The notes beneath the pieces are model-generated. The model was given only the letters and a program-made list of their open reading frames with translations, ran no database searches and was not told where the DNA came from. The position numbers were made by a program, and so were the translations under genes. Shown piece after piece: positions 1 to 64,000 of a stretch of 64,000 nt of DNA (the stretch's first letter is position 1; every line of letters begins with the position of its first letter). Location of the stretch: contig NZ_FNFM01000002.1 in assembly GCF_900101095.1 (NCBI RefSeq), forward strand, positions 124,001-188,000, in the 5' to 3' direction. The stretch comes from Actinopolyspora mzabensis. Lineage in GTDB: Bacteria > Actinomycetota > Actinomycetes > Mycobacteriales > Pseudonocardiaceae.

Positions 1-553
1 AAGGTGGCGCAGAGCCGACGTCTCGCTCTTGATCCGAAAATTGCGCCACGACGTATCGCATTCGGCGAATACGATCGTCAGAGTCCCTTTCGCATGACCC
101 GACGTCACCGCCGACTGTAGCCAGCCCTCGCAGGGCACGCCAAGAGAAACAACTCACAGCGCAATAGGACGAAACCGTCATGTACACGCAGTGTCATACC
201 TGGTCAGAACGTTGATCATCGTTCGGGCCGACCACGGCAAGCTCGCCCCACGGACCGAACACCGAACGTGGCCGGGCGGCATTTTTCTCTCAGGAATTAT
301 TCAGACGGGACTCAGTGAAATACTTGGATTCTTATTACTTTCCGTCCAAAGATAAATCACCCGATCGGGGACCAAAGACCCTGGTGAGAACACACTGTGC
401 ATGTGGGCGTCGGATTATCGACAAGAGTTCGTGTTCGATCCGCGCGTTCGCCCAGCGGACCCCCGCACCCCCAAGGGGTGCTCGGGCGAACGGGGACGGA
501 ACGCAACCGGGGCGGCCGCCCGAAGGCGACCGCCCCGTGAAGTACCGGCTGGA
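1..553. other. Spacer downstream of rplL, no gene recognised
   Basis: No convincing coding frame is seen here. In actinobacteria rpoB usually follows rplL, so this is probably the rplL-rpoB spacer read on the minus strand, with rpoB starting just outside the window. That is an inference from synteny. A patch around 285-370 is clearly more AT-rich than its surroundings and could hold the rpoB promoter, but I could not pick a convincing hexamer pair. Confidence 0.5.
508..537 (-). terminator. Hairpin after rplL
   Basis: An 8-bp perfect stem (CGGGGCGG at 508-515 with CCGCCCCG at 530-537) lies 17 nt beyond the rplL stop codon on the minus strand. There is no T-tract, which is normal for high-GC actinomycetes. 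It probably ends or attenuates the rplJL transcript before the next gene. Confidence 0.55.
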
Positions 554-940
554 TCACTTGAGGGTGATCTTGGCGCCGACCTCCTCGAGCTTGCCCTTGA
601 CCTCGTTGGCACGCTCCTTGTCGACCTTCTCGACGACCGGCTTCGGCGCGTTCTCGACCATCTCCTTGGCCTCCTTGAGGCCCAGGCCGGAGACGATCTC
701 GCGGACCGCCTTGATGACCTTGATCTTCTCGTCACCGGCGTCGTCGAGCATGACGTCGAACTCGTCCTGCTCTTCCTCCTCCTCGGCCGGGGCGGCACCC
801 GCGGCGGGGGCGGCGACGGCGGCCGGGGCGGCGGCCGTGACGTCGAAGGTGTCCTCGAACTGCTTGACGAACTCGGAGAGCTCCAGCAGGGTCATTTCCT
901 TGAAGACGTCCAGCAGCTCTTCGTTGCTCATCTTGGCCAT
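554..940 (-). CDS. rplL: 50S ribosomal protein L7/L12
   Basis: This is the stalk protein of the large ribosomal subunit, which recruits and stimulates the translational GTPases. The 128-residue length is usual for the family. The N-terminal dimerisation segment (about 1-35) is followed by an Ala/Pro-rich hinge with a run of five Glu (about 36-62). The C-terminal factor-binding domain then carries the expected [12 protein letters not shown] and [10 protein letters not shown] stretches. The ATG at 940 gives a protein starting [10 protein letters not shown], like other actinobacterial L7/L12. It lies 95 nt downstream of rplJ in the same direction, and a small hairpin in that gap may tune the L10 to L12 ratio. 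Confidence 0.97.
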
Positions 941-1011
941 GATGATGTTCCTTTCGGATCAGCAGCGCCTGCGCGCGGCGCACGGGTGTTGTTCGCGGGA
1001 GAACCGGGCCG

Positions 1012-1029
1012 ACCGCCGAGAACGGCGGT
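1012..1029 (-). promoter_or_regulatory. Small hairpin between rplJ and rplL
   Basis: A perfect 7-bp stem (ACCGCCG at 1012-1018 with CGGCGGT at 1023-1029) with an AGAA loop begins 6 nt after the rplJ stop. It has no T-tract. Structures between rplJ and rplL are known elsewhere to adjust relative output, since four or six L12 copies are needed per L10. That role here is an inference. Confidence 0.4.
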
Positions 1030-1035
1030 GACGGC

Positions 1036-1551
1036 TCACTCCTCCTTCTTGCCCTTCAGAGCCTCTGTCATCCGCGCGACCTGCGAAGCGGGCGCGGCGA
1101 ACAGGGCCGCCGTCTCGTTGAGCTTCGCCTTCATCGCACCGGCCAGCTTGCTCAGCGTGACCTCGCGCGAATCCAGATCGGCGATGCGCTCGACCTCACC
1201 GGCCGAGATCGGGCGGCCGTCCATGTAGCCGCCCTTGATCTCCAGGGCCTTGTGGTCCTTGGCGAAGTCGCGCAGCGTCTTCGCCGCGTCCACCGGCTCA
1301 CCCCTGATGAAGGTGAGCGCGGTCGGACCCTGGATGAGATCGTCGATGCCCTCGACGCCCGCCTCTTGGGTCGCGCGCCGGACCAGCGTGTTCTTCGCGA
1401 CGCGGTAGGTCGCGTCCTCACCGAGGTTGCGGCGCAGCTGCTTGAGCTGGGCCGTGGTCAGTCCGCGGTACTCGGTCACGACGGTCGCGGTCGCGTTGCT
1501 GAAGTTCTCCGAGAGCTCATTGACCGCGTCAACCTTTTCGGGCCTCGCCAT
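1036..1551 (-). CDS. rplJ: 50S ribosomal protein L10
   Basis: L10 anchors the L7/L12 dimers to 23S rRNA at the base of the stalk. The 171-residue protein starts [13 protein letters not shown] and has the typical N-terminal RNA-binding domain with [18 protein letters not shown] at about 27-44. The C-terminal helix that binds L12 contains [14 protein letters not shown]. The ATG at 1551 is preceded by a strong Shine-Dalgarno (GAGGAGG) at normal spacing, which fixes the start. rplL follows on the same strand. A terminator-like hairpin sits about 60 nt upstream of the start, consistent with an autoregulatory L10 leader. Confidence 0.97.
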
Positions 1552-1610
1552 GTCGCCTCCTCTCTAGTGCCTCGCGACTGTGTGCCGGTCGCCAAGTGCC
1601 CTGAGACGAC

Positions 1611-1641
1611 AAAAACGCCCCGGCGCATTCGGCACGGGGCG
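1611..1641 (-). promoter_or_regulatory. rplJ: Terminator hairpin in the rplJ leader (L10 leader-like attenuator)
   Basis: Read on the minus strand, CGCCCCG (1641-1635) pairs with CGGGGCG (1622-1616) and is followed at once by five T residues (1615-1611), an intrinsic terminator. It lies in the 5' leader of rplJ, and no minus-strand gene precedes it, so it is placed to attenuate rplJL. Ribosomal protein L10 leaders that act this way are known in Gram-positive bacteria. I did not fold the full leader, so membership of that RNA family is an inference. Confidence 0.55.
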
Positions 1642-1972
1642 TGGAAGATCATCCACCGCGCGACAGTGATCTCGCGCTGCTGGGCCTCGTCCTCCTGCGC
1701 GGGTCGCCCGTCTCTACGGGACCTTCGTTCTCCATCGGGGGAACCGGGCGGTGCCGGGAACCTCACCGAGGGAAAAGACCAGCGGTCTCTGGTGGAACCT
1801 GTTCCAGCGTACGCCACGGATTCCCCGGACCGGCAGCCACCCCCGCCGCTCCGCCCCGCACCCAGGCGGCCGCTGCCAGGCGGTACAGCCGCGAGCCCCG
1901 ACCGCGCCCCGGACACCGACGCCCCACACTGCACACCCCGCTCGGGCGGGAAGACTTGCGCCACCGGGCATC

Positions 1973-2887
1973 ATGATTACCGTGGTCGATCACCGTGAAC
2001 CGTCCGAGCATTCCCCGCAGCACCCGCCGGAACGAACCGACGGGACGAACGACGCGGAGCCGATCGACGCCGAGGTGGTCGACGAGCACCCGCCCGAGCG
2101 CGCTCCGGCGCGACCGAACGAGACCTTCGGGGCGACCGAGGCTTTCGGGGCACGCGGCGCGGGCGACGCGGCCCGAACCGAACGGGAGACCGGTACCGCC
2201 GAAACCACCCGCTCCGACGAGGAGGACGCCCACCGGGAGTACCAGCAGTTCCTGGAGTTCCAACGGTTCCGGGAGATGCGGCGGCAGTACGGCGACACAC
2301 CGCCGGTCTCGGAACCCACGGCCGCCGGCAGCGGCAAGCGCCCCTGGTACCGCCGCGCGCTGCGACTGCTGCGGTTCAAGTTCGTGCGGCGACTGCTGTA
2401 CCTGCTGGTGCTGCTGCTGGTGCTGATGTACCTGTACAACAGCATGTTCGGCGGTGGCGGCGGAGGGGGATCGAACGGCTCCGCGCCGGGGGGCGAGGAG
2501 AGCAGGTCGGCGATGCTGCAGCGCTCCCCGACCGCCGCGGTCCGAGCGGTCTACGACGAGCTCGCCAACCGACCCGACACCGTCTGCCTGCTGTTCGACG
2601 AGGACGCGCGGAGCGGCTTCGCGGCCGTGCACGACGCCGAGAACTGCGGGGCCGCGGCGCGGCGGCTCAACGAACGGGTGGCCGAGCGGCTCGAATACAA
2701 GAACCCGGACATCGACCGGAACGCGGTGCGGGAGTTCGAGTCGGAAACGGGTGGGAGCTGGGCCCGGATCTCCTCCTGCGACCTGGGCGTGAGCGGCGGC
2801 CCCCGACTCGGGATCTTCCGGCTGCGGCAGGAGTCCTCCGGGGGCTGGCTGATCGACGGCTACGAAGGCGCGAAGTGCGGGGAGTGA
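1973..2887 (+). CDS. Membrane-anchored protein of unknown function
   Basis: The predicted 304-residue protein has an acidic, disordered N-terminal half (about 1-120) and a short basic patch. One hydrophobic segment at about 141-158 is followed by a glycine-rich linker and a C-terminal domain of about 140 residues. By the positive-inside rule the C-terminal domain should be outside. That domain starts RSPTAAVRAVYDELA and contains paired cysteines, a pattern that recalls actinobacterial NTF2-like (DUF4878-type) extracellular domains, though the match is weak. I chose the ATG at 1973, after which codon use and composition become protein-like. No specific function can be given. It lies divergent from rplJ and upstream of the glycosyltransferase-like gene. 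Confidence 0.7.
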   Translation: MITVVDHREPSEHSPQHPPERTDGTNDAEPIDAEVVDEHPPERAPARPNETFGATEAFGARGAGDAARTERETGTAETTRSDEEDAHREYQQFLEFQRFREMRRQYGDTPPVSEPTAAGSGKRPWYRRALRLLRFKFVRRLLYLLVLLLVLMYLYNSMFGGGGGGGSNGSAPGGEESRSAMLQRSPTAAVRAVYDELANRPDTVCLLFDEDARSGFAAVHDAENCGAAARRLNERVAERLEYKNPDIDRNAVREFESETGGSWARISSCDLGVSGGPRLGIFRLRQESSGGWLIDGYEGAKCGE

Positions 2888-3000
2888 GAGCGCGCGAAAG
2901 GCGTCGCGGCAGCGACACGGTCGGCCTGCTCGTGGGTGGAACCGATATCTCCTTAGGATGACGGCACGTCGCGACTTCCCGGGCGACGCGAAGTGCTTCC

Positions 3001-3077
3001 ATCAGCAACGCAGTGTTCTCAGCAGCAGCCCAGTGTTCCATCAGTAGCCCAGCGTTCCCAGCAGCAGCGCAGTCTCC
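3001..3077. repeat. Four-unit imperfect tandem repeat (18-20 bp)
   Basis: Four head-to-tail units of 18-20 bp with the theme AGCAGCAGCCCAGTGTTCC run through the gap between the two plus-strand genes and end about 40 nt before the second start codon. They are not open in one frame with either gene. Slippage-prone DNA or a transcript leader element are both possible. Confidence 0.6.
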
Positions 3078-3117
3078 GCCCCTTCAGCTGCACAGCCGCC
3101 GCAGGAGTCCCCGATCG

Positions 3118-5355
3118 ATGAACCGAACCGAGCAAGGTGACGACCCCGAACCCGCGACCCCCGAATCCGGGGGAGCCACGGAGCGGGGCGGGAGCATCCC
3201 CGGCCACGAAAGGCGCAGGCGAGCCGGACGCTTACGCGACTGGTTCGCACGCCGTGATCCCGCCTGGATGATCGGGGCGCTGTCACTGCTGCTGTCGGCG
3301 TTGTTCGTGGTCGTCAACCTGTCCTACAACCAGTGGCACTTCATCCCGCCGCTGGACGACTCCTACATCCACCTGCAGTACGCGAAGCAGTTCGCCGAGG
3401 GCCACTTCCTGCGGTACAACACCGGGGACCCGGTCAGCACGGGGGCGAGCAGCCTGCTGTACATGCTGGTTCTCGGCGGGCTGTACACGCTCGGCTTCCA
3501 GGGGGCGGCGCTGCTGCCGGCCGCGATGGGCCTCGGCGCGCTGTGCATGGCGCTGACGGCGGTGTGCGTCTACCGGCTCGGCAGCACGCTGGTCGATCGA
3601 CGGGTCGGCAGCTGGGCGGGTCTGCTCGTGGCGACGAACGGGGTGCTGCTGTGGGGCTCGGTCAGCGGGATGGAGATCGGTCTCGTGGCGCTGCTGGTCT
3701 CGGGATCGGTGCTCTCCTACACCACCGAGGCCCCGCGAAACCGGTTCGTGCGGACACCGATCATCGCCTCGCTCGCGGCACTGAGCCGACCGGAGGCGTT
3801 CCTGTTCGTGCTGGTGCTCAGCGTGGCGATGGCGTGGACGACGCTGCGCGGGCGGCGTGCTTCCGGCTCCTCCCGTGCGGGGCTGCTCGCCCGCCTCGCC
3901 CTGCTGCTGTTGCCGCTGGTGGCCTATCTCGGCCAGGTACTGCTCTACGAAATCACCACCGGCCACACTTCGGCGAACGGGATGCGGGCGAAATCGCTGC
4001 TGTACGAGCCGATCTTCTACCCGATGGGTTTCCTGGACGAGGTGCTGAAGCAGTTCCACCTGCTGCTGCGCGTGTTCACCGGGTTCAACAGCTTCGACTT
4101 CGTCTTCCCCGGTACGCTGCTGTTGGCCGTGGCGGGCACGATCGCTCTGCTGGTGCGGAGACCGCGGTGGGCCCCGTTGGCGTGGGCGCTGGCGGTCGGC
4201 TACGTGCTCGTGCTGCTGGCGATCTCGACGCTGCACGCCGCCACCATTCACCACCTGCGTTACCACCAGCCCTTCCTGCCGATCCTGCTGCTGCTGGCCG
4301 TGCTCGGGATCCACGGAACGAGCCGCCTGCTGCGTCACCGACGCAACCGGCGGATCGTGCTGCACGCCGGTCTGGTCACGGCGTTGTTGTTCACCGTGGC
4401 GGAAATGCCGTCCTGGGCCATCCGGCTGGGACAGCAATCGGCGGGTATACGCGACCAGCAGGTCTCGTTCACCGCCTTCCTGGAGCGGGAGCTGCCGCCC
4501 GGCGCCGTGCTCGCGGTCAACGACGTGGGAGCGCCCGCCTATCTCGGCAGTCACCGGATCGTCGACCTCGTCGGACTGACCACGAACCGGTTCACCCGCG
4601 CCAACAACCACGGCGCGGGAAGCATCTACGAGGTGCTGCGCGACATGCCCGCCGAACGGCGTCCCGACTACTTCGCGGTGTTCACCGAGTGGAAGGTGCA
4701 CGATCTCGACCACGGTGACGTGTTCGCGGCGGAACCGCTGGCCACGTTCCACTCCAAATCGCCGACCTTCTCGTACCGCACGGTGGGGTCGGCGGGAGCG
4801 TGCCAGGCCGCGAAGCTCTGTGACGAGGTCGCCATCCACAAGGCCGACTGGAGTTCGCTGGGCTCCGGGGACCGGCCGGTGGAGAGCGACGCGCCGGGAC
4901 GGATCCGCGACCACGTCAACGTGGCCGATCTGCGGAGCGAACAGCGGCACGACTACGAGGTGCTGCCCGCGCACCGGGAGTTCCAGCCCTACACCGACCT
5001 GCGCACGGTGAACTCGCCGCGTGGCGAGGTGGTCGACAGCGGCAGGCACGTGATCGGTGGTGAGGCACTCACCGCCCGGAACCTCACCCCCGGTGAACCG
5101 GTCACGGTCACCGCACGCTACGCCCGCGTCGGGGAAGCACCACCCGACCCGATGCGGACGGCGGTCTTCGCGAATGGCCAAAAGTTGCGGGACCGGACCC
5201 TGCGCTCGAGTGACAACGGTTGGCACGAGGCCACTTTCACTGTTCCGGGTGAGTTGGTCACCGACTCGACGCTGCGGGTCGAGTTCCGCCCCCGCGCCGA
5301 TTACCTCGGTCCCTATCCGGACTACACGTCCTACGGTTACTGGTTCAGCCAGTGA
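3118..5355 (+). CDS. Multi-pass GT-C-like glycosyltransferase
   Basis: This is a large integral membrane protein of 745 residues. After a charged N-terminus (1-48) the first membrane span lies at about 51-68. The following outer loop carries LDDSYIH at 79-85, an acidic pair typical of lipid-linked-sugar (GT-C fold) glycosyltransferases such as actinobacterial arabinosyl- and mannosyltransferases. About ten further hydrophobic segments reach to roughly residue 450. The last 250 residues are soluble and presumably periplasmic, with a carbohydrate-binding look near the end. The expected role is transfer of a sugar from a polyprenyl-phosphate donor to a cell-envelope acceptor, but donor and acceptor are unknown. 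The ATG at 3118 follows an AGGAG at good spacing. Confidence 0.75.
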   Translation: MNRTEQGDDPEPATPESGGATERGGSIPGHERRRRAGRLRDWFARRDPAWMIGALSLLLSALFVVVNLSYNQWHFIPPLDDSYIHLQYAKQFAEGHFLRYNTGDPVSTGASSLLYMLVLGGLYTLGFQGAALLPAAMGLGALCMALTAVCVYRLGSTLVDRRVGSWAGLLVATNGVLLWGSVSGMEIGLVALLVSGSVLSYTTEAPRNRFVRTPIIASLAALSRPEAFLFVLVLSVAMAWTTLRGRRASGSSRAGLLARLALLLLPLVAYLGQVLLYEITTGHTSANGMRAKSLLYEPIFYPMGFLDEVLKQFHLLLRVFTGFNSFDFVFPGTLLLAVAGTIALLVRRPRWAPLAWALAVGYVLVLLAISTLHAATIHHLRYHQPFLPILLLLAVLGIHGTSRLLRHRRNRRIVLHAGLVTALLFTVAEMPSWAIRLGQQSAGIRDQQVSFTAFLERELPPGAVLAVNDVGAPAYLGSHRIVDLVGLTTNRFTRANNHGAGSIYEVLRDMPAERRPDYFAVFTEWKVHDLDHGDVFAAEPLATFHSKSPTFSYRTVGSAGACQAAKLCDEVAIHKADWSSLGSGDRPVESDAPGRIRDHVNVADLRSEQRHDYEVLPAHREFQPYTDLRTVNSPRGEVVDSGRHVIGGEALTARNLTPGEPVTVTARYARVGEAPPDPMRTAVFANGQKLRDRTLRSSDNGWHEATFTVPGELVTDSTLRVEFRPRADYLGPYPDYTSYGYWFSQ

Positions 5356-5361
5356 CACGAC

Positions 5362-5394
5362 GAGCCCGATGGTTCCGGTGGAATCGGGCTCTTT
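5362..5394 (+). terminator. Intrinsic terminator of the glycosyltransferase gene
   Basis: A 9-bp stem (GAGCCCGAT at 5362-5370 with ATCGGGCTC at 5383-5391) and a 12-nt loop are followed by TTT, starting 7 nt after the plus-strand stop codon. Confidence 0.65.
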
Positions 5395-5467
5395 CGGAGC
5401 AGGGCCCTTCGGAACAGGGCCCTTCGGAACAGGGCCCTTCGGAACAGGGCCGTTCGGAACAGGGCCG
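5393..5467. repeat. Five-copy 15-bp tandem repeat
   Basis: Five near-identical units of TTCGGAACAGGGCCC (last base C or G) follow directly after the plus-strand terminator in the convergent spacer before rplA. The unit number may vary between strains. No coding role is seen. Confidence 0.85.
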
Positions 5468-5520
5468 TTCCGATTCCGGTCCGAACGGCGCACGAGCAGC
5501 ACCGGCCGGCTGAAGAACGA

Positions 5521-5553
5521 ACCGGGCCACCCCTCGGCGAGGGGTGGCCCGGT
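5521..5553. terminator. Perfect 14-bp hairpin in a convergent spacer
   Basis: ACCGGGCCACCCCT (5521-5534) pairs perfectly with its complement at 5540-5553 around a 5-nt loop. It lies between the glycosyltransferase gene and the 3' end of rplA, so it can act from both sides. It is probably the main terminator of the secE-nusG-rplK-rplA transcript. Confidence 0.65.
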
Positions 5554-5606
5554 CGCGGCTCACACGCGGGAGTCCCAGCGGCCCGAACGGCCGCGGGAAC
5601 GGGCGG

Positions 5607-6323
5607 TCATGCCGCCGCTGTCTCGAGCATGTTGCGGGTACGGTTCGCGTCCACCGTGATGCCCGGGCCCATCGTGGTGGTGAAGCTGACCTTCTTGAGG
5701 TAGCGACCCTTGGAGGTGGCGGGCTTGGAACGCAACACCTCGTCCAACGCGGTGGCGTAGTTCTCCAACAGCGCCTCCGTGGAGAACGAGGCCTTGCCGA
5801 TGACGAAGTGCAGGTTGGCCTGCTTGTCAACGCGGAAGCTGATCTTGCCGCCCTTGATGTCCTGCACGGCCTTGGCGATGTTCGGCGTCACCGTGCCGGT
5901 CTTCGGGTTCGGCATCAGGCCACGCGGGCCCAGCACGCGAGCGATCTTGCCGACCTTGGCCATCTGGTCCGGGGTGGCCACGGCCGCGTCGAAATCGAGC
6001 CAGCCGCCCTGGATACGCTCGATCAGGTCGTCGGAGCCGACAGCGTCGGCACCGGCGGACTCGGCCTCAGCGGCCTTGTCGCCGGAGGTGAAGACGACGA
6101 CGCGGGCCGTCTTGCCGGTACCGTGCGGCAGGTTCACGGTCCCGCGGACCATCTGGTCCGCCTTGCGCGGATCGACGCCGAGCCGCAGGGCCACCTCGAC
6201 GGTGGGGTCCATCTTGGTCTTGGCGGTCTTCTTCGCCAGCTCGACAGCTTCCTTGGGGGAGTAGATCCGGTTGCGGTCAACCAGTTCGGCTGCCTGCTGG
6301 TATGCCTTGCTGCGCTTTGCCAT
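5607..6323 (-). CDS. rplA: 50S ribosomal protein L1
   Basis: L1 binds 23S rRNA at the mobile L1 stalk and helps eject deacylated tRNA. In many bacteria it also represses its own mRNA. The 238-residue protein has the standard length and the family signatures, including the N-terminal [15 protein letters not shown] stretch and the signature region [15 protein letters not shown] near 130-145. The start at 6323 (ATG) gives the normal N-terminus. It lies 115 nt downstream of rplK and is probably in one transcript with it. Confidence 0.98.
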
Positions 6324-6438
6324 GTCTGTTCCTGTTCAACGGATCAGTTGTGGTCGGGGCCGCGCTGCGAGCCCTCCCACACTCTCGGTGGATCAAGGGG
6401 TACGACCCCGGCGCGGAGCCGGGCCGCACGGAGCGCCG

Positions 6439-6873
6439 TCAGTCCTGGACGCGAAGACCCATGGAGCGGGCGGTACCGGCGATGATCTTCTCGGCCTCGT
6501 CCATCGAGTTGGAGTTGAGGTCGACCCACTTGGTCTGGGCGATCTCGCGAACCTGCTCGCGGGTGACAGAGCCCACCTTGGTCTTGTGCGGCTCGCCACT
6601 GCCCTTCTGCACGTTGGCTGCCTTCATCAGCAGCTTCGCGGCGGGCGGGGTCTTGAGCTGGAAGGTGAACGACCGGTCCTCGTACACGGAGATCTCGACC
6701 GGCACCACGTCACCGCGCTGGTTCTCGGTGGCGGCGTTGTAGGCCTTGCAGAACTCCATGATGTTGACGCCGTGCTGACCCAGCGCCGGACCGACCGGCG
6801 GCGCGGGGTTGGCCTGACCGGCCGAGATCTGCAGCTTGACGATCGCTGCGAGTCGCTTCTTCTTGGGCGGCAT
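6439..6873 (-). CDS. rplK: 50S ribosomal protein L11
   Basis: L11 binds the GTPase-associated centre of 23S rRNA, is the target region of thiostrepton, and is needed for RelA-type stringent signalling. The 144-residue protein starts [15 protein letters not shown]. It keeps the proline-rich [20 protein letters not shown] hinge near 20-40 and the C-terminal RNA-binding domain with GTARSMGL. I used the ATG at 6873. A longer in-frame reading upstream would add 21 residues that no L11 has. It lies downstream of nusG after a short hairpin. Confidence 0.98.
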
Positions 6874-7006
6874 TTCGTTCTTCCTGTCCTCGTTACTGTG
6901 GTCCGTACCGGGCGCGACGCACACCGGCACGCGCACGGGCGGTGGTGAACACCGAACCGCCCGCCGAAGAGCCGCGGCGCGCCCCTGCCGGCCACCGCGG
7001 CAACCA

Positions 7007-7028
7007 CACTCCCGAAAGGCCGGGAGTG
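7007..7028 (-). terminator. Hairpin directly after nusG
   Basis: CACTCCCG (7007-7014) pairs with CGGGAGTG (7021-7028) around a 6-nt loop, starting 3 nt beyond the nusG stop. There is no T-tract. It may be a partial terminator that separates secE-nusG from rplK-rplA. Confidence 0.5.
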
Positions 7029-7030
7029 GG

Positions 7031-7936
<906 letters not shown>

Positions 7937-7957
7937 CTAGCTGCCCACGGTCGGCAT

Positions 7958-8344
7958 TCAGTTGCCGAACAACTGGAGCACACCCTGCGCGAAGAGCAGA
8001 TCCAGACCGGCTATGAACGCGACCATGATGCTGACGAACACCAGCACCACCGCAGTATAAGTCAATAGCTGCTTGCGCGTCGGCCAGATGACCTTGCGGA
8101 GCTCCGCGACCACCTCTCGGAAGAAGCGGCCGATCCTGCGGAACAGCGAAACCCGTTCTCCGCGGCCGTCCCTGGCGGGAGTCGGCCTGCCCTTGGGAGC
8201 GGTCGCGTCCTTCGAATCACCACCCGCGCTCTTCCGGGCGCTGGAGCGCCCGGAGGCCCGGCGGCTACGGCGTGCGGCGGCGCTGGAAGGGCGGGACTCC
8301 TCGTCCCGGTTACCGTCCTGGCCCTGCTCGCGGTCCTCGCTCAC
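7958..8344 (-). CDS. secE: Preprotein translocase subunit SecE
   Basis: SecE clamps the SecY channel of the general secretion pathway in the cytoplasmic membrane. The 128-residue protein has a long, charged, low-complexity N-terminus (about 1-65). The conserved core follows, with the amphipathic FFREVVAELRKVIWPTRKQL segment and a single membrane span (about 100-122, YTAVVLVFVSIMVAFIAG). The actinobacterial form is longer than the roughly 60-residue Gram-positive minimum because of the N-terminal extension. It starts at GTG 8344. tRNA-Trp lies upstream and nusG downstream, the classical order. Confidence 0.96.
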   Translation of the reverse strand: MSEDREQGQDGNRDEESRPSSAAARRSRRASGRSSARKSAGGDSKDATAPKGRPTPARDGRGERVSLFRRIGRFFREVVAELRKVIWPTRKQLLTYTAVVLVFVSIMVAFIAGLDLLFAQGVLQLFGN

Positions 8345-8452
8345 GCCTCCTCCTAGATGGCGCTCGTCGGACGCGTGAACTCGTCAGTGGTGGTCACCGA
8401 GACTCGCACGGCCGACACCGTCCACTTCCTCCGCTCACCGTCAACATCGACG

Positions 8453-8525
<73 letters not shown>

Positions 8526-8735
8526 CCGCGATCGGTCGTCCCGACCACATCGGTACACCCTACGTCCCGACCGACACCGCACCGTGAGCGGGTCCGGCAC
8601 GATCGATCCGTACGGGCTTCCCGAGTACGAGAGTGTACGACATCACCGAAGTGGATTTCCAACCCCCGCCCCGATTCCGTCATCCTCGGTGGGCACGGTT
8701 CGTGCGACGCGACACGCGTCTGCGACGATGCGGAC

Positions 8736-9971
8736 ATGGCCGCACCCGGAACACAGGCAAGCTCGACCACCGAATCCCGCGTCTCGGCACGAGTCGGCGC
8801 GATCGCCGAATCGGCCACCCTCGCCGTGGACGCGAAGGCCAAAGCACTCAAGGCAGAGGGACGCCCGGTCATCGGATTCGGCGCCGGTGAACCGGACTTC
8901 CCCACCCCGGAGCCGATCGTGCGTGCCGCGCAGGAGGCATGCTCCGAGCCGCGCAACCACCGCTACAGCCCCGCGTCCGGACTGCCCGAACTGCGTGAGG
9001 CGATCGTCACCAAGACCGCACGCGACTCGAACCACGTGATCCAGCCGAACCAGGTGCTGGTGACCAACGGCGGCAAGCAGGCCGTGTACCAGACGTTCGC
9101 CACCCTGCTAGATCCCGGCGACGAGGTGCTGCTCCCCGCGCCGTACTGGACCACCTACCCGGAAGCCATCAGGCTGGCGGGCGGAATCCCCGTCGAGATC
9201 CCCACGGACGACTCCACCGGTTACCTCGCGACGCTGGAACAGCTCGAAGCCGCCCGCACCCCGCGCACCAAAATGCTGCTGTTCAACTCGCCCTCCAACC
9301 CGACCGGGGCGGTCTACCCGCCCGAGCGGGTCGCCGAGATCGGCCGGTGGGCGGTGGAGCACGATCTCTGGGTCGTCACCGACGAGATCTACGAACACCT
9401 GGTCTACGGCGACGCCAGGCACGTCTCCATGCCGGTGGAGGTGCCGGAGCTGGCCGACAGGTGCGTGGTGCTCAACGGAGTGGCCAAGACCTACGCGATG
9501 ACCGGCTGGCGCGTCGGCTGGATGATCGGTCCGACCGACGTGATCAAAGCCGCTGCGAACCTGCAGTCCCACCTGACGTCCAATGTGTCCAACGTCTCGC
9601 AGCGGGCCGCGCTGCAGGCCGTGAGCGGGCCGCTGGACGCGGTGGCCGAGATGCGCGAGGCATTCGACCGACGCAGGCGCACCATCGTGGAGCTGCTCGG
9701 CGCGATTCCGGGTGTGAGCTGCCCGGAGCCGAAGGGGGCGTTCTACGCCTACCCGTCCGTGAAGGAACTGCTCGGCACGGAGATACGCGGGGTCCGGCCA
9801 CAGACCAGCACCGAACTCGCCGAGCTCGTCCTGGAGCAGGCCGAGGTGGCCGTGGTCCCAGGCGAGGCGTTCGGAACCCCCGGCTACTTCCGGATGTCCT
9901 ACGCGCTCGGCGACGAGGACCTCGCCGAGGGTGTCCGCAGGATGGCCACCCTCCTCTCGGAAGCCAAGTGA
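8736..9971 (+). CDS. Aspartate aminotransferase (PLP-dependent, class I)
   Basis: The enzyme should interconvert aspartate and 2-oxoglutarate with oxaloacetate and glutamate, in the cytoplasm. The 411-residue protein belongs to the thermophilic-type (AT-Ib) branch. It has [13 protein letters not shown] at 46-58, [11 protein letters not shown] at 184-194, and the PLP lysine K251 in [16 protein letters not shown]-terminal arginine region (YFRMSYAL) follows. I used the ATG at 8736 because it gives the usual N-terminus ([23 protein letters not shown]). It is inserted, in opposite orientation, between tRNA-Trp and hadB. Several related aminotransferases share these motifs, so substrate range is less certain than fold. 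Confidence 0.9.
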
Positions 9972-10016
9972 CTTTGGAGGGCGGGGTGCCCTGACGCGGT
10001 GGCCGGTTAGCCGGCA

Positions 10017-10105
10017 CGTGAGTCGGCGCCTTGCTTCGTTGGGCCGGCTCTTGAGTAGCGACCTAGGCGGCGAGCGGCCCGGCCTCGCAATGCATCCGAC
10101 TCACG
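10017..10105 (+). repeat. R1 repeat, copy 1
   Basis: This 89-bp element is bounded by a perfect 10-bp inverted repeat (CGTGAGTCGG at 10017-10026, CCGACTCACG at 10096-10105), with an inner GGGCCG/CGGCCC pair. Closely related copies occur at 36995-37061 (partial), 37295-37383 and 41275-41364. It lies downstream of the aminotransferase gene, in the convergent spacer to hadB. Confidence 0.85.
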
Positions 10106-10166
10106 CACCGGGACCACCCGCGCTGCGACACTCACGGCCGCGTCCCGACGGCAGCCCGGCGTCGTC

Positions 10167-10234
10167 AATTTCGCGAGAAATTTACACCCCGATACGGCGA
10201 TGCGGCCCCTGCCAGCGTCAATTTCCCACGAAAT
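10167..10234. repeat. P palindrome pair 1
   Basis: Two small palindromes, ATTTC-GCGA-GAAAT (within 10167-10182) and ATTTC-CCAC-GAAAT (10221-10234), have starts 54 bp apart in the convergent spacer. Equivalent pairs occur at four other places in the window. The linker holds a GCGGCCCCTG-type block also seen in the pairs at 36.9 and 62.9 kb. Confidence 0.8.
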
Positions 10235-10317
10235 CGCCGGGCTCTTGGTGCCACCGACGCCGAGCTCCCACCACGCCCGTGGGTCGAACTCCGACCACCC
10301 TCGACACCGGCACCGCC

Positions 10318-10419
10318 GCGGGTTCTCGCGTGCGGCTCTCGCGAGGACGCCGGAGACGTTGTGTAGATCGCTACCCGATGTCTCCGGACCCGCAGCGAGA
10401 ACCGTGCGCGAGGTTCCGC
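10318..10419 (+). repeat. R2 repeat, copy A
   Basis: This 102-bp element is shared with 16959-17058 and 37127-37227. An inner 8-bp stem (CCGGAGAC at 10350-10357 with GTCTCCGG at 10380-10387) caps a GTAG/CTAC apical pair. The outer arms GGCTCTCGC and GCGAGAACC pair with one mismatch. It ends about 30 bp before the 3' end of hadB, on the opposite strand. Confidence 0.85.
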
Positions 10420-10448
10420 CAAGCGAGCACTTACGCCGACCGAGCGGC

Positions 10449-10871
10449 TCAGGAAATGCGCACCAAGGCGTAGGCGCCGCCGAGTACGCCCTGGTTGGCG
10501 CACTTCGCGGTGATGTTGATCTTCGCGGTGCCGTCCTCACCGACGTCGGCGACCTTCCCGGAGAGCTCCACCGTGGCCCCCTGCCCGTCGTCGGGAACCT
10601 CGACCGGGCGAGTGAACCGGACCCCGTGTTCGATGATCCGCCCTGGGTCACCCAACCAGTCGGTGACCAACCTCGTGGCCAACGCCATGGTGAGCATGCC
10701 GTGCGCGATCACCTCCGGAAGACCTACTTCCCGGGCGAACGTGTCGCTGTGGTGAATCGGGTTGAAATCCCCCGAGGCCCCCGCGTAACGCACCAGATCC
10801 GTCCTGGTGATCGAAACGCTGGACTCGGGCAGCCGGTCGCCCTTCGCGACCGACGACAGTGTCGTCGTCAC
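10449..10871 (-). CDS. hadB: (3R)-hydroxyacyl-ACP dehydratase subunit HadB
   Basis: This is the catalytic MaoC-like subunit of the FAS-II type 3-hydroxyacyl dehydratase. The 140-residue protein has the hydratase-2 motif SGDFNPIHHSDTFAREVGLPEVIAHGML at about 33-60, with catalytic Asp35 and His40. The GTG start at 10871 overlaps the hadA stop codon (GTGA), which fixes it and indicates translational coupling. HadA and HadB form a heterodimer in which HadB supplies the active site. No hadC follows, so this is the general actinobacterial pair rather than the mycolate-specific set. The same fold in other contexts acts on enoyl-CoA. Confidence 0.92.
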   Translation of the reverse strand: MTTTLSSVAKGDRLPESSVSITRTDLVRYAGASGDFNPIHHSDTFAREVGLPEVIAHGMLTMALATRLVTDWLGDPGRIIEHGVRFTRPVEVPDDGQGATVELSGKVADVGEDGTAKINITAKCANQGVLGGAYALVRIS

Positions 10872-11332
10872 GCCTGCTCTCCCTCCTCGGCCGTGCCACG
10901 CGCCACCAGCGTGGACGTGGCGGTACACACCGGCTCTCCCTCGGCCGTGCCGATCTCGGCACGCACGGTGAGGAAGTCGTTGCCCGCCCGCGCCTTGATG
11001 TCGTCCACGTGGGCAACGGCCACCAGCACGTCCCCGGCACGAATCGGCCGGTGGTGCCGAAACGCCTGGTGTCCGTGCACGACGCGGCTGTAGTCCAGCC
11101 CCAGCTGTTCGTCCTCGACCACGGCTTCCTGCGCCAGCACGGACAACCGCATCGCGAACGTGGGCGGAGCGATCACGTCCGGGTAACCGGCGGCCTTGGC
11201 GGCCTCGGTGTCGCGGTACAACGGCGACTCGTCCTTGATCGCCTCCGCGAATTCGCGAATCTTCTCCCGCGCGACCTCGTAGGGGGCGCTGGGCGGGTAC
11301 TCACGTCCGATGAATCCTTCGTCGAGCGGCAC
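10868..11332 (-). CDS. hadA: (3R)-hydroxyacyl-ACP dehydratase subunit HadA
   Basis: This is the non-catalytic, substrate-binding partner of HadB (MaoC N-terminal dehydratase family). I place the start at GTG 11332, giving a 154-residue protein beginning with the family pattern VPLDEGFIGREYPPSAPYEV. Upstream in-frame sequence runs through the rpmG terminator and is unlikely to be coding. The stretch AAGYPDVIAPPTFAMRL, expected in HadA, is present at about 47-63. The stop overlaps hadB by 4 nt. The start lies only 24 nt after an intrinsic terminator, so the pair depends either on readthrough from rpmG or on a promoter close to that hairpin. Confidence 0.9.
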   Translation of the reverse strand: MPLDEGFIGREYPPSAPYEVAREKIREFAEAIKDESPLYRDTEAAKAAGYPDVIAPPTFAMRLSVLAQEAVVEDEQLGLDYSRVVHGHQAFRHHRPIRAGDVLVAVAHVDDIKARAGNDFLTVRAEIGTAEGEPVCTATSTLVARGTAEEGEQA

Positions 11333-11355
11333 AACCCGCAGGTTACCGCAGTACG

Positions 11356-11392
11356 AAAAGAAACCCGCCCCGGCGGGAGCCGGAGCGGGTTT
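11356..11392 (-). terminator. Intrinsic terminator between rpmG and hadA
   Basis: On the minus strand AAACCCGC and CCGGC arms pair with GCCGG and GCGGGTTT (11361-11392), with a single bulge, followed by CTTTT. It is a strong classical terminator for rpmG placed very close to the hadA start. Confidence 0.75.
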
Positions 11393-11561
11393 CCCGAGTC
11401 CTCTCGACCCATGGTCGAGACGCCCAATCACCGAAGCGGTAAGGAGACTTCCCGAAAAGGTTGTCGACCCTGACACCGCTCAGCCGAGTCCGGCCGAGTG
11501 GTTCCGGGGACACCCTTCCGCGAGCGATCCCGCGTCGAACCCCGAAGGGTTCGGCGAGAAC

Positions 11562-11732
11562 TCAGCGGGTCTCCTTGTGCTCGCGGTGAGCATTGCAACG
11601 CGGGCAGTGCTTCTTCAGCGACATGCGATCCGGGTCGTTGCGGCGGTTCTTCTTGGTGATGTAGTTGCGTTCCTTGCACTCTTCACACGCAAGAGTGATC
11701 TTGGGGCGAATATCGGTGGGCGTCTTAGCCAC
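11562..11732 (-). CDS. rpmG: 50S ribosomal protein L33
   Basis: This 56-residue large-subunit protein begins at GTG 11732, reads [20 protein letters not shown], and ends HREHKETR. Two cysteine pairs, CEEC near 16-19 and CPRC near 43-46, make it the zinc-binding (C+) form. It follows tRNA-Thr and tRNA-Met and precedes hadA, the same order as the Mycobacterium rpmG2 locus. It is short and starts with GTG, so it is easily missed by automatic calling. Confidence 0.95.
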
Positions 11733-11832
11733 GGGGAGACCTCTCTCTCGTGTCTGGAACCGGACGAGGCTGCCGTCCGGTTCACTCCACGTGTATACCG
11801 CCCCGGGCCGGGCGGCATCTCAGCCGCAGGAG

Positions 11833-11904
11833 TAGCGGTGGCCGGATTCGAACCGGCGACACAACGATTATGAGCCGTTTGCTCTGCCCCTGAGCTACAC
11901 CGCC
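11833..11904 (-). tRNA. tRNA-Met (CAT), elongator
   Basis: The 72-nt minus-strand sequence pairs GGCGGTG with CACCGCT in the acceptor, with G-T as first pair and discriminator A. The anticodon loop CTCATAA carries CAT. It lacks initiator features such as the three G-C pairs in the anticodon stem. It lies between tRNA-Thr and rpmG. Confidence 0.93.
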
Positions 11905-11986
11905 TCGCGGACATCCGCTGGTACACAGTACCTTCACAAGACAGCCGCAGCACCCAGTTTAACCGAGTGCCGCGGCCGCCCTACAG

Positions 11987-12059
11987 AGCCCCAATACGGA
12001 CTCGAACCGTAGACCTTCGCCTTACCATGGCGACGCTCTGCCGACTGAGCTATTGGGGC
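11987..12059 (-). tRNA. tRNA-Thr (GGT)
   Basis: The 73-nt minus-strand sequence pairs GCCCCAA with TTGGGGC in the acceptor. The anticodon stem TCGCC/GGCGA closes a loop ATGGTAA with anticodon GGT, and the T loop is TTCGAGT. The 3' CCA is not encoded. Confidence 0.95.
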
Positions 12060-12153
12060 GTGCCCTCGCGGAGCGATTACTACTCTACACAACATCCGCA
12101 CCGCCGCCGCACCGGGGGTGACTTTTGGTATATCCGCAGGTCAACAACGCTCT

Positions 12154-12174
12154 GGAGCTCTCGGGGTGAGCTCC
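12154..12174 (-). terminator. Hairpin after the EAL-protein gene
   Basis: GGAGCTC (12154-12160) pairs with GAGCTCC (12168-12174) around a 7-nt loop, about 73 nt beyond the stop of the minus-strand gene. It has no T-tract, so this is a weak candidate. Confidence 0.35.
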
Positions 12175-12246
12175 TCCCACGACCAGGAAGACCTCGACCG
12201 AGCGCTCGGACAACCCGCTCGGAGGCCCCCGATCAGTTGAGCCTGA

Positions 12247-14904
12247 TCAGTTGACCCGAAGCACCGTCTCACCCAACTCCGGAGCCCCCTTCGGGTATTC
12301 CCGCGTGGTCCGCGCCCACAGCCACGACTCGAACCGCTCCTCGGAGAGCGGCCGGGAGATGAGATAGCCCTGCGCGGTGTCGCACCCCATCCGCACGAGC
12401 TGATCCCTGGCGGCGTCGTCCTCGACCCCTTCCGCGACCACACTCAGCTCCAGCGAGTGCCCCAGCTCGACGATGGAACGCACCACCGCCATATCGCTGA
12501 GATCGGTCCCCATGCCGAGCACGAAGCTCTTGTCGATCTTGACCTCGTCGACCGGAAGCTGCCGGAGGTACGCCAGCGAGGAGTAGCCCGTTCCGAAGTC
12601 GTCGACCGCAAGCACCACGCCCAGCGCCCGGAGTCTGCGCAGCACCGGCAACGAGCGGTCCGGATCGGCCATCACGCTGGACTCGGTCAGCTCGAAGGTC
12701 AACAGCCCCGGCGGCACGTCGTGCCGATCGAACGCCTCCCGCACCCGCTCGGGAAACGTCTCGTCGGCGAGGTTGCGCACCGAGAGGTTGACGGCCACCG
12801 AGAGCCGCAGCCCCCGATCGAGCCAATCCCGGATACGGATCAACGCCCGTTCCAGCACGAACTCGGTGAGCGCGTCCACCAGCCCGGTGGCCTCCACGAC
12901 AGGCACGAACTCGTCCGGTGAGAGGCGCCCGTACTCCGGATGCGACCAGCGCACCAGCGCCTCGGCGCCGACGATGCGCTTACCGGGCAGCGCGACCTTG
13001 GGCTGGTAGTGCACCTCGATCTGACCGCTCTCCAGCGCCTGCCGGAACTGGGTCACCAGTTGGAAGCGCCGCAGGAAGATCTGCCCCATGCTCGGGACGT
13101 AGCCCCGCACGCCGTCCTCACCGCTGCGCGCGGCGCGCACCGCCACGTCGGCACGTTGCAGCAGCACGTCCACATCGCCCGCGGTGTCCTCCTCCGCCGG
13201 GACGGAGGAAACGTAACCGGCCACGGCCGTGGCCTCCACCACCAGCTTGTCGAGTGGATAGGGCTCGGCTATCAGCTCGCGTAGCGCGCCGGCGATCTCC
13301 GCGGCCTGCGCCTCGGTGTGCCCCTGCAGCAGCACCGCGAAGGAGTTCGCCTCCAACCGTGCGACCGGCACGTGCGCCCCGAGGTACTCGCGCATCCGCC
13401 TGCCCGCCGCGACGATCATGCGGTCACCCCAGGCATAGCCGAGCGCCTCGCTGACCGTGGTGAGCAGTTCGAGATCGACGCGCAGCACCACGGCGGTGCT
13501 CTCCTGCAACGCCTCCGCGGACATCTCGCGGAAACCGGTGCGGTTGAGCAACCCGGTGAGCGGATCGTGGTAGGCATCGTGCCGCAACCGGGCCAACAGC
13601 CTGCGGTTGTCCATCGCGGTGGCCAGATGACTCGCGAGGGTGTGCAGCAGCCTGATGTCGGCGCGGCCGAATCCGCGCCACCGACTCACTCTGTCGTGCA
13701 CCTCGATGGCACCCAGCAGCTGGTTCGTACCGCGCAGCGGCACGACCAGGGCCTCGTGCGCCGCCCTGCGGTTCAGCGCCACGCGGATCTCCTCCGGAGC
13801 GTCGACGCTGCGGAAGGAACGAACGTGTGTCCCCGGCAGTTGCAACAGCGAGCACTCGCGCAGCAGCGTCGCCCCTTCGGTGCTCATCTCCTCCGGCTGC
13901 GGGCTGCCCGCCACCAGGGTGCTGACCTCTCCCCTGGGGTCCAACGAGAGGCGCAGCACCACACGAGTGGCGTTGAGCTGCTCCCTGATCCGTTCGGCCA
14001 CCGGTTCCCACTCGTCGATCGAGACCTGTTCACCGATGGCGCTCACGGCAGGAGCATCCGAATCGGACAGAACTCGTGACGCGTGCTGTCCGGAACGTGC
14101 GACCCGCAGACTCACGTCGCTGAGCGCCTCCAGGTCGCGCTGTTCGCGCAGCAACCCGGAGTAGGCGCGGTAGAGCGCCAGCACACCGACCATGAGCACC
14201 GTCACCAGCGCCCAACCCCACTGGGTGTTGACCGCGAGTTCGTATCCGACGAGCCCGATGGAGGTGTTCAGCAGCCCGACGACGAGGGTGCGACCACCGA
14301 GCAACAGCCCCGCGGAAACGCGCATTCCGTTGCCCAGCGCGTACAGCGCGGCCACGGCACAACCACAACTGATCAACGAGGAGCTGACGGCGCCGATCCC
14401 GGCGCAGAACCAGAGCGGCACCACGCCACCGAGCGCATCGCGACACACGCCCGCGATCAGGAAGGGGATCGCGATCTCCCAGCACAGCACCCCGGCGTTG
14501 TAAGCCACGTGACTGGCCGCGCGTTTGCGTACCTGTATCGCCAGTCCCGCGACGAGGTTGGCCGCCAGCACCACTTCGAACGGTGCGGTCAGCAGCCCGA
14601 GGATGAGCGGGATCTCGGTGAAGGAGATGGTCCAGCCGACCCGCTTGGCGTCCACGTCGATCGTGAGTTGCTCGGCCAGCAGGAACCCGACCGCCAGCAG
14701 CGGGCCGATGAACAGCAGATCGGGATTCCGCGGGAAGGGCAGCCACAGTGCTACCAGCAGCGAGACGAGCATTCCGCTCAGCAGCACGGAAAACGAGAAT
14801 CCCAGGAAGATGCGTCGCCTTCGCGGCGACACTTCGGACCGAACCGGAGGGCGGGGAACATCGGCGGTCAACCCCGGCTCCGAAGAGCGGTGATGCTCGA
14901 TCAT
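12247..14904 (-). CDS. Membrane GAF-GGDEF-EAL protein, probable c-di-GMP phosphodiesterase
   Basis: This 885-residue membrane protein should control cyclic di-GMP. About eight hydrophobic segments at 31-245 form a MASE-like sensor, followed by a GAF-like region (about 300-435) and a GGDEF-fold domain (about 440-605). The GGDEF active-site loop is replaced by LEANS at 517-521, so cyclase activity is unlikely. The EAL domain (about 612-865) is intact: EAL at 648-650, ELTES at 738-742, DDFGTGYSS at 768-776 and VAEGVE near 823. The start at ATG 14904 has GGGAGGAG five nt upstream. A TTG six codons earlier would place that ribosome site inside the gene. Confidence 0.9.
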   Translation of the reverse strand: MIEHHRSSEPGLTADVPRPPVRSEVSPRRRRIFLGFSFSVLLSGMLVSLLVALWLPFPRNPDLLFIGPLLAVGFLLAEQLTIDVDAKRVGWTISFTEIPLILGLLTAPFEVVLAANLVAGLAIQVRKRAASHVAYNAGVLCWEIAIPFLIAGVCRDALGGVVPLWFCAGIGAVSSSLISCGCAVAALYALGNGMRVSAGLLLGGRTLVVGLLNTSIGLVGYELAVNTQWGWALVTVLMVGVLALYRAYSGLLREQRDLEALSDVSLRVARSGQHASRVLSDSDAPAVSAIGEQVSIDEWEPVAERIREQLNATRVVLRLSLDPRGEVSTLVAGSPQPEEMSTEGATLLRECSLLQLPGTHVRSFRSVDAPEEIRVALNRRAAHEALVVPLRGTNQLLGAIEVHDRVSRWRGFGRADIRLLHTLASHLATAMDNRRLLARLRHDAYHDPLTGLLNRTGFREMSAEALQESTAVVLRVDLELLTTVSEALGYAWGDRMIVAAGRRMREYLGAHVPVARLEANSFAVLLQGHTEAQAAEIAGALRELIAEPYPLDKLVVEATAVAGYVSSVPAEEDTAGDVDVLLQRADVAVRAARSGEDGVRGYVPSMGQIFLRRFQLVTQFRQALESGQIEVHYQPKVALPGKRIVGAEALVRWSHPEYGRLSPDEFVPVVEATGLVDALTEFVLERALIRIRDWLDRGLRLSVAVNLSVRNLADETFPERVREAFDRHDVPPGLLTFELTESSVMADPDRSLPVLRRLRALGVVLAVDDFGTGYSSLAYLRQLPVDEVKIDKSFVLGMGTDLSDMAVVRSIVELGHSLELSVVAEGVEDDAARDQLVRMGCDTAQGYLISRPLSEERFESWLWARTTREYPKGAPELGETVLRVN

Positions 14905-15319
14905 CCACGCTCCTCCCGCCAAGCGACCCGTTTCGTGGTCGCGTTACTCAGCGTCGATCGTGACGCACGACAACCCTGCTTGACCAGTCTTCGATTGGTG
15001 CCATCGTGGATGGACCATCGAGCAGATTACTAAATCCCACCACTGAATGTGGCCGGTTCATCCTCCGAAGTAAACGGAAAGATCAGCAAGCGCCACCCGG
15101 CGCACCGGGAAACGGAACCAGCAAGAGATCACGCACAGCAACCGAGAACCGCTGTGAACCTTGCCGCAGCAACCCACGGGAACAGGCACGGTACGTGTCG
15201 AGACGAGACTTTCGGTAACAATCGCCCTCCCGGCGCTCGCCGCTGGTGTTGCCCACCGTCCAGCGGAACGCGGAGCGCACCGGCCCGTTTCCACGTGCTG
15301 CCCGCTCCGGGGCGGGCCG
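14905..15319. other. Spacer, no gene recognised
   Basis: This lies between the start of the EAL-protein gene and the 3' end of the hydrolase gene, both on the minus strand. It should hold the promoter of the EAL gene near its left end and perhaps a terminator for the hydrolase. No open frame with plausible start and composition, and no repeat, was found. Confidence 0.5.
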
Positions 15320-16306
15320 TCAGTGCGGTATCCGGAACTCCTCGAAGAAGTACCCCACCGCCCGGTCCAGTTCGGCCAGTGCGGATTCAGCTCTGGGCAT
15401 GTGTCCGGAGCCGGGCAGCGGCACCGAGCGTTTCGGCGCGTTCAACCGACCCAGGAAGCGTTCGGAACGCACCCCCGGAGTCCAGCGGTCGGCCTCGGGA
15501 GAGGCCAGCAGCACCGGTGGCGCGGTGAAGTTCGCGGGCGAAACGGCGGGCGGTAGCCGTAGGTAACTCCGGAACAGCCGCAGCGGGATCGTGGTGGCAC
15601 CGCCGAGTTCGTCGGCGGCGTAGACGGCGGCGAACCGCGCGTTGTCGGAAACCGCGGTGATGTCGAGCAGCCGGTGCAACGGAACCCGGTGCGAAACGGG
15701 AAACATCGGCGCCCGTGCCAACGCCTCGGCCAACAGCCCCGCGCCGGGGTTGGCAACCAGCCCGCCCCGCACGTCCGGGCTACGCGGATCGGCCAGGCTG
15801 GTTACGACCAGCGCCGCCACTCGGTCCGGCACCCTGGCGGCGACCTGGTAGGCCAACCAGCCGCCCAGCCCCAGCCCGAACAGCACCACCGGCCGACGGT
15901 CCGCCACGCGCTCGGCCGCGATCAGGTCGATCACGCAGTCCACCCAGTGCCGGTAGGTGAGGTGGTAACCGACCGCGGGACTCAACCCGTGCCCCGGCAG
16001 GTCCGGGGCCAAACACTCCAGCCCGCTCAGCGCGGGCAACCTGGCGTAGGGCGCCAGCATCCTGCCGTAACCGCCTATACCGTGCAGCATCAGGAGTTTG
16101 GCCGCCGCGTCGTCCCGCCGGACGACGTCCAGGTGCAGCGGAGCACCGCGCCAGGACCACCGGTGTTCGGTCGGCGAATTCGTGGTGGTGCTGCGCAGCG
16201 CACCGGGGAAGAATTCCTGGTAGCGCAGCCAGTGCGTGTGCTCCAGATAGCCGGGGGCGGCTTCGGCCGAACCGATGGGAGACCTGGCTCGCGAACCCGA
16301 GAACAC
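15320..16306 (-). CDS. Alpha/beta hydrolase
   Basis: This is an alpha/beta-hydrolase-fold protein of about 328 residues. The oxyanion region LLMLHGIGGYGRM is followed by LAPDLPGHGLSPA. The nucleophile elbow reads GLGLGG, so the usual Ser/Asp/Cys nucleophile is not in its normal place. The histidine GSGHMPRAE is present near the C-terminus. Loss of the nucleophile suggests either a non-hydrolytic member or an unusual mechanism. The start is uncertain. GTG at 16306 avoids overlap with the divergent gene, while an ATG at 16336 would overlap the neighbour's own ATG by two bases. The substrate is unknown. Confidence 0.75.
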   Translation of the reverse strand: MFSGSRARSPIGSAEAAPGYLEHTHWLRYQEFFPGALRSTTTNSPTEHRWSWRGAPLHLDVVRRDDAAAKLLMLHGIGGYGRMLAPYARLPALSGLECLAPDLPGHGLSPAVGYHLTYRHWVDCVIDLIAAERVADRRPVVLFGLGLGGWLAYQVAARVPDRVAALVVTSLADPRSPDVRGGLVANPGAGLLAEALARAPMFPVSHRVPLHRLLDITAVSDNARFAAVYAADELGGATTIPLRLFRSYLRLPPAVSPANFTAPPVLLASPEADRWTPGVRSERFLGRLNAPKRSVPLPGSGHMPRAESALAELDRAVGYFFEEFRIPH

Positions 16307-16334
16307 ATTACGAACATACGGAGCGAATCGCCCC

Positions 16335-16760
16335 ATGCGCATCGACCGGGAGCAGGCAATCCGACTGTTCGACCGGGCGCGCGTCGCTCGACTGGGCACC
16401 GTGGGCCGGGACGAGCAGCCGCATCTGGTTCCCGTGACCTTCGCGTTGACCGGCGGCGGCGAACGGATCGCCACGGCCGTGGATCACAAACCCAAGACCA
16501 CCACTTCGCTGCGAAGGCTACGCAACATCGAGCGGAACCCGTTGGTGTCGGTGTTGGCCGATCACTACTCGGAGAACTGGGACGAGCTCTGGTGGGTACG
16601 CGTGGACGGCACGGCTTCGGTCCACTCGGCCGAAACCTCTCCGGAAGCCGTACGAGCGCTGCGGGACAAGTACGAGCAGTACCGACGGCGGCCCCCAACC
16701 GCGAGCCTGATACTGATCGAGATACAACGGATCACCGGCTGGGCCGCCACGGGGAGCTGA
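16335..16760 (+). CDS. PPOX-class F420-dependent oxidoreductase
   Basis: This is a split-beta-barrel flavin/deazaflavin oxidoreductase of 141 residues that probably uses reduced coenzyme F420, a cofactor characteristic of actinobacteria. The motifs RVARLGTVGRDEQPHLVPVTF (13-33), AVDHKPKTT and ADHYSENWDELWWVRVDG match the Rv0121c-type family (TIGR03668 as I remember it). The ATG at 16335 gives the normal family N-terminus MRIDREQAIRLF. It is divergent from the hydrolase gene, and its downstream spacer contains P and R2 repeats. The substrate is unknown. Confidence 0.88.
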   Translation: MRIDREQAIRLFDRARVARLGTVGRDEQPHLVPVTFALTGGGERIATAVDHKPKTTTSLRRLRNIERNPLVSVLADHYSENWDELWWVRVDGTASVHSAETSPEAVRALRDKYEQYRRRPPTASLILIEIQRITGWAATGS

Positions 16761-16810
16761 CGGCGAACTGACTGCGAACTGACGGGGAGCGCACCGGACC
16801 GGCGACGCAA

Positions 16811-16900
16811 ATCTCCCACGAAATCGCCGCGTTGCTGGGCGAGGTTCACGGTGCGCATGGGTTGGTTCCCCGCGCGGCGGGCGTCAATTTCCCACGAAAT
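16811..16900. repeat. P palindrome pair 2
   Basis: ATCTC-CCAC-GAAAT (16811-16824) and ATTTC-CCAC-GAAAT (16887-16900) have starts 76 bp apart in the spacer downstream of the F420 oxidoreductase. The right-hand copy carries the same GCGTCA prefix as the right-hand P copies at 10.2 and 36.9 kb. Confidence 0.75.
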
Positions 16901-16958
16901 CGCGGCGCCGCTTCGGCACTCCCGGCGCCGAAGCACCACGCACGGACTCGGCACCGCG

Positions 16959-17058
16959 GCGGGTTCTCCCGTGCCGGCTCTCGCGAGGAAGTTTCGATGT
17001 TGTGTGTGGCTACCCGAGGTCGGGCCTGCCGCAGCGAGAGCCGTGCGAGAGGTTCCGC
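16959..17058 (+). repeat. R2 repeat, copy B
   Basis: This 100-bp element is related to 10318-10419 and 37127-37227. The outer arms GGCTCTCGC and GCGAGAGCC pair perfectly over 9 bp. The inner stem is reduced to about 4 bp (CGAT/GTCG), so this is the most degraded of the three copies. It lies between convergent genes. Confidence 0.8.
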
Positions 17059-17205
17059 GACAGCACCACCGACGAAACGAGCACTGCTGCGGATTCGAAG
17101 GCGTCCCGCGCTCAACCGGCCTGGGGGTCACCGGGAGCGCGGGACGCGTAATCGACACTACTGATCGGGCGTGCCTGCTGTCGAGTCACCGATGGGCCGG
17201 GTCAC

Positions 17206-17472
17206 TCACTTTTCCGATTCCGAACCCGCGGGTTCGGACCTGCGGTGCATCCGGACACGTCCGGAGTGAAGATCCAACGGTCCCGCACCGCTCTCCCGGT
17301 CGTCCTCCTTGGCGACGGCCACCCACTCGGCCCGTTCCAGGCGGTACTTGCTGCCCGCCTCGAACAGTCCGTCCACGCCGGTGACGGTCTGTCCGGAGCC
17401 GTCGAAGCGTCGCGCGTAAGAGTCGCGACGCGCCTGTCGCCGCCTGGCGCGACGCACCCGGTCTATGCTCAC
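17206..17472 (-). CDS. Small basic protein of unknown function
   Basis: This 88-residue frame starts MSIDRVRRARRRQARRDSYARRF. It is very rich in Arg at the N-terminus and acidic/Ser-rich at the C-terminus, with no recognised domain. It is divergent from the next plus-strand gene and convergent with the F420 oxidoreductase across the repeat-bearing spacer. Support comes from its codon pattern (strong G/C at third positions) and its fit between neighbours. It could still be a chance frame in GC-rich DNA. Confidence 0.45.
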   Translation of the reverse strand: MSIDRVRRARRRQARRDSYARRFDGSGQTVTGVDGLFEAGSKYRLERAEWVAVAKEDDRESGAGPLDLHSGRVRMHRRSEPAGSESEK

Positions 17473-17635
17473 ACGGCCACGCTAACGGCGCGTGCCGCGC
17501 TGTCCCGGAGCGGTGAGAGACGAGCCACAGCATTCCGCGCACCACCGGCGCCAGTGTCGTGACGAGTATCACTCTCGAACTTCGGGCACGGAGGCACCCC
17601 GCGCCCGGTCGAGGAACTTCAATAGGGTTTTCGGT

Positions 17636-17953
17636 GTGCAGCAGGATCCGTATCAACTCCGCGTGCGGACAGCACGGTTGTCCCCGCTGGCCGAGGCGTT
17701 CGAGGTCGTGGACCGGCACGCCGAGATCAATCATCGCTACCGCAAGCTGATCCACGACTCACGAGAGATGCTGGCGGCCACGGATGTGCGCCTCACCCAG
17801 GCGAGGGGGATGGGCAAGAAGCTCATGGTGCTGGTGCGGGCAGCGGGCCCGGACTTCCGGGAGCGGCTTTCCCCGGAGCAGCTGCGCCTGTTGGACGCGG
17901 GACTGCGCCAGGCCGACGACCTGGTGTACGGCGACAGCACCGGGCAGGACTGA
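17636..17953 (+). CDS. Conserved-looking helical protein of unknown function
   Basis: This 105-residue protein starts at GTG 17636 (VQQDPYQLRVRTARLSPLAEAFE). It is predominantly charged and helical, with a likely amphipathic core HRYRKLIHDSREMLAATDVRLTQARGMGKKLMVLVRAAG. Its length and composition are those of a real gene, but I do not recognise the family. It is convergent with the conservon, with a strong hairpin between them. An upstream extension in frame is possible but compositionally poor. Confidence 0.6.
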   Translation: MQQDPYQLRVRTARLSPLAEAFEVVDRHAEINHRYRKLIHDSREMLAATDVRLTQARGMGKKLMVLVRAAGPDFRERLSPEQLRLLDAGLRQADDLVYGDSTGQD

Positions 17954-18061
17954 TCGAAGTCTTCCGATGGGGTGGTGGCGTGGGTGACGCGGCTTTCGGA
18001 GGTGTCGACACCGAGAAAGCCCCGGTCGACCACACGACGGGAAAGCATCGGCCGGCGAGCC

Positions 18062-18096
18062 GTCGCGGGCCGCCGAACGAGTCGGCGGCCCGCGAC
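18062..18096. terminator. Perfect 14-bp hairpin between convergent genes
   Basis: GTCGCGGGCCGCCG (18062-18075) pairs perfectly with 18083-18096 around a 7-nt loop. It lies between the plus-strand gene ending at 17953 and the conservon ending at 18141, so it can terminate both. Confidence 0.7.
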
Positions 18097-18140
18097 ACGG
18101 TGGTTGCTCCTCCGGCACCGACCACGGCGCCGGAAGGTGC

Positions 18141-18746
18141 TCAAGCGCTGCGGCCCGAGGCCACCCACTTGCTCATCGCGTACTGGACCAGCGCGATCAG
18201 GGCCTCCTTGGTGGAGGCCTGATCGCGCGCGTCGCAACTCAGCAACGGAACGTCCGAGCCGACCGCCAGTGCCTCACGCACTTCCTCGATGCTGTGCTGC
18301 AGCTTGCCGTCGAAACAGTTCACTCCGATGACGTAAGGAGTACCTCGGTCCTCGAAGAAGTCGATCGCCGAGAAACAGTCGGCCAGCCTGCGGGTGTCCA
18401 CCAGCACGACGGCACCGATAGCACCGCGCACCAGGTCGTCCCACATGAACCAGAACCGTTGCTGTCCCGGCGTGCCGAACAGATAGAGGATCAGATCGGC
18501 ATCCAGCGACAACCGGCCGAAGTCCATCGCCACGGTCGTGGAGTTCTTGCCCGGGGTGGCGGCCAGGTCGTCGATCCCTTGGCTGGCCTCCGTCATGACC
18601 GCTTCCGTGGTGAGCGGAACGATTTCGGAGACCGAACCGACGAAGGTCGTCTTACCCACGCCGAACCCACCGGCCACCACGATCTTGGCCGAGCTGGTGG
18701 AGGATTTTCCGGTCTGCTGGGGCGCCTTAAAGCCGGCGGAGTCCAC
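18141..18746 (-). CDS. cvnD: Conservon GTPase (CvnD-type)
   Basis: This is a small Ras-like GTP/ATP-binding protein of 201 residues. The P-loop GGFGVGKTTFVG lies at 26-37, a switch-region glutamine is in LFGTPGQQRFWFMW near 90-103, and an NCFDGK motif occupies the NKxD position. In streptomycetes CvnD works with a sensor kinase-like CvnA, a roadblock protein CvnB and the DUF742 protein CvnC at the membrane, in a G-protein-coupled-receptor-like signalling system. It starts at GTG 18746, overlapping cvnC by 20 nt. No cytochrome P450 gene follows, unlike some conservons. Confidence 0.92.
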   Translation of the reverse strand: MDSAGFKAPQQTGKSSTSSAKIVVAGGFGVGKTTFVGSVSEIVPLTTEAVMTEASQGIDDLAATPGKNSTTVAMDFGRLSLDADLILYLFGTPGQQRFWFMWDDLVRGAIGAVVLVDTRRLADCFSAIDFFEDRGTPYVIGVNCFDGKLQHSIEEVREALAVGSDVPLLSCDARDQASTKEALIALVQYAMSKWVASGRSA

Positions 18747-19344
18747 TCAACACCCTTTCCATCAACATCATGTGCGGTTCACTGCCGCTGTCGGTCACGG
18801 TCTGGTGGATATCGACCAGACCCTGTTCGGCCATATCCGCCAGCAGGACCTTGGCCACACCGAACGGCACACCAAGCAGCGCCCCGATCTCGGCAACCGA
18901 CCGGGGCTGACCGCACAGCTGTACCACTGACTGGTACTCCTGCCGCAAGGGTGTGCCCGGACGGTACTGCGCGCTGGTGGAAATAAGTGTCTCCAGCTCC
19001 AGTTCCACATTGGATTTGGTACGTCCCCCCGTCCACGCGTAGGAACGGATGCTGGCCGCTGGAGTGTCCTCCCCCTCTTCGGCCCGGTTCGCCGGTTCGT
19101 TCTCACGACCGACCGACTCCTCGGGCCGGGCGCGGTCGGAACGCGTGCGCTCGGAGCGCCGGGGACGCGCTGCGCCCTCCTGCTCCTCCGACCTCCGTTT
19201 GTTCCGGCCGCGCCCACTTCCGAAATTGAGCCCGTTGTAGACGTCGGCGAAGGTCGCCTCCTCGACGTCCTGCTCCTCGTCCCGCCCGTACCACCGCCCG
19301 GCCTCGTCGGAACGACGCTCGTTGTAGTCGGAATCCCTGCTCAT
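18727..19344 (-). CDS. cvnC: Conservon DUF742 protein (CvnC-type)
   Basis: The 205-residue protein has a long acidic/basic disordered N-terminus (about 1-85). The DUF742 domain then begins SIRSYAWTGGRTKSNVELELETLIST and contains the winged-helix-like QPRSVAEIGALLGVPFGVAKVLLADMAEQGLVDIHQT. I used the ATG at 19344, which leaves 7 nt to cvnB. An upstream extension would overlap cvnB. It lies in a cvnA-B-C-D operon. The N-terminal extension is much longer than in many CvnC proteins. Confidence 0.92.
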   Translation of the reverse strand: MSRDSDYNERRSDEAGRWYGRDEEQDVEEATFADVYNGLNFGSGRGRNKRRSEEQEGAARPRRSERTRSDRARPEESVGRENEPANRAEEGEDTPAASIRSYAWTGGRTKSNVELELETLISTSAQYRPGTPLRQEYQSVVQLCGQPRSVAEIGALLGVPFGVAKVLLADMAEQGLVDIHQTVTDSGSEPHMMLMERVLSGLRRL

Positions 19345-19351
19345 GGTGGCC

Positions 19352-19792
19352 TCACACCAATTGCTCTGAAACGGAGTTGTCAGCACCCTGCAGCTTCGAA
19401 CGCAGCTCGGGCGTGAGAATTCGACCGACTCGTTCGACCAGCATCGCCATCTCGTAGGCGATCAGGCCCATGTCGCACTGCGGTGCCGCCAGTACGGTCA
19501 GGCAGGAACCGTCACTGATGGACATCTGCAGCATCATGCCGCGATCCATCTCGACTATGGTCTCCTTGACCTGTCCCGCTTCGAAGCATCGAGCGGCGCC
19601 CTGGGTGAGGCTTAACAAGCCCGAAGCCACCGCGGCGAGCTGTTCGGCCCGGTCCCGCGGCAACTTGTCCGAAGACGTCAACAGCAGTCCGTCCGCCGAG
19701 ACCACGATCGCGTGAGCTACTCCGCTGACGCGCTCCGTGAAATCGGTGACCAACCAATTGAACTGGTCGATCTTCGCCTGCTGAGATGACAT
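19352..19792 (-). CDS. cvnB: Conservon roadblock/LC7 protein (CvnB-type)
   Basis: This 146-residue roadblock/LC7-domain protein is the probable regulator or scaffold of the CvnD GTPase, comparable to MglB acting on MglA. The signature VSADGLLLTSSDKLPRDRAEQLAAVASGL lies at about 31-59 and GRILTPELRSKL near the end. It starts at ATG 19792, 59 nt downstream of cvnA. Confidence 0.93.
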   Translation of the reverse strand: MSSQQAKIDQFNWLVTDFTERVSGVAHAIVVSADGLLLTSSDKLPRDRAEQLAAVASGLLSLTQGAARCFEAGQVKETIVEMDRGMMLQMSISDGSCLTVLAAPQCDMGLIAYEMAMLVERVGRILTPELRSKLQGADNSVSEQLV

Positions 19793-19851
19793 GTCGCCTC
19801 CTTTTGCTTGGTTCGGCGGTGGCTGAGCGGGCGGAACTCGGCCCCACCTAT

Positions 19852-22800
19852 CTATTCCCCAGCGCTGTGCCTACCCCGACGCACACCCTGCTGGAAACTC
19901 GACAACCGGCCACGTGTCTCGTCCGGCGCCGGTGTGTTCTGCGGCCCGGAACTCTGATCACTCGGTGGTGGGGCGCTTCCCGGGGCGAGATGCTGTTTGG
20001 GCACTCGCCTGGGTAAGCCCGCCGAGGTGTAGTCCGAGGGCTGTGGATCCGCGGCCGCGGCCGCTTCCTGCTGGGCCTGGTCGGTTTCGAAGTTCCACGC
20101 GGAGGGCTCGTTCACCGGAGACTCCGATCGAGTGATCCAACTCGACGAATTCCGCTGCTGTCGAGCTCGTCCGTCGAGCTGATGGTTGGCTTCGGCTCCG
20201 GGGACACCGGCCTGCTGCGCCGTCGCGGGCGACTGCTCGCGCCGCGGCCCCTGGCCGGGGGAACCGCCACCGGGGACGTCGGAGGCGGCACTGTTGGAGG
20301 ACTTTTCGAGCTCGGCCTCTTCCATCCAGCTGAGCCCGCTGCGGCCGGTGGCGGCACCGGCGTTCCCACCTGCCTGCGGAGCGCCGGGAGCGGCCCCGGA
20401 CCGGCCACCGGAGTCGTTCGACTGGCCGCGCGGCGTACGGCGCGGCAGGCCGGAGGGGGTGAAACCACCCGGTTCGGCACGCGATTCGGAGACGGGTTCC
20501 TCCACCCTGGGATGTTGGGTTGTCTCCTCCGTGCTTCCCGGCGGAGCCGGTGGCCCCACGGGGGCTCCCCCGTCCTCGGGGGTAGCCCGCTCGTTCGGGC
20601 CTCGCCGATCGTTTGTGTCCTCACCGGTGGGCCAGGACCACCCACCAGTGCCGGACTGCCCCGAGGAGGTCTGGTGGTAGGCGTCCTCGGGCGACGGGTG
20701 GAACCACTGTGGTGCGGAATCGGTGAACATCCCGGGTGAACCGGTTTGGGGGGCTATCGCGTGCACCACGGTCGGCGCGCTGTCCGAGTAACGCTGTTCC
20801 GGCCCTTCCCTTGACGCGAAGTCGTCGAAGTGCAGCGATTCCCCGAGCGAGTCGTCCTCCTCGGTGCTTTCCACGTACTCCTGCCCCTCCGGAGGTTCGA
20901 AGAGACCGCGGAACCTGTCCGACGGCTCCGGATCCCGCTCCTGACTCGCGGAGCGGACGGGTTCGGCAGCGGCCGGAGGTTCCGGTTGGGAAACCGGCGC
21001 GGTGGGCGGGGTCGGCGCCTGCGGCCGCGAGTCCCCCTGCTCCGGAGGTCGGGAACGATCACCGGTGTGGGACGGGGGCTGGGTGGGAGCCGACTGGGAG
21101 CCGCCACGCTGCTGGGTCGGCAGCGAGGGGGGTTCTCCCAGGTCGAAGCGGGGCAGACCGCCTTCCAGGATCTGATGCCGGTTGGCTCCGTTCGCACGGG
21201 GGGCCGGGGCCTGTTCGTTGCCGTTGCGGGGCTGTTCGTTGCCCTGGCCCGACTGTTCGGCGGCGGTGCTGCCGGAAGCGTCCTGACCGGGAGCGGACAG
21301 CCGCTGTTCGATGGTGGGAGGGCTCGGCTCGGGGGTGGCCCGCACGGTGGGCTGCGGGGACCCGTCGGGAATGACCAGGTCGGGCGGGATGCGGACCGTG
21401 GCGCGAATTCCGTCGACGTCGTCCCCACCGTGCAACCGCACCGTGATGCCGTGCCTGCCGGCGAGCCGCGCGATGACCAGCAGCCCCATTCGGCGGGAGG
21501 TGGACAGGTCGTACTCGTCGAAGGAGGCCAGTCGTTCGTTGGCCTCGGCGAGTTCCTGCTCCCCCATGCCGATCCCGTGGTCGAGCACGTCGATGGTCAA
21601 CGAGGAGTCCTCGGACTGATGGCTGGAGACGGTGACCGAGGTCTCGGGTGAGGAGAAGTTCGCGGCGTTGTCGAGCAACTCGGCCATCAGCCGCACCAGA
21701 TCACTGCCCGCGTAACCGACCAGTCGTGCCGTCGGAGGCGCCTGCACCACCACCCGGGGATAGTGCTCGATCTCGGAGATCGCGGCACGGAGCACGTCGG
21801 ACAGCTCCACCGGCTGAGTGAACCGGCGTGCCATGTCGCTGCCGGACAGCACCATGAGGTTCTCGTTGTTGCGCCGCATCCGGGTGGCGAGGTGGTCGAG
21901 CCGGAACAGTGTCGCCAGCTGGTCCGGGTCGTCCTCGTCGTGCTCGAGTTGTTCGAACAGTCGCAGCTGCCGCTCCAGCAGACTCTGACTGCGCCGGGAG
22001 ACGTTGACGAAGGAGTCGCTGTAGCCGCGCCGCAGGTTCGCCTGCTCCGAGGCGAGGTGGAGGGCCTGGCGGTTGACCTCGTCGAAGGCGCGGGCCACCT
22101 GACCGACCTCCTCGGTGGTCTGCACCGGTACCGCGTCGACCTCCACATCGGACTCGAAGGAACCGTGCCGGATGCGCTCGACGGCACGGGGCAACTGCTC
22201 GTCGGCGGCGTGCAGCGCACCGCGACGCAGCTGATCCAGCGACCTGAGCAGATTGCGCCCCATCACGATGATGACGGCCGCGGCCACGATCAGTCCCGCG
22301 ACCATGATCACCGTGGTCAGTCCGGCCCGGTCACTGGCTTCGTCGTACAACGAGTAAGCGCGCTGGTTGAACTGCTCCGACAGCTCGTAACGCACCTGGG
22401 TGGTGCTGTTGATCAGCTTGTCGGAAAGCTGGTTCCACTGGTCCAACGTCAGGGAGGAGCGCACCTCGTCGACTCGGATCGCCCGCATGAGCTGATCCTC
22501 GGTCTCCAGCCACTGCTGCATGACGTCGCTGTTGACCACCTGCCTGGCCTGTCTCGGCTCGGAGTTGGCAACGGACTCGAAGCTGGTTATCCGCGAGTCC
22601 AACCGGGCTCTGGAGTCGTTGAGCGCGTCGGTCAGCGCGGGAGTGAAATCGCTCCGGGGCAGCGCGGCGTCCACGAGGGCGCGCTGGATCCGGATCTCGT
22701 CCTCGGCCCTGGAGAGTTCGTGCAGCGCGCTGATCGTGCTGTAGAGCCTCGAATCGTCGATGGTGTTGATGACAGCGCGCTCCAACGACAGCAGCGAACT

Positions 22801-23340
22801 GATGATCTCGTTGTAGGTGCCGATCGCGTCGACAGGCCGCAGCGAACCGGTCATCACTCCCTCGCGCAGTTCGCGCAGTTTCGCGAGCTGCTGGCGGAGT
22901 TGGTCGAACTGCGCCGAGGTCACCGGGCTGAACTTCTGCACGTTGTCCAGCACCTGCGGTGCCTTCTTCGCGAATTCGGTGACCTTCGCGTACTGCTTCT
23001 GGTACTCCTGGCGCGCGCCGGGAGCCTCACCGAGCAGCTCGGCGGCCTTGGTGCGCTCGGTCTGCAGCCCGGTCAGCAGCGGCTGAATGCTGTCCCGCGC
23101 CTCGGTGAGCCTGCTGATCTCCTGGTAGCGATTAGCCTGGGAAACCTCGTCGTTGATCTGGAAGACACCGAGCGCGAGCACGAACACGACCGGGACGAGC
23201 ACGACGGCGCCGAGCTTGACCGGAATCCGCCAGTTCCGCCAGTCGCGCAGTGAGGCGCGCCGCGCACCACCGGGCCTGTTCTGCGGGGCTCGGGTGTCTC
23301 GGACCTGTTCCCGGTTCGCCCGTCGTGCCGCCGCACTCAC
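19852..23340 (-). CDS. cvnA: Conservon sensor kinase-like protein (CvnA-type)
   Basis: This 1162-residue membrane sensor has a first membrane span at 42-61, an extracellular NIT-like helical domain (about 65-335) and a second span at about 342-360. A HAMP-like segment is followed by a kinase core. H483 in LDHLATRMRRNNENL occupies the H-box. The ATPase domain has N558 in ELLDNAANF and DHGIGM near 587-592. About 500 residues of Pro/Ser/Gln-rich tail follow, containing SGLPRRTP and AGLPRRVP motifs. It should control CvnB, CvnC and CvnD. There is no response regulator nearby. The start is GTG 23340. The tail is long even for this family. Confidence 0.92.
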   Translation of the reverse strand: MSAAARRANREQVRDTRAPQNRPGGARRASLRDWRNWRIPVKLGAVVLVPVVFVLALGVFQINDEVSQANRYQEISRLTEARDSIQPLLTGLQTERTKAAELLGEAPGARQEYQKQYAKVTEFAKKAPQVLDNVQKFSPVTSAQFDQLRQQLAKLRELREGVMTGSLRPVDAIGTYNEIISSLLSLERAVINTIDDSRLYSTISALHELSRAEDEIRIQRALVDAALPRSDFTPALTDALNDSRARLDSRITSFESVANSEPRQARQVVNSDVMQQWLETEDQLMRAIRVDEVRSSLTLDQWNQLSDKLINSTTQVRYELSEQFNQRAYSLYDEASDRAGLTTVIMVAGLIVAAAVIIVMGRNLLRSLDQLRRGALHAADEQLPRAVERIRHGSFESDVEVDAVPVQTTEEVGQVARAFDEVNRQALHLASEQANLRRGYSDSFVNVSRRSQSLLERQLRLFEQLEHDEDDPDQLATLFRLDHLATRMRRNNENLMVLSGSDMARRFTQPVELSDVLRAAISEIEHYPRVVVQAPPTARLVGYAGSDLVRLMAELLDNAANFSSPETSVTVSSHQSEDSSLTIDVLDHGIGMGEQELAEANERLASFDEYDLSTSRRMGLLVIARLAGRHGITVRLHGGDDVDGIRATVRIPPDLVIPDGSPQPTVRATPEPSPPTIEQRLSAPGQDASGSTAAEQSGQGNEQPRNGNEQAPAPRANGANRHQILEGGLPRFDLGEPPSLPTQQRGGSQSAPTQPPSHTGDRSRPPEQGDSRPQAPTPPTAPVSQPEPPAAAEPVRSASQERDPEPSDRFRGLFEPPEGQEYVESTEEDDSLGESLHFDDFASREGPEQRYSDSAPTVVHAIAPQTGSPGMFTDSAPQWFHPSPEDAYHQTSSGQSGTGGWSWPTGEDTNDRRGPNERATPEDGGAPVGPPAPPGSTEETTQHPRVEEPVSESRAEPGGFTPSGLPRRTPRGQSNDSGGRSGAAPGAPQAGGNAGAATGRSGLSWMEEAELEKSSNSAASDVPGGGSPGQGPRREQSPATAQQAGVPGAEANHQLDGRARQQRNSSSWITRSESPVNEPSAWNFETDQAQQEAAAAADPQPSDYTSAGLPRRVPKQHLAPGSAPPPSDQSSGPQNTPAPDETRGRLSSFQQGVRRGRHSAGE

Positions 23341-24135
23341 GAAAGCTCCCGAAAGTCAAGCTGTCGTTCGTCCTGCTCTGTCACGGTGCGGTCCCTTCCG
23401 AACGAACAAATCGTAGGAGAACGGCGCCTGTGCCACCCGGCCGAGTGAAGGCATATCGCCGTGTTCCCCGAGTCACTCCGAGCGCATCCCGGATCACTTC
23501 GATACGCGACATTCTGGGCGGACGCGATCCCACAATACGCTCCGTCACCAATAGTCGCGTACCGCGAGGGTCACTTCACCAGCCTTTTCGAACGGGTGAC
23601 GCGCGGCTTGTGGCCATCTCGGATTGTAAAGATAGCGGACAAGGTACCGATCGCGGGGCGAGTTTTCCACCCCGCCCACTCGAACAGGCACTCCGGACAC
23701 ATACAAGATCATGTTTTAGGCTTGCCCCGCAGCGTGACACACGAAGGACGGAGAAAGTTCGCACAAGGTGTCGAACCGAAGTACCCTATCGTGTTCGGCC
23801 GACTGTGAAAACCGGGACAGGCGCAACGCGGGCGAGCCACTGTGGTACTCATCGGTAATGGCCCATGAGCTGCGACACGACAGAGCGACATCCCCTCGGC
23901 CATGCCCCGAAGTCCGGACTGTACATCTGTCCGCGTACGGCGAAGGAAGCAGCAGGATTCCCCCGATAGCGGGAACAAGGACGTAGTATGTTGCGCTGAC
24001 CGGACAGGCTCCGGCGGGCCGGCACCACGGCCGGGAGGCGCCGCGATTCGCGTCGGCTGTCGACGTGGTCGCGCCGAACACACCGAATCGGCACAACCCC
24101 ACCGACACAGTTCACCGACTTCGGAAGAAGAGCGC
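23341..24135. other. Long divergent spacer, no gene recognised
   Basis: Nearly 800 bp separate the conservon start (minus strand) from the DUF485 gene (plus strand), so it should contain promoters for both operons. The middle part (about 23,500-23,870) is more AT-rich than the genes. Open frames in it have poor codon bias. I could not assign clear promoter hexamers, a riboswitch or an RNA gene. A small RNA could be present. Confidence 0.45.
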
Positions 24136-24555
24136 ATGAGCAACACGACGCCACCACCACTGCGCGCGCGGTACGGGGAGCGAAGCGAGAAAACGCACGC
24201 TTCCTTCGGCGGTATCGAGAAAAGCGCGGCACTCGGCGCAAAAACCGGCCCCGATTTCGCGGGAATTGCGGGATCGGCGGAATTCGATGAACTGCGTGCA
24301 CGGTTGAAGCGCTTCGTGCTGCCGATGACCGTGTTGTTTCTCGCCCTGTATCTCGGGTACGTACTACTGGCCGCCTACGCGCCGGAGTTCATGGCCGAAC
24401 CGGTCCTCGGCAACATCAACGTCGGACTGCTGTTCGGAGTCGGGCAGTTCGTTTCCACGCTCCTGATCACCACGCTCTACGTCAAGTTCGCGGAACGGCG
24501 GGTGGACCCCGAGGTGGACAAGCTGCGCGAGACCGCCGGTGGTGGTCAGCGGTGA
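24136..24555 (+). CDS. DUF485 membrane protein, symporter partner
   Basis: This is a 139-residue protein with a soluble N-terminus of about 60 residues and two membrane spans (about 62-80 and 93-118). They carry the DUF485 pattern FVLPMTVLFLALYLGYVLLAAYAPEFM and GLLFGVGQFVSTLLITTLYVKFA. Genes of this family (E. coli YjcH) sit directly upstream of acetate/solute:sodium symporters. Here the TGA overlaps the GTG of the symporter gene, so the two are translationally coupled. The N-terminal extension before the first span is longer than in YjcH. Confidence 0.9.
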   Translation: MSNTTPPPLRARYGERSEKTHASFGGIEKSAALGAKTGPDFAGIAGSAEFDELRARLKRFVLPMTVLFLALYLGYVLLAAYAPEFMAEPVLGNINVGLLFGVGQFVSTLLITTLYVKFAERRVDPEVDKLRETAGGGQR

Positions 24556-26162
24556 ACACACTGGCGCAACAGCAGTCCCCGCTCGGCGACACCAGTCCCG
24601 TCGTCAACATAAGCGTGTTCGCCGGGTTGATCCTGCTCACACTGCTGATCGCCTACCGGGCCAGCAGCAGCGGAAACACCAGCGACTACTTCGCGGCGGG
24701 CGGCACCTTCTCCGGTGCGCAGAACGGAGTCGCGCTTTCCGGCGACTTCCTGTCCGCTGCCTCGTTCCTCGGCATCGCGGGCGCCATCGCGGTGCACGGC
24801 TACGACGGGTTCCTCTACTCGATCGGTTTTCTCGTGGCCTGGCTGGTGAATTTGCTGCTGGTCGCCGAGCGGCTGCGCAACACCGGCCGGTTCACCATGG
24901 GCGACGTGCTCAGTTTCCGGATGCGCCGACGCCCGGTGCGTGCCGCGGCCGCCGTGTCCACCCTGTTCGTCACCATCGCCTACATGGTCGCGCAGATGGC
25001 GGGAGCGGGCGATCTGGTGGCCCTGCTGCTGGACATTCGCAGCGGTACGGGGCAGGCCCTGGTGATCGCCGTGGTCGGCGTGGTCATGGTCTTCTACGTG
25101 CTCATCGGCGGCATGAAGGGCACCACCTGGGTGCAGATGCTGAAAGCGGTCATGCTGCTGCTGTCGGTATCACTGATAACACTTTTCCTACTGGGCAAGT
25201 TCGGTTTCAACTTCAGCGACCTGATGCACCGCGCCGCGGAGAACAATCCGCTCGGTGAAGGCATGTTCGCCCCGGGCGCGCAGTACGGCGAAAACGCGCT
25301 GACGAAGCTGGACTTCGTATCACTGTCGATGGCCCTGGTGCTCGGCGTGGCCGGACTCCCCCACGTGCTGATGCGGTTCTACACGGTGCCGAACTCGCGG
25401 GAAGCACGTCGATCGGTCGTGTGGGCCACCTGGTTGATGTCGCTGTTCTACCTCTGCACGCTGGTGATCGGGTTCGGCGCCGCGGCACTGGTGGGCACCG
25501 AGACCATCAACAACGCGCCGGGCGGCGAGAACTCCGCCGCTCCGCTGCTCGCCTACGAGATCGGCGGGACCGTACTGCTCGGTGTGATCTCCGCGGTCGC
25601 CTTCGCTACCATCCTCGCCGTGGTCGCGGGCCTGACCCTGACGGCCTCCGCCTCGTTCGCGCACGACTTCTACGCCAACGTGATGCGCGGTGGTAAGGCC
25701 GATCCGACCTCCGAGGTCAGGGTGGCTCGCATCACCGCGATGGTCATAGGTTTCGCGGCCATCCTGGGTGGAATCCTCGTCAACGGGCAGAACATCGCCT
25801 TCCTGGTGGGACTGGCCTTCGCGATCGCCGCCTCCGCGAACCTGTCCACTCTGGTGTTCACACTGTTCTGGAAACGGTTCAACACCAGCGGAACCCTGTG
25901 GGCGATGTACGGCGGGCTCGGATCCTGCCTGCTGCTCATGTTGTTCTCCCCCGTGTTCTCCGGGTCCGCCGACTCCATCTTCCCCTCGGTGGACTTCAGC
26001 TTCTTCCCGCTGAGCAACCCCGGACTCGTCTCCATCCCGATGTCGTTCCTGTTCGGCGTCATCGGCACCTTCGTACGGCCGCGTTCCGCCGATCCGGAGG
26101 ACTTCGACGCGATGAAGGTGCGCTCGCTCACGGGTATCGGTGCGCGGGACGTGGTGTACTGA
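24552..26162 (+). CDS. Solute:sodium symporter family protein (ActP-like)
   Basis: This secondary transporter of 536 residues has about 13 membrane spans and probably imports acetate or another monocarboxylate with sodium. Family features include AYRASSSGNTSDYFAAGGTFSGAQNG, GDFLSAASFLGIAGAI and GLPHVLMRFYTVPNSREARRSV, the last matching the SSS signature region of ActP proteins. The GTG start at 24552 overlaps the upstream DUF485 stop. The pairing with DUF485 supports the ActP-type assignment, but the exact substrate is inferred. Confidence 0.9.
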   Translation: MNTLAQQQSPLGDTSPVVNISVFAGLILLTLLIAYRASSSGNTSDYFAAGGTFSGAQNGVALSGDFLSAASFLGIAGAIAVHGYDGFLYSIGFLVAWLVNLLLVAERLRNTGRFTMGDVLSFRMRRRPVRAAAAVSTLFVTIAYMVAQMAGAGDLVALLLDIRSGTGQALVIAVVGVVMVFYVLIGGMKGTTWVQMLKAVMLLLSVSLITLFLLGKFGFNFSDLMHRAAENNPLGEGMFAPGAQYGENALTKLDFVSLSMALVLGVAGLPHVLMRFYTVPNSREARRSVVWATWLMSLFYLCTLVIGFGAAALVGTETINNAPGGENSAAPLLAYEIGGTVLLGVISAVAFATILAVVAGLTLTASASFAHDFYANVMRGGKADPTSEVRVARITAMVIGFAAILGGILVNGQNIAFLVGLAFAIAASANLSTLVFTLFWKRFNTSGTLWAMYGGLGSCLLLMLFSPVFSGSADSIFPSVDFSFFPLSNPGLVSIPMSFLFGVIGTFVRPRSADPEDFDAMKVRSLTGIGARDVVY

Positions 26163-26300
26163 GGAGTCGTGGTCGGCGGGATCTCGTCGGCGCGGTTTCC
26201 GCGGGGGTCGCTCGGTGCGGCCTCCGCCGGGTCCCGTTCCCGCCGGGTCCCGTGGCCAAGGGGTCTCGCGCCGGAACCGCACCGCGCCCGTTCGATTCGG

Positions 26301-26343
26301 GCGCTGTTCGGTTCCAGCGCTGTTCGGTTCCAGCGCTGCTCGG
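26301..26343. repeat. 16-bp tandem repeat in a convergent spacer
   Basis: Two perfect copies of GCGCTGTTCGGTTCCA (26301-26316, 26317-26332) and a partial third lie just before the 3' end of the dehalogenase gene. They resemble the 15-bp repeat at 5393-5467 in reverse complement (shared CTGTTC core). Confidence 0.75.
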
Positions 26344-26349
26344 ATCTGC

Positions 26350-27267
26350 CTACGTTCGGTTCGGACGGCGCACGAACTCGGCCACCACGCGGCCCAGTTC
26401 GACACCCGCGTCCTCCTGGAGGAAGTGACCGGCTTCGGCGATGGTCGCGTGCCGCTGTCCGGCCGCGCCCGGCAGCAGCTTACGCAGCACCGGCCCCATG
26501 GACGCGGTGATCGGATCACTGTCGCTGAACGCGGTCAGCACGGGTGTCTCGTCGGCGGTCAACGCTCGCCACGCGGCGCGGTTCGCCTCGGTGGCCGGAT
26601 CGTCCGGGCTGGTCGGCACCAGCCCCGGCATGGCACGCGGCCCGGCCTTGTAGGACTCGTCGGGGAACGGTGCGTCGTAGGCGGCGCGTACTTCCGGCGA
26701 CATCGGCCGGGCGCATCCGCCCGCGACCAGTCGCCCGACGTCGAGGGTTTCCGCCCGCTCCACGGCCCTGCGGAATCGCCACCACACCTCGGGCATGTCG
26801 TGGTCGCCGGTGGGCATGCCGGTGTTGGCCGCGACCGCGCCCGAGAACCTGTCGGGGTGCTCCGCGAGCAGTCGCAGTCCCAGCAGACCTCCCCAGTCCT
26901 GCCCCACCAGGGTGAGCTCACGCAGGTCGAGCATGTCGAAGGCGAACTGGCGCAGCCACTCGACGTGCCGCGCGTAGCTGTGATCACCGGTCTCCGACGG
27001 CTTGTCCGAGCGTCCGAAACCGACGAGGTCGGGAGCGATCGCCCTGATGCCCGCCTCCGCCAGCACCGACATGACGTCGCGGTAGAGGAAGGACCAGCTC
27101 GGTTCCCCGTGCAGCAGCAGCACCGTCGGACCGTGCTCCGGACCGGCGGCGACGTAGGCCATGCGCAGCGTCCCGCCGTCCTGATCGGACAGCTCGACGT
27201 GGTGCGGGGAGTACCGGAATCCGGGGATCGCCTCGAAGCGCTCTTCGGGCGTGGTCAGTACGCGCAT
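26350..27267 (-). CDS. Haloalkane dehalogenase-like alpha/beta hydrolase
   Basis: The 305-residue protein is built like HLD-I haloalkane dehalogenases, which release halide from haloalkanes through an aspartyl ester. It has HGEPSWSFLYR (oxyanion and halide-binding Trp), LVGFGRSDKP, the nucleophile elbow GQDWGG with Asp, a second acid in FSDSDP and the base in EAGHFLQED. The Asp nucleophile rather than Ser is the strongest argument. The start is the ATG at 27267. It is a single gene, convergent with the symporter. The natural substrate is unknown, and epoxide hydrolases share part of this pattern. Confidence 0.88.
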   Translation of the reverse strand: MRVLTTPEERFEAIPGFRYSPHHVELSDQDGGTLRMAYVAAGPEHGPTVLLLHGEPSWSFLYRDVMSVLAEAGIRAIAPDLVGFGRSDKPSETGDHSYARHVEWLRQFAFDMLDLRELTLVGQDWGGLLGLRLLAEHPDRFSGAVAANTGMPTGDHDMPEVWWRFRRAVERAETLDVGRLVAGGCARPMSPEVRAAYDAPFPDESYKAGPRAMPGLVPTSPDDPATEANRAAWRALTADETPVLTAFSDSDPITASMGPVLRKLLPGAAGQRHATIAEAGHFLQEDAGVELGRVVAEFVRRPNRT

Positions 27268-27483
27268 GCGGGGACGTTACAACCGCGCTCCGCAAGGCGT
27301 CCACGGAACCGTCCCGTTCCGCAAGCACCGGAACCGGGAACACCCAGTGCTTCCGAATCGCCGCACCAGGTGTCGGGACGGTGCTAATCTCGGGTACGGC
27401 TCGGTTCCGAGCTCTCGCCGGAAGTTCCGGGGAGCCCGGGGCGTCCCGGCTCCGGACAACACCTCCAGGAGTCGGAGCCCACG

Positions 27484-28797
27484 ATGTCCAACGACCCCAC
27501 AACGGCCAGGCGCACTCCGGTCATGCCCGGCTGGACGATCTGGGTCGGCGCCCTGGTGCTGGTTCTGGTGGCGGGCCTGTCGATGTGGCTGCTGCTGGAG
27601 TCGTTCGGCAGCGGCAGTGCCCGGGACAAAACCCGCCTGGAGGCCGTCAAGGTCGCGGGCGGCATCGTGCTGGGCACCGGCGGAGGGGTGGCACTGCTGC
27701 TGGCGGCGCGCAGGCAACGGGCCACCGAGCTCTCCCTCGACCAGAAAGAGCGAGCGGCCGCCGACGCCAGGCACGACGCCACCGAGCGGCGGGTCACCGA
27801 GCTGTACGCGGCGGCGGCGGAACAGCTCGGCTCGGACAAGGCACCGGTACGGCTGGCGGCGCTCTACGCGCTGGAGCGGCTCGGGCAGAACAATCCCGCA
27901 CATCGCCAGACGGTCGTCGACCTGTTCTGCGCCTACCTGCGGATGCCGTTCACACCCGCCGATCCGGAACAGCCCGAAGCGAGCGGCACGCGAAGCACCA
28001 ACCGGGCGCAGCGGCTGGGACTGCGTCCGCCCACCCGGCGGATGAACGGCGCACACCCCTCCCTGCTCGTACCGATCAACGGCCTAGAGGCGGGCGACGA
28101 GCAGGAGGAACAGCAGCAGGAGGAACAGCAGCAGGAAGAACAGGTGAGGCGTACCGCGCAGCGGCTGATCTGGTCACACCTCCGACCGGATCCGGACGCG
28201 AGCGGGGAGCCGAGCAATCCGAAGTTCTGGCACGAGATCAGTCTGGACCTGACCACCGCGACCCTGCAGGACTGGAACCTGGTGGACTGCCGGGTGCGTC
28301 ACGTGCGGTTGGACCGCGCGCGGTTTCTCGGTCCCGCCGCGTTCGACCGGGCCGAGTTCACCGGGCAGGTTCGCGCCAGGGAGACGGTCTTCCAGCGCGA
28401 GGCTTGGTTCGCCGACACCACGTTCCGGCAGTTCGTGCGGCTGGACCGCGCGGAGTTCCACGCCGAGGCCGATTTCGACCGGGCGGTGTTCGAGGAGTGG
28501 CTGAGCCTGGCGGGAGCGGTGTTCCACGGCTCGTCCTCGTTCCGGGACGTGCGGACAGCGGACTCGGGGTGGGAAGCTCCGTCCAAACCTTCGTTCGGGG
28601 AAAGTCCGCCGCTGCCCGGAAGCGTTCCGGGAGAATACGAAAGACCCGGGGTACGGACCGGGCAAGCGCCGGACACCGAAGGGAGGGAGACTCGGGACCA
28701 GCTGGCACCGCCCGACGAGCCCAGTTCGGCGGCGGTCTCCGCGGGCAACCCCTCCACTTCGGATAGTCGCGACACGATCCGGCGGATGCAGGGCTGA
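27484..28797 (+). CDS. Membrane-anchored pentapeptide-repeat protein
   Basis: This 437-residue protein has two membrane spans near the N-terminus (about 16-38 and 55-73) and a helical segment ending AAAEQLGSDKAPVRLAALYALERLGQ. A Glu/Gln insert (EEQQQ repeats, about 208-220) follows. Pentapeptide-like repeats with A(D/N)F spacing come next (DRARFLGPAAFDRAEFTGQ, TTFRQFVRLDRAEFHAEADFDRAVF). The last 90 residues are disordered. This membrane-plus-repeat architecture is common in actinomycetes, but its function is not known. It starts at ATG 27484 and precedes the acetyltransferase gene by 50 nt. Confidence 0.8.
   Translation: MSNDPTTARRTPVMPGWTIWVGALVLVLVAGLSMWLLLESFGSGSARDKTRLEAVKVAGGIVLGTGGGVALLLAARRQRATELSLDQKERAAADARHDATERRVTELYAAAAEQLGSDKAPVRLAALYALERLGQNNPAHRQTVVDLFCAYLRMPFTPADPEQPEASGTRSTNRAQRLGLRPPTRRMNGAHPSLLVPINGLEAGDEQEEQQQEEQQQEEQVRRTAQRLIWSHLRPDPDASGEPSNPKFWHEISLDLTTATLQDWNLVDCRVRHVRLDRARFLGPAAFDRAEFTGQVRARETVFQREAWFADTTFRQFVRLDRAEFHAEADFDRAVFEEWLSLAGAVFHGSSSFRDVRTADSGWEAPSKPSFGESPPLPGSVPGEYERPGVRTGQAPDTEGRETRDQLAPPDEPSSAAVSAGNPSTSDSRDTIRRMQG
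28105..28143 (+). repeat. In-frame 15-bp repeat encoding EEQQQ
   Basis: Two full units and a partial third of GAGGAACAGCAGCAG inside the pentapeptide-repeat gene encode a run of EEQQQ. The purine-rich insert interrupts an otherwise normal linker and could vary in length between strains. Confidence 0.8.
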
Positions 28798-28835
28798 GCA
28801 CAGCGAAACTTTGGGTATGCACGCTGTTGCATTGC

Positions 28836-28841
28836 TATGCT
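28836..28841 (+). promoter_or_regulatory. Candidate -10 box for a leaderless transcript
   Basis: TATGCT ends 6 nt before the GTG start of the acetyltransferase, the spacing that puts transcription start at or next to the first base of the codon. No Shine-Dalgarno precedes that GTG. A -35 hexamer is not obvious. Confidence 0.35.
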
Positions 28842-28847
28842 CAAGTT

Positions 28848-29633
28848 GTGATCTCAGCTGTCGAGCTGGACGAGCTCATGCGCGGGGGATGGCCCGCGAC
28901 TCGGGAGACGACGGTCGACGGTTGGCTCGCGCGGCTGTCCGGCGGAGTGACCCGGCGAGCCAACTCGGTCCTGCCGTGCCACGCACCATCAGATGCGGAA
29001 CGGACCCTCACGCGGGTCGAGGAGCTGTACCGCGGCCACGGACTGCCGCCCGTGTTCCAGCTCGGCCCCGCCGCACAGCCATCCGGTCTGGACTCGGTAC
29101 TGGCGCGGCGTGGCTACGAACTCCGAACGCCGACGATCGTTCAGATCGCGACGATCGAGGACGTGCTGCACCGCCTCCCCGACTCCGAGGCCGATGTCCG
29201 GGTGCGTCGCCGGCCGGACACGACCTGGATGGATCTGTGGTGGGAAGTGGACGGCCGGGGCGGCCCCGATTCGCGAGAGCTCTCCCACGACATCCTGACC
29301 GGCGTCCCGGGGCTCTACGCGAGGAGCCACCACCGGGACGGCATCGCGGCGGTGGGACGGTTGGCCCTGGTCGACTCCTGGGTCGGGGTGTACTGCATGG
29401 CCGTCCGGCCCGACGCGCGACGTCGCGGCCACGCACAGGCCGTGCTGCGCGGCCTGCTGGAACGAGCCGCCGAGCACGGCTCGAAGCACACCTGGCTGCA
29501 GGTCACGGCCGACAACCACGCCGCTCGCACGCTCTACGAGCGAGTGGGGTTCGCCCCGGCGGCGAACTATCACTACCGCGAGCTCACGAAGCCGGCCGGT
29601 GAAACTCTTCCCACCGAAACGAGGGCGGCGTGA
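28848..29633 (+). CDS. GNAT-family N-acetyltransferase
   Basis: The protein of about 261 residues has a C-terminal GNAT fold. The acetyl-CoA pyrophosphate loop is V(R)PDARRRGHAQAVLRGLLERA, preceded by VYCMAV and followed by TADNHAARTLYERVGFAPAANYHYREL, the typical end of the domain. The N-terminal half is a second, degenerate GNAT-like region as in two-domain acetyltransferases. I prefer GTG 28848 (VISAVELDELM) because a good -10 box lies 6 nt upstream. An ATG at 28827 is possible. The substrate is unknown. It is convergent with the KAP NTPase gene. Confidence 0.85.
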   Translation: MISAVELDELMRGGWPATRETTVDGWLARLSGGVTRRANSVLPCHAPSDAERTLTRVEELYRGHGLPPVFQLGPAAQPSGLDSVLARRGYELRTPTIVQIATIEDVLHRLPDSEADVRVRRRPDTTWMDLWWEVDGRGGPDSRELSHDILTGVPGLYARSHHRDGIAAVGRLALVDSWVGVYCMAVRPDARRRGHAQAVLRGLLERAAEHGSKHTWLQVTADNHAARTLYERVGFAPAANYHYRELTKPAGETLPTETRAA

Positions 29634-29678
29634 ACCGATTGGCACATCGGCGGCAACGATGGAGCCTCGAAAGCCGAC

Positions 29679-31439
29679 TCACCCGAATATCGACATTCGG
29701 ACCCACTCCATCGCCTCGCTGAAATTGTTGGTCACCCCGACTGCGTCCAGCTCACTGGCCCACTTGCGCCGCGCGGGCGTGACCCGTGCCACGTAGAAAA
29801 CCACGGGTCCCTTGTAGATGTTCTGGTCCCGCAACGCCTGAACATCCTGCAGCCCGGAATCATCGACCCCGTACCGGTTGATATCGGAGACGATTATGTC
29901 CGGAACTCTGCCACGTATGGCCCGTTTCATCGACTCGAAGTCACTGGCGGTGTCCACCTTCGCACCCCATCCCCGCAGGGTGGTGACGATTCTTCCGGTG
30001 TCGGAGAACTCACCGTTCTTCTCCGCGAAGACGTCGTCCACGACGAGTGCGTACCCACCCTGCATGTCGGTGTGCTCGCCCGGCAGCCGTTCCTCGGCGT
30101 CGGCGATCCCGCCCGGGTCGAACCGAAACCGCCGACGTTGCAAGTGTTGCCGCAAGTGATCGAAGCGCGAGGACTCCTTCAGCTGACGCAGCGTGGTGGT
30201 GAACACTTCATCGCTGACAAGCCTGGGGAAGGACTCCGGAAGCTGCTGCTCCAACTGCCCGAGATAGTCGCGAAGTACGTCCCGGTCCACGTTCTCGCCA
30301 GGTGGCTCGATCTTGTGGTTCTTGAAGACGTTCCGCCACGATTCAGGGTTTATGCCGCCCATGTTGATGTTTTCGCGAGCATCGTGGTATTCCAGGAATT
30401 CCTGGACGGGATCCTCGGTCTCGGAGCTGGTCAGCAGTCTGTAGAACACCGGATAGAAGTGCTGCAGCAGCAGGACTCTTACCAGGATTTTCGCGCCGAA
30501 CTCCTGCCATTCCTTGTCCAGGTGGTATTCGAGCACGAAACTGTTGATCAGCCTCTTGATACGCCGCGGATTGCGCCCGGTCCGCTCGGCCACGAAGTTC
30601 AGTACGTGTTCGTCGAAGAACTGCGAGGTACCCGACCTCGAGGCGTAACCGTTGACCAGGTCACGCACCTGCCGCTGCCCCGGCTGGGGCGAGTGGTAGT
30701 TCACCTGGACGATCTTCTCCAGATACCCGGCAGGGTGAGCGCCCGCGATGTCCGCCTGCTGGATGCTGCGGTTGAGAGCGGACTGATCACAGCCGATGAC
30801 GAACACCAGTCCCGGCACATCCAGGTAGAGCTTGATCGCCTCGCAGACGGTCACCACCACATCATGCCGACAACGATCCAAGTCATCGACGAAGACGACG
30901 ATCTGCTTCCCCGCCGAGTTCGCCGAGTTCACCCACTCCTGGGCCATGTCCCTCACCGCGCCCCGAATCTCGTTGCGCGACTTCGGATCCACCGAAAGCT
31001 GGGCCCAGAGTTCGTCCACCAGCCGTCGAAGGCCGAACGTGGTCATCGCGAGGCGGAATCCGATACGAAGCCACCTCGACAGCCGTGGCGCTCCGGCAAC
31101 CCTGTGGTAAGCCCTGCGCACGATATTGCGATCGAAACGCAGCAGCACGGACTTGATCAGGACCTCCAAGGCGTCGGATCCCGAGGTCCAGGCGTTGAAC
31201 CAAGCCGTCTGCACCCCTTCCGTCCCGTCCAGTCGAAGCTGCAGTTGCCGCATGAGACTGCTTTTTCCCATGCCCCAGCCGGCATCGATCGCGAGCGTGA
31301 ATGGAGTGGAGTCCCGCGAGGAGACGATCAGATCGGAGAGCCTGTCGGCGGTCTCACTCGTACCGAGCAGATCCTCCCCGTGCTCGCTCACCGGCTCGTC
31401 GTTGAGAACGACGAAACGCTCGTCCGCCGACGGTTGCAC
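29679..31439 (-). CDS. KAP-type P-loop NTPase with C-terminal receiver-like domain
   Basis: The 586-residue protein begins with a KAP NTPase domain. Walker A AGWGMGKSS lies at 53-61 and Walker B VVFVDDLDR at 181-189. The KAP sensor region NPRRIKRLINSF is at 290-301. A middle helical region (about 310-445) follows. The last 125 residues look like a response-regulator receiver: LVVDD at 465-469, an acidic residue D519 in DIIVSDI, and GPVVFYVA where the conserved Thr/Ser strand lies. The conserved Lys is not evident, so phosphorylation is doubtful. The KAP insert has a hydrophobic stretch (about 124-140). GTG 31439 follows AGGAGAGG. No partner gene is adjacent. KAP NTPases occur in anti-phage and membrane-associated systems, but the role here is unknown. 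Confidence 0.85.
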   Translation of the reverse strand: MQPSADERFVVLNDEPVSEHGEDLLGTSETADRLSDLIVSSRDSTPFTLAIDAGWGMGKSSLMRQLQLRLDGTEGVQTAWFNAWTSGSDALEVLIKSVLLRFDRNIVRRAYHRVAGAPRLSRWLRIGFRLAMTTFGLRRLVDELWAQLSVDPKSRNEIRGAVRDMAQEWVNSANSAGKQIVVFVDDLDRCRHDVVVTVCEAIKLYLDVPGLVFVIGCDQSALNRSIQQADIAGAHPAGYLEKIVQVNYHSPQPGQRQVRDLVNGYASRSGTSQFFDEHVLNFVAERTGRNPRRIKRLINSFVLEYHLDKEWQEFGAKILVRVLLLQHFYPVFYRLLTSSETEDPVQEFLEYHDARENINMGGINPESWRNVFKNHKIEPPGENVDRDVLRDYLGQLEQQLPESFPRLVSDEVFTTTLRQLKESSRFDHLRQHLQRRRFRFDPGGIADAEERLPGEHTDMQGGYALVVDDVFAEKNGEFSDTGRIVTTLRGWGAKVDTASDFESMKRAIRGRVPDIIVSDINRYGVDDSGLQDVQALRDQNIYKGPVVFYVARVTPARRKWASELDAVGVTNNFSEAMEWVRMSIFG

Positions 31440-31756
31440 CTCTGTCCTCTCCTAACAGCGATTTCCACTGGTTCATCTCGGAGTGATGAGATCCTCCGTG
31501 CCGTGTCGCCCCCGAGCTCCCGTCAACGACGGCGAGCCGTGCCGCACCGGTTTCCCGGTTCGCCCCGGCGAGGTATCGACGCACTCCGTGCTGCCGCACT
31601 GGCCGCTGAAGCACCCTGTCTCACCCCGATCCGATCCCACATCCGCATCGGATACATGCTCGCAGCCAGTACTACCGCTCGTGTCGAGAACAGCGACTTC
31701 CGTGCACGGACCGAACCGCGCTCCGGCGCACGGTTCGACGGATCCGGAGACAAGGA

Positions 31757-31796
31757 ACCGCCCCCCCCGTCCCGTCTCCGCGGGTCAGGGGGCGGT
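31757..31796 (-). repeat. Diverged copy of the tRNA-Tyr terminator hairpin
   Basis: ACCGCCCCC (31757-31765) pairs with GGGGGCGGT (31788-31796). The same hairpin, in the same position relative to tRNA-Tyr sequence, lies at 35120-35157. This copy has lost the flanking T-tract. Confidence 0.75.
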
Positions 31797-31809
31797 CTAC
31801 TCGGGGTTG

Positions 31810-31854
31810 TGCCGGGTAGCGGATTCGATCCTCTGTAGCGCTTTCGCGCGGCTG
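31810..31854 (-). pseudogene. tRNA-Tyr 3'-half remnant (att-like)
   Basis: On the minus strand this matches the variable arm, T arm and acceptor 3' strand of the intact tRNA-Tyr at 35169-35249. It includes an identical acceptor strand ACCCGGC and a T loop ATCGAAT. The T stem now has a mismatch (AGAGG against CCGCT), and the D and anticodon arms are missing, so it cannot be functional. It is in the same orientation as the intact gene and 3.36 kb from it. Confidence 0.8.
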
Positions 31855-32010
31855 TTTTGCATTCCTCGGGTGATCGCTGCCTACGTAGAAGGCTGAACCA
31901 CTCAGACGACTCCGGTACGGCGTCAGTGAGATCGCCTTGTACGCGCGTGTTCGCCCAGGATGGGATAGGCGTCGCGGCGTAGTAGGCACCGCCGGCCTGT
32001 TCACCTGTCG

Positions 32011-32499
32011 CTAGGTCTGGTTGAGGGCGTCGCGAATGAGAGTCATCGCCTCCAGCAGCGCGTTCTGCTGGTCGGCGCTCAGTGGACTGGTGGTACGTCG
32101 TTCGAGTTCGGCCCATGCGGCGCGCGCTCTGGGAACGGTTTCACGGCCGTGGTCCGTCAGCACGACGGTCGTCGCCCGCTTGTCGGTTGGGGAGGAGGTG
32201 CGGGTCACCAGGTCGGCCCGTTCCATCGCCTGCAACGTGACCGTGACGGTCGAGCGATCCCGCCCCAGGTAGTGGACGAGTTCTGTCTGTGGGACCGGAC
32301 CGTGCTCATCGAGGTACAGCAGAACGATTTCGTGTGGTGAGGCCACGCCTGCTTCCTGCAGCAGCGCGGTGCCTACCCGGGCGTGCGCGCGGGTGACTTG
32401 AAGGAGCAATGAACCAACGGGCGCGCCGTCGATGCTGGTACCGACGTGCCGTCGAGGTTCGGCTTCCGGGGCGGACCGCTGCTGGGAGGAGTGCACCAC
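32011..32499 (-). CDS. MarR-family transcriptional regulator
   Basis: This 162-residue winged-helix regulator has the MarR core with LLQVTRAHARVGTALLQEAG and SPHEIVLLYLDEHGPVPQTELVHYLGRDRSTVTVTLQAMERADLVTRTSSPTDKRATTVVLTDHGRE, including the wing DKRATTV. It presumably represses the divergent MFS exporter and itself. The 54-bp gap between the two starts contains two related inverted repeats (32518-32535, 32548-32561). It lies in the tRNA-Tyr-bounded islet. The ligand is unknown. It starts at ATG 32499, or possibly a few codons later. Confidence 0.92.
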   Translation of the reverse strand: MVHSSQQRSAPEAEPRRHVGTSIDGAPVGSLLLQVTRAHARVGTALLQEAGVASPHEIVLLYLDEHGPVPQTELVHYLGRDRSTVTVTLQAMERADLVTRTSSPTDKRATTVVLTDHGRETVPRARAAWAELERRTTSPLSADQQNALLEAMTLIRDALNQT

Positions 32500-32517
32500 T
32501 GGGACAGCCTATTGGGT

Positions 32518-32535
32518 TTGTTGGCACGCCAGCAA
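32518..32535. promoter_or_regulatory. Candidate MarR operator 1
   Basis: TTGTTGGCACGCCAGCAA is an 18-bp imperfect inverted repeat (TTGnTGGC...GCCAnCAA) in the MarR/MFS intergenic gap. Confidence 0.55.
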
Positions 32536-32547
32536 TTAGCTACGATC

Positions 32548-32561
32548 GTTGGTATGCCAAC
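32548..32561. promoter_or_regulatory. Candidate MarR operator 2
   Basis: GTTGGTATGCCAAC has 5-bp inverted arms and shares the TTGG...CCAA core with the site 25 bp upstream. It covers the ATG of the MFS gene, where bound repressor would block initiation. Confidence 0.5.
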
Positions 32562-34110
32562 ATTCCGGCTCGCGCCCGGCCCTCCGAACTCGGAGGGGAT
32601 CGATCCGCAACTGCGGCGGATCATGGGCGTGCTCCTCGTGGGCGCGAGTGTGGCGCTGCTGGACACCACCATCATCGGCGTCGCCATCGACGGTCTCTCC
32701 CAGGACTTCGACACCTCGGTAGCCACGACCCAATGGGTCACCACCGGTTACGTGCTGGCGATGGTCGCGGTGATCACGACGATGGGCTGGTTGACCGACC
32801 GATGGGGGTGCCGACGGGTCTGGCTGGGCGCGGTGGGGGTCTTCCTAGTGGGCTCGGTGCTGTGTTCGGTGGCATGGTCGATCGGGACGCTCATCGCGTT
32901 CCGGATCGTGCAGGGGCTCGGTGGAGGCCTGATTCTGCCGCTCGTACAGGCGATCCTCGCCCGTGCGGCAGGTCCCCACCGGGTTGGCCGCGTCATGGGC
33001 TACGTCGGAATCCCCGGCCAACTGGCGCCGATCCTCGGGCCGGTCCTCGGGGGGCTGCTACTGGCAACCGCGGGGTGGCGGTGGATCTTCCTCAGCAACA
33101 TCCCGATATGCCTGCTGGCTCTCGTCGTCGCCCACCGCCACCTCGCCGACGACGAGCCGCGCACACCGGCCCGGCTGGACCGCGGCGGGCTGCTGCTCCT
33201 GCTCCCGGCCACCGTGGCCATCCTGTGGGGGTGCACGGCGAGCACCGAGCAGACGATGGCCCCCGCACCGGCACCGCTGATGCTCGGCTTGGGAGTCGCC
33301 CTCGTGGGCGCATTCTGGCTCCACGCCCGTCGCCTCGGACACCAAGCCCTGCTCCACGTCGGACTGCTCCGGCAACGGACCTTCGGTGTCGCGACCTTGA
33401 TGATGCTGCAGTTCGGCTTCTCGCTCTACGGCAGCCTGATCCTGTTACCGCTGTTCTATCAGCGGGTCCACGAGGTCGAGGTGGGCGATGTCGGACTACT
33501 GCTCGCACCGCAGGGCCTGGGCACCATGGCCGCGCTGGGGCTCGCCGGACGGTGGAGCCACCGGCTTGGCCCGCGCCTCCTCGGCGTCCTCGGAACCCTC
33601 ATGTCCATAGCCGGCACGACGGGGCTCGCGATGACCGGCGCCTCCGCCGCCACGCCCACGCTCTCCCTATGCCTACTGCTGCTCGGAGCCGGTTTCGGCG
33701 CTACCGGCGTCGCCGTCTCAAGCGCTGCCTACCGCGACGTCCCTCCAACCTCCGTCCCGCACGCCACCAGCCTGCTGAACGTCGTGCAACGACTCGGCGC
33801 GGCTCTCGGAACCACCGTGATGGCGATCATTCTGCAACTGAACCTCGCCAATTCGAGCCTCGCCGACAGCGATACCGCTGCGGGGTTCTCGCACACGTTC
33901 TGGTGGGCCGCCACCTTCGCGACGGCGACTCTCATCTCCGCTGCCCGCCTTCCTGCCCGTCCAGCGGGCTCCGACCATCATTCGCACCCCACGAAAGGAC
34001 TTGACACGTGCGCGCCATCGTCGTCGACCAACCCGGGGGCCCCGAGGTGCTCCGACCGACCACGCTGCCCGACCCCGTCCCCGGAGCCGGACAGGTCCGA
34101 ATCGCCGTAG
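32554..34110 (+). CDS. MFS drug exporter (EmrB/QacA, DHA2-type)
   Basis: This 518-residue, 14-span major facilitator exports small hydrophobic or cationic compounds by proton antiport. Motif C-like and DHA2 features include LLDTTIIGVAIDGLSQDF, WVTTGYVLAMVAVITTMGWLTDRWGCRRVW, and FRIVQGLGGGLILPLVQAIL. The start at ATG 32554 lies within the second MarR operator. The last 35 residues or so are low-complexity and overlap the next gene by 103 nt in another frame. The real C-terminus may have been lost by a small frameshift. It lies divergent from marR, a standard drug-resistance layout. Confidence 0.9.
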   Translation: MPTFRLAPGPPNSEGIDPQLRRIMGVLLVGASVALLDTTIIGVAIDGLSQDFDTSVATTQWVTTGYVLAMVAVITTMGWLTDRWGCRRVWLGAVGVFLVGSVLCSVAWSIGTLIAFRIVQGLGGGLILPLVQAILARAAGPHRVGRVMGYVGIPGQLAPILGPVLGGLLLATAGWRWIFLSNIPICLLALVVAHRHLADDEPRTPARLDRGGLLLLLPATVAILWGCTASTEQTMAPAPAPLMLGLGVALVGAFWLHARRLGHQALLHVGLLRQRTFGVATLMMLQFGFSLYGSLILLPLFYQRVHEVEVGDVGLLLAPQGLGTMAALGLAGRWSHRLGPRLLGVLGTLMSIAGTTGLAMTGASAATPTLSLCLLLLGAGFGATGVAVSSAAYRDVPPTSVPHATSLLNVVQRLGAALGTTVMAIILQLNLANSSLADSDTAAGFSHTFWWAATFATATLISAARLPARPAGSDHHSHPTKGLDTCAPSSSTNPGAPRCSDRPRCPTPSPEPDRSESP

Positions 34111-34970
34111 AGGTCGCCGCGATCACCTTCATCGACACCCAGATACGCTCCGGAAGCTCGATCGGTCCCCGGATCGAGTTCCCGGCCGTACTGGGCAACG
34201 GTGTCGGTGGGTACGTCGATGCGCTGGGAGAGGACGTCGACCCCGCGTGGAAGAACACCCTGGTCGTGACCTCCACCGGCGGCACCGGGGGTTACGCCGA
34301 CCAGGCTGTGGCCCGAGTGCCCGACCTCCACCGGGTTCCCGACCCCCTGGGAGCACGGGAAGCGGTCACCTTGCTCGCCGAGGGGCGCACCGCCGTAGGG
34401 CTCAACGCCGCAGCGAAAATCGAAGACGGGGACGTCGTGGTGGTCACCGCTGCCGCTGGGGGAGTCGGCGGTCTTCTCGTCCAGCTCGCCGCCACCGCAG
34501 GCGCCCGCGTGATCGCACTCGCAGGCTCCGACTCGAAGGTGGAGCACGCGCGGGCTCTTGGCGCCGACACCGGGGTGAATTACCGCGCCCCCGAATGGGC
34601 CTCGGCACTGCGGGAGGCTGCACCCTCCGGAGTTGATGTCGTGTTCGACGGCGTCGGTGGCACCACCACCGACGCCCTTCACCCGCTGGTACGACGAGGC
34701 GGACGATACGTCGCGCACGGAGCCGCCAGCGGCACCTGGGCAAGCCCCGACGAGCAGGCCACCTCGCGCGGGATCACCCACATCGGCCTGGACGCGATCG
34801 GCGGTACCCCCGGCAGCCTCCACGACCTCGTCGAGGAAGCCCTTGCCCTGGGATCAACGAAGAGTCTGCGACCCACCATCGGGCAGACCTACCCCCTCGA
34901 AGCTGCGGCGCGAGCCCATTCCGACATCACCGCCCGCACCGTGATCGGAAAAACCCTACTCATCCCGTGA
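34008..34970 (+). CDS. NADPH:quinone oxidoreductase (zinc-independent MDR family)
   Basis: This 320-residue medium-chain dehydrogenase/reductase resembles QOR/crotonyl-CoA-reductase-like enzymes. It has the N-terminal GroES-like domain (ITFIDTQIRSGSS) and the nucleotide-binding loop TAAAGGVGGLLVQLA near 147-161, with AGSDSKVEHARALGAD following. It lacks the catalytic zinc ligands. A role in reducing a quinone or enone exported or resisted by the MFS pump would fit the operon, but is an inference. The GTG at 34008 follows AAAGGA at 8 nt and overlaps the MFS frame. Confidence 0.88.
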   Translation: MRAIVVDQPGGPEVLRPTTLPDPVPGAGQVRIAVEVAAITFIDTQIRSGSSIGPRIEFPAVLGNGVGGYVDALGEDVDPAWKNTLVVTSTGGTGGYADQAVARVPDLHRVPDPLGAREAVTLLAEGRTAVGLNAAAKIEDGDVVVVTAAAGGVGGLLVQLAATAGARVIALAGSDSKVEHARALGADTGVNYRAPEWASALREAAPSGVDVVFDGVGGTTTDALHPLVRRGGRYVAHGAASGTWASPDEQATSRGITHIGLDAIGGTPGSLHDLVEEALALGSTKSLRPTIGQTYPLEAAARAHSDITARTVIGKTLLIP

Positions 34971-35115
34971 TCAGGGAACTTCCCGCCTCCGACGACGGGG
35001 AGCATGAGCCTCGGGGGAGCCCGCATAGACCGATCCTCGGGCTGAGGCCGTGGTCAGCCATCGGCCGGCGAGAGCCGGGAGGGCTCGGGGAGTTTCGGGT
35101 ACCACCGGGTACACG

Positions 35116-35157
35116 AAAAACCGCCCCCTGCCCTGTCTGTGCAGGTCAGGGGGCGGT
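35116..35157 (-). terminator. Intrinsic terminator of tRNA-Tyr
   Basis: On the minus strand an 11-bp stem (ACCGCCCCCTG at 35120-35130 with CAGGGGGCGGT at 35147-35157) is followed by a run of T (35120-35116). It lies 12 nt after the tRNA 3' end. Confidence 0.8.
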
Positions 35158-35168
35158 GTTCCCAGTTG

Positions 35169-35249
35169 TGCCGGGTAGAGGATTCGAACCTCTGAAGCTT
35201 GCGCGGCTGATTTACAGTCAGCTCCCTTTGGCCGCTCGGGCAACCCGGC
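35169..35249 (-). tRNA. tRNA-Tyr (GTA)
   Basis: This 81-nt class II tRNA pairs GCCGGGT with ACCCGGC in the acceptor, with discriminator A. The anticodon stem GCTGA/TCAGC closes a loop CTGTAAA with GTA. It has a long variable arm, and its T stem AGAGG/CCTCT closes TTCGAAT. The 3' CCA is not encoded. A partial copy at 31810-31854 suggests it has served as an integration site. Confidence 0.96.
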
Positions 35250-35368
35250 TAATCAGCCATCCGCTGTTGGCTTGTACCAAAATCATACATACCGGCACCC
35301 GCACTCACGTAAGGGGGTCCGGGTAGCGTATTCGCTCACCACAACAGCCCACGTGAGGAGTTTCCGAC

Positions 35369-35860
35369 ATGGCGGACCCGTCGTTCGACGTAGTGAGCAA
35401 GGTCGACCGGCAGGAGGTGGACAACGCACTCAACCAGGCTGCCAAGGAACTCGCGAACCGGTTCGACTTCAGGGGAACCGACACGAAGATCAGTTGGTCC
35501 GGCGAGGAGGCCGTGACCCTGGAGTCCGAGACCGAGGAGCGATGCAAGGCCGCGGTCGAGGTCTTCAAGGAGAAACTGGTCAAGCGGGGCGTCTCACTGA
35601 AGGCGGTCGAACTGGGCGAACCGGTCAGATCGGGCAAGGTCCACCGGGTCTCCGGCACCCTCAAGCAGGGGATCGCGCAGGAAACGGCCAAGAAGATCTC
35701 CAAGAAGATCCGCGACGAGGCACCCAAGGGAGTGCAGGCGCAGATCCAGGGCGACCAGTTGCGGATCTCGGGCAAGAAGAAGGACGATCTGCAGTCCGTG
35801 ATCTCGCTACTGAAAAGCAGTGATTTCGACGTGGCGTTGCAGTTCGAGAACTACCGTTGA
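35369..35860 (+). CDS. yajQ: YajQ-family nucleotide-binding protein
   Basis: The 163-residue protein (UPF0234/DUF520) has two ferredoxin-like subdomains. It starts [43 protein letters not shown] and ends with the conserved [26 protein letters not shown]. Members bind nucleotides, and some bind c-di-GMP and affect transcription. The M. tuberculosis relative lies near htpX and grcC1, and here too htpX and the polyprenyl synthase are close by. It starts at ATG 35369, with a clear GAGGAG upstream. Confidence 0.95.
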
Positions 35861-35938
35861 GCGGGTGCGGGGACGGGCCCGCTCGCGGGGTGATCGCGCC
35901 GCACGCAAAGCACTCTTAACCGTCGACGGGAGAGCTCG

Positions 35939-36838
35939 TTGAAGGGAATCGTGTTGGCCGGGGGCAACGGCACGCGGCTGCACCCGGTCACCCAGGTGGT
36001 GTCCAAGCAGCTTCTCCCGGTCTACGACAAGCCGATGGTGTACTACCCGCTCTCGGTGCTGATGCTGGCCGGGATCCGCGACATCCTGCTGATCTCCACT
36101 CCCGAGGACCTTCCACTGTTCCGCCGCCTGTTCGGCGACGGCAGCAGCCTCGGGCTGCGCATCGAGTACGCGACCCAGACCGAGCCCAACGGGCTGGCCG
36201 AGGCGTTCCTGATCGGCGCCGACTTCATCGACGACGACTCGGTGGCGCTCGTACTGGGCGACAACATCTTCTACGGTCAGGGATTCTCGAAACTGCTGCA
36301 GCGCAGCACCACCGAGCTGCAGGGCTGCACACTGTTCGGCTACTCGGTGCGCAATCCGCAACGCTACGGCGTGGGCGAGACCGACGGTGCGGGCAGACTT
36401 GTCTCGCTGGAGGAGAAACCCGCCGTCCCCCGCTCCAACAAGGCGATCACCGGCCTCTACCTCTACGACAACGAGGTGGTCGAGATAGCCCGTACGCTGC
36501 GCCCGTCCAGCCGGGGCGAGCTGGAGATCACCGACATCAACACGACGTACCTCGAGCGGGGTCGTGCGCACCTGATCGAGCTGAATCGCGGTTACGCCTG
36601 GCTGGACACGGGCACGCACGAGTCGCTGCTGGAAGCGGGGCAGTTCGTGCAGGTGCTGGAACACCGCCAGGGAGTGCGCATCGCCTGCCTGGAGGAGATC
36701 GCGCTGCGCATGGGGTACATCACGCCCGAGGAGTGTCACGAGTTGGGGTGGCGGCTGTCCAAGTCCGGTTACGGCCAGTACGTCATGGAGATCGCCGAGG
36801 CGATTGCCGGACGGAAGTTGAACGCCGGAGCCGAGTGA
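35939..36838 (+). CDS. rfbA: Glucose-1-phosphate thymidylyltransferase
   Basis: This enzyme forms dTDP-glucose from glucose-1-phosphate and dTTP, the first step to dTDP-rhamnose and other deoxysugars for the cell envelope. The 299-residue protein starts MKGIVLAGGNGTRLHPVT with the nucleotide-binding GGNGTRLHP. It continues with VYDKPMVYYPLSVLMLAGIRDILLIS, LGDNIFYG, GRAHLIELNRGYAWLDTGTHESLLEA and the C-terminal EECHELGW regulatory segment. The start appears to be TTG 35939 after GGGAGAG. It follows yajQ by 78 nt. Other dTDP-rhamnose genes are not in the window. Confidence 0.95.
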   Translation: MKGIVLAGGNGTRLHPVTQVVSKQLLPVYDKPMVYYPLSVLMLAGIRDILLISTPEDLPLFRRLFGDGSSLGLRIEYATQTEPNGLAEAFLIGADFIDDDSVALVLGDNIFYGQGFSKLLQRSTTELQGCTLFGYSVRNPQRYGVGETDGAGRLVSLEEKPAVPRSNKAITGLYLYDNEVVEIARTLRPSSRGELEITDINTTYLERGRAHLIELNRGYAWLDTGTHESLLEAGQFVQVLEHRQGVRIACLEEIALRMGYITPEECHELGWRLSKSGYGQYVMEIAEAIAGRKLNAGAE

Positions 36839-36860
36839 GTCGGCTCCGCCCCGGTTGTAG

Positions 36861-36928
36861 CGATTTCTCGCGAAATCGCCCCGCCAGTGCGGCGTGGTGG
36901 CCCCGTGGGCGTCAATTTCTCGCGAAAT
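36861..36928. repeat. P palindrome pair 3
   Basis: CGATTTC-TCGC-GAAATCG (36861-36878) and ATTTC-TCGC-GAAAT (36915-36928) have starts 54 bp apart downstream of rfbA. The left copy is a perfect 18-bp hairpin. Confidence 0.85.
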
Positions 36929-36994
36929 CGTCGCCCACGCGGGACCGCGGTCGGGACTGCACCATGCGGCTGAGCAGCGCGGGTGTCCCCGGTG

Positions 36995-37061
36995 CTTGAG
37001 TCGGATGCATTGCAAGGCCGGGCCGCTCGCCGCGTAGGTCGCTACTCAAGAGCCGGCCCGA
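36995..37061 (-). repeat. R1 repeat, partial copy
   Basis: This keeps one end (CTTGAGTCGG, one change from the terminal inverted repeat) and the GGGCCG/CGGCCC core, but lacks the other end. From about 36987 to 37059 it matches 37287-37359 with one difference, exactly 300 bp further on. Confidence 0.85.
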
Positions 37062-37126
37062 CGTCGCCTCGCGTCCTCTTTGGTGCTCCCAGCGCCGAAA
37101 CCACCACCAGAGCAGCCCGACCACCC

Positions 37127-37227
37127 GCGGGTTCTCCCGTGCGGCTCTCGCGAGGACGGCCCCGACGTTGTGTAGTACCTACCCGATGTCGGGGCACCCG
37201 CAGCGAGAGCCGTACGAGAGGTTCCGC
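37127..37227 (+). repeat. R2 repeat, copy C
   Basis: In this 101-bp element the outer arms GGCTCTCGC and GCGAGAGCC pair perfectly. The inner 7-bp stem (CCCCGAC at 37160-37166, GTCGGGG at 37188-37194) differs in sequence from copy A but still pairs. A GTAG/CTAC apical pair is present. Confidence 0.85.
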
Positions 37228-37294
37228 CGAGACAAACTACACACCGGGCCGCGGAATCCGTCCTCGGTGCCACGCAGCGCACGTATCCCCGGTG

Positions 37295-37383
37295 CGTGAG
37301 TCGGATGCATTGCAAGGCCGGGCCGCTCGCCGCGTAGGTCGCTACTCAAGAGCCGGCCCAACACAGCAAGGCGCCGACTCACG
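37295..37383 (-). repeat. R1 repeat, copy 3
   Basis: This 89-bp full copy has the perfect terminal inverted repeat CGTGAGTCGG/CCGACTCACG, oriented opposite to copies at 10.0 and 41.3 kb. It lies between R2 copy C and the 3' end of htpX. Confidence 0.87.
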
Positions 37384-37425
37384 TGACGGCTACCCGACCA
37401 CGCAAGTGAGTGTTGATGCTCCCTC

Positions 37426-38301
37426 TTAATAGTGGGTGGGTAGCTTGCGTCCTGCCAGACCCTCCAGCCGCCGAACCCGGTCGTCGATGGGCGGGTGTGT
37501 CGAGAACAGCCGCGTCATCCGCTCCCCGGAGCGGAACGGGTTGGCGATCATCAGGTGGGACTCGCTGACCAGCTTGGGTTCGGCCGCCAGCGGGGCCTGC
37601 TTGGTCCCCCGCTCGAGTTTGCGCAGCGCCGATGCCAGAGCAAGCGGATCCCCCGTCAGATCGGCCCCGGATGAGTCCGCCTGGTATTCGCGGGAGCGGC
37701 TCACGGCCATCTGGACCACGGCGGCCGCCACCGGCCCGAGCAGTGACACCAGCAACAACGCGATCAGGTTGGGGCGTTCCTCGTCGTCCCCGCCGAAGCT
37801 GGCGAAGATCATCCCGAAGTTCGCGATGAAGGTGACCGCACTGGCCAGCGCACCCGCGACGCTGGATATCAGTATGTCGCGGTTGTAGACGTGGGAGAGC
37901 TCGTGACCCAGCACCGCGCGCAGTTCCCGCTCGTCGAGCAGTTCCAGGATCCCGGCGGTGGCGCAAACGGCGGCGTTACGGGGGTTGCGCCCCGTCGCGA
38001 ACGCGTTGGGCGCCACGGTGGGACTGATGTAGAGCGCGGGCATCGGCTGCTTCGCGGAAGTGGCGAGTTCACGCACGATGCGATACATCGCGGGCTGCTC
38101 CGCTTCGGAAACCGGTCGTGCCCGCATCGACCGCAGCGCGAGGTTGGCCGAGTTGAAGTACGCGTAGCCGTTCATTCCGAGCGCGATCAACAGCGCCACG
38201 ACCATGCCGGACCGCCCGAACAGCGACCCGATCAACACGAGGAGTGCGCTCATGGCACCGAGCAAGAGCGCCGTTTTTACTCCGTTCCAATGCCTGTGCA
38301 A
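37426..38301 (-). CDS. htpX: Zinc metalloprotease HtpX (M48)
   Basis: This membrane-bound protease removes misfolded membrane proteins. The 291-residue protein has two N-terminal membrane spans (about 10-50), the zinc site in [12 protein letters not shown] near 135-146, two further spans (about 150-200) and a downstream zinc-ligand region [17 protein letters not shown]. The ending ([18 protein letters not shown]) is typical. The start is TTG 38301 with GGGAG five nt upstream. In mycobacteria htpX is adjacent to grcC1. Here three unrelated genes lie between them. Confidence 0.96.
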
Positions 38302-38785
38302 GGTACTCCCGCCTCCGCCCGGTTTCCGGACCAGTTTCCGGGGCCGGTCACCTTCGGCGGTGACCGGGAAGCACGCACGGTGAGCGGCGATTCACGCCGA
38401 CCGGGCGCCCCGTGAAGAACTCACTCGGACAACGTCGCGCGAGGAGCGCCAGTTCCTTAACACCCCACGCCGAACACGTCACAGCTTCGTCGGAGATCGA
38501 GCTCATGGCCCCACCGATCAACTTTCTCTCGCGAAGAAACTAAACTGAGGAACACTTGTAACCGACTCACGCGCTCGGCCCGTGCCGAGACGCGAGGCCG
38601 CCCGGCGGCGGAACGTTGTCGCACCGGCTGCTGTGGTGGCTACGCGGCGGAGCTCTCCGCCGCACTCCCCCGCCGCATGAGACATCGGTCGGGATAAGGC
38701 CGCTCCTCCGGTCCCGCGACCGGAGGACGGGTTCAGGGGCGTACTGCCGCCACCGGCATCCGGGAGGCGGCGGAGAGGATTCGGA
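38302..38785. other. Divergent spacer, no gene recognised
   Basis: This region lies between the htpX start (minus) and the YceI-family gene (plus). It should carry both promoters. An AT-richer patch near 38,515-38,560 is the most promoter-like part. No open frame with good codon usage, RNA gene or repeat was recognised. Confidence 0.45.
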
Positions 38786-39670
38786 TTGGTCTTGTCGAAA
38801 CTGCTCGGCCGTGGTGCCGCGCGCAAACCCGCCCGGGAAGGCGCCAGCAACGCGCTGCCTCCCACCCCGCTGGACGGCGGGACGCTGAGCTGTCAGGTAC
38901 ACGACGAAGCCGACCGCCCGCTCCCGGAGGCCACCGTGACGGTGGTGAACCGACTGAATCAGCAGGTGGCCAGCGGAACCACCGACGGGTACGGGTTCTT
39001 CCTCGCCACGGTGCAGCCGGGCACCCACAAGGTCTCGATCACCGGTGGTGGCTACCAGCGCACGGGCACCAGGGCCGAGGTTCGCACCAACCGGCACACC
39101 GCCATCGGCTCGGTGCGGCTGGAGCGGGATCCGGAGAGTTCGCTCCCCGAACCGGGTGTCTGGACGTTCGATCCGGACCACACCGAGATCCGGTTCATCG
39201 CACAGCACATCGGCATGTCGAAGATTCACGGAGCCTTCCGCGAGCTGGAGGGACGCGTCACCGTCCGGGAACCGTTCGAGAAGTCCGTGGTCGAGGTCGC
39301 CATCGACGCCGCCAGCATCGACACCGGAGTACGCATGCGGGACGACCACCTGCGTTCCGCGGACTTTCTGGACGTGGCGAACCATCCGAAGCTGTACTTC
39401 CGCAGCGACAGGTTGACCCAGCTGCGCGGTGACCGCTGGGCGGTCGGTGGCCAGCTGACGCTGCGCGGCAGGAGCAGCCCCGTGCAGCTGGACACCACCT
39501 ACCTGGGAACGCGCTCCTGGAACGGCACCCGAACGGCGTGCCACTCCACCACGGAACTGCGCCGGGAGGACTACGCGGTCAACTGGCAACAGCTGTTGAG
39601 CAAGGGAATCGGCGTGGTCGGCCCGACGGTCCGGATCGAGCTGGACGTGCAAGCGGTGCTGGAGGAGTGA
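38786..39670 (+). CDS. YceI-family protein with N-terminal carboxypeptidase-regulatory-like domain
   Basis: The 294-residue protein has a beta-sandwich domain at about 30-112 (GGTLSCQVHDEADRPLPEATVTVVN...GSVRLE, CarboxypepD_reg-like). A YceI lipocalin-like barrel follows at about 120-292, starting GVWTFDPDHTEIRFIAQHIGMSKIHGAF and containing MRDDHLRSADFLDVANHPKLYFRS. YceI proteins bind isoprenoids or similar lipids, which is interesting beside the menaquinone genes, though no direct link is shown. It has no signal peptide, so it is probably cytoplasmic. The TTG start at 38786 is supported by GGAGAGG upstream. Confidence 0.88.
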   Translation: MVLSKLLGRGAARKPAREGASNALPPTPLDGGTLSCQVHDEADRPLPEATVTVVNRLNQQVASGTTDGYGFFLATVQPGTHKVSITGGGYQRTGTRAEVRTNRHTAIGSVRLERDPESSLPEPGVWTFDPDHTEIRFIAQHIGMSKIHGAFRELEGRVTVREPFEKSVVEVAIDAASIDTGVRMRDDHLRSADFLDVANHPKLYFRSDRLTQLRGDRWAVGGQLTLRGRSSPVQLDTTYLGTRSWNGTRTACHSTTELRREDYAVNWQQLLSKGIGVVGPTVRIELDVQAVLEE

Positions 39671-39845
39671 CCCGAGAGGTCGTGACGGAGCCCGCGTGCC
39701 CGCCCGGTCGCCGTTCCGCACAGGGTCGGGCTCGCGTCTCCGGCGCCGGGAAGCCGACGCCCGCTCCGGCACCCCGGAGGATCGGCGGCGGGCCGGTGCG
39801 GGCATCACGCGGCGCCGAAGGACGGACCGGCCGCCACCGCGGTCG

Positions 39846-40715
39846 CTACTCGTGCAGTTCCATGGTGCAGCACTTGGGGCCCCCACCGGACTTGCGCAGC
39901 TCCGAGATGTCGGTGAGCAACGGCTCGTAGCCGTGTGCGCGCAGTCGTTCGGCGAGGCCGGTGGCCTCGCTGGGCAGCACGACGTTCCTGCCGTCGGAGA
40001 CCCCGTTCAGCCCGAGGCACTCCGCGTCGGCGGAGTCCGCGATCACCGCGTCGGGGAAGAGCCTGCGCAGTACCTGCCGCGATCCCTCGGAGAAGGCCTC
40101 GGGATAGTAGGCGACCTGGGGTCGATCGCCCTTGCGGAGGACGAACAGGGCGGTGTCCAGGTGGTAGTAGCGGGGGTCGGTGAGCCGCAGCGACACGACC
40201 GGGACACCGAGCACCTCCTGGGCCTCGGCGTGGGCCTGCGGATCGGTCCGGAAACCACTGCCCGCCAGCAGCAGCTGCCCGGTCCAGGCGAAGTCCCCCT
40301 CGGCCTCGTTGATCCGGGAGGGCATCACCAGGTCACGGTAGCCGCTCGTGGAGAACCACCGCCGGAAGTGCTCTGCCTCGGGAGCGCGTTCGGGTGACCT
40401 GAACCGGGCACCGAGCACTCGGCCACCGATCACCGTGGCGGAGTTCGCCGCGAAGACCATGTCGGGTAGTCCCGGCTGCGGCGGCACCGTGTCGACGGTG
40501 TGACCGAGCCGACGGTAGATGTCCGCGAGCTCCCGCCACTGCGACATCGCCAGTTCGGTGTCCACGGGATCGTCCGGGTCCATCCACGGGTTGATGGAGT
40601 ACTCCACCGTGAAGTGCTTCGGAGGGCACATCACGTAGTGACGCCTCGTCGGCACGTTCTCGGCCGTGGCAGGACGTTGCACGGGATCGGGCGCTGCGAC
40701 AGTGGTCACCGACAT
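39846..40715 (-). CDS. Dimethylarginine dimethylaminohydrolase-like amidinotransferase
   Basis: The 289-residue protein has the pentein fold and probably hydrolyses dimethylarginine or arginine to citrulline. Family motifs are VMCPPKHFTVEYSINPWMD near 29-47, GLPDMVFAANSATVIGG, the acid in NEAEGDFAW, His in RYYHLDTALFVL and the catalytic Cys in GGGPKCCTMELHE at the C-terminus. I used the ATG at 40715. It is divergent from the AsnC-type regulator, with palindromes in the 74-bp gap, which points to regulation by it. Arginine deiminase-like activity is an alternative. Confidence 0.88.
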   Translation of the reverse strand: MSVTTVAAPDPVQRPATAENVPTRRHYVMCPPKHFTVEYSINPWMDPDDPVDTELAMSQWRELADIYRRLGHTVDTVPPQPGLPDMVFAANSATVIGGRVLGARFRSPERAPEAEHFRRWFSTSGYRDLVMPSRINEAEGDFAWTGQLLLAGSGFRTDPQAHAEAQEVLGVPVVSLRLTDPRYYHLDTALFVLRKGDRPQVAYYPEAFSEGSRQVLRRLFPDAVIADSADAECLGLNGVSDGRNVVLPSEATGLAERLRAHGYEPLLTDISELRKSGGGPKCCTMELHE

Positions 40716-40725
40716 ATTACGTAAT
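40716..40725. promoter_or_regulatory. Palindrome at the ddaH-like/AsnC divergent promoter
   Basis: ATTACGTAAT is a perfect 10-bp palindrome directly at the dimethylargininase start. A second, GCATT-C-AATGC, lies at 40744-40754. Both are in the AT-rich gap between divergent genes and are candidates for the AsnC-family operator. Confidence 0.4.
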
Positions 40726-40789
40726 CTAATCCCCGCTTTTGCAGCATTCAATGCACCTTCATTGCGGCGAATACGGCAGAATGTTGCAC

Positions 40790-41230
40790 ATGGACCCCCT
40801 GGATCAACGAATCGTTTCGCAACTGGTCACCGATGCCAGGGCCAGTTACGCGGAGATCGGCGAGGTGGTGGGACTCTCCGCGCCCGCTGTGAAACGACGT
40901 GTGGACAAACTGCTGGACAACGGCGTGCTGCAGGGCTTCACCGCCGTGGTGGACCCGGAAGCGCTCGGCTGGGGAACCGAGGCCTTCGTGGAAGTGCACT
41001 GCCACGGCAACGTGCCCACCGACCGGCTGCTCGCGGGCCTGGAACCGCTGCCGGAGGTGGTTCGCGCCTACACCGTCTCCGGAGAGGCGGACGCGATCGT
41101 GCACCTCCGCGCGGCCGACATCCATCACCTCGAGACCGCGCTGGAACGGCTGCGTGCGGTCGAGTTCATCAACCGGACCGTTTCCACCGTCGTGCTGTCC
41201 CGGTTACTGGACAGACCACCCCAGGCATGA
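40790..41230 (+). CDS. Lrp/AsnC-family transcriptional regulator
   Basis: This 146-residue regulator has an N-terminal helix-turn-helix (MDPLDQRIVSQLVTDARASYAEIGEVVGLSAPAVKRRVDKLLDNGVLQGFTAVVDPEALG) and a C-terminal RAM ligand-binding domain (EVHCHGNVPTDRLL...). It probably responds to an amino acid such as arginine or ornithine and controls the divergent dimethylargininase gene. That follows from the arrangement only. ATG 40790 gives the usual short N-terminus. No Shine-Dalgarno precedes it, so a leaderless or nearby upstream start is possible. Confidence 0.93.
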   Translation: MDPLDQRIVSQLVTDARASYAEIGEVVGLSAPAVKRRVDKLLDNGVLQGFTAVVDPEALGWGTEAFVEVHCHGNVPTDRLLAGLEPLPEVVRAYTVSGEADAIVHLRAADIHHLETALERLRAVEFINRTVSTVVLSRLLDRPPQA

Positions 41231-41274
41231 TGAGGGCAGTGTCGAGACTTGCGTGCCTGGTCGGGTAGCCGTCA

Positions 41275-41364
41275 CGTGAGTCGGCGCCTTGGGAGTGTTG
41301 GGCCGGCTCTTGAGTAGCGACCTACGCGGCGAGCGGCCCGGCCTTGCAATGCATCCGACTCACG
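41275..41364 (+). repeat. R1 repeat, copy 4
   Basis: This 90-bp full copy has the perfect terminal inverted repeat (CGTGAGTCGG/CCGACTCACG). It starts 45 nt after the AsnC-type gene stop. Similarity to copy 3 extends upstream by about 25 bp (ACTTGCGTG...GGTAGCCGTCA). Confidence 0.87.
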
Positions 41365-41489
41365 CACCGGGGTTCCCCACGCTGCTTATCCGCATGGGTC
41401 ACGTCCCGAGGGTGCCGACTGCGAGGGCGGTCGGAGCGTGGCCTGCGGGGGTGGCTGGAGTGCAACTTCGCGACGGCACAGGGGCTCGG

Positions 41490-41583
41490 CGATTTCGCGA
41501 GAAATCGACGAGCACGGAGCCACGCCGGACCGCCGTACACACCGCGTCCCCCGTCCAGCGGCGCGGCGATTTCGCGAGAAATC
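41490..41583. repeat. P palindrome pair 4
   Basis: CGATTTC-GCGA-GAAATCG (41490-41507) and GATTTC-GCGA-GAAATC (41568-41583) have starts 78 bp apart in the convergent spacer. The loop is the reverse complement of the copies at 36.9 and 62.9 kb, so the pair is inverted relative to them. Confidence 0.85.
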
Positions 41584-41620
41584 TACACCGCACGGGCCAC
41601 TCAGACACCGCACGGACCAT

Positions 41621-43108
41621 TCAGGAGCGGGAGCGGCCGTCCCAGGCGACGAAACCGGCCTGCTCGGCATCCGCCGGGCCGCGGAACCACACCTCGGCGA
41701 CCACCCGATCGAAATAGGGCGACTCGGCGGTGTGGTACTGCCGCGACCCGAACTGCCCCTTGACCGTGTAGCTCTCGTCCGGTCTCGGTTGTTCCGGATA
41801 CCTCTCGTCGGGGTACCACTCCTGCGGTTCGTGCCCGGCGGCGGCGTCGGAGTCACCGGCCGTGTCGTCCGAAGGCCTTCCCGAGGCCGGGTTACCGAGA
41901 ACGTTTCCGCTGAGCACGGAGTGGGCGTTGGCGGCGGGGCCACCGCGCCGAGCGTTGGCGCCGGGGACCCTTCTGGGAAGTCCCTCCGGGGTCTCCTCGA
42001 CGCCAGAGGTACTCCCCGACGCGGAGTCGGTGGGTCCGGCGGGATCAGCGCCCACGGCAGGTGCGGTACCACCCGTGGTCTCCCCGGGATTCGGAGCCGC
42101 CCCCGCGCTGTCGGTCACCGGCGAGGCCGAGCTGTCCGGCAGTTCCGCACCGCTGCGGTCGGGATCGATCCCGGGCGTCACCATCGGCTCGAACAGTGAA
42201 CGCAGCCTGCCGGTGAGCTCCCCTTCGGAAGGCTCACCGGAGTGCCCACCGGCTGCCGCTCCCCGGTGGGGCTCGCCCGGTTCCGAGCCCGAACCGGGAC
42301 GCTCGGAACCGCCACCACCGAACCGCCCCGGGGCGCTCTCCGAGGCGACGTTGTCGGTGTCGTACATGTCGAACTCAGCGGCCGAGAACCACGTGTGGTC
42401 CCCAGCGGGAGCGGAGAATTCCGCACCGGTCCCAACCTCGGCGGGTGCGGTGGGTGTGGCGGGCCACCCGGTGCCGCCCGGTGCGGGGGCCGATTCGGGA
42501 GGTTGCCTGCGCGGATGTTCTTCGCGCAGCTCGCGTTCCCGCTCCAGCCGCAGTTCGGACTCGTCGAAGGAGGTGGTGTCGGAACCGTGCGGTGTCTCCT
42601 GGACGGGCTGCCACTCGTCCGGCTCGGAGGTCCTCGCGCCTTCCACCCCGGGCTCGGCCGCGAAGACCGACCCGCCGAAGTCCTCGGAGGCGGCTTCCAT
42701 CCAGCGCGCTCGTTGGTTTCCCAGCGGCCGGGGCACGTGCTCGGTAGGCCGCTCGACGGCGCCCGCGTCGGAGGGGGTGCTCGCGTCCGGGGGCTCGGGG
42801 TGGCGCGCGGTGGTTTCGCCATCGGACTCCGGGACACGATCGCGCACTGTCCCGTTCTCCGGAACCGGCTGAACCGCGGTGTCGCGGGTCGTCGCGGCGG
42901 CCCTCTCGAACTCGGAATAACGGTGGAACTCGCTGTCCGGGACCGATTCGGAGTCCCACAGCGGGATGTCGCCTTCGGCGGACGAGTGGTCCCGCAACTC
43001 ACGCAGCCGCTGGTGGGCGGGCCGCACGAACAGCAGCCAGGTGGCCGCCACGCCTGCCGCGAACGCGGCCAGGCTCCACAGCCACACCTGGGTAAACAGC
43101 CACGTCAC
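41621..43108 (-). CDS. Membrane-anchored disordered protein with C-terminal sunset-like domain
   Basis: The 495-residue protein has one membrane span at about 8-28. A very long Pro/Ser/Glu/Gly-rich disordered region follows, and the C-terminus is compact: SYTVKGQFGSRQYHTAESPYFDRVVAEVWFRGPADAEQAGFVAWD. That end matches what I know as the sunset domain, a small actinobacterial module of unknown function. The tail also contains EGLPRRVPGAN, like the CvnA tail. It starts at GTG 43108, downstream of the polyprenyl synthase by 90 nt and perhaps in its operon. Function is unknown, and a cell-envelope or division-scaffold role is only a guess. Confidence 0.75.
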   Translation of the reverse strand: MTWLFTQVWLWSLAAFAAGVAATWLLFVRPAHQRLRELRDHSSAEGDIPLWDSESVPDSEFHRYSEFERAAATTRDTAVQPVPENGTVRDRVPESDGETTARHPEPPDASTPSDAGAVERPTEHVPRPLGNQRARWMEAASEDFGGSVFAAEPGVEGARTSEPDEWQPVQETPHGSDTTSFDESELRLERERELREEHPRRQPPESAPAPGGTGWPATPTAPAEVGTGAEFSAPAGDHTWFSAAEFDMYDTDNVASESAPGRFGGGGSERPGSGSEPGEPHRGAAAGGHSGEPSEGELTGRLRSLFEPMVTPGIDPDRSGAELPDSSASPVTDSAGAAPNPGETTGGTAPAVGADPAGPTDSASGSTSGVEETPEGLPRRVPGANARRGGPAANAHSVLSGNVLGNPASGRPSDDTAGDSDAAAGHEPQEWYPDERYPEQPRPDESYTVKGQFGSRQYHTAESPYFDRVVAEVWFRGPADAEQAGFVAWDGRSRS

Positions 43109-43198
43109 CGCTGCGGTCCTTTCTCTCGCGAAGTCAACCGTCGACGAGTACGACCACGCCCGGAACCGGCACGGTGGCGAACGAAACGCCGGGGCACC

Positions 43199-44236
43199 TC
43201 ATCGGGTGCGGGCCACGACGTAGTCGACCAGCGCGAACAACCCCTGCCGTGCCGCACAGTCCGGCAGTCGGGCGAGCTCGGCCCTCGCCTGTTCAGCGTA
43301 AGTATCGAGGGTTTGACGAGCACGCACCAACCCGGACGAGTCGCGCAGCCGTCGCAACGCCTCCTGCACCTCGGCATCGGCCGTCAGTGATCCCGAGAGC
43401 AGCTCACGTAACCGTGCGTCGGAGTCGGAAAGGGTCAACTCGTAGAGCATCGGCAGTGTACGAACTCCCTCGCGGAGATCGGTACCGGGCGTCTTGCCGG
43501 ACTCGTCCGGCGGGGAGGCGATGTCGATGATGTCGTCCGAGATCTGGAAAGCGGTGCCGACGATCTTTCCCACCCGTTCCAGCACATTGATCTGCTCCTG
43601 CGGCGCGCCCGAGAACAGGGCACCGAACCTGCCGCAGGTGGCGATCAGCGAGCCGGTCTTCTCGTCGATCACCTCGAGGTAGTGCGCCACGAGATCCTCG
43701 CCGCCCTCGACACCGACGGTCTCGCGCATCTGGCCGGTCACCAGGGACTCAAAGGTACGAGCCAGCATGCGGACCGCATCGCTGCCCAGATCGGCCGCCA
43801 ACTGGGACGCCTGCGCGAACAGGAAGTCGCCGGTGAGAATGGCCACCGAGTTGTCCCACCTGGCGTTGGCGCTGCTCGCCCCGCGCCGCATGGTGGCCTC
43901 GTCCATCACGTCGTCGTGGTAGAGCGTGGCCAGGTGGACCATTTCGAGGATCACGGCCGCCTTGGTCACCGCTTCCCGCTCCGGCTCCCCGAATTCGGCG
44001 GCCAGCAGCGTGAACAGCGGCCGGAACCTCTTGCCACCCGCCTCGACGAGATGCAGGGACGCGCGGGTGGCGAAGTCGAGATCGCTGTGCACCGCTTCGT
44101 GCAGCAGTCGTTCCACCCGCGTCATCCCGGCCCGCACCGATTCGGCGAGCTGCGGATCGGCAATGTCGAAACCACCGACCGCGGCGCCCGTCTCCCACGG
44201 CACACCGCCGGTCGGTTCACCAACTGGGCTGGTCAC
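43199..44236 (-). CDS. Long-chain polyprenyl diphosphate synthase
   Basis: This trans-prenyltransferase condenses isopentenyl diphosphate to make the menaquinone side chain. The 345-residue protein has the first Asp-rich motif DDVMD in LYHDDVMDEATMRRG, the second, DDIID, in QISDDIIDIASPP, and GGKRFRPLF before them. The residues ahead of DDVMD (VHLATLYH) are small, as expected for a long-chain enzyme (C35-C45). It is the likely equivalent of mycobacterial grcC1, and it lies directly after nuoN, tying quinone supply to complex I. The GTG start at 44236 leaves 47 nt to nuoN. Confidence 0.93.
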   Translation of the reverse strand: MTSPVGEPTGGVPWETGAAVGGFDIADPQLAESVRAGMTRVERLLHEAVHSDLDFATRASLHLVEAGGKRFRPLFTLLAAEFGEPEREAVTKAAVILEMVHLATLYHDDVMDEATMRRGASSANARWDNSVAILTGDFLFAQASQLAADLGSDAVRMLARTFESLVTGQMRETVGVEGGEDLVAHYLEVIDEKTGSLIATCGRFGALFSGAPQEQINVLERVGKIVGTAFQISDDIIDIASPPDESGKTPGTDLREGVRTLPMLYELTLSDSDARLRELLSGSLTADAEVQEALRRLRDSSGLVRARQTLDTYAEQARAELARLPDCAARQGLFALVDYVVARTR

Positions 44237-44283
44237 GTCACCGTCGCCTTCGTCTCCCCCGGAAATGCCCTGCGAGGGACACC

Positions 44284-45915
44284 TTACGACACGAAGCCAC
44301 CGACACTCGCCCAGTCCAGCGCCAGCTGCGGTGCCAGCCCGAACAGCAACGTGACAACCACCCCGAGCGTGATGGCCGCGGTGGTGAAAGCCCCGGGCAC
44401 GCTGACGGTGGGCCCGTCGGGTGCCGGATCGTTGAAGAACATCAGCACGATCACGCGCAGGTACAGGAAGGCGGCCAGCGCGCTGGCCAACAGCCCTATG
44501 ACCACCAGCGGGCCCATACCTGCCGAGAACGCGGCGGAGAAGACCACGAACTTGCCCATGAAACCGCTGGTCGCGGGAATACCGGCCAACGCGAGCAGCA
44601 GGAACGTGAACACCGTGGCCAGCAGCGGCGAGCGCTTGGCCAGTCCCGCCCAGTCCGACAGGTGAGTTGCCTCACCCTCCGAGGTGCGGACCAGGCCGAT
44701 GAGGCCGAACACGGCCAGCGTGGTGAACCCGTAGGCGAACAGGTAGAACAACGTGGCGGACAGGCCGCGTTCGGTCAGCGTGATCGCCCCGACCATGAGA
44801 AATCCCGCATGTGCGATCGAGGAGTAAGCGATCATGCGCTTGAGGTCCCGCTGCGTCAGCCCGGACACCACCCCGATGAGCATCGACAGCACCGCGACGG
44901 TCCACAGCACCCAGTGCCACTCCCAGCTGGAAGCGCTGAAGGCGACGTGCAGCAGGCGCAGCATCCCGCCGAAGGCGGCCACCTTGGTGCATGCCGCCAT
45001 GAAGCCGGTCACCGCGGTGGGGGCACCGTGGTAGACGTCGGGGGTCCAGAGGTGGAACGGCCCCACCGAACCCTTGAACAGCAGCCCCATGATCACCAGC
45101 CCGAGGCCCGCGAACAGCAGTGTGTCAGAACGCAGGCTTCCCGCTGTGGCGTCGGCGATGTCGGAGAACTTCACCGAGCCCGCGTAGCCGTAGAGCAGGG
45201 CCAGCCCGTACAGGAAGAACGCGGAGGCGAAGGCGCCCAGCAGGAAGTACTTGACCGCGGCTTCCTGCGAGAGCAGCCTGCGCCGCTTGGCCAGCCCGCA
45301 CAGCAGGTAGAGCGGCAGGCTCAGCACCTCGAGCGCGACGAACATCGTCAGCAGATCGTTGGCCGCGCAGAACACCATCATCCCGCCGAGGGAGAACAGC
45401 GTGAGCGGGAAAACCTCGGTGCGCATCCCGGCCACCGAGGCGGTGGCGCGGTCCATCACCGACGCGGAGGCGGCGCCGGGCGCGTCGGCGGGCTGTCGTG
45501 GCGTCTCGGCGGTGTTGGTCTCGGCGACGAACGCACCGCCGGGTTCGATCGAACGATCGGCGATCAGCAGGATCGCCCCCAATGCCAACGCCAGCAGCGT
45601 TCCCCACAGGAAGAGGGTCGCCGGTCCCACGGCGACCGTGTCCGACAGGGTGGTCCCGCCGGTGTTGATCTCCCTCGCGTGCCGGATCACCTGCGCACCA
45701 GCGAGGATCACCGCCAGCAGGCTCAGTACCACCTGCGCGGCCCAACGCTGCCGCCGGTGCACGAAGGCCTCGATCAGCACACCGAGACACGCCGCCACCA
45801 GCACGATCAGCACCGGCGCGATGGCGGCGTAGTCGATCGGCGGCATGTCGGTGGTCTGCTGGGCCAGCAGTTCGGAATGCCGGTCCGGGGCACCGGTTCG
45901 CGCTACCACTCCCAC
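44284..45915 (-). CDS. nuoN: NADH-quinone oxidoreductase subunit N
   Basis: This is one of three antiporter-like proton-pumping subunits in the membrane arm of complex I. The 543-residue protein has about 14 spans. The broken helix and lysine regions appear in FKGSVGPFHLWTPDVYHGAPTAVTGFMA and LKRMIAYSSIAHAGFLMVG. GTG 45915 has GGAGG eight nt upstream, and the nuoM stop is 2 nt away. It is the last nuo gene, followed by the polyprenyl synthase. Confidence 0.97.
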   Translation of the reverse strand: MGVVARTGAPDRHSELLAQQTTDMPPIDYAAIAPVLIVLVAACLGVLIEAFVHRRQRWAAQVVLSLLAVILAGAQVIRHAREINTGGTTLSDTVAVGPATLFLWGTLLALALGAILLIADRSIEPGGAFVAETNTAETPRQPADAPGAASASVMDRATASVAGMRTEVFPLTLFSLGGMMVFCAANDLLTMFVALEVLSLPLYLLCGLAKRRRLLSQEAAVKYFLLGAFASAFFLYGLALLYGYAGSVKFSDIADATAGSLRSDTLLFAGLGLVIMGLLFKGSVGPFHLWTPDVYHGAPTAVTGFMAACTKVAAFGGMLRLLHVAFSASSWEWHWVLWTVAVLSMLIGVVSGLTQRDLKRMIAYSSIAHAGFLMVGAITLTERGLSATLFYLFAYGFTTLAVFGLIGLVRTSEGEATHLSDWAGLAKRSPLLATVFTFLLLALAGIPATSGFMGKFVVFSAAFSAGMGPLVVIGLLASALAAFLYLRVIVLMFFNDPAPDGPTVSVPGAFTTAAITLGVVVTLLFGLAPQLALDWASVGGFVS

Positions 45916-45917
45916 TG

Positions 45918-47516
45918 TCAGTTACCTCCCTGAGAGGTCACGGGATCGGTGACGCCGACCTCGCTCATAGTTGCTTCCACCGAGGGGGTGATCACGTCCA
46001 GGACCGGGGCCGGGTACAGCCCCAGCAGGACGATCAGCACCACGAGCGGAGCCAGGACGCCGATCTCTCTGCTGTCCAGATCGCGGAGGGCGAGCCGACT
46101 GGCCCCGGGGCCGGAGCCGCCGTCCACCGCGACCTCCGGGTCGGTCGCGGCTCCCGGGCCGCCGACCGAGTCGAGCAGGGCGGTCCCCGAGAGCGGCCCC
46201 TGCATCACCCGCTGGTAGAGGCGGAGGACGTAGACAGCCGCCAGCACCATCCCGACGGTGGCGAGTATCGCGAACACCGGCCGGGTGGTGAAGGAACCGA
46301 TCAGCACGAGGAACTCGCTGATGAACGAGTTCGTTCCCGGCAGCGACAACGTGCTCAGTCCGGCTATCAGCAGCATCCCGGCCAGCACCGGGGTGACTCG
46401 GGCCATGCCGCCGTAGTCGGCGATCCTGCTGGAACCGCCACGGGCGATGATCATTCCGATCACCAGCACGAGCATCCCGGTGGCGATGCTGTGATTGACC
46501 ATGTAGGAAGCCGCGCCCACCTGCGCCTGCGAGGTGAACGCGAAGATCCCCAGCGCGATGAATCCGAAGTGGGCGATCGAGACGTAGGCGATGAACCGTT
46601 TGAGGTCGGTCTGTCCGAACGCCTGCAGCGAGCCGTACAGCACGCCGATCACGCCCAGCGTGAGCACCAACGGTGCCAGCAGTTGGGACGCCTCGGGAGC
46701 CAGCGGCAGGCTGTAGCGCAGGAATCCGAAAGTGCCCACCTTGTCCAGCACGCCCACCACGATCACCGCCACCCCGATGGGGGCCTGTTCGGTGGCGTCG
46801 GGCAGCCAGGTGTGCAGCGGAACCAGCGGTGCCTTGATCGCGAACGCGGTGAAGAAACCGAGGAAGATCCACACCTGCACCGAGGTCGGTGCGTCGGCGA
46901 GCACTCCGCGCAACGTGGCCCAGTCGAAGGTTCCCCGCCCGGTGGCGCTCGCCGCGTAGGAGTAGGCCCCGATGGCAGAGGCCAGCATGATCAGTCCACC
47001 GAGGAAGGAGTACAGGAAGAACTTCACGGCCGCGTACTGCCGCCTGCTGCCGCCGTAGCCGCCGATCAGGAAGTACATCGGGATCAGCATGATCTCGAAC
47101 AGCACGTAGAACACGAACAGGTCGGTGGTGGCGAACACCGCCACCGTCAGTGCCTGCTCGACTAGCAGCAACGCGAAGAAGCCGCCCCGGCTGCGCTCGG
47201 CGGGAAGCCGTTCCTGCCAGCTGAATCCCAGTACCACCGGCATCAGCAGCGCGATCACCGCCACCATGACGAGCGCGATGCCGTCCAGCCCGAACGAGAG
47301 GCTTATGCCGTACTGCGGGATCCACTCGACGGAGCCGCTCAGTTGCAGCCTGGCCCCACCGGGCTGGTAACTCAGCCAGGCCACCGCCGCGAGCACAAGT
47401 TCGACCAGCGAGAAGCCCAGGGCTACCGGTTTGGCCGCGCGTTCGTTGCCGCGCAGCAGCGCCACGACGATCGCGCCGAGCAGCGGCAACAGAATCAGCG
47501 CGAGGAGCAGGTTCAT
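45918..47516 (-). CDS. nuoM: NADH-quinone oxidoreductase subunit M
   Basis: This antiporter-like membrane subunit of complex I has 532 residues, starting MNLLLALILLPLLGAIVVALLRG. It contains AIKAPLVPLHTWLPDATEQAPIG with the functional Lys, and LKRFIAYVSIAHFGFIALG. I used the ATG at 47516. A longer upstream reading is compositionally random and runs into nuoL. A Gly/Ala/Asp-rich insert near 450-480 (VGGPGAATDPEVAVDGGSG) is unusual and probably lies on the surface. Confidence 0.96.
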   Translation of the reverse strand: MNLLLALILLPLLGAIVVALLRGNERAAKPVALGFSLVELVLAAVAWLSYQPGGARLQLSGSVEWIPQYGISLSFGLDGIALVMVAVIALLMPVVLGFSWQERLPAERSRGGFFALLLVEQALTVAVFATTDLFVFYVLFEIMLIPMYFLIGGYGGSRRQYAAVKFFLYSFLGGLIMLASAIGAYSYAASATGRGTFDWATLRGVLADAPTSVQVWIFLGFFTAFAIKAPLVPLHTWLPDATEQAPIGVAVIVVGVLDKVGTFGFLRYSLPLAPEASQLLAPLVLTLGVIGVLYGSLQAFGQTDLKRFIAYVSIAHFGFIALGIFAFTSQAQVGAASYMVNHSIATGMLVLVIGMIIARGGSSRIADYGGMARVTPVLAGMLLIAGLSTLSLPGTNSFISEFLVLIGSFTTRPVFAILATVGMVLAAVYVLRLYQRVMQGPLSGTALLDSVGGPGAATDPEVAVDGGSGPGASRLALRDLDSREIGVLAPLVVLIVLLGLYPAPVLDVITPSVEATMSEVGVTDPVTSQGGN

Positions 47517-47568
47517 CGCGTCTCCTCTTCTCCGGCTATTTCGCGGGAATTCGCACAGCGGGCCGTCG

Positions 47569-49581
47569 TCATGGGGTTCCCACCGAGAGCAGGGCGGCCA
47601 CCAGCAGGACGCCGCCGACCAACATGGACATCGCGTAGGACCGGACGAAGCCGGTCTGCCAACGCCGCAGCACCTGCGAGGCCGCGCCGAGGGTCGTGGC
47701 GACCCCGTTGACCGTGCCGTCGACACCGGCCCGGTCGAACCGCGCCAGCCCGTCGGCCAACCCCACGGTCGGACGCACCGCCACCGCGCGGTTCAGCGCG
47801 TTGCCGTAGAGATCGGCGCGGGCCGCGCGCACCAGCGGCGAGACCCGGGACGGTGCGGTCTCGGGAACGGGACGGCGCCCCACCACCAGCCAGGCCACCA
47901 GCACACCGAGCGCGGAGAATCCGAGCGTGAACACCGGGATCACCGAGTGCGGCAGCACCGTGTGTCCCTCCTGGAGTTCGCCGAGGGCGGGGCTCAGGAA
48001 GTGCACCAACCGCTCGCCGCTGGTGAACAGGAAACCCGCTGCCACCGAGCCGACGGCGAGCACGATCATGGGCCCGGTCATCACCGGCGGCGACTCGTGG
48101 GGGTGGAACTCCCCGCCGTCGGAGGCCGTCCGGTGTTGCCAGCGCCGCTCCCCGAAGAAGGTCAGCAGCATCAGGCGGGTCATGTAGAAGGCGGTGAGCC
48201 CGGCACCCAGTACCGCCGCACCGCCGAGTGCCCAGCCCTGCCAACCGGGTTCGGCGAAGGCCGCCGCGATGATGGCTTCCTTGGAGTAGTAGCCCGAGAG
48301 GAAGGGGAAACCGATCAGCGCCAGGTAGCCGACCGCGAAGGTGGCGAAGGTGATCGGCATGTAGCGGTAGAGCCCGCCGAACTTGCGCATGTCGACCTCG
48401 TCGCGCATGCCGTGCATCACCGAACCCGCACCAAGGAACAGTGCCGCCTTGAAGAAACCGTGCGTGAGCAGGTGCATGATTCCCAGCGCGTACCCGGCCG
48501 GCCCCAGCCCGACGGCGAGCATCATGTAGCCGATCTGGCTGACCGTGGAGTAGGCCAGCACCTTCTTGATGTCGTCGTAAGCGCAGCCGATCACGCAACC
48601 GACCAGCAGGGTGACCACCCCGACGATCGCGACCACCAGCTGACCGGTCTCGGTCATGCTGTAGAGCGGGTTGGCCCGCGCGATCAGGTAGACCCCCGCC
48701 GTGACCATGGTGGCCGCGTGGATCAGCGCCGAGACCGGGGTGGGACCCTCCATGGCGTCGGGCAGCCACGCCTGCAGCGGCACCTGGCCGGACTTGCCGC
48801 AGGCTCCCAGCAGCAGCAGCAACGAGATGGCCAGCACCGTTCCCGTCGAGAGCTCCCCGGCGCGGGCGAAGACCTCGGAGTACTGCGTGGTTCCGAGCCT
48901 GGCGTACAGCAGGAAGATCGCCAGCGCCAGTCCGACGTCGCCGACCCGGTTCATCACGAAGGCCTTGGTGGCCGCTCCCGCGGCGCTGGGGCGCTGCTGC
49001 CAGAAGCCGATGAGCAGGTAGGAGGCCAGCCCGACACCCTCCCAGCCGAGGTAGAGGGTCACGAAGCTGTTACCGAGCACCAGGATCAGCATCGCCGCCA
49101 CGAACAGGTTCAGGTACCCGAAGAAGCGGCGCCGCTCGGTGTTGCCCCGCCCGGCGCGCCCCTGCTGGTCGTGGGCCATGTAGCCGATCGAGTAGATGTG
49201 GATCAGCGCACCGACGCCGGTGATCAGCAGCACGAAGACCAGCGACAGCGGGTCGATGCGCAGTCCGAAGTCGACCTGCAGGGAGTTGACGGGGATCCAG
49301 GAGAACAGGTGCAGCGAACGCGCGGCCTGTTCGGCTCCTCCCACGGAGGTGAACAGCGCCAGGGCGTAGCCGAAGGAGGCGATCACCGTGGCGCAGCCCA
49401 GCAGGTGTCCCCACCCGTTGGCGCGTCTACCCGCCAACAGCAGCACCGCGGCACCGAGCAACGGAATCGCGATGATCAGCCACGCATTGTTCTGAATCGC
49501 TCCCTGAGCGGCCTGTACCGGCTCCGGAGCGGCCAGCATGGAGGTTGTCACGCCGTCTTCCAATCCGTTCCGTTGGTCCAT
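47569..49581 (-). CDS. nuoL: NADH-quinone oxidoreductase subunit L
   Basis: This is the largest antiporter-like subunit, with the long lateral helix at its C-terminus. The 670-residue protein shows GKSGQVPLQAWLPDAMEGPTPVSALIHAATMVTAGVY and IKKVLAYSTVSQIGYMMLA. A GTG ten codons in (49551) is an alternative start with GGAAG nearby. The nuoK stop is 25 nt upstream of the ATG. Between nuoM and nuoL there is a degenerate P-like palindrome at about 47537-47551. Confidence 0.96.
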   Translation of the reverse strand: MDQRNGLEDGVTTSMLAAPEPVQAAQGAIQNNAWLIIAIPLLGAAVLLLAGRRANGWGHLLGCATVIASFGYALALFTSVGGAEQAARSLHLFSWIPVNSLQVDFGLRIDPLSLVFVLLITGVGALIHIYSIGYMAHDQQGRAGRGNTERRRFFGYLNLFVAAMLILVLGNSFVTLYLGWEGVGLASYLLIGFWQQRPSAAGAATKAFVMNRVGDVGLALAIFLLYARLGTTQYSEVFARAGELSTGTVLAISLLLLLGACGKSGQVPLQAWLPDAMEGPTPVSALIHAATMVTAGVYLIARANPLYSMTETGQLVVAIVGVVTLLVGCVIGCAYDDIKKVLAYSTVSQIGYMMLAVGLGPAGYALGIMHLLTHGFFKAALFLGAGSVMHGMRDEVDMRKFGGLYRYMPITFATFAVGYLALIGFPFLSGYYSKEAIIAAAFAEPGWQGWALGGAAVLGAGLTAFYMTRLMLLTFFGERRWQHRTASDGGEFHPHESPPVMTGPMIVLAVGSVAAGFLFTSGERLVHFLSPALGELQEGHTVLPHSVIPVFTLGFSALGVLVAWLVVGRRPVPETAPSRVSPLVRAARADLYGNALNRAVAVRPTVGLADGLARFDRAGVDGTVNGVATTLGAASQVLRRWQTGFVRSYAMSMLVGGVLLVAALLSVGTP

Positions 49582-49606
49582 TCGCTGTGCGTTTCGTTCC
49601 GTCGGG

Positions 49607-49906
49607 CTAGTACTTCAGGAGGTTGGCGTCGTCGACGGAGGCCGAGCGGCGGGTGCGGTAGATGGACATGATGATGGCCAGTCCGACCACGACCTCGGCC
49701 GCGGCGACGACCATCACGAAGAAGGCCATGGCCTGCCCGTCGATCGATCCCTCGATACGCGCGAACGTCACCAGCGAAAGGTTGACCGCGTTGAGCATCA
49801 GCTCCACGCACATGAACAGCACGATCGCGTTGCGGCGTATGAGCACCCCGACCGTGCCGATGGTGAACAGCAGCGCCGAGAGCAGCAGATAGTAGGTGGG
49901 GGTCAC
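49607..49906 (-). CDS. nuoK: NADH-quinone oxidoreductase subunit K
   Basis: This 99-residue subunit has three membrane spans with the functional glutamates in [36 protein letters not shown] and [24 protein letters not shown]. The GTG start at 49906 overlaps the nuoJ stop (GTGA). Length is standard. Confidence 0.97.
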
Positions 49907-50994
49907 TGCCTGACCTCCTCGGGGGAACTCGAGCCGGCGTCCGGGTGCGCGGTGTCGTCCGGGGACTGCGGGTCGTCCGTGGCTCCCGCCGCCCCGTGGC
50001 TCCCGGCGTGACCGGTGGAGCCGTTCTTACCGCCACCGTCACCCGGCGTGCCGTCACCGGAATCGCCGTCGGGGGTTTCCTCCCCGCCGGAGTCCGGGGT
50101 GGACCCCGACGTGCTCCGTTCGCTGCCGTGCTCCGGGTGACCGGTTCCGGTCAGCGCGTGCGCGTCGGGCGGGGGAACACTGCCGGAGACGGCGTCCCGG
50201 TCGGGGCGCAGCCGTTCCACGGGGGTGCTGTCCAGGATCTCGGACAGCGAGTCCTCCGCCACGGAACCGTCCGGAAGCAGTGCCGGGGTGGCGACCGAGT
50301 TGGCCGTGGCGTACACCCCGGGTCCCGGCAGGGGGGACGGCCTGGAGTACTTCCCCTGGAACCTGGCCTCCACGGTTTCCCGCTGCGTCATGCGCGGCTT
50401 GCGTCCCTTGCCCCCGTAGGCCAGCACCATCGCCCCGAGCGAGGCGGTTATCAGCAGCGCCGAGGTGAGCTCGAACGGGAACAGGTAGTCGGTGAAGATC
50501 ACCTGCCCCAGGCCGCCCGCGGCTCCGCCGCCGGGAGACCACGGATTCAGCGGCGCGGCGGGCACCACCGCGTCGAGCGAGCGCGCCAGGCCTGCCACCA
50601 GCAACGCCGCCAGCGCCACCCCGAGCACCCCCGCGGCCAGCCGCTGCCCGCGCAGCACCTCGACCACGGAGTCGGACGCGTCCCTGCCGACGATCATGAG
50701 CACGAACAGGAACAGCATCATGATCGCGCCGGTGTAGACGATGATCTGGGTGAATCCGAGGAACTGCGCGCTCTGGGCCATGTACAGCACCCCGAGGCTG
50801 AGCATGGTGAGCACCAGCCACAGTGCCGAGTGCACCGCGCTGCGCGCGAAAACCATCCCGAGCGCGCCCAGCAGTGCCAGCGGCCCGAGAATCCAGAACA
50901 CCACCGTCTCTCCGGTGCCCACGACACCCTGCTGCGCGGTCTGCGCGAGCGGCGTCCGCACGAGCACCTCGGTGGTAGCCGTCATGGTCATCAC
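49903..50994 (-). CDS. nuoJ: NADH-quinone oxidoreductase subunit J with long tail
   Basis: This membrane subunit with five spans (about 30-200) contains the mobile-helix region [31 protein letters not shown]. It is 363 residues, much longer than the 170-200 of E. coli NuoJ. The extra roughly 150 C-terminal residues are Gly/Ser/Asp/Pro-rich and disordered, ending SSPEEVRQ. The GTG at 50994 overlaps the nuoI stop, and an ATG follows at once as an alternative. Confidence 0.95.
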
Positions 50995-51557
50995 CGAACG
51001 GCCTCCTCGCCACCGGTCTCGACCGTGGTGCCGTCGGGTACTCCCTGCCCGCGGGCGAGTTCCGGTCCGTTGACGTAGTAGTCCTGCTCGTCCTCACCCA
51101 GCCGCATGTCGTGCGGCGGCTGTTCCATACCGGGCAGCAGCGGCGCGAGCAGGTCCTCCTTGGTGTAGATCAGGTTCTGCCTGTTGTCATCGGCCGTCTC
51201 GTACTCGTTGGTCATCGTCAGCGCACGTGTCGGGCACGCCTCGATGCACAACCCGCAGCCGATGCAGCGCAGGTAGTTGATCTGGTAGTCGAAGCCGTAG
51301 CGCTCACCGGGCGAGTACCGTTCGTCGTCGGTGTTGGTCCCGCCTTCCACGAAGATCGCGTCGGCTGGACACGCCCACGCGCACAGCTCGCACCCGACGC
51401 ATTTCTCCAGCCCGTCCGGATGCCGGTTCAACTGGTGCTTGCCGTGGAACCGGGGAGCCGGGATCTTCTTGACCTCGGGATACTCCTCGGTCAGCACCGT
51501 TTTGAACATCTTGGACAGGGTGACGCCGAAGCCCTTCAGGGGATCAGTCATTCCCAT
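50991..51557 (-). CDS. nuoI: NADH-quinone oxidoreductase subunit I
   Basis: This subunit carries two [4Fe-4S] clusters (N6a, N6b) that pass electrons to NuoB. In the 188-residue protein the motifs are [12 protein letters not shown] and [12 protein letters not shown]. The ATG at 51557 lies six nt after AAGGAGG and overlaps nuoH by 14 nt, indicating translational coupling. A second ATG two codons later is possible. Length is about average for actinobacteria. Confidence 0.97.
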
Positions 51558-52878
51558 CGGGTGCCTCCTTCGTTGAGCTGGTGGGCTCTTGCCCGGCTTC
51601 CGGCAGCCGGGATCGCGTACCCGTGGTGGCCGAAACCCGGGTCTCCCTGGGGGTTTCGGGAACCTTGAGGTCGAGCGGCGGCACGGGGTAGCCACCGCCG
51701 GACAGTGGTGCCCGCGGTTCCTCCTGCTCCTCCTCCGGCGGTTTCCGGTCCGGCACGAGGAAGGCCACGATCAGCAGCAGCACGACGATGCCGCCCCCGA
51801 TGAACAGGAACTGCTGCGAGCCGAGCAGGTCGGCGTTGCGTACGCCCCGGATGGCGGTGACCGCGCAGATCCAGACCAGGCTGAGCGGCACCAGTATCTT
51901 CCAGCCGAGGTTCATGAACTGGTCGTAGCGCAGCCGCGGCAGCGTGCCGCGCAGCCAGACGAACACGAACAGGAAGAACAAGGTCTTGCCCAGGAACCAC
52001 AGCACCGGCCACCAGCCGGTGTTGAGGACCCCGTCGCCGATCAGGTACAGCGGCCAGGGGGCGTGCCAACCACCGAGGAACAGGGTGGTCGCCAGGGCCG
52101 AGACGGTGACCATGTTGATGTACTCGGCCAGGAAGAACAGCGCGAACTTCAGCGAGGAGTACTCGGTGTGGAACCCGCCGACCAGCTCGGACTCGGCCTC
52201 CGGCAGGTCGAAGGGCGCCCGGTTCGTCTCGCCGACCATCGCGATGGCGTAGACCAGGAAGCTGAACGGCAGCAGCGCGAAGAACCAGCCGTTCTGCTGC
52301 GCGGCCACGATTCCCGAGGTGGAAAGCGTGCCCGAGTAGAGGATGACCGCGATGAACGAGAGCCCCATCGCGATCTCGTAGGAGATCACCTGCGCGGCCG
52401 AGCGCAGCGCGCCGAGCAGCGGGTAGGGGGATCCGGACGACCAGCCGGCCAGCACGATGCCGTAAACCCCGACGGCGGCGCAGGCCAGCACCACGAGCAG
52501 GCTGACCGGCAGTTCCACCAGCTGTAGCGCGGTGGGCTCGCCGAAGATGGTGACTTCGCCGCCGATCGGGATGACCGAGAAGGCGACCAGTGCCGGGGTG
52601 GCCGAGATGACCGGCGCGAGGATGTAGATCCACTTGTCGGCCATCACCGGGCGGATGTCCTCTTTGAACGCGAGCTTGAGACCGTCGGCCAGGGACTGCA
52701 GCATCCCGAAGGGGCCCGCGCGGTTCGGCCCGGGGCGCTGCTGCATCCTGCCGATGACCCTGCGCTCGGCCCAGATGGTCAGCAGCGTCATGACCACCAG
52801 GAAGGCGAACGTGGCCACGACCTTGATCAGGATGAGCCAGATGGGGTCGTCGGAGATCAGCCGTGCCGTCTCGTTCAT
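51544..52878 (-). CDS. nuoH: NADH-quinone oxidoreductase subunit H
   Basis: NuoH forms the quinone-binding chamber between the arms and has eight spans. The 444-residue protein includes [66 protein letters not shown] and [21 protein letters not shown] disordered C-terminal tail of about 60 residues is typical of actinobacteria. The ATG at 52878 overlaps the nuoG stop (ATGA). Confidence 0.97.
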
Positions 52879-55574
52879 GCCACACCCCCGTCGGTGCCGG
52901 TGTGACCCTTGCCGTTCGGACCGTGCCCGGCGGCGCCGAGGCCGCCCGCGCCGTGACCGTTGGCACCGTCGCCGTGACCGTTGGCCCCGTCGCCGTGCCC
53001 GTTGGCACCGTGGCCGTTGGTCGCCGCCGAGACCGTCTCCCCGGCCGCGGTCGCAGCGGGCTCCGGGCTTTTCGGTCCACCACCGGGCGGGGGAAGCGGA
53101 CCGGCCGCGAGGCCTACCACCGTGCCGTGCCCGGCACCGAGCACGCCGTGGACCTTGGCCGGCCCCGAGTTGCCCGGCAACCAGACCACACCGTCCGGCA
53201 TCTCGACGATCTCGGACTCCAGCGCGACGGTTCCCCGCTCGGTGCTGACGCGGATCGGCTGGTGCGGCTCGATGCCGAGCCGCCGCGCGGTGTCCGGGGA
53301 GATCCGCGCCACGGGCGGTCGGGCGGTGCCCGCGAGGTTCGGTTCGTCGTGCTGCATCGAACCGTTGTCCAGCAGGTGCCGCCAGCTCGCCAGCAGCGCT
53401 TTGTCCCCGACCGGTTCGGCAACCGGCTCGGCCGGTATGTCCGGGGGTTTCGGCCGCGCCCCGGGATTCGCACCCAACCGACGGATCTCGGCGGCCACCG
53501 CGGCAGGGGTCTGGGTGAACAGGTCCACGTCCATCTCCACCGCGAGGGTGTCCAGCACCCGGCAGTCGGGCAGCGCGCCGGTGCCCTCGATGGTGATCTC
53601 GAACTCGCGGGGACGTCCCTCCCAGTTCAGGAAGGTGCCGGACTTCTCGACCGTGGGCGCGATGGGAAGCACCACGTCGGCGTGCTCGGTCACGCCCGAG
53701 GGGCGCAGCTCGAGGCTGACGACGAACCCGGCGGAGCGCAGCGCGCGGCGGGCCTGCTCGGGGTCCGGCAGGTCGTCGGGATCGACCCCGCCTACCAGCA
53801 GGCCGGACAGCTCACCGGACTCCGCCGCGGTGAGGATGCCGTCGAGCTCCCGCCCGGGGATGCTGGGCAGGCTGCCCTCCGGGACACCCCAGGCCTGCTC
53901 GATCCCGGAGCGCACCACCGAGTCGGAGACGGGGCGGCCGTTGGGGAGCAGCGTCGGAAGCGTCCCCGCCTCGACCGCACCGCGTTCCCCGGCGCGACGC
54001 GGGATCCAGGCGATGCCCGCCCCAGTACGTTCGGCCACCTGCATCGCGGCGGTGTAGACCCCGGAGACCTGGGCGCAGCGCTCCCCCAGCAGCAGGACGG
54101 CACCCGGCTCGGACAGCGCCTGTTCCACTTCGGACGGAAGTTCGTACAGCGCGGCGGCCTCCCCGCCCGGCAGGCAGGGCAGCAGCCCCCCGCTGTGGAT
54201 GGGGCTGCCGGAGTCGGCGATGTCGGTGGTCTTCTCCACGCCCGGCGAGTCCCACTGGCCGAGGTGGAAAACCCTGGTTCCCGAGTCGCGGGCGGCCTTG
54301 CGCAGCCGGAGGAAGACGATGGGCGACTCCTCCTCGGGCTCGAAGGCCACGCACAGCACCGTAGGGGCCGCTTCCAACGAGGAGTAGCTGACACCGTCCT
54401 CCGGGCCGGTTCCGACCACCGAGGCACCCAGGAAGTCGAGCTCCTCGGTGGAGTGCGGCCTGGCGCGGTGATCGATGTCGTTGGTGCCCAGCGCCATCCG
54501 GGCGAACTTGCCGTAGGCGTAGGCGTCCTCGCGGGTGAGCCTGCCGCCGGGCAGCACCCCCACACCGCGCGAGTCGCGCGCGGTGAGCAGCCCGTTCGCG
54601 GCCCGGCGCAGCGCCTCGGTCCAGGAGGTCTCCCGCAGCTCACCCGAGTCCGTGTCCCGCACCATGGGGCGGGTGATCCGGTCGCTGGCGGTCGCGTACC
54701 GGAAAGCGAAGCGTCCCTTGTCGCAGTTCCACTCCTCGTTGACCTCGGGGTCCTCGCCCGCGAGCCTGCGCATCACCTTGCCGCGGCGCCAGTCGGTGCG
54801 CTGCGAGCAGCCCGAGGAGCAGTGCTCGCAGACCCCTGGGGTGGACACGAGGTCGAACGGGCGGGAGCGGAATCGGTACGCCGCGCTGGTGAGCGCTCCC
54901 ACTGGGCAGATCTGGATGGTGTTCCCGGAGAAATAGGACTGGAACGGCTGCTGCTCGCCGATGCCGATCTGCTGCGTGGCGCCGCGTTCGAGCAGCTCGA
55001 TGAACGGATCCCCCGCGATCTGCTTGGAGAACCTGGTGCAGCGCTGGCAGAGCACACAGCGCTCCCGGTCCAGCAGGATCTGCGAGGAGATCGAGACCGG
55101 CTTGGCGAAGGTGCGCTTCTTGTCCACGAACCGCGACTCGCTGCGCCCGTGCTTGAGCGCCTGGTTCTGCAGCGGGCACTCCCCGCCCTTGTCGCACACG
55201 GGGCAGTCCAGCGGGTGGTTGATCAGCAGCAGCTCCATCACGCCCTGCTGGGCCTTGTCGGCCACCTGCGAGGTCTGCTGGGTGTTGACCACCATTCCGT
55301 CGGCCACCGCCGTGGTGCAGGAGGCCGCGGGTTTGGGCATCGGTTTGCCGTTGACCTCGACCTCGACCAGGCACTGCCTGCAGGCACCCGCCGGATCGAG
55401 CAGCGGATGGTCGCAGAACCGGGGAATCACGATGCCCAGCCGCTCGGCGGTACGGATCACCAGCTCGCCCTTCGGGGCGTCGACCTCGATACCGTCGATG
55501 GTCAGCCGAACGTGCCCTTCCGGTACCGGACGGGACTGCGCGGCGTCGTTTCCGGACGCGGATGCCACCGTCAT
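52875..55574 (-). CDS. nuoG: NADH-quinone oxidoreductase subunit G
   Basis: This is the large peripheral-arm iron-sulfur subunit. The 899-residue protein has an N-terminal [2Fe-2S] ferredoxin domain ([15 protein letters not shown]), then [27 protein letters not shown] and CEHCSSGC, followed by [11 protein letters not shown] and a degenerate molybdopterin-like domain. I used ATG 55574, where the nuoF stop overlaps. The C-terminus carries Gly/Asn/His-rich tandem repeats (GANGHGD) encoded by 21-bp units. These would be surface-exposed and have a metal-binding look, but no role is known. Confidence 0.95.
52950..53020 (-). repeat. 21-bp tandem repeat in nuoG
   Basis: Three 21-bp units (52950-52970, 52971-52991, 52992-53012) and a partial fourth encode the NuoG C-terminal GANGHGD repeats. 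The units are in frame, so copy-number change would only lengthen or shorten the tail. Confidence 0.85.
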
Positions 55575-56917
55575 CGGGCCACTCCTGCCAGTGCGGGTTC
55601 CTCTGTCGTGTCCTGCCCGCGGTTGCTCTCGCACAGCGCGAGGAACTCTTCGCGGAAGTACTTGATGCCGCTGGTGATCGGGCTGACAGCGCCGTCACCC
55701 AGCGCGCAGAACGAACGGCCGAGCACGTTGTCGCAGACGTCGAGCAGCGTGTCGATGTCCTGCTCGCTGCCGCGCCCGTCCACCATTCGCTCCAGCACCT
55801 GCGCCAGCCAGAAACACCCCTCGCGACAGGGGGTGCACTTGCCGCACGACTCGTGCTCGTAGAACTGGGTCCACTTCATCACCGCCCACGGCACGGAAAC
55901 CGTCTCGTTGAAGATCATCAACGCGGTCGTGCCCAGCATGGACCCCGCCTCGGTGGCCCCCTCGAAGTCGAGCGGCACGTCGAGGTGGTCGGCGGTGAAC
56001 AGCGGCGTGGAGGACCCGCCCGGAGTCCAGAACTTCAGCGGGATCCCGTCCTTCATGCCGCCCGCCAGTTCCAGCAGTTCCCGCAGCGTCGTGCCCAGCG
56101 GAGCCTCGTACTGCCCGGGACGTTCCACGTGCCCGGACAGCGAGAAGATCTTCGGCCCGGGGGACTTCTCCCGCCCCATGGCGCGGAACCAGTCCGAACC
56201 ACCGTTGACGATGTAGGGCACCGAGGCGATCGTCTCGACGTTGTTGACGGTGGTGGGCGAGGAGTACAGCCCCGCCTGCGCGGGGAACGGTGGTTTCAGC
56301 CTGGGCTGACCGCGCTTGCCCTCCAACGAGTCGAGCAGCGCGGTCTCCTCGCCGCAGATGTAGGCACCGGCTCCGGCGTGCACCACCATGTCCAGGTCGA
56401 ACCCGGAGTCCAGGATGTTCTTGCCGAGGTAACCCGCCTCGTACGCCTCGCGCACCGCGTGGTGCAATCTGCGGATGCAGTGCAGCGCCTCGCCGCGCAC
56501 GTAGATCATGCAGGTGCTCGCCCGCATCGCGTAGGCGGCGATGACGCAGCCCTCGATCAGCGAGTGCGGGTCGGCCATCATCAGCGGGACGTCCTTGCAC
56601 GTCCCCGGCTCACCCTCGTCGGCGTTGATCACCAGGTAGTGCGGTCGGGAACGGTCCTTGGGCATGAAGCCCCACTTCACCCCGGAGGGGAAGCCCGCAC
56701 CGCCCCTGCCGCGCAGCCCGGCAGTCTTGACCAGTTCGATGAGCTGGTCGGGATCGGCCGCGAGCGCGGTGCGCAGCGCGGTGTAGCCCTCGAGCTGCTC
56801 GTAGGTGCGCAACGACCAGGACTCCGGGGACAGCCAACGCCGGGTGAGCACGGGAGTCAGCGGACTCACCGCGGCCCGTTCCGGGGCGCTGCCGTCTGAT
56901 GCGTTCGCTTCGGTCAT
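55571..56917 (-). CDS. nuoF: NADH-quinone oxidoreductase subunit F
   Basis: NuoF binds NADH and FMN at the tip of complex I. The 448-residue protein has [20 protein letters not shown] for FMN/NADH binding, [13 protein letters not shown], and the [4Fe-4S] site [12 protein letters not shown] with a downstream Cys in RSFCALGD. The start at ATG 56917 lies 9 nt after the nuoE stop. The N-terminus is slightly extended, which is normal for actinobacteria. Confidence 0.97.
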
Positions 56918-56926
56918 CGCCTGCCC

Positions 56927-57727
56927 TCACTTCTTCTCCGGAATGGGCGGAAATTCGACCTCGTCGGGCATCGGTGGTGCGTTCCAGCCCTGTTCGCGGG
57001 CGAGTTCGGCACCGCGCACCGTCTCGGGGGCCGCGGCCGACGACTCGGCGGCCTCCGCCGCACCGGGCCCGTCGAAGAACCCGGCGAGCTGACGCTCGGT
57101 GTCCCGGAAGTCGGTCAGCGGCGCGCCACGGGTCGGCTGCGGCCGCTCCCCGCGCCGCAGCGCCCGGACCGTCTCCAGCGCGCTCTCGGCCGTCTGGTTG
57201 TCGAAGTACTCGTAGTTGACCTGCAGCACCGGCGCGAAGTCACAGGCCGCCAGGCACTCGGCGTGCTCCAGCGTCACCGAGCCCTCGGCACCGGGGGTGC
57301 CCGCGGTCTCCTCGTGCCCGGTGCCCAACTCCTCGGACAGCGCACGGTATACCTCGTCGCCGCCCATCGCCGCGCACAGCGTGTTGGTGCACACGCTGAC
57401 CAGGAACTGCCCGCACGGTTGCCGCTTGTACATCGTGTAGAACGTGGCGACCGCGTTGACCTCGGCGGTGGACAGCGCGAGCTGCTCGGCGCAGAACCGC
57501 ATCCCCTCGGCGGTGACGTGCCCCTGCACCGACTGCACCAGGTGCAGCATCGGAAGCAGCGCCGAGCGGGACTCGGGATAGCGCTCGATGATGCTCCGCG
57601 CCTCGGCCCGGACGCGTTCGCCGAACACCGCCTCCCCCGCCGCGGCCTGTTCCGCCGACTCGGTCGGGGACTGCCCGCCGGGGGTGAGCACGTGCTCGGT
57701 GGTCGTGTAGTCGAACTGCTCGGTCAT
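56927..57727 (-). CDS. nuoE: NADH-quinone oxidoreductase subunit E
   Basis: This [2Fe-2S] (N1a) subunit is next to NuoF. The 266-residue protein has VCTNTLCAAMGG and ECLAACDFAPVLQVN, the four cysteine ligands of the thioredoxin-like fold, after the helical N-terminal domain (IIERYPESRSALLPMLHLVQSVQG). The C-terminus extends about 60 residues with Pro/Ala-rich sequence. The ATG at 57727 immediately follows the nuoD TAG, so the genes touch without overlap. Confidence 0.96.
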   Translation of the reverse strand: MTEQFDYTTTEHVLTPGGQSPTESAEQAAAGEAVFGERVRAEARSIIERYPESRSALLPMLHLVQSVQGHVTAEGMRFCAEQLALSTAEVNAVATFYTMYKRQPCGQFLVSVCTNTLCAAMGGDEVYRALSEELGTGHEETAGTPGAEGSVTLEHAECLAACDFAPVLQVNYEYFDNQTAESALETVRALRRGERPQPTRGAPLTDFRDTERQLAGFFDGPGAAEAAESSAAAPETVRGAELAREQGWNAPPMPDEVEFPPIPEKK

Positions 57728-59110
57728 CTAGCGGTCCACCCCACCCATCACAGGATCGATCGAGGCCACGACGGCGATCACGTCGGCGACCAGCCCACCT
57801 TCGGCCATCGCCGGGAACGCCTGCAGGTTCACGAAGCTGGGGTCCCGGACGTGCACCCGCATCGGGCGGGTCCCGCCGTCCGACACGTGGTGGTAGCCCA
57901 GCTCCCCCCTGGGAGCCTCGACCGGCGTGTACGCCTGGCCAGGCGGGACGTCGAATCCCTCCGTGACCAGCTTGAAGTGGTGGATCAGCGACTCCATCGA
58001 CTGACCCATGATCTTGCGGACGTGGTCCAGCGAGTTGCCCATGCCGTCCGGCCCGATGCTCAGCTGGGCGGGCCAGGCGATCTTGGGGTCGTCGACCATG
58101 ACCGGTCCGGGTTCCAACTTGTCCATGCACTGCCGGACGATCCGCAGCGACTGCCGGATCTCCTCCACCCGCAGCAGGAACCGCGCGTAGCAGTCGGCAT
58201 CGGTGCTGGTGGGAACCTCGAAGTCGAACTGCTCGTAGCCGCAGTAGGGCTCGACCTTGCGCAGGTCCCAGGCCAGTCCGGCAGAGCGCAGGATCGGGCC
58301 GGTGGTGCCCAGCGCCAGGCAGGCGTCCAACGGCAGGTAACCGACGCCCTTGAGGCGTTGTTTCCAGATCGGCTGGCCGCTGAAGAGCTTGTCGTAGTCG
58401 GGCAGCCTGCTCTCCATGACCTTGCAGAACTCCAGGACCTTCTCCCGGGAGTTCTCCGGGATGTCCTGGGCGACCCCGCCCGGTCGGATGAAGGCGTGGT
58501 TCATCCGGAGCCCCGTTAGGAACTCCAGCAGGTGCAGCACCTCTTCGCGGTCGCGGAACCCGAAGGTCATGCCGGTGGTGGAACCGAGTTCCATCGCGCC
58601 GGTGGCCAGGAAGACCAGGTGCGAGGAGATCCGATTGAGCTCCATCAGCAGCACCCGGATCGTCTGCGCCCGTTCCGGAGCGGACACCCGCAGCAGCTTC
58701 TCCACGCCCAGGGAGTAGGCGGTCTCGTTGTGCAGCGGCGCCAGATAGTCCATCCGCGTGACGAACGTGACGCCCTGGGTCCAGGTGCGGTACTCGGTGT
58801 TCTTCTCGATACCGGTGTGCAGGTAGCCGATCACCGAGCGGGCCTTGGTGACGGTCTCGCCCTCGAGCTCCAGGACCAGCCGCAGCACGCCGTGGGTGGA
58901 GGGGTGCTGCGGGCCGAGGTTGATGACGACGCGCTCCTCCTGCTGCGTGTCGTCCAGGAAGTCCTCCCAGTCACCACCGGTGACCGTGTAGACCCTGCCC
59001 TCCGTGGTCTCCCGGGCGGAGGCGGCGAACGGGTCGCCACCGGACCGATCACCGCCGGACCCGTCACCACCCGGTCGGGAACCGGTGGGGGTTTCGGCGT
59101 CGATACTCAT
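57728..59110 (-). CDS. nuoD: NADH-quinone oxidoreductase subunit D
   Basis: This is the quinone-site subunit of the peripheral arm, related to [NiFe]-hydrogenase large subunits. The 460-residue protein has [22 protein letters not shown] with the quinone-binding His, [12 protein letters not shown], and the C-terminal [10 protein letters not shown] used ATG 59110 with AGGAGG upstream. Longer in-frame sequence reaches into nuoC. A Gly/Asp-rich N-terminal stretch ([16 protein letters not shown]) is unusual but in frame with the start. Confidence 0.96.
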
Positions 59111-59180
59111 GCTGCCTCCTCGAACAGCGCGACCGCCCGGCTCCGAGTCCGGAGGCCGCACCCGATGGATCCAGGCCCGC

Positions 59181-59917
59181 TCACGTGTAGGACCTGCGCT
59201 GGTCGGGCGGTGGAACCTCGGCTCCCTTGTACTCCACCGGGATGCCACCGAGCGGATAGTCCTTGCGCTGCGGGTGGCCGTCCCAGTCGTCCGGCATGAG
59301 AATCCGCGTCAGGGACGGGTGGTCGTCGTAGACGATGCCGTACATGTCCCAGGTCTCACGTTCCTGGAAGTCGGCCGTCGGGTAGACGTCGACCACCGAG
59401 GGGACGTGCGGGTCGGCCACGTCCACGGCGACCTCGACGCGGATCCGACGCCGGTAGGTCAGCGAGGTGAGGTGACAGACCGAGTGCAGCCGTTGCGGCA
59501 CATCGGGGCCGTAGTCCACCCCGGACAGACTGCTGCAGAGCTCGAACCGCAGCGCGGGCTCGTCGCGGAACGTCCGGCAGATCTCGACCAGATGCTCCCG
59601 GTCGACGTAGAAGGTGATCTCGCCGCGGTCCACGGTGATCCGCAGTACCGCCGAGTCCGGGATACCGCGCCGTTTCATGCCCTCGAACAGCTCGTCGGCC
59701 ACCTCGTCGAACCAGCCGCCGTAGGGCCGTTCCGCCTCCGGCGGGACGTAGGCGGGCACTCGGAGACCGCCGTAGCCCGAGGTGTCCCCGCTGCCGGTCA
59801 CGCCGAACATGCCCTTCCGGGCGCGACCCGCCACCATCTGTTCGGGGGCCGCTTCCTCCGTGGGACCGGTGTGCTCGGCCGCCGTCTCCGGGAGTCCCCC
59901 GGTGGTGTCGTCACCGC

Positions 59918-59921
<4 letters not shown>
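59181..59921 (-). CDS. nuoC: NADH-quinone oxidoreductase subunit C
   Basis: This 30-kDa peripheral subunit has 246 residues. The conserved core includes [70 protein letters not shown] and the motif [16 protein letters not shown] near the C-terminus. The N-terminal 40 residues are disordered. The ATG at 59921 overlaps the nuoB stop (ATGA). Confidence 0.96.
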
Positions 59922-60631
<710 letters not shown>

Positions 60632-60724
60632 CTCGGCACTCCTTCCCACGAGTCGCCCCGGCGAACGGGGCACCACCGATCCCGACGCGCCCGCACCGGA
60701 CGGCTGTCGTACTCACTTCGCCGC

Positions 60725-61090
60725 TCAGTTCCAATCGAAACCACCACGCCGCCACACGTAGAGATCGGCGAAACCGAAGGTCAGGATGAACAGGATCACC
60801 GCGACCACGCCGTAGAGCCCGAGGGCGTCCGCGGAAACGGCGTAGGGGAACAGAAAGACCATCTCGATGTCGAAGAGGATGAACATCATGGCCGTCAGGT
60901 AGTAGGCGACCGGCATGCGGCCACCGCCACCGACCGGCTGCGGCGAGGGTTCGATCCCGCACTCGTAGGCGTCGAGCTTGGCCTTGTTGTACCGACGCGG
61001 ACCGACCAGCGGCGCGATCGCGACGGAGAACGCGGCGAAGCCGAACGCCAACGCGAACATCAGCACCAGCGGGATGTAGGGATCCAGCAC
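60725..61090 (-). CDS. nuoA: NADH-quinone oxidoreductase subunit A
   Basis: This 121-residue subunit has three membrane spans, with the conserved loop between the first two (KLDAYECGIEPSPQPVGGGGRMPVAYYL) including the functional Cys, then FDIEMVFLFPYAVSAD. The start is GTG 61090. It is the first gene of the nuo operon, so the promoter should lie in 61091-61249. Confidence 0.96.
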   Translation of the reverse strand: MLDPYIPLVLMFALAFGFAAFSVAIAPLVGPRRYNKAKLDAYECGIEPSPQPVGGGGRMPVAYYLTAMMFILFDIEMVFLFPYAVSADALGLYGVVAVILFILTFGFADLYVWRRGGFDWN

Positions 61091-61184
61091 TGTGCCTGCC
61101 TCCTTAATCCAGTTCCCGCTACGCCCCGAGCGAGCTCGGCGACCACACTCAGCACTTTATGCTTCCGGCTGCACGCACCCCGTA

Positions 61185-61203
61185 TTGAGGTGAACCTAAC
61201 TTT
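61185..61203. promoter_or_regulatory. Weak DtxR/IdeR-like half-palindrome upstream of nuoA
   Basis: TTGAGGTGAACCTAACTTT contains AGGT-GA-ACCT and a GAACCTAA stretch that loosely resembles an iron-regulator box. It lies about 100 nt upstream of the nuoA start. Several positions deviate from the known consensus. Confidence 0.2.
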
Positions 61204-61249
61204 ATGAATTACCGCACAGGGCCGTCGGAATCTGATCAGACGGGCGCCC

Positions 61250-62548
61250 TCAGGCGCTAGGTGTGAGCCGAGTAGTGGTACTTATCACACGATCCACGGC
61301 GTCACCTCCCCTGCTGTCGTAGAGGTTGGCCAGCAGCTTGAGCACGAAGCGCATCAGCGACCTGCGGGGAAGGCCGTACTTCGTGGCGGTGCGCATCACC
61401 GTCGGGTGGCCGATGATCTTGCTGAACAGGTTTCCCATCCGGAAGTAGCCGCCCAGCGATTCGGCGACGGCATCGGGGTAGCGGGCGAGCGCGCGTTCCC
61501 TGGCGGCGGCATCCGTCCGGGACCTGGCCTGGATCACGCACTCGGCGGCCAACCGGGCGGCCTCCATCGCGTAGGCGATCCCCTCGCCGTTGAACGGGTT
61601 GACCATTCCGCCGGAGTCACCGACCAGCAACAGGCCGGAGCTGTAGTGCGGCATCCGGTTGAAGCCCATCGGCAGCGCGGCCCCGCCGATCCGGCCGGTG
61701 GCGTTGTCCTCCCGGAGTCCCCATTCCTCGGGCGTGCCGTCCAACCAGGTGCGCAGCAGCGCCCGGTAGTCGGTCTTGCCGTAGGCCTTCGAGGTGGACA
61801 GCACCCCCAGCCCCACGTTGACGGTGCCGTCCCCCATCCCGAAGATCCAGCCGTAGCCGGGCAACAGCTCGGCGCCCTTCGGGTTCGAGCCGTTCCAGAG
61901 CTCCACGTGCGACTCCAGGTAGTCGTCCTCGGCGCGCGGGCTCTCGTAGTAGCGCCGGACGGCCACGCCCATCGGGCGGTCCTCCCTGCGCTGCAGGCCC
62001 ATGGACAGCGCCAGCCTGCCCGAGACTCCCTCGCAGGAGATGACCAGCGGCGCCCGATAGCTGACCTCGGCGCGTTCCGGTCCGGACTTGGCGTGCACCC
62101 CGGTGATACGACCGGTTCGGTCGTCGGTGATGGCCTCGGTCACCGAAGTCCGCTGCACCAGCCTCGCTCCCGACTGCTGCGCGTGGCGTATCAGCAGATC
62201 GTCGAAGTCGTTCCGGGGGCGGACGACCCCGTAGGGCGGGTACTCGGCCAGTTCCGGCCAGTCCAGTTCCAGCCGCACGCCGCCGCCGACCACCCGGAGG
62301 CCCCGGTTGTGCAGCCAGCCCGCCTCCGGGCGGGTGTCCACCCCGAGGTCGATGAGTTCCTTGACCCCGCGCGGTGTGATGCCGTCGCCGCACACCTTCT
62401 CCCTGGGGAAGGCGCTCTTCTCCAGGACGAGAACGTCCAGGCCCGCCTTGGCGAGGTAGGTGGCGGCGGTTGCCCCCGCCGGTCCCGCTCCGACGACGAT
62501 GACCTCGGCGTCGTCGGTGGCCCGGCCTCGGATGGGGGTGGTTGTCAT
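61250..62548 (-). CDS. menJ: Geranylgeranyl reductase family FAD enzyme, probable menaquinone reductase
   Basis: This flavoprotein should saturate one isoprene unit of menaquinone. The 432-residue protein begins with the FAD dinucleotide-binding motif VIVVGAGPAGATAATYLAKAGLDVLVLEK and has KVCGDGITPRGV near 51-62, GYGWIFGMGDGTVNVGLG, and GLLLVGDSGGMVNPFNGEGIAYAMEAARLAAE. The CGDGI pattern and the position beside menG and the polyprenyl synthase match MenJ of mycobacteria. It is divergent from menG. Archaeal-lipid and chlorophyll reductases share the fold, but the context favours menaquinone. Confidence 0.9.
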   Translation of the reverse strand: MTTTPIRGRATDDAEVIVVGAGPAGATAATYLAKAGLDVLVLEKSAFPREKVCGDGITPRGVKELIDLGVDTRPEAGWLHNRGLRVVGGGVRLELDWPELAEYPPYGVVRPRNDFDDLLIRHAQQSGARLVQRTSVTEAITDDRTGRITGVHAKSGPERAEVSYRAPLVISCEGVSGRLALSMGLQRREDRPMGVAVRRYYESPRAEDDYLESHVELWNGSNPKGAELLPGYGWIFGMGDGTVNVGLGVLSTSKAYGKTDYRALLRTWLDGTPEEWGLREDNATGRIGGAALPMGFNRMPHYSSGLLLVGDSGGMVNPFNGEGIAYAMEAARLAAECVIQARSRTDAAARERALARYPDAVAESLGGYFRMGNLFSKIIGHPTVMRTATKYGLPRRSLMRFVLKLLANLYDSRGGDAVDRVISTTTRLTPSA

Positions 62549-62852
62549 GGTGCTCCTTGTCCAGCCTTGCTGTTCGGATCGACGTCGTTCCCCTCCGATG
62601 ATCCCGGCGGAACGCGCCGCCGCACCGCCCGAGCGACATCGGCGACCTTGTGAATAAGTTCACTAACGAGTCTAGGACGGACATCCCGCTCGATCGAGAC
62701 ATCGCGAGCGAAAGAAATCGCGACCGCGGCGGAAGTAGCGCGGCGAACGCGGCTCGGGGCGGGAGGGGCCGCCGTCCGCCCGACACGGTCCGCCCGCCGC
62801 GGTACCGGGCGCTGCCTCCTCCGGGGCACCCGGCTAGACCGTTCGGGCGCCT

Positions 62853-62923
62853 CGATTTCTCGCGAAATCGCCGCCGCAGTGGGGCGGTGCGGCCCCGGCT
62901 GCCGTCGATTTCTCGCGAAATCG
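62853..62923. repeat. P palindrome pair 5
   Basis: Two perfect 18-bp copies of CGATTTC-TCGC-GAAATCG (62853-62870 and 62906-62923) have starts 53 bp apart. They are identical to the left copy at 36861. This is the only P pair between divergent rather than convergent genes. Confidence 0.88.
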
Positions 62924-63010
62924 CCGAGTCGTCGATGCGGTACCGAACTCCCACCGCCCCCACGGGCCGAACCCCCGCCCGCGGAAGCCGAGTCGCCGGA
63001 CCCCCACTAG

Positions 63011-63016
63011 TAGGCT
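63011..63016 (+). promoter_or_regulatory. Candidate -10 box of menG (leaderless)
   Basis: TAGGCT fits the actinobacterial TANNNT pattern and ends 6 nt before the menG GTG. No Shine-Dalgarno precedes the start, which suggests a leaderless transcript. Confidence 0.4.
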
Positions 63017-63022
63017 GCGGGT

Positions 63023-63712
63023 GTGTCTCGAGCCGGCCTGGACAGGAATCCCCGTGCGGTAGCCGCGATGTTCGACGGCGTCGCCCGTGGCTACGACCGC
63101 ACCAACACGGTGCTCTCCTTCGGGCTCGACCGCCACTGGCGGAACGCGACCCGTCGGGCACTCGCTCCCGCACCGGGAGAACGAATCCTGGACCTGGCCG
63201 CCGGAACCGGCGTTTCCACCGCCGAGTTCTCCCGCTCGGGCGCGTACTGCGTGGCCGCCGACTTCTCACTGGGGATGCTCGCCGCCGGTGGCCACCGGAA
63301 GCTGTCGATGGTGGCGGCCGACGCGCTTCGTCTCCCGTTCGCCGACGATGCGTTCGACGGGGCCACCATGCTTTTCGGGCTTCGGAATCTGGCCGACACC
63401 GAGGCCGGGCTGCGGGAGATGGCACGCGTGGTCCGCCCCGGTGGCAGGCTGGTGATCTGCGAGTTCTCCACCCCCACCTACAGGCCGTTGCGCGCCGCCT
63501 ACCGCAACCTCGCGTTGCGCGCGGTTCCACCGGTCGCACGGACCGTCGCCAGCAACCCGGACGCCTACGTCTACCTGGCCGAGTCGATCCTCGCCTGGCC
63601 CGACCAGCGGGAGCTCGCCGCCACGATCGCCCGCTCCGGCTGGTCCGAGGTGGCCTGGCGTGATCTCACCGGAGGAATCGTAGCCCTCCACCACGCCTGG
63701 AAACCTTACTGA
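63023..63712 (+). CDS. menG: Demethylmenaquinone methyltransferase
   Basis: MenG adds the C-methyl group to demethylmenaquinone from S-adenosylmethionine, the last ring step of menaquinone synthesis. The 229-residue protein has [28 protein letters not shown], motif [42 protein letters not shown] and [16 protein letters not shown], all typical of UbiE/MenG. The start is GTG 63023. The context (MenJ, polyprenyl synthase, complex I) supports the menaquinone rather than the ubiquinone role. Confidence 0.95.
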
Positions 63713-63888
63713 CCGAACTCGTCCGGTGGGGCGTGGCACGCCCTGTGTGGAGACCAGCCGGACCGGGCGAACCCGCGCACCGCTCCGCACCCCGCACGTG
63801 AGCGAGCCGGGATTCTTGACCGGAGCATCGCCGCGCGGCCACGCGCAATTGGCCTGCCGGTTACCCATAGCGAGCACAATGGTGCGGT

Positions 63889-64000
63889 ATGAGTGTTTCG
63901 CCTCCCCCGAGGACCGGCCGTGCGGAGCAGGCGCTGATCTCACGCGCGTTGGAGACCGCGGGGCGGCTGGCCAACGAAGCGGCCGATGTCATCACGGCAA
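63889..64000 (+). CDS. Start of an unidentified gene (truncated by window end)
   Basis: An ATG at 63889 opens a frame beginning MSVSPPPRTGRAEQALISRALE and running to the window end (37 codons). The Arg/Ala/Glu-rich helical start is protein-like and GC bias is coding-like, but no domain can be assigned from so little sequence. Confidence 0.5.
   Translation, partial: MSVSPPPRTGRAEQALISRALETAGRLANEAADVITA

Follow-up and report, generated by a model that had tools for sequence, protein, structure and literature searches.

The R2 hairpin of Actinopolyspora mzabensis as the probable core of a MITE-like element

Introduction

A hairpin repeat, R2, occurs three times between genes in the 64,000 nucleotides of Actinopolyspora mzabensis analysed here (contig NZ_FNFM01000002.1, positions 124,001 to 188,000; the window), and the question is whether such a repeat is an RNA, a part of the genes beside it, or something that moves. 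The earlier note on this DNA had seen a structured repeat with compensatory changes and had set a mobile element aside. No description of R2 was met in our literature search, which covered mostly papers outside subscription.

Copies in the window and in other genomes

The R2 copies and the elements of a sister family, R1, which has a like hairpin tip, are as follows (bit scores are those of the R2 covariance model).

10258..10451, + strand, R2 copy A with conserved flanks; left limit approximate, right limit includes the stop codon (TCA on +) of a hadB-like gene
10318..10419, + strand, R2 copy A, hairpin core; 117 bits, -70.1 kcal/mol
16959..17058, + strand, R2 copy B, hairpin core, inner stem decayed; 77 bits, -53.8 kcal/mol
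37127..37227, + strand, R2 copy C, hairpin core; 116.5 bits, -73.3 kcal/mol
10006..10116, - strand, R1 element; 35 nt to the aminotransferase gene stop codon
36984..37066, + strand, R1 element, truncated
37284..37394, + strand, R1 element; 32 nt to the M48 peptidase gene stop codon
41264..41373, - strand, R1 element; 34 nt to the stop codon of gene 40781-41230

All three R2 copies were found where they had first been placed, and aligned with 40 bp of flank per side they have a mean column identity of 81%. Folding of the + strand gives one long hairpin for each, which shuffled sequences equalled in 0/200 (A), 1/200 (B) and 0/200 (C) cases; the fold is stable on both strands, with GTAG paired at the tip. 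The length of 100 bp first given is right for the hairpin, about 100 nt, but the conserved unit is larger, its flanks being kept between roughly -58 and +26 relative to the hairpin. The inner stem does pair with different letters in copies A (CCGGAGAC/GTCTCCGG) and C (GCCCCGAC/GTCGGGGC), as had been noticed, but copy B, with its decayed inner arms, lends this no support.

In copy A the model end of the hairpin and the stop codon of the hadB-like gene are 28 nt apart; in copy B, which has orthologous copies in genomes G004 and G007, a predicted stop codon is 146-148 nt from the 3' end of the hairpin. An R1 element separates copy C from the M48 peptidase gene, which puts the hairpin 197-198 nt from the stop codon of that gene, and G004 and G009 have the same arrangement without this R1. 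A single R1 insertion, beside an R2 in G004, suggests a repeat of 8 bases, GGGCCGAG.

Searching the window genome by BLAST gave at least 40 R2 places at 85-100% identity, among the best 40 of 187 candidates scored. R1 occupies at least 40 places in this genome. The covariance-model search of this genome and its relatives, which the earlier note had proposed, did find further copies: at least 125 distinct places in the window genome (134 rows, from the best 150 of 9267 candidates scored), and these 125 are the basis of the per-copy tallies below. Across the family Pseudonocardiaceae the model matches in 78/297 genomes and 15/46 genera, with 95, 95 and 90 matches in G002, G008 and G022. Spread beyond the family was rejected, since only 2/394 genomes of a class-wide draw match, the window genome and one other of the same family. 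Carriage on phages or plasmids was also rejected; one query around copy C gave no match at E 0.01. A scan for widely separated R2 halves, a possible autonomous form, listed scattered pairs.

Covariation and decay of the fold

The proposed check for covariation of the arms was positive over five genera. Among 22 copies (21 distinct) from five genera, 23 of the 43 pairs have changed on both sides, compared with 10.8 in shuffles, and the covariation score is 0.313 against 0.090, with 0/500 shuffles as high. The 32 copies taken from the window genome alone give a weaker picture, 6 pairs changed on both sides as compared to 4.7 (34/500 shuffles reach 6) and a score of 0.109 against 0.043 (0/500). 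Differences between source lineages and subfamilies account for most of the covariation, and there selection on the hairpin is probable. In the resident copies the picture is another: their 188 changed cells at 28 pairs comprise 13 compensated, 44 G-U, 45 A-C and 86 other, so that pairs are lost within one genome with no strand preference and almost no compensation. The covariation is therefore no proof that each copy works as an RNA, and as resident decay is blind to pairing, it is probably during movement of the element that the fold is maintained.

Whole elements in a related genus

The hairpin is not confined to a solitary repeat, and here the dismissal of a mobile element has to be reversed: in genomes of the related genus g42 this hairpin forms the core of an element of about 200 bp with inverted ends. 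Genome G299 has three near-identical whole elements (97-99% identity over 204-217 bp), and like elements with terminal inverted repeats are carried by G240 and G290. The whole element is about 204 bp, ends in CTAGGACGTGTTTTATAA and, reversed, CTAGGGCCTGTTTCGAAA in G299, and has CTAG or TTAG on both sides; around some elements the pair is unequal, CTAG/TTAG. The CTAG in G299 starts 37 nt past the hairpin, which is the place of the stop codon in Actinopolyspora. G240 has an identical 105-nt core between two kinds of ends.

One of the G299 elements splits an ArsR-like regulator gene. When its flanks are joined with one CTAG, an open frame results that matches HTH_20 at 4.8e-12. The site is unsplit in 9/21 other searched genomes of the genus, while in G299 it matches in two pieces with a 4-base overlap; the unsplit site reads CTCG or CTGG, not CTAG, in the six relatives that were read. 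G299 also has an insertion sequence (IS) of 938-940 bp with ends CTAGGGYCTGTTTCA, whose frames match DUF4096 and DDE_Tnp_1, an IS5-type transposase, and which has about 14 outermost bases in common with one element end. Judged by its sequence features, the g42 element belongs with the IS5-type MITEs: it has terminal inverted repeats, a CTAG/YTAR duplication, no transposase gene, and ends shared with an IS. The idea that the C-rich flanks of R2 are Rho-type signals was dropped once the whole elements were found.

Fourteen g42 elements passed the left-end motif filter. Joining the target gives a stop codon for 8 of them, including two that no longer have the hairpin. The end at the stop codon is the right one only in 4, the left one only in 2, and both in 2.

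Position relative to genes

The 3' end of R2 faces a stop codon in 102/125 copies of the window genome, 91 of them at 10-54 nt with a peak at 36-38 nt; the left side has no such peak in Actinopolyspora. A YTAR sequence lies at the stop codon of 16/88 R2-adjacent genes as compared to 16/360 others (p = 5.7e-5), and TGA, which is not a YTAR site, is the stop codon in 57/88. In thirteen orthologous gene groups the element next to the stop codon differs, and in some of them a new element lies between an older copy and the stop. Inspection by eye showed that some "absent" states, in G001 and G003, are old R2-like remnants too weak to be detected. In related species, a block with R1 and R2 has the opposite orientation.

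The ends of the Actinopolyspora copies are poorly preserved. The left, far end is mostly unrecognisable; with up to 3 mismatches its motif is seen in 9/125 copies and equally in 9/125 on the other strand, used as control (reversed pattern, 1/125). The right-end motif occurs in just 10/125, and one copy (C20:76467-76686) has both. No convincing partner end was found within 1.6 kb at 30 loci, of which 25 have TGA and one TAA, and no empty site carrying a duplication could be located within Actinopolyspora.

This placement could mean that R2 is a 3'-UTR element, a terminator, insulator or RNA-stabilising hairpin selected gene by gene, with its spread secondary. The tight spacing and fixed orientation in 91/125 copies, the 28-40 nt spacing in 5/8 copies of four other genera, the scarcity of copies between divergent genes (only 5/125) and the stability of the fold on both strands all agree with this. 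We nevertheless regard it as unlikely, because pair loss in resident copies is hardly ever compensated and shows no strand bias, 22/125 copies have the 3' end facing a start codon, copies vary between close species, and the g42 elements have the structure of a transposon. Around copy A (9900-10520, the region scanned) there were also 0 intrinsic terminators, that is, a hairpin followed by a T-run.

Other explanations

It is very improbable that R2 is a palindrome of the REP/REPIN type whose mobility comes from a RAYT (Y1) transposase. Like REP, BIME and REPIN sequences, as described in the available part of PMC3733652, R2 has many intergenic copies, in contact with stop codons and in mosaics with other palindromes. 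It is often at gene ends, and it carries GTAG in its tip. Unlike them it is larger, its GTAG is paired, and the whole g42 element has other ends, inverted and with CTAG on both sides; the identity was rejected when no Y1_Tnp match was found in the three copy-rich genomes (G002, G008 and G022).

If R2 were an independent, multi-copy small RNA gene, the covariation over five genera would be explained, and between lineages G-U cells do exceed A-C cells on the + strand (98 to 30). Most of the 98 fall at four pairs with a G-U consensus, however, and 21 of the 30 A-C cells are at one doubtful pair, whereas within the genome the two classes are equal. No sigma-70-like promoter was seen around copy A, the region scanned. 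At gathering score the only Rfam matches in the window are four tRNAs, which bears out the earlier view that R2 is not a tRNA and leaves it outside Rfam at that score; a permissive search at copy C gave no credible family, only hits to a microRNA model, of 25 and 17.8 bits where the gathering score is 268, and an Rfam identity was rejected. The small RNA gene is a highly unlikely explanation, and R2 is very likely a MITE-like core rather than a free RNA gene. An attC-like folded recombination site behind genes is hardly credible: there are conserved mismatches in a hairpin behind stop codons and an inverted R1 and R2 block in related species, but R2 is dispersed and not in arrays, and the attC core boxes were not seen.

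Discussion

R2 is, in our judgement, very likely the conserved hairpin core of a MITE-like, non-autonomous family of about 200-240 bp that depends on a transposase in trans. In the five genera tested it is a MITE-like element in which the core, as well as the ends, is kept by compensatory changes. The transposase may come from the IS5-type IS of G299 or a relative. The Actinopolyspora copies would descend from the same element as those of g42, and their left end would be decayed or of a different kind. In GC-rich genomes CTAG-like sites are usually scarce within genes, and an insertion at a stop codon would do little harm; the spacing of about 37 nt may thus mark the right end of the element, at a target site that was a stop codon. 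A palindromic target should bring either end to the stop codon, and the missing peak on the left side in Actinopolyspora counts against this. Selection on mobile source copies would keep the fold, and resident copies would drift.

The R2 element resembles MITEPsy1 of Pseudomonas syringae, an IS5-derived MITE with inverted ends of 18 nt, in being short and gene-free with inverted ends (PMC3189936, available part). A duplicated CTAG or related Py-T-A-Pu site is common to R2 in g42, to such MITEs and, in the accessible text of PMC5493358, to IS5. R2 differs from the IS5-derived MITEs, as described in those parts, in its 105-nt hairpin core, covarying arms and conserved internal sites, in its model matches in 15 genera, and in having the same core with two kinds of ends. 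The consulted portion of a review (PMC10969869) presents transcripts with stable stem-loops as typical of stem-loop forming MITEs, and we count this general trait as a likeness; no R2-like family was met in that portion, and the main text never uses "Actinobacteria", "Streptomyces" or "stop codon".

It is conceivable, though doubtful, that the core functions as a module in its own right and has been taken up repeatedly by different transposon ends, as a mobile 3'-end cassette. If so, it would set transcript ends or block transcription into the neighbouring gene, survival would favour one orientation, and R1 and R2 would represent two branches of this module, with a common tip. Genes would then gain, lose and swap ready-made 3' ends.

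As the core of a MITE-like element, R2 together with R1 accounts for a repeat load of at least 125 and at least 40 places in one 5-Mb genome. Its covariation seems to reflect selection in the mobile phase and not function at each site, which calls for caution in covariation-based RNA discovery. R2 also makes it possible to test whether transposable hairpins are suppliers of gene 3' ends.

The R2 hairpin and its covariation

The three copies of the intergenic repeat R2 lie in the window where the earlier note had placed them:

10318-10419, R2 copy A
16959-17058, R2 copy B
37127-37227, R2 copy C

Folding supports the hairpin claimed for them, every copy forming a single one of about 100 nt. The inner stem was said to differ between copies and still to pair, and this is true of A and C, while that of copy B is decayed. 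A repeat unit of about 100 bp is too short, as conservation reaches about -58 upstream and about +26 downstream of the hairpin.

The compensatory change read from these copies is borne out by 22 R2 copies (21 distinct), drawn from 12 genomes in five genera together with two named records. In this set 92.3% of the cells are paired, as compared to 79.1% after shuffling, and both sides have changed at 23 of 43 pairs (10.8 shuffled). The covariation score is 0.313, as compared to 0.090 shuffled and a maximum of 0.086 for slid versions. Across copies, that of A. xinjiangensis (L089) included, the outer arms have been replaced with pairing retained; the foot GCGGGTTCTC/GAGGTTCCGC stays constant, along with the internal loop and a large part of the tip.

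Copy number, range and position

R2 was proposed as a repeat to be sought in this genome and its relatives, and it is abundant there. BLAST with copy A gave 41 rows in the own genome, 40 of them full-length places (best 40 of 187 candidates scored), and a covariance model built from 32 copies gave 134 rows, or at least 125 distinct places (150 of 9267 candidates scored) after nine rows on the opposite strand of the same place were dropped. All ten genomes searched in the genus, which is Actinopolyspora as judged by the nearest named orthologues of the hadB-like neighbour gene, match, nine with at least 94-96 matches each (96 scored at most) and one with 3. In the family, which we take to be Pseudonocardiaceae, a model from the 22 copies, with the best 13 places at most scored per genome, found R2 in 78 of 297 genomes, spread over 15 of 46 genera. 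In a class-wide draw of 394 genomes it was present in two, the own genome and one more of the same family. The sister family R1, which has the hairpin tip in common with R2, occupies at least 40 places in the own genome (40 of 89 candidates scored); the R2 model matches the two whole R1 copies beside A and C weakly, with 28.7 and 28.5 bits.

The position relative to genes was read with a gene finder trained on own-genome stretches. In 102 of 125 copies the 3' end of R2 faces a stop codon, which in 91 of these lies 10-54 nt away, with the peak at 36-38 nt; in 22 copies it faces a start codon, in 15 of these at 39-88 nt. The 5' side of the same 125 copies is without a comparable distance peak. 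Convergent genes flank 56 copies, 44 stand between tandem genes running opposite to R2 and 16 between tandem genes running with it; the rest lie between divergent genes (5), at stretch edges (3) or overlapping a predicted gene (1). In four other genera the stop lies 28-40 nt from R2 in 5 of 8 copies, and at 36-58 nt in 5 of 9 further copies of genome G022. R1 follows the same rule, facing a stop in 16 of 20 copies, 15 of them at 27-44 nt.

A MITE-like element in a related genus

In the related genus g42, R2 forms the core of a MITE-like family whose ends are of IS5 type. Genome G299 of this genus has three copies with 97-99% identity across 204-217 bp, ending in CTAGGACGTGTTTTATAA and, reversed, CTAGGGCCTGTTTCGAAA, and flanked on both sides by CTAG or TTAG. 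Like elements occur in two other g42 genomes, G240 and G290 (213-229 bp, plus one of 263 and one of 431 bp), together with three of 97-122 bp that lack the hairpin. One G299 copy splits an ArsR-like gene, and joining the halves with one CTAG restores an open frame (HTH_20, 4.8e-12). When 21 other g42 genomes were searched, the joined site was matched over 300 or 304 of its 304 bases in eight of them, and a ninth had a 256-base match across the junction; G299 itself matches in two pieces with a four-base overlap. The unsplit site is CTCG or CTGG in the six relatives read. G299 also has elements of 938-940 bp with ends CTAGGGYCTGTTTCA and frames matching DUF4096 (5.1e-32) and DDE_Tnp_1 (5.7e-15), and are thereby IS5-family insertion sequences, of an IS427-like kind.

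Among the 14 g42 elements retained by a left-end motif filter, eight have a stop codon as their joined site, two of these eight being without the hairpin, and the end at the gene is the right one in four, the left in two and both in two. A 105-nt core is identical in five G240 copies, of which four have ends of the CTNA-GCCTGTCTT type and one a decayed CTAG type, so the core and its inner flanks are more stable than the ends.

We place the R2 of the window genome in the same MITE-like family by presumed descent, with ends that would be decayed or of another type. In G299 the CTAG starts 37 nt past the hairpin, which is the stop codon position in Actinopolyspora. YTAR, the IS5-type target, is found at the stop of 16 of 88 R2-adjacent genes and 16 of 360 others (p = 5.7e-5), and CTAG at 9 of 88 and 9 of 360 (p = 0.003), but TGA is the stop in 57 of the 88, which counts against this link. 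Allowing up to two mismatches, the right-end motif TCGAAGTTTTCCGSYCGG has 40 sites in the own genome, 44 in G009 (also Actinopolyspora) and none in the control. It immediately follows a TGA triplet, a putative stop codon, in 25 of 30 loci (15 per genome) and TAA in one, with an R2-like hairpin foot downstream in roughly half. It is present in 10 of the 125 own R2 copies and at both ends of one (C20:76467-76686); the left-end motif over the 125 is not above the other-strand control.

Turnover among Actinopolyspora genomes

In six Actinopolyspora genomes, compared over 0.18-0.22 Mb each, the element adjoining the stop codon varies in 13 orthologous gene groups, although the match-less entries G001_95, G001_124 and G003_107 look R2-like by eye, so part of this variation is decay below the detection limit. 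At the M48 peptidase gene of the window R2 lies at 38 nt in G004 and G009, while in the window genome, G003 and G007 R1 lies at 32 nt and R2 is pushed to 198-200 nt. Another locus has R2 in G004 and G009, R1 in G003 and G007, and no model match in the window genome, where the first bases past the stop resemble the R2 element right end.

Rearrangements were also observed. The whole R1 and R2 block at 9988-10420, between the aminotransferase and hadB-like genes (nearest named hadB-like orthologues A. alba, 95%, and A. righensis, 94%), has the opposite orientation in A. alba, A. righensis and G009; G003 is arranged as the window, and in G001 the R1 lies towards hadB. In the own genome, C14:88800-88903 consists of two R2 right halves, and at this locus G003, G004 and G009 carry a pair of R2 copies that point to opposite genes; it is probably a deletion between inverted copies. 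Among the 35 copies listed on contig C1 of G009, none lies within 0.013-1.64 Mb and the strand switches near 3.9-4.2 Mb, suggesting that the copies follow a core/arm and replichore pattern.

Other features of the window

Palindromes of the type GATTTCNCGNGAAATC, which we take to resemble a Noc/ParB-type site, are often paired, ~44-77 bp apart, beside R1/R2:

10155-10239, palindrome
about 16800-16905, palindrome
36842-36933, palindrome
41479-41586, palindrome
62834-62926, palindrome

The own genome has 138 such sites; G004, G007 and G009 have 161-169, G003 and G008 26-27, and the other 35 genomes 0-2; the reversed control gave 0. The 3' part of tRNA-Tyr (35168-35249) recurs, together with adjoining sequence, at a distance of 3.36 kb (31744-31839 and 35105-35249), an arrangement resembling the attachment-site pair of an integrated element. 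A tRNA-SeC called by ARAGORN (14560-14651) lies inside a GGDEF-EAL gene, has no Rfam match at gathering score and is probably false. A run of 15-bp units, e.g. TTCGGAACAGGGCCC, occupies 5378-5473.

Retention of the fold and of the orientation

Within the own genome the pattern is not that seen across genera. Decay of resident copies was counted over the 125 own-genome copies at the 28 Watson-Crick pairs that have a single fixed consensus, subfamily-defining pairs excluded. The changed cells, 188 of 3465, comprise 13 other Watson-Crick pairs, 44 G-U, 45 A-C and 86 other mismatches; with the subfamily-defining pairs the figures are 122, 61, 56 and 137. The equality of G-U and A-C gives no sign that resident loci maintain one strand as a folded RNA. 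Between lineages, on the + strand, G-U (98 cells) exceeds A-C (30 cells), the former being mostly at four consensus-G-U pairs and 21 of the latter at one doubtful pair. Most simply, the fold would be retained because source copies need it, either for moving or for being tolerated.

The right end at the gene is strongly favoured in Actinopolyspora and mixed in the young g42 elements, which suggests that one orientation survives. This is the main reason for keeping alive the reading of R2 as a 3'-end cassette.
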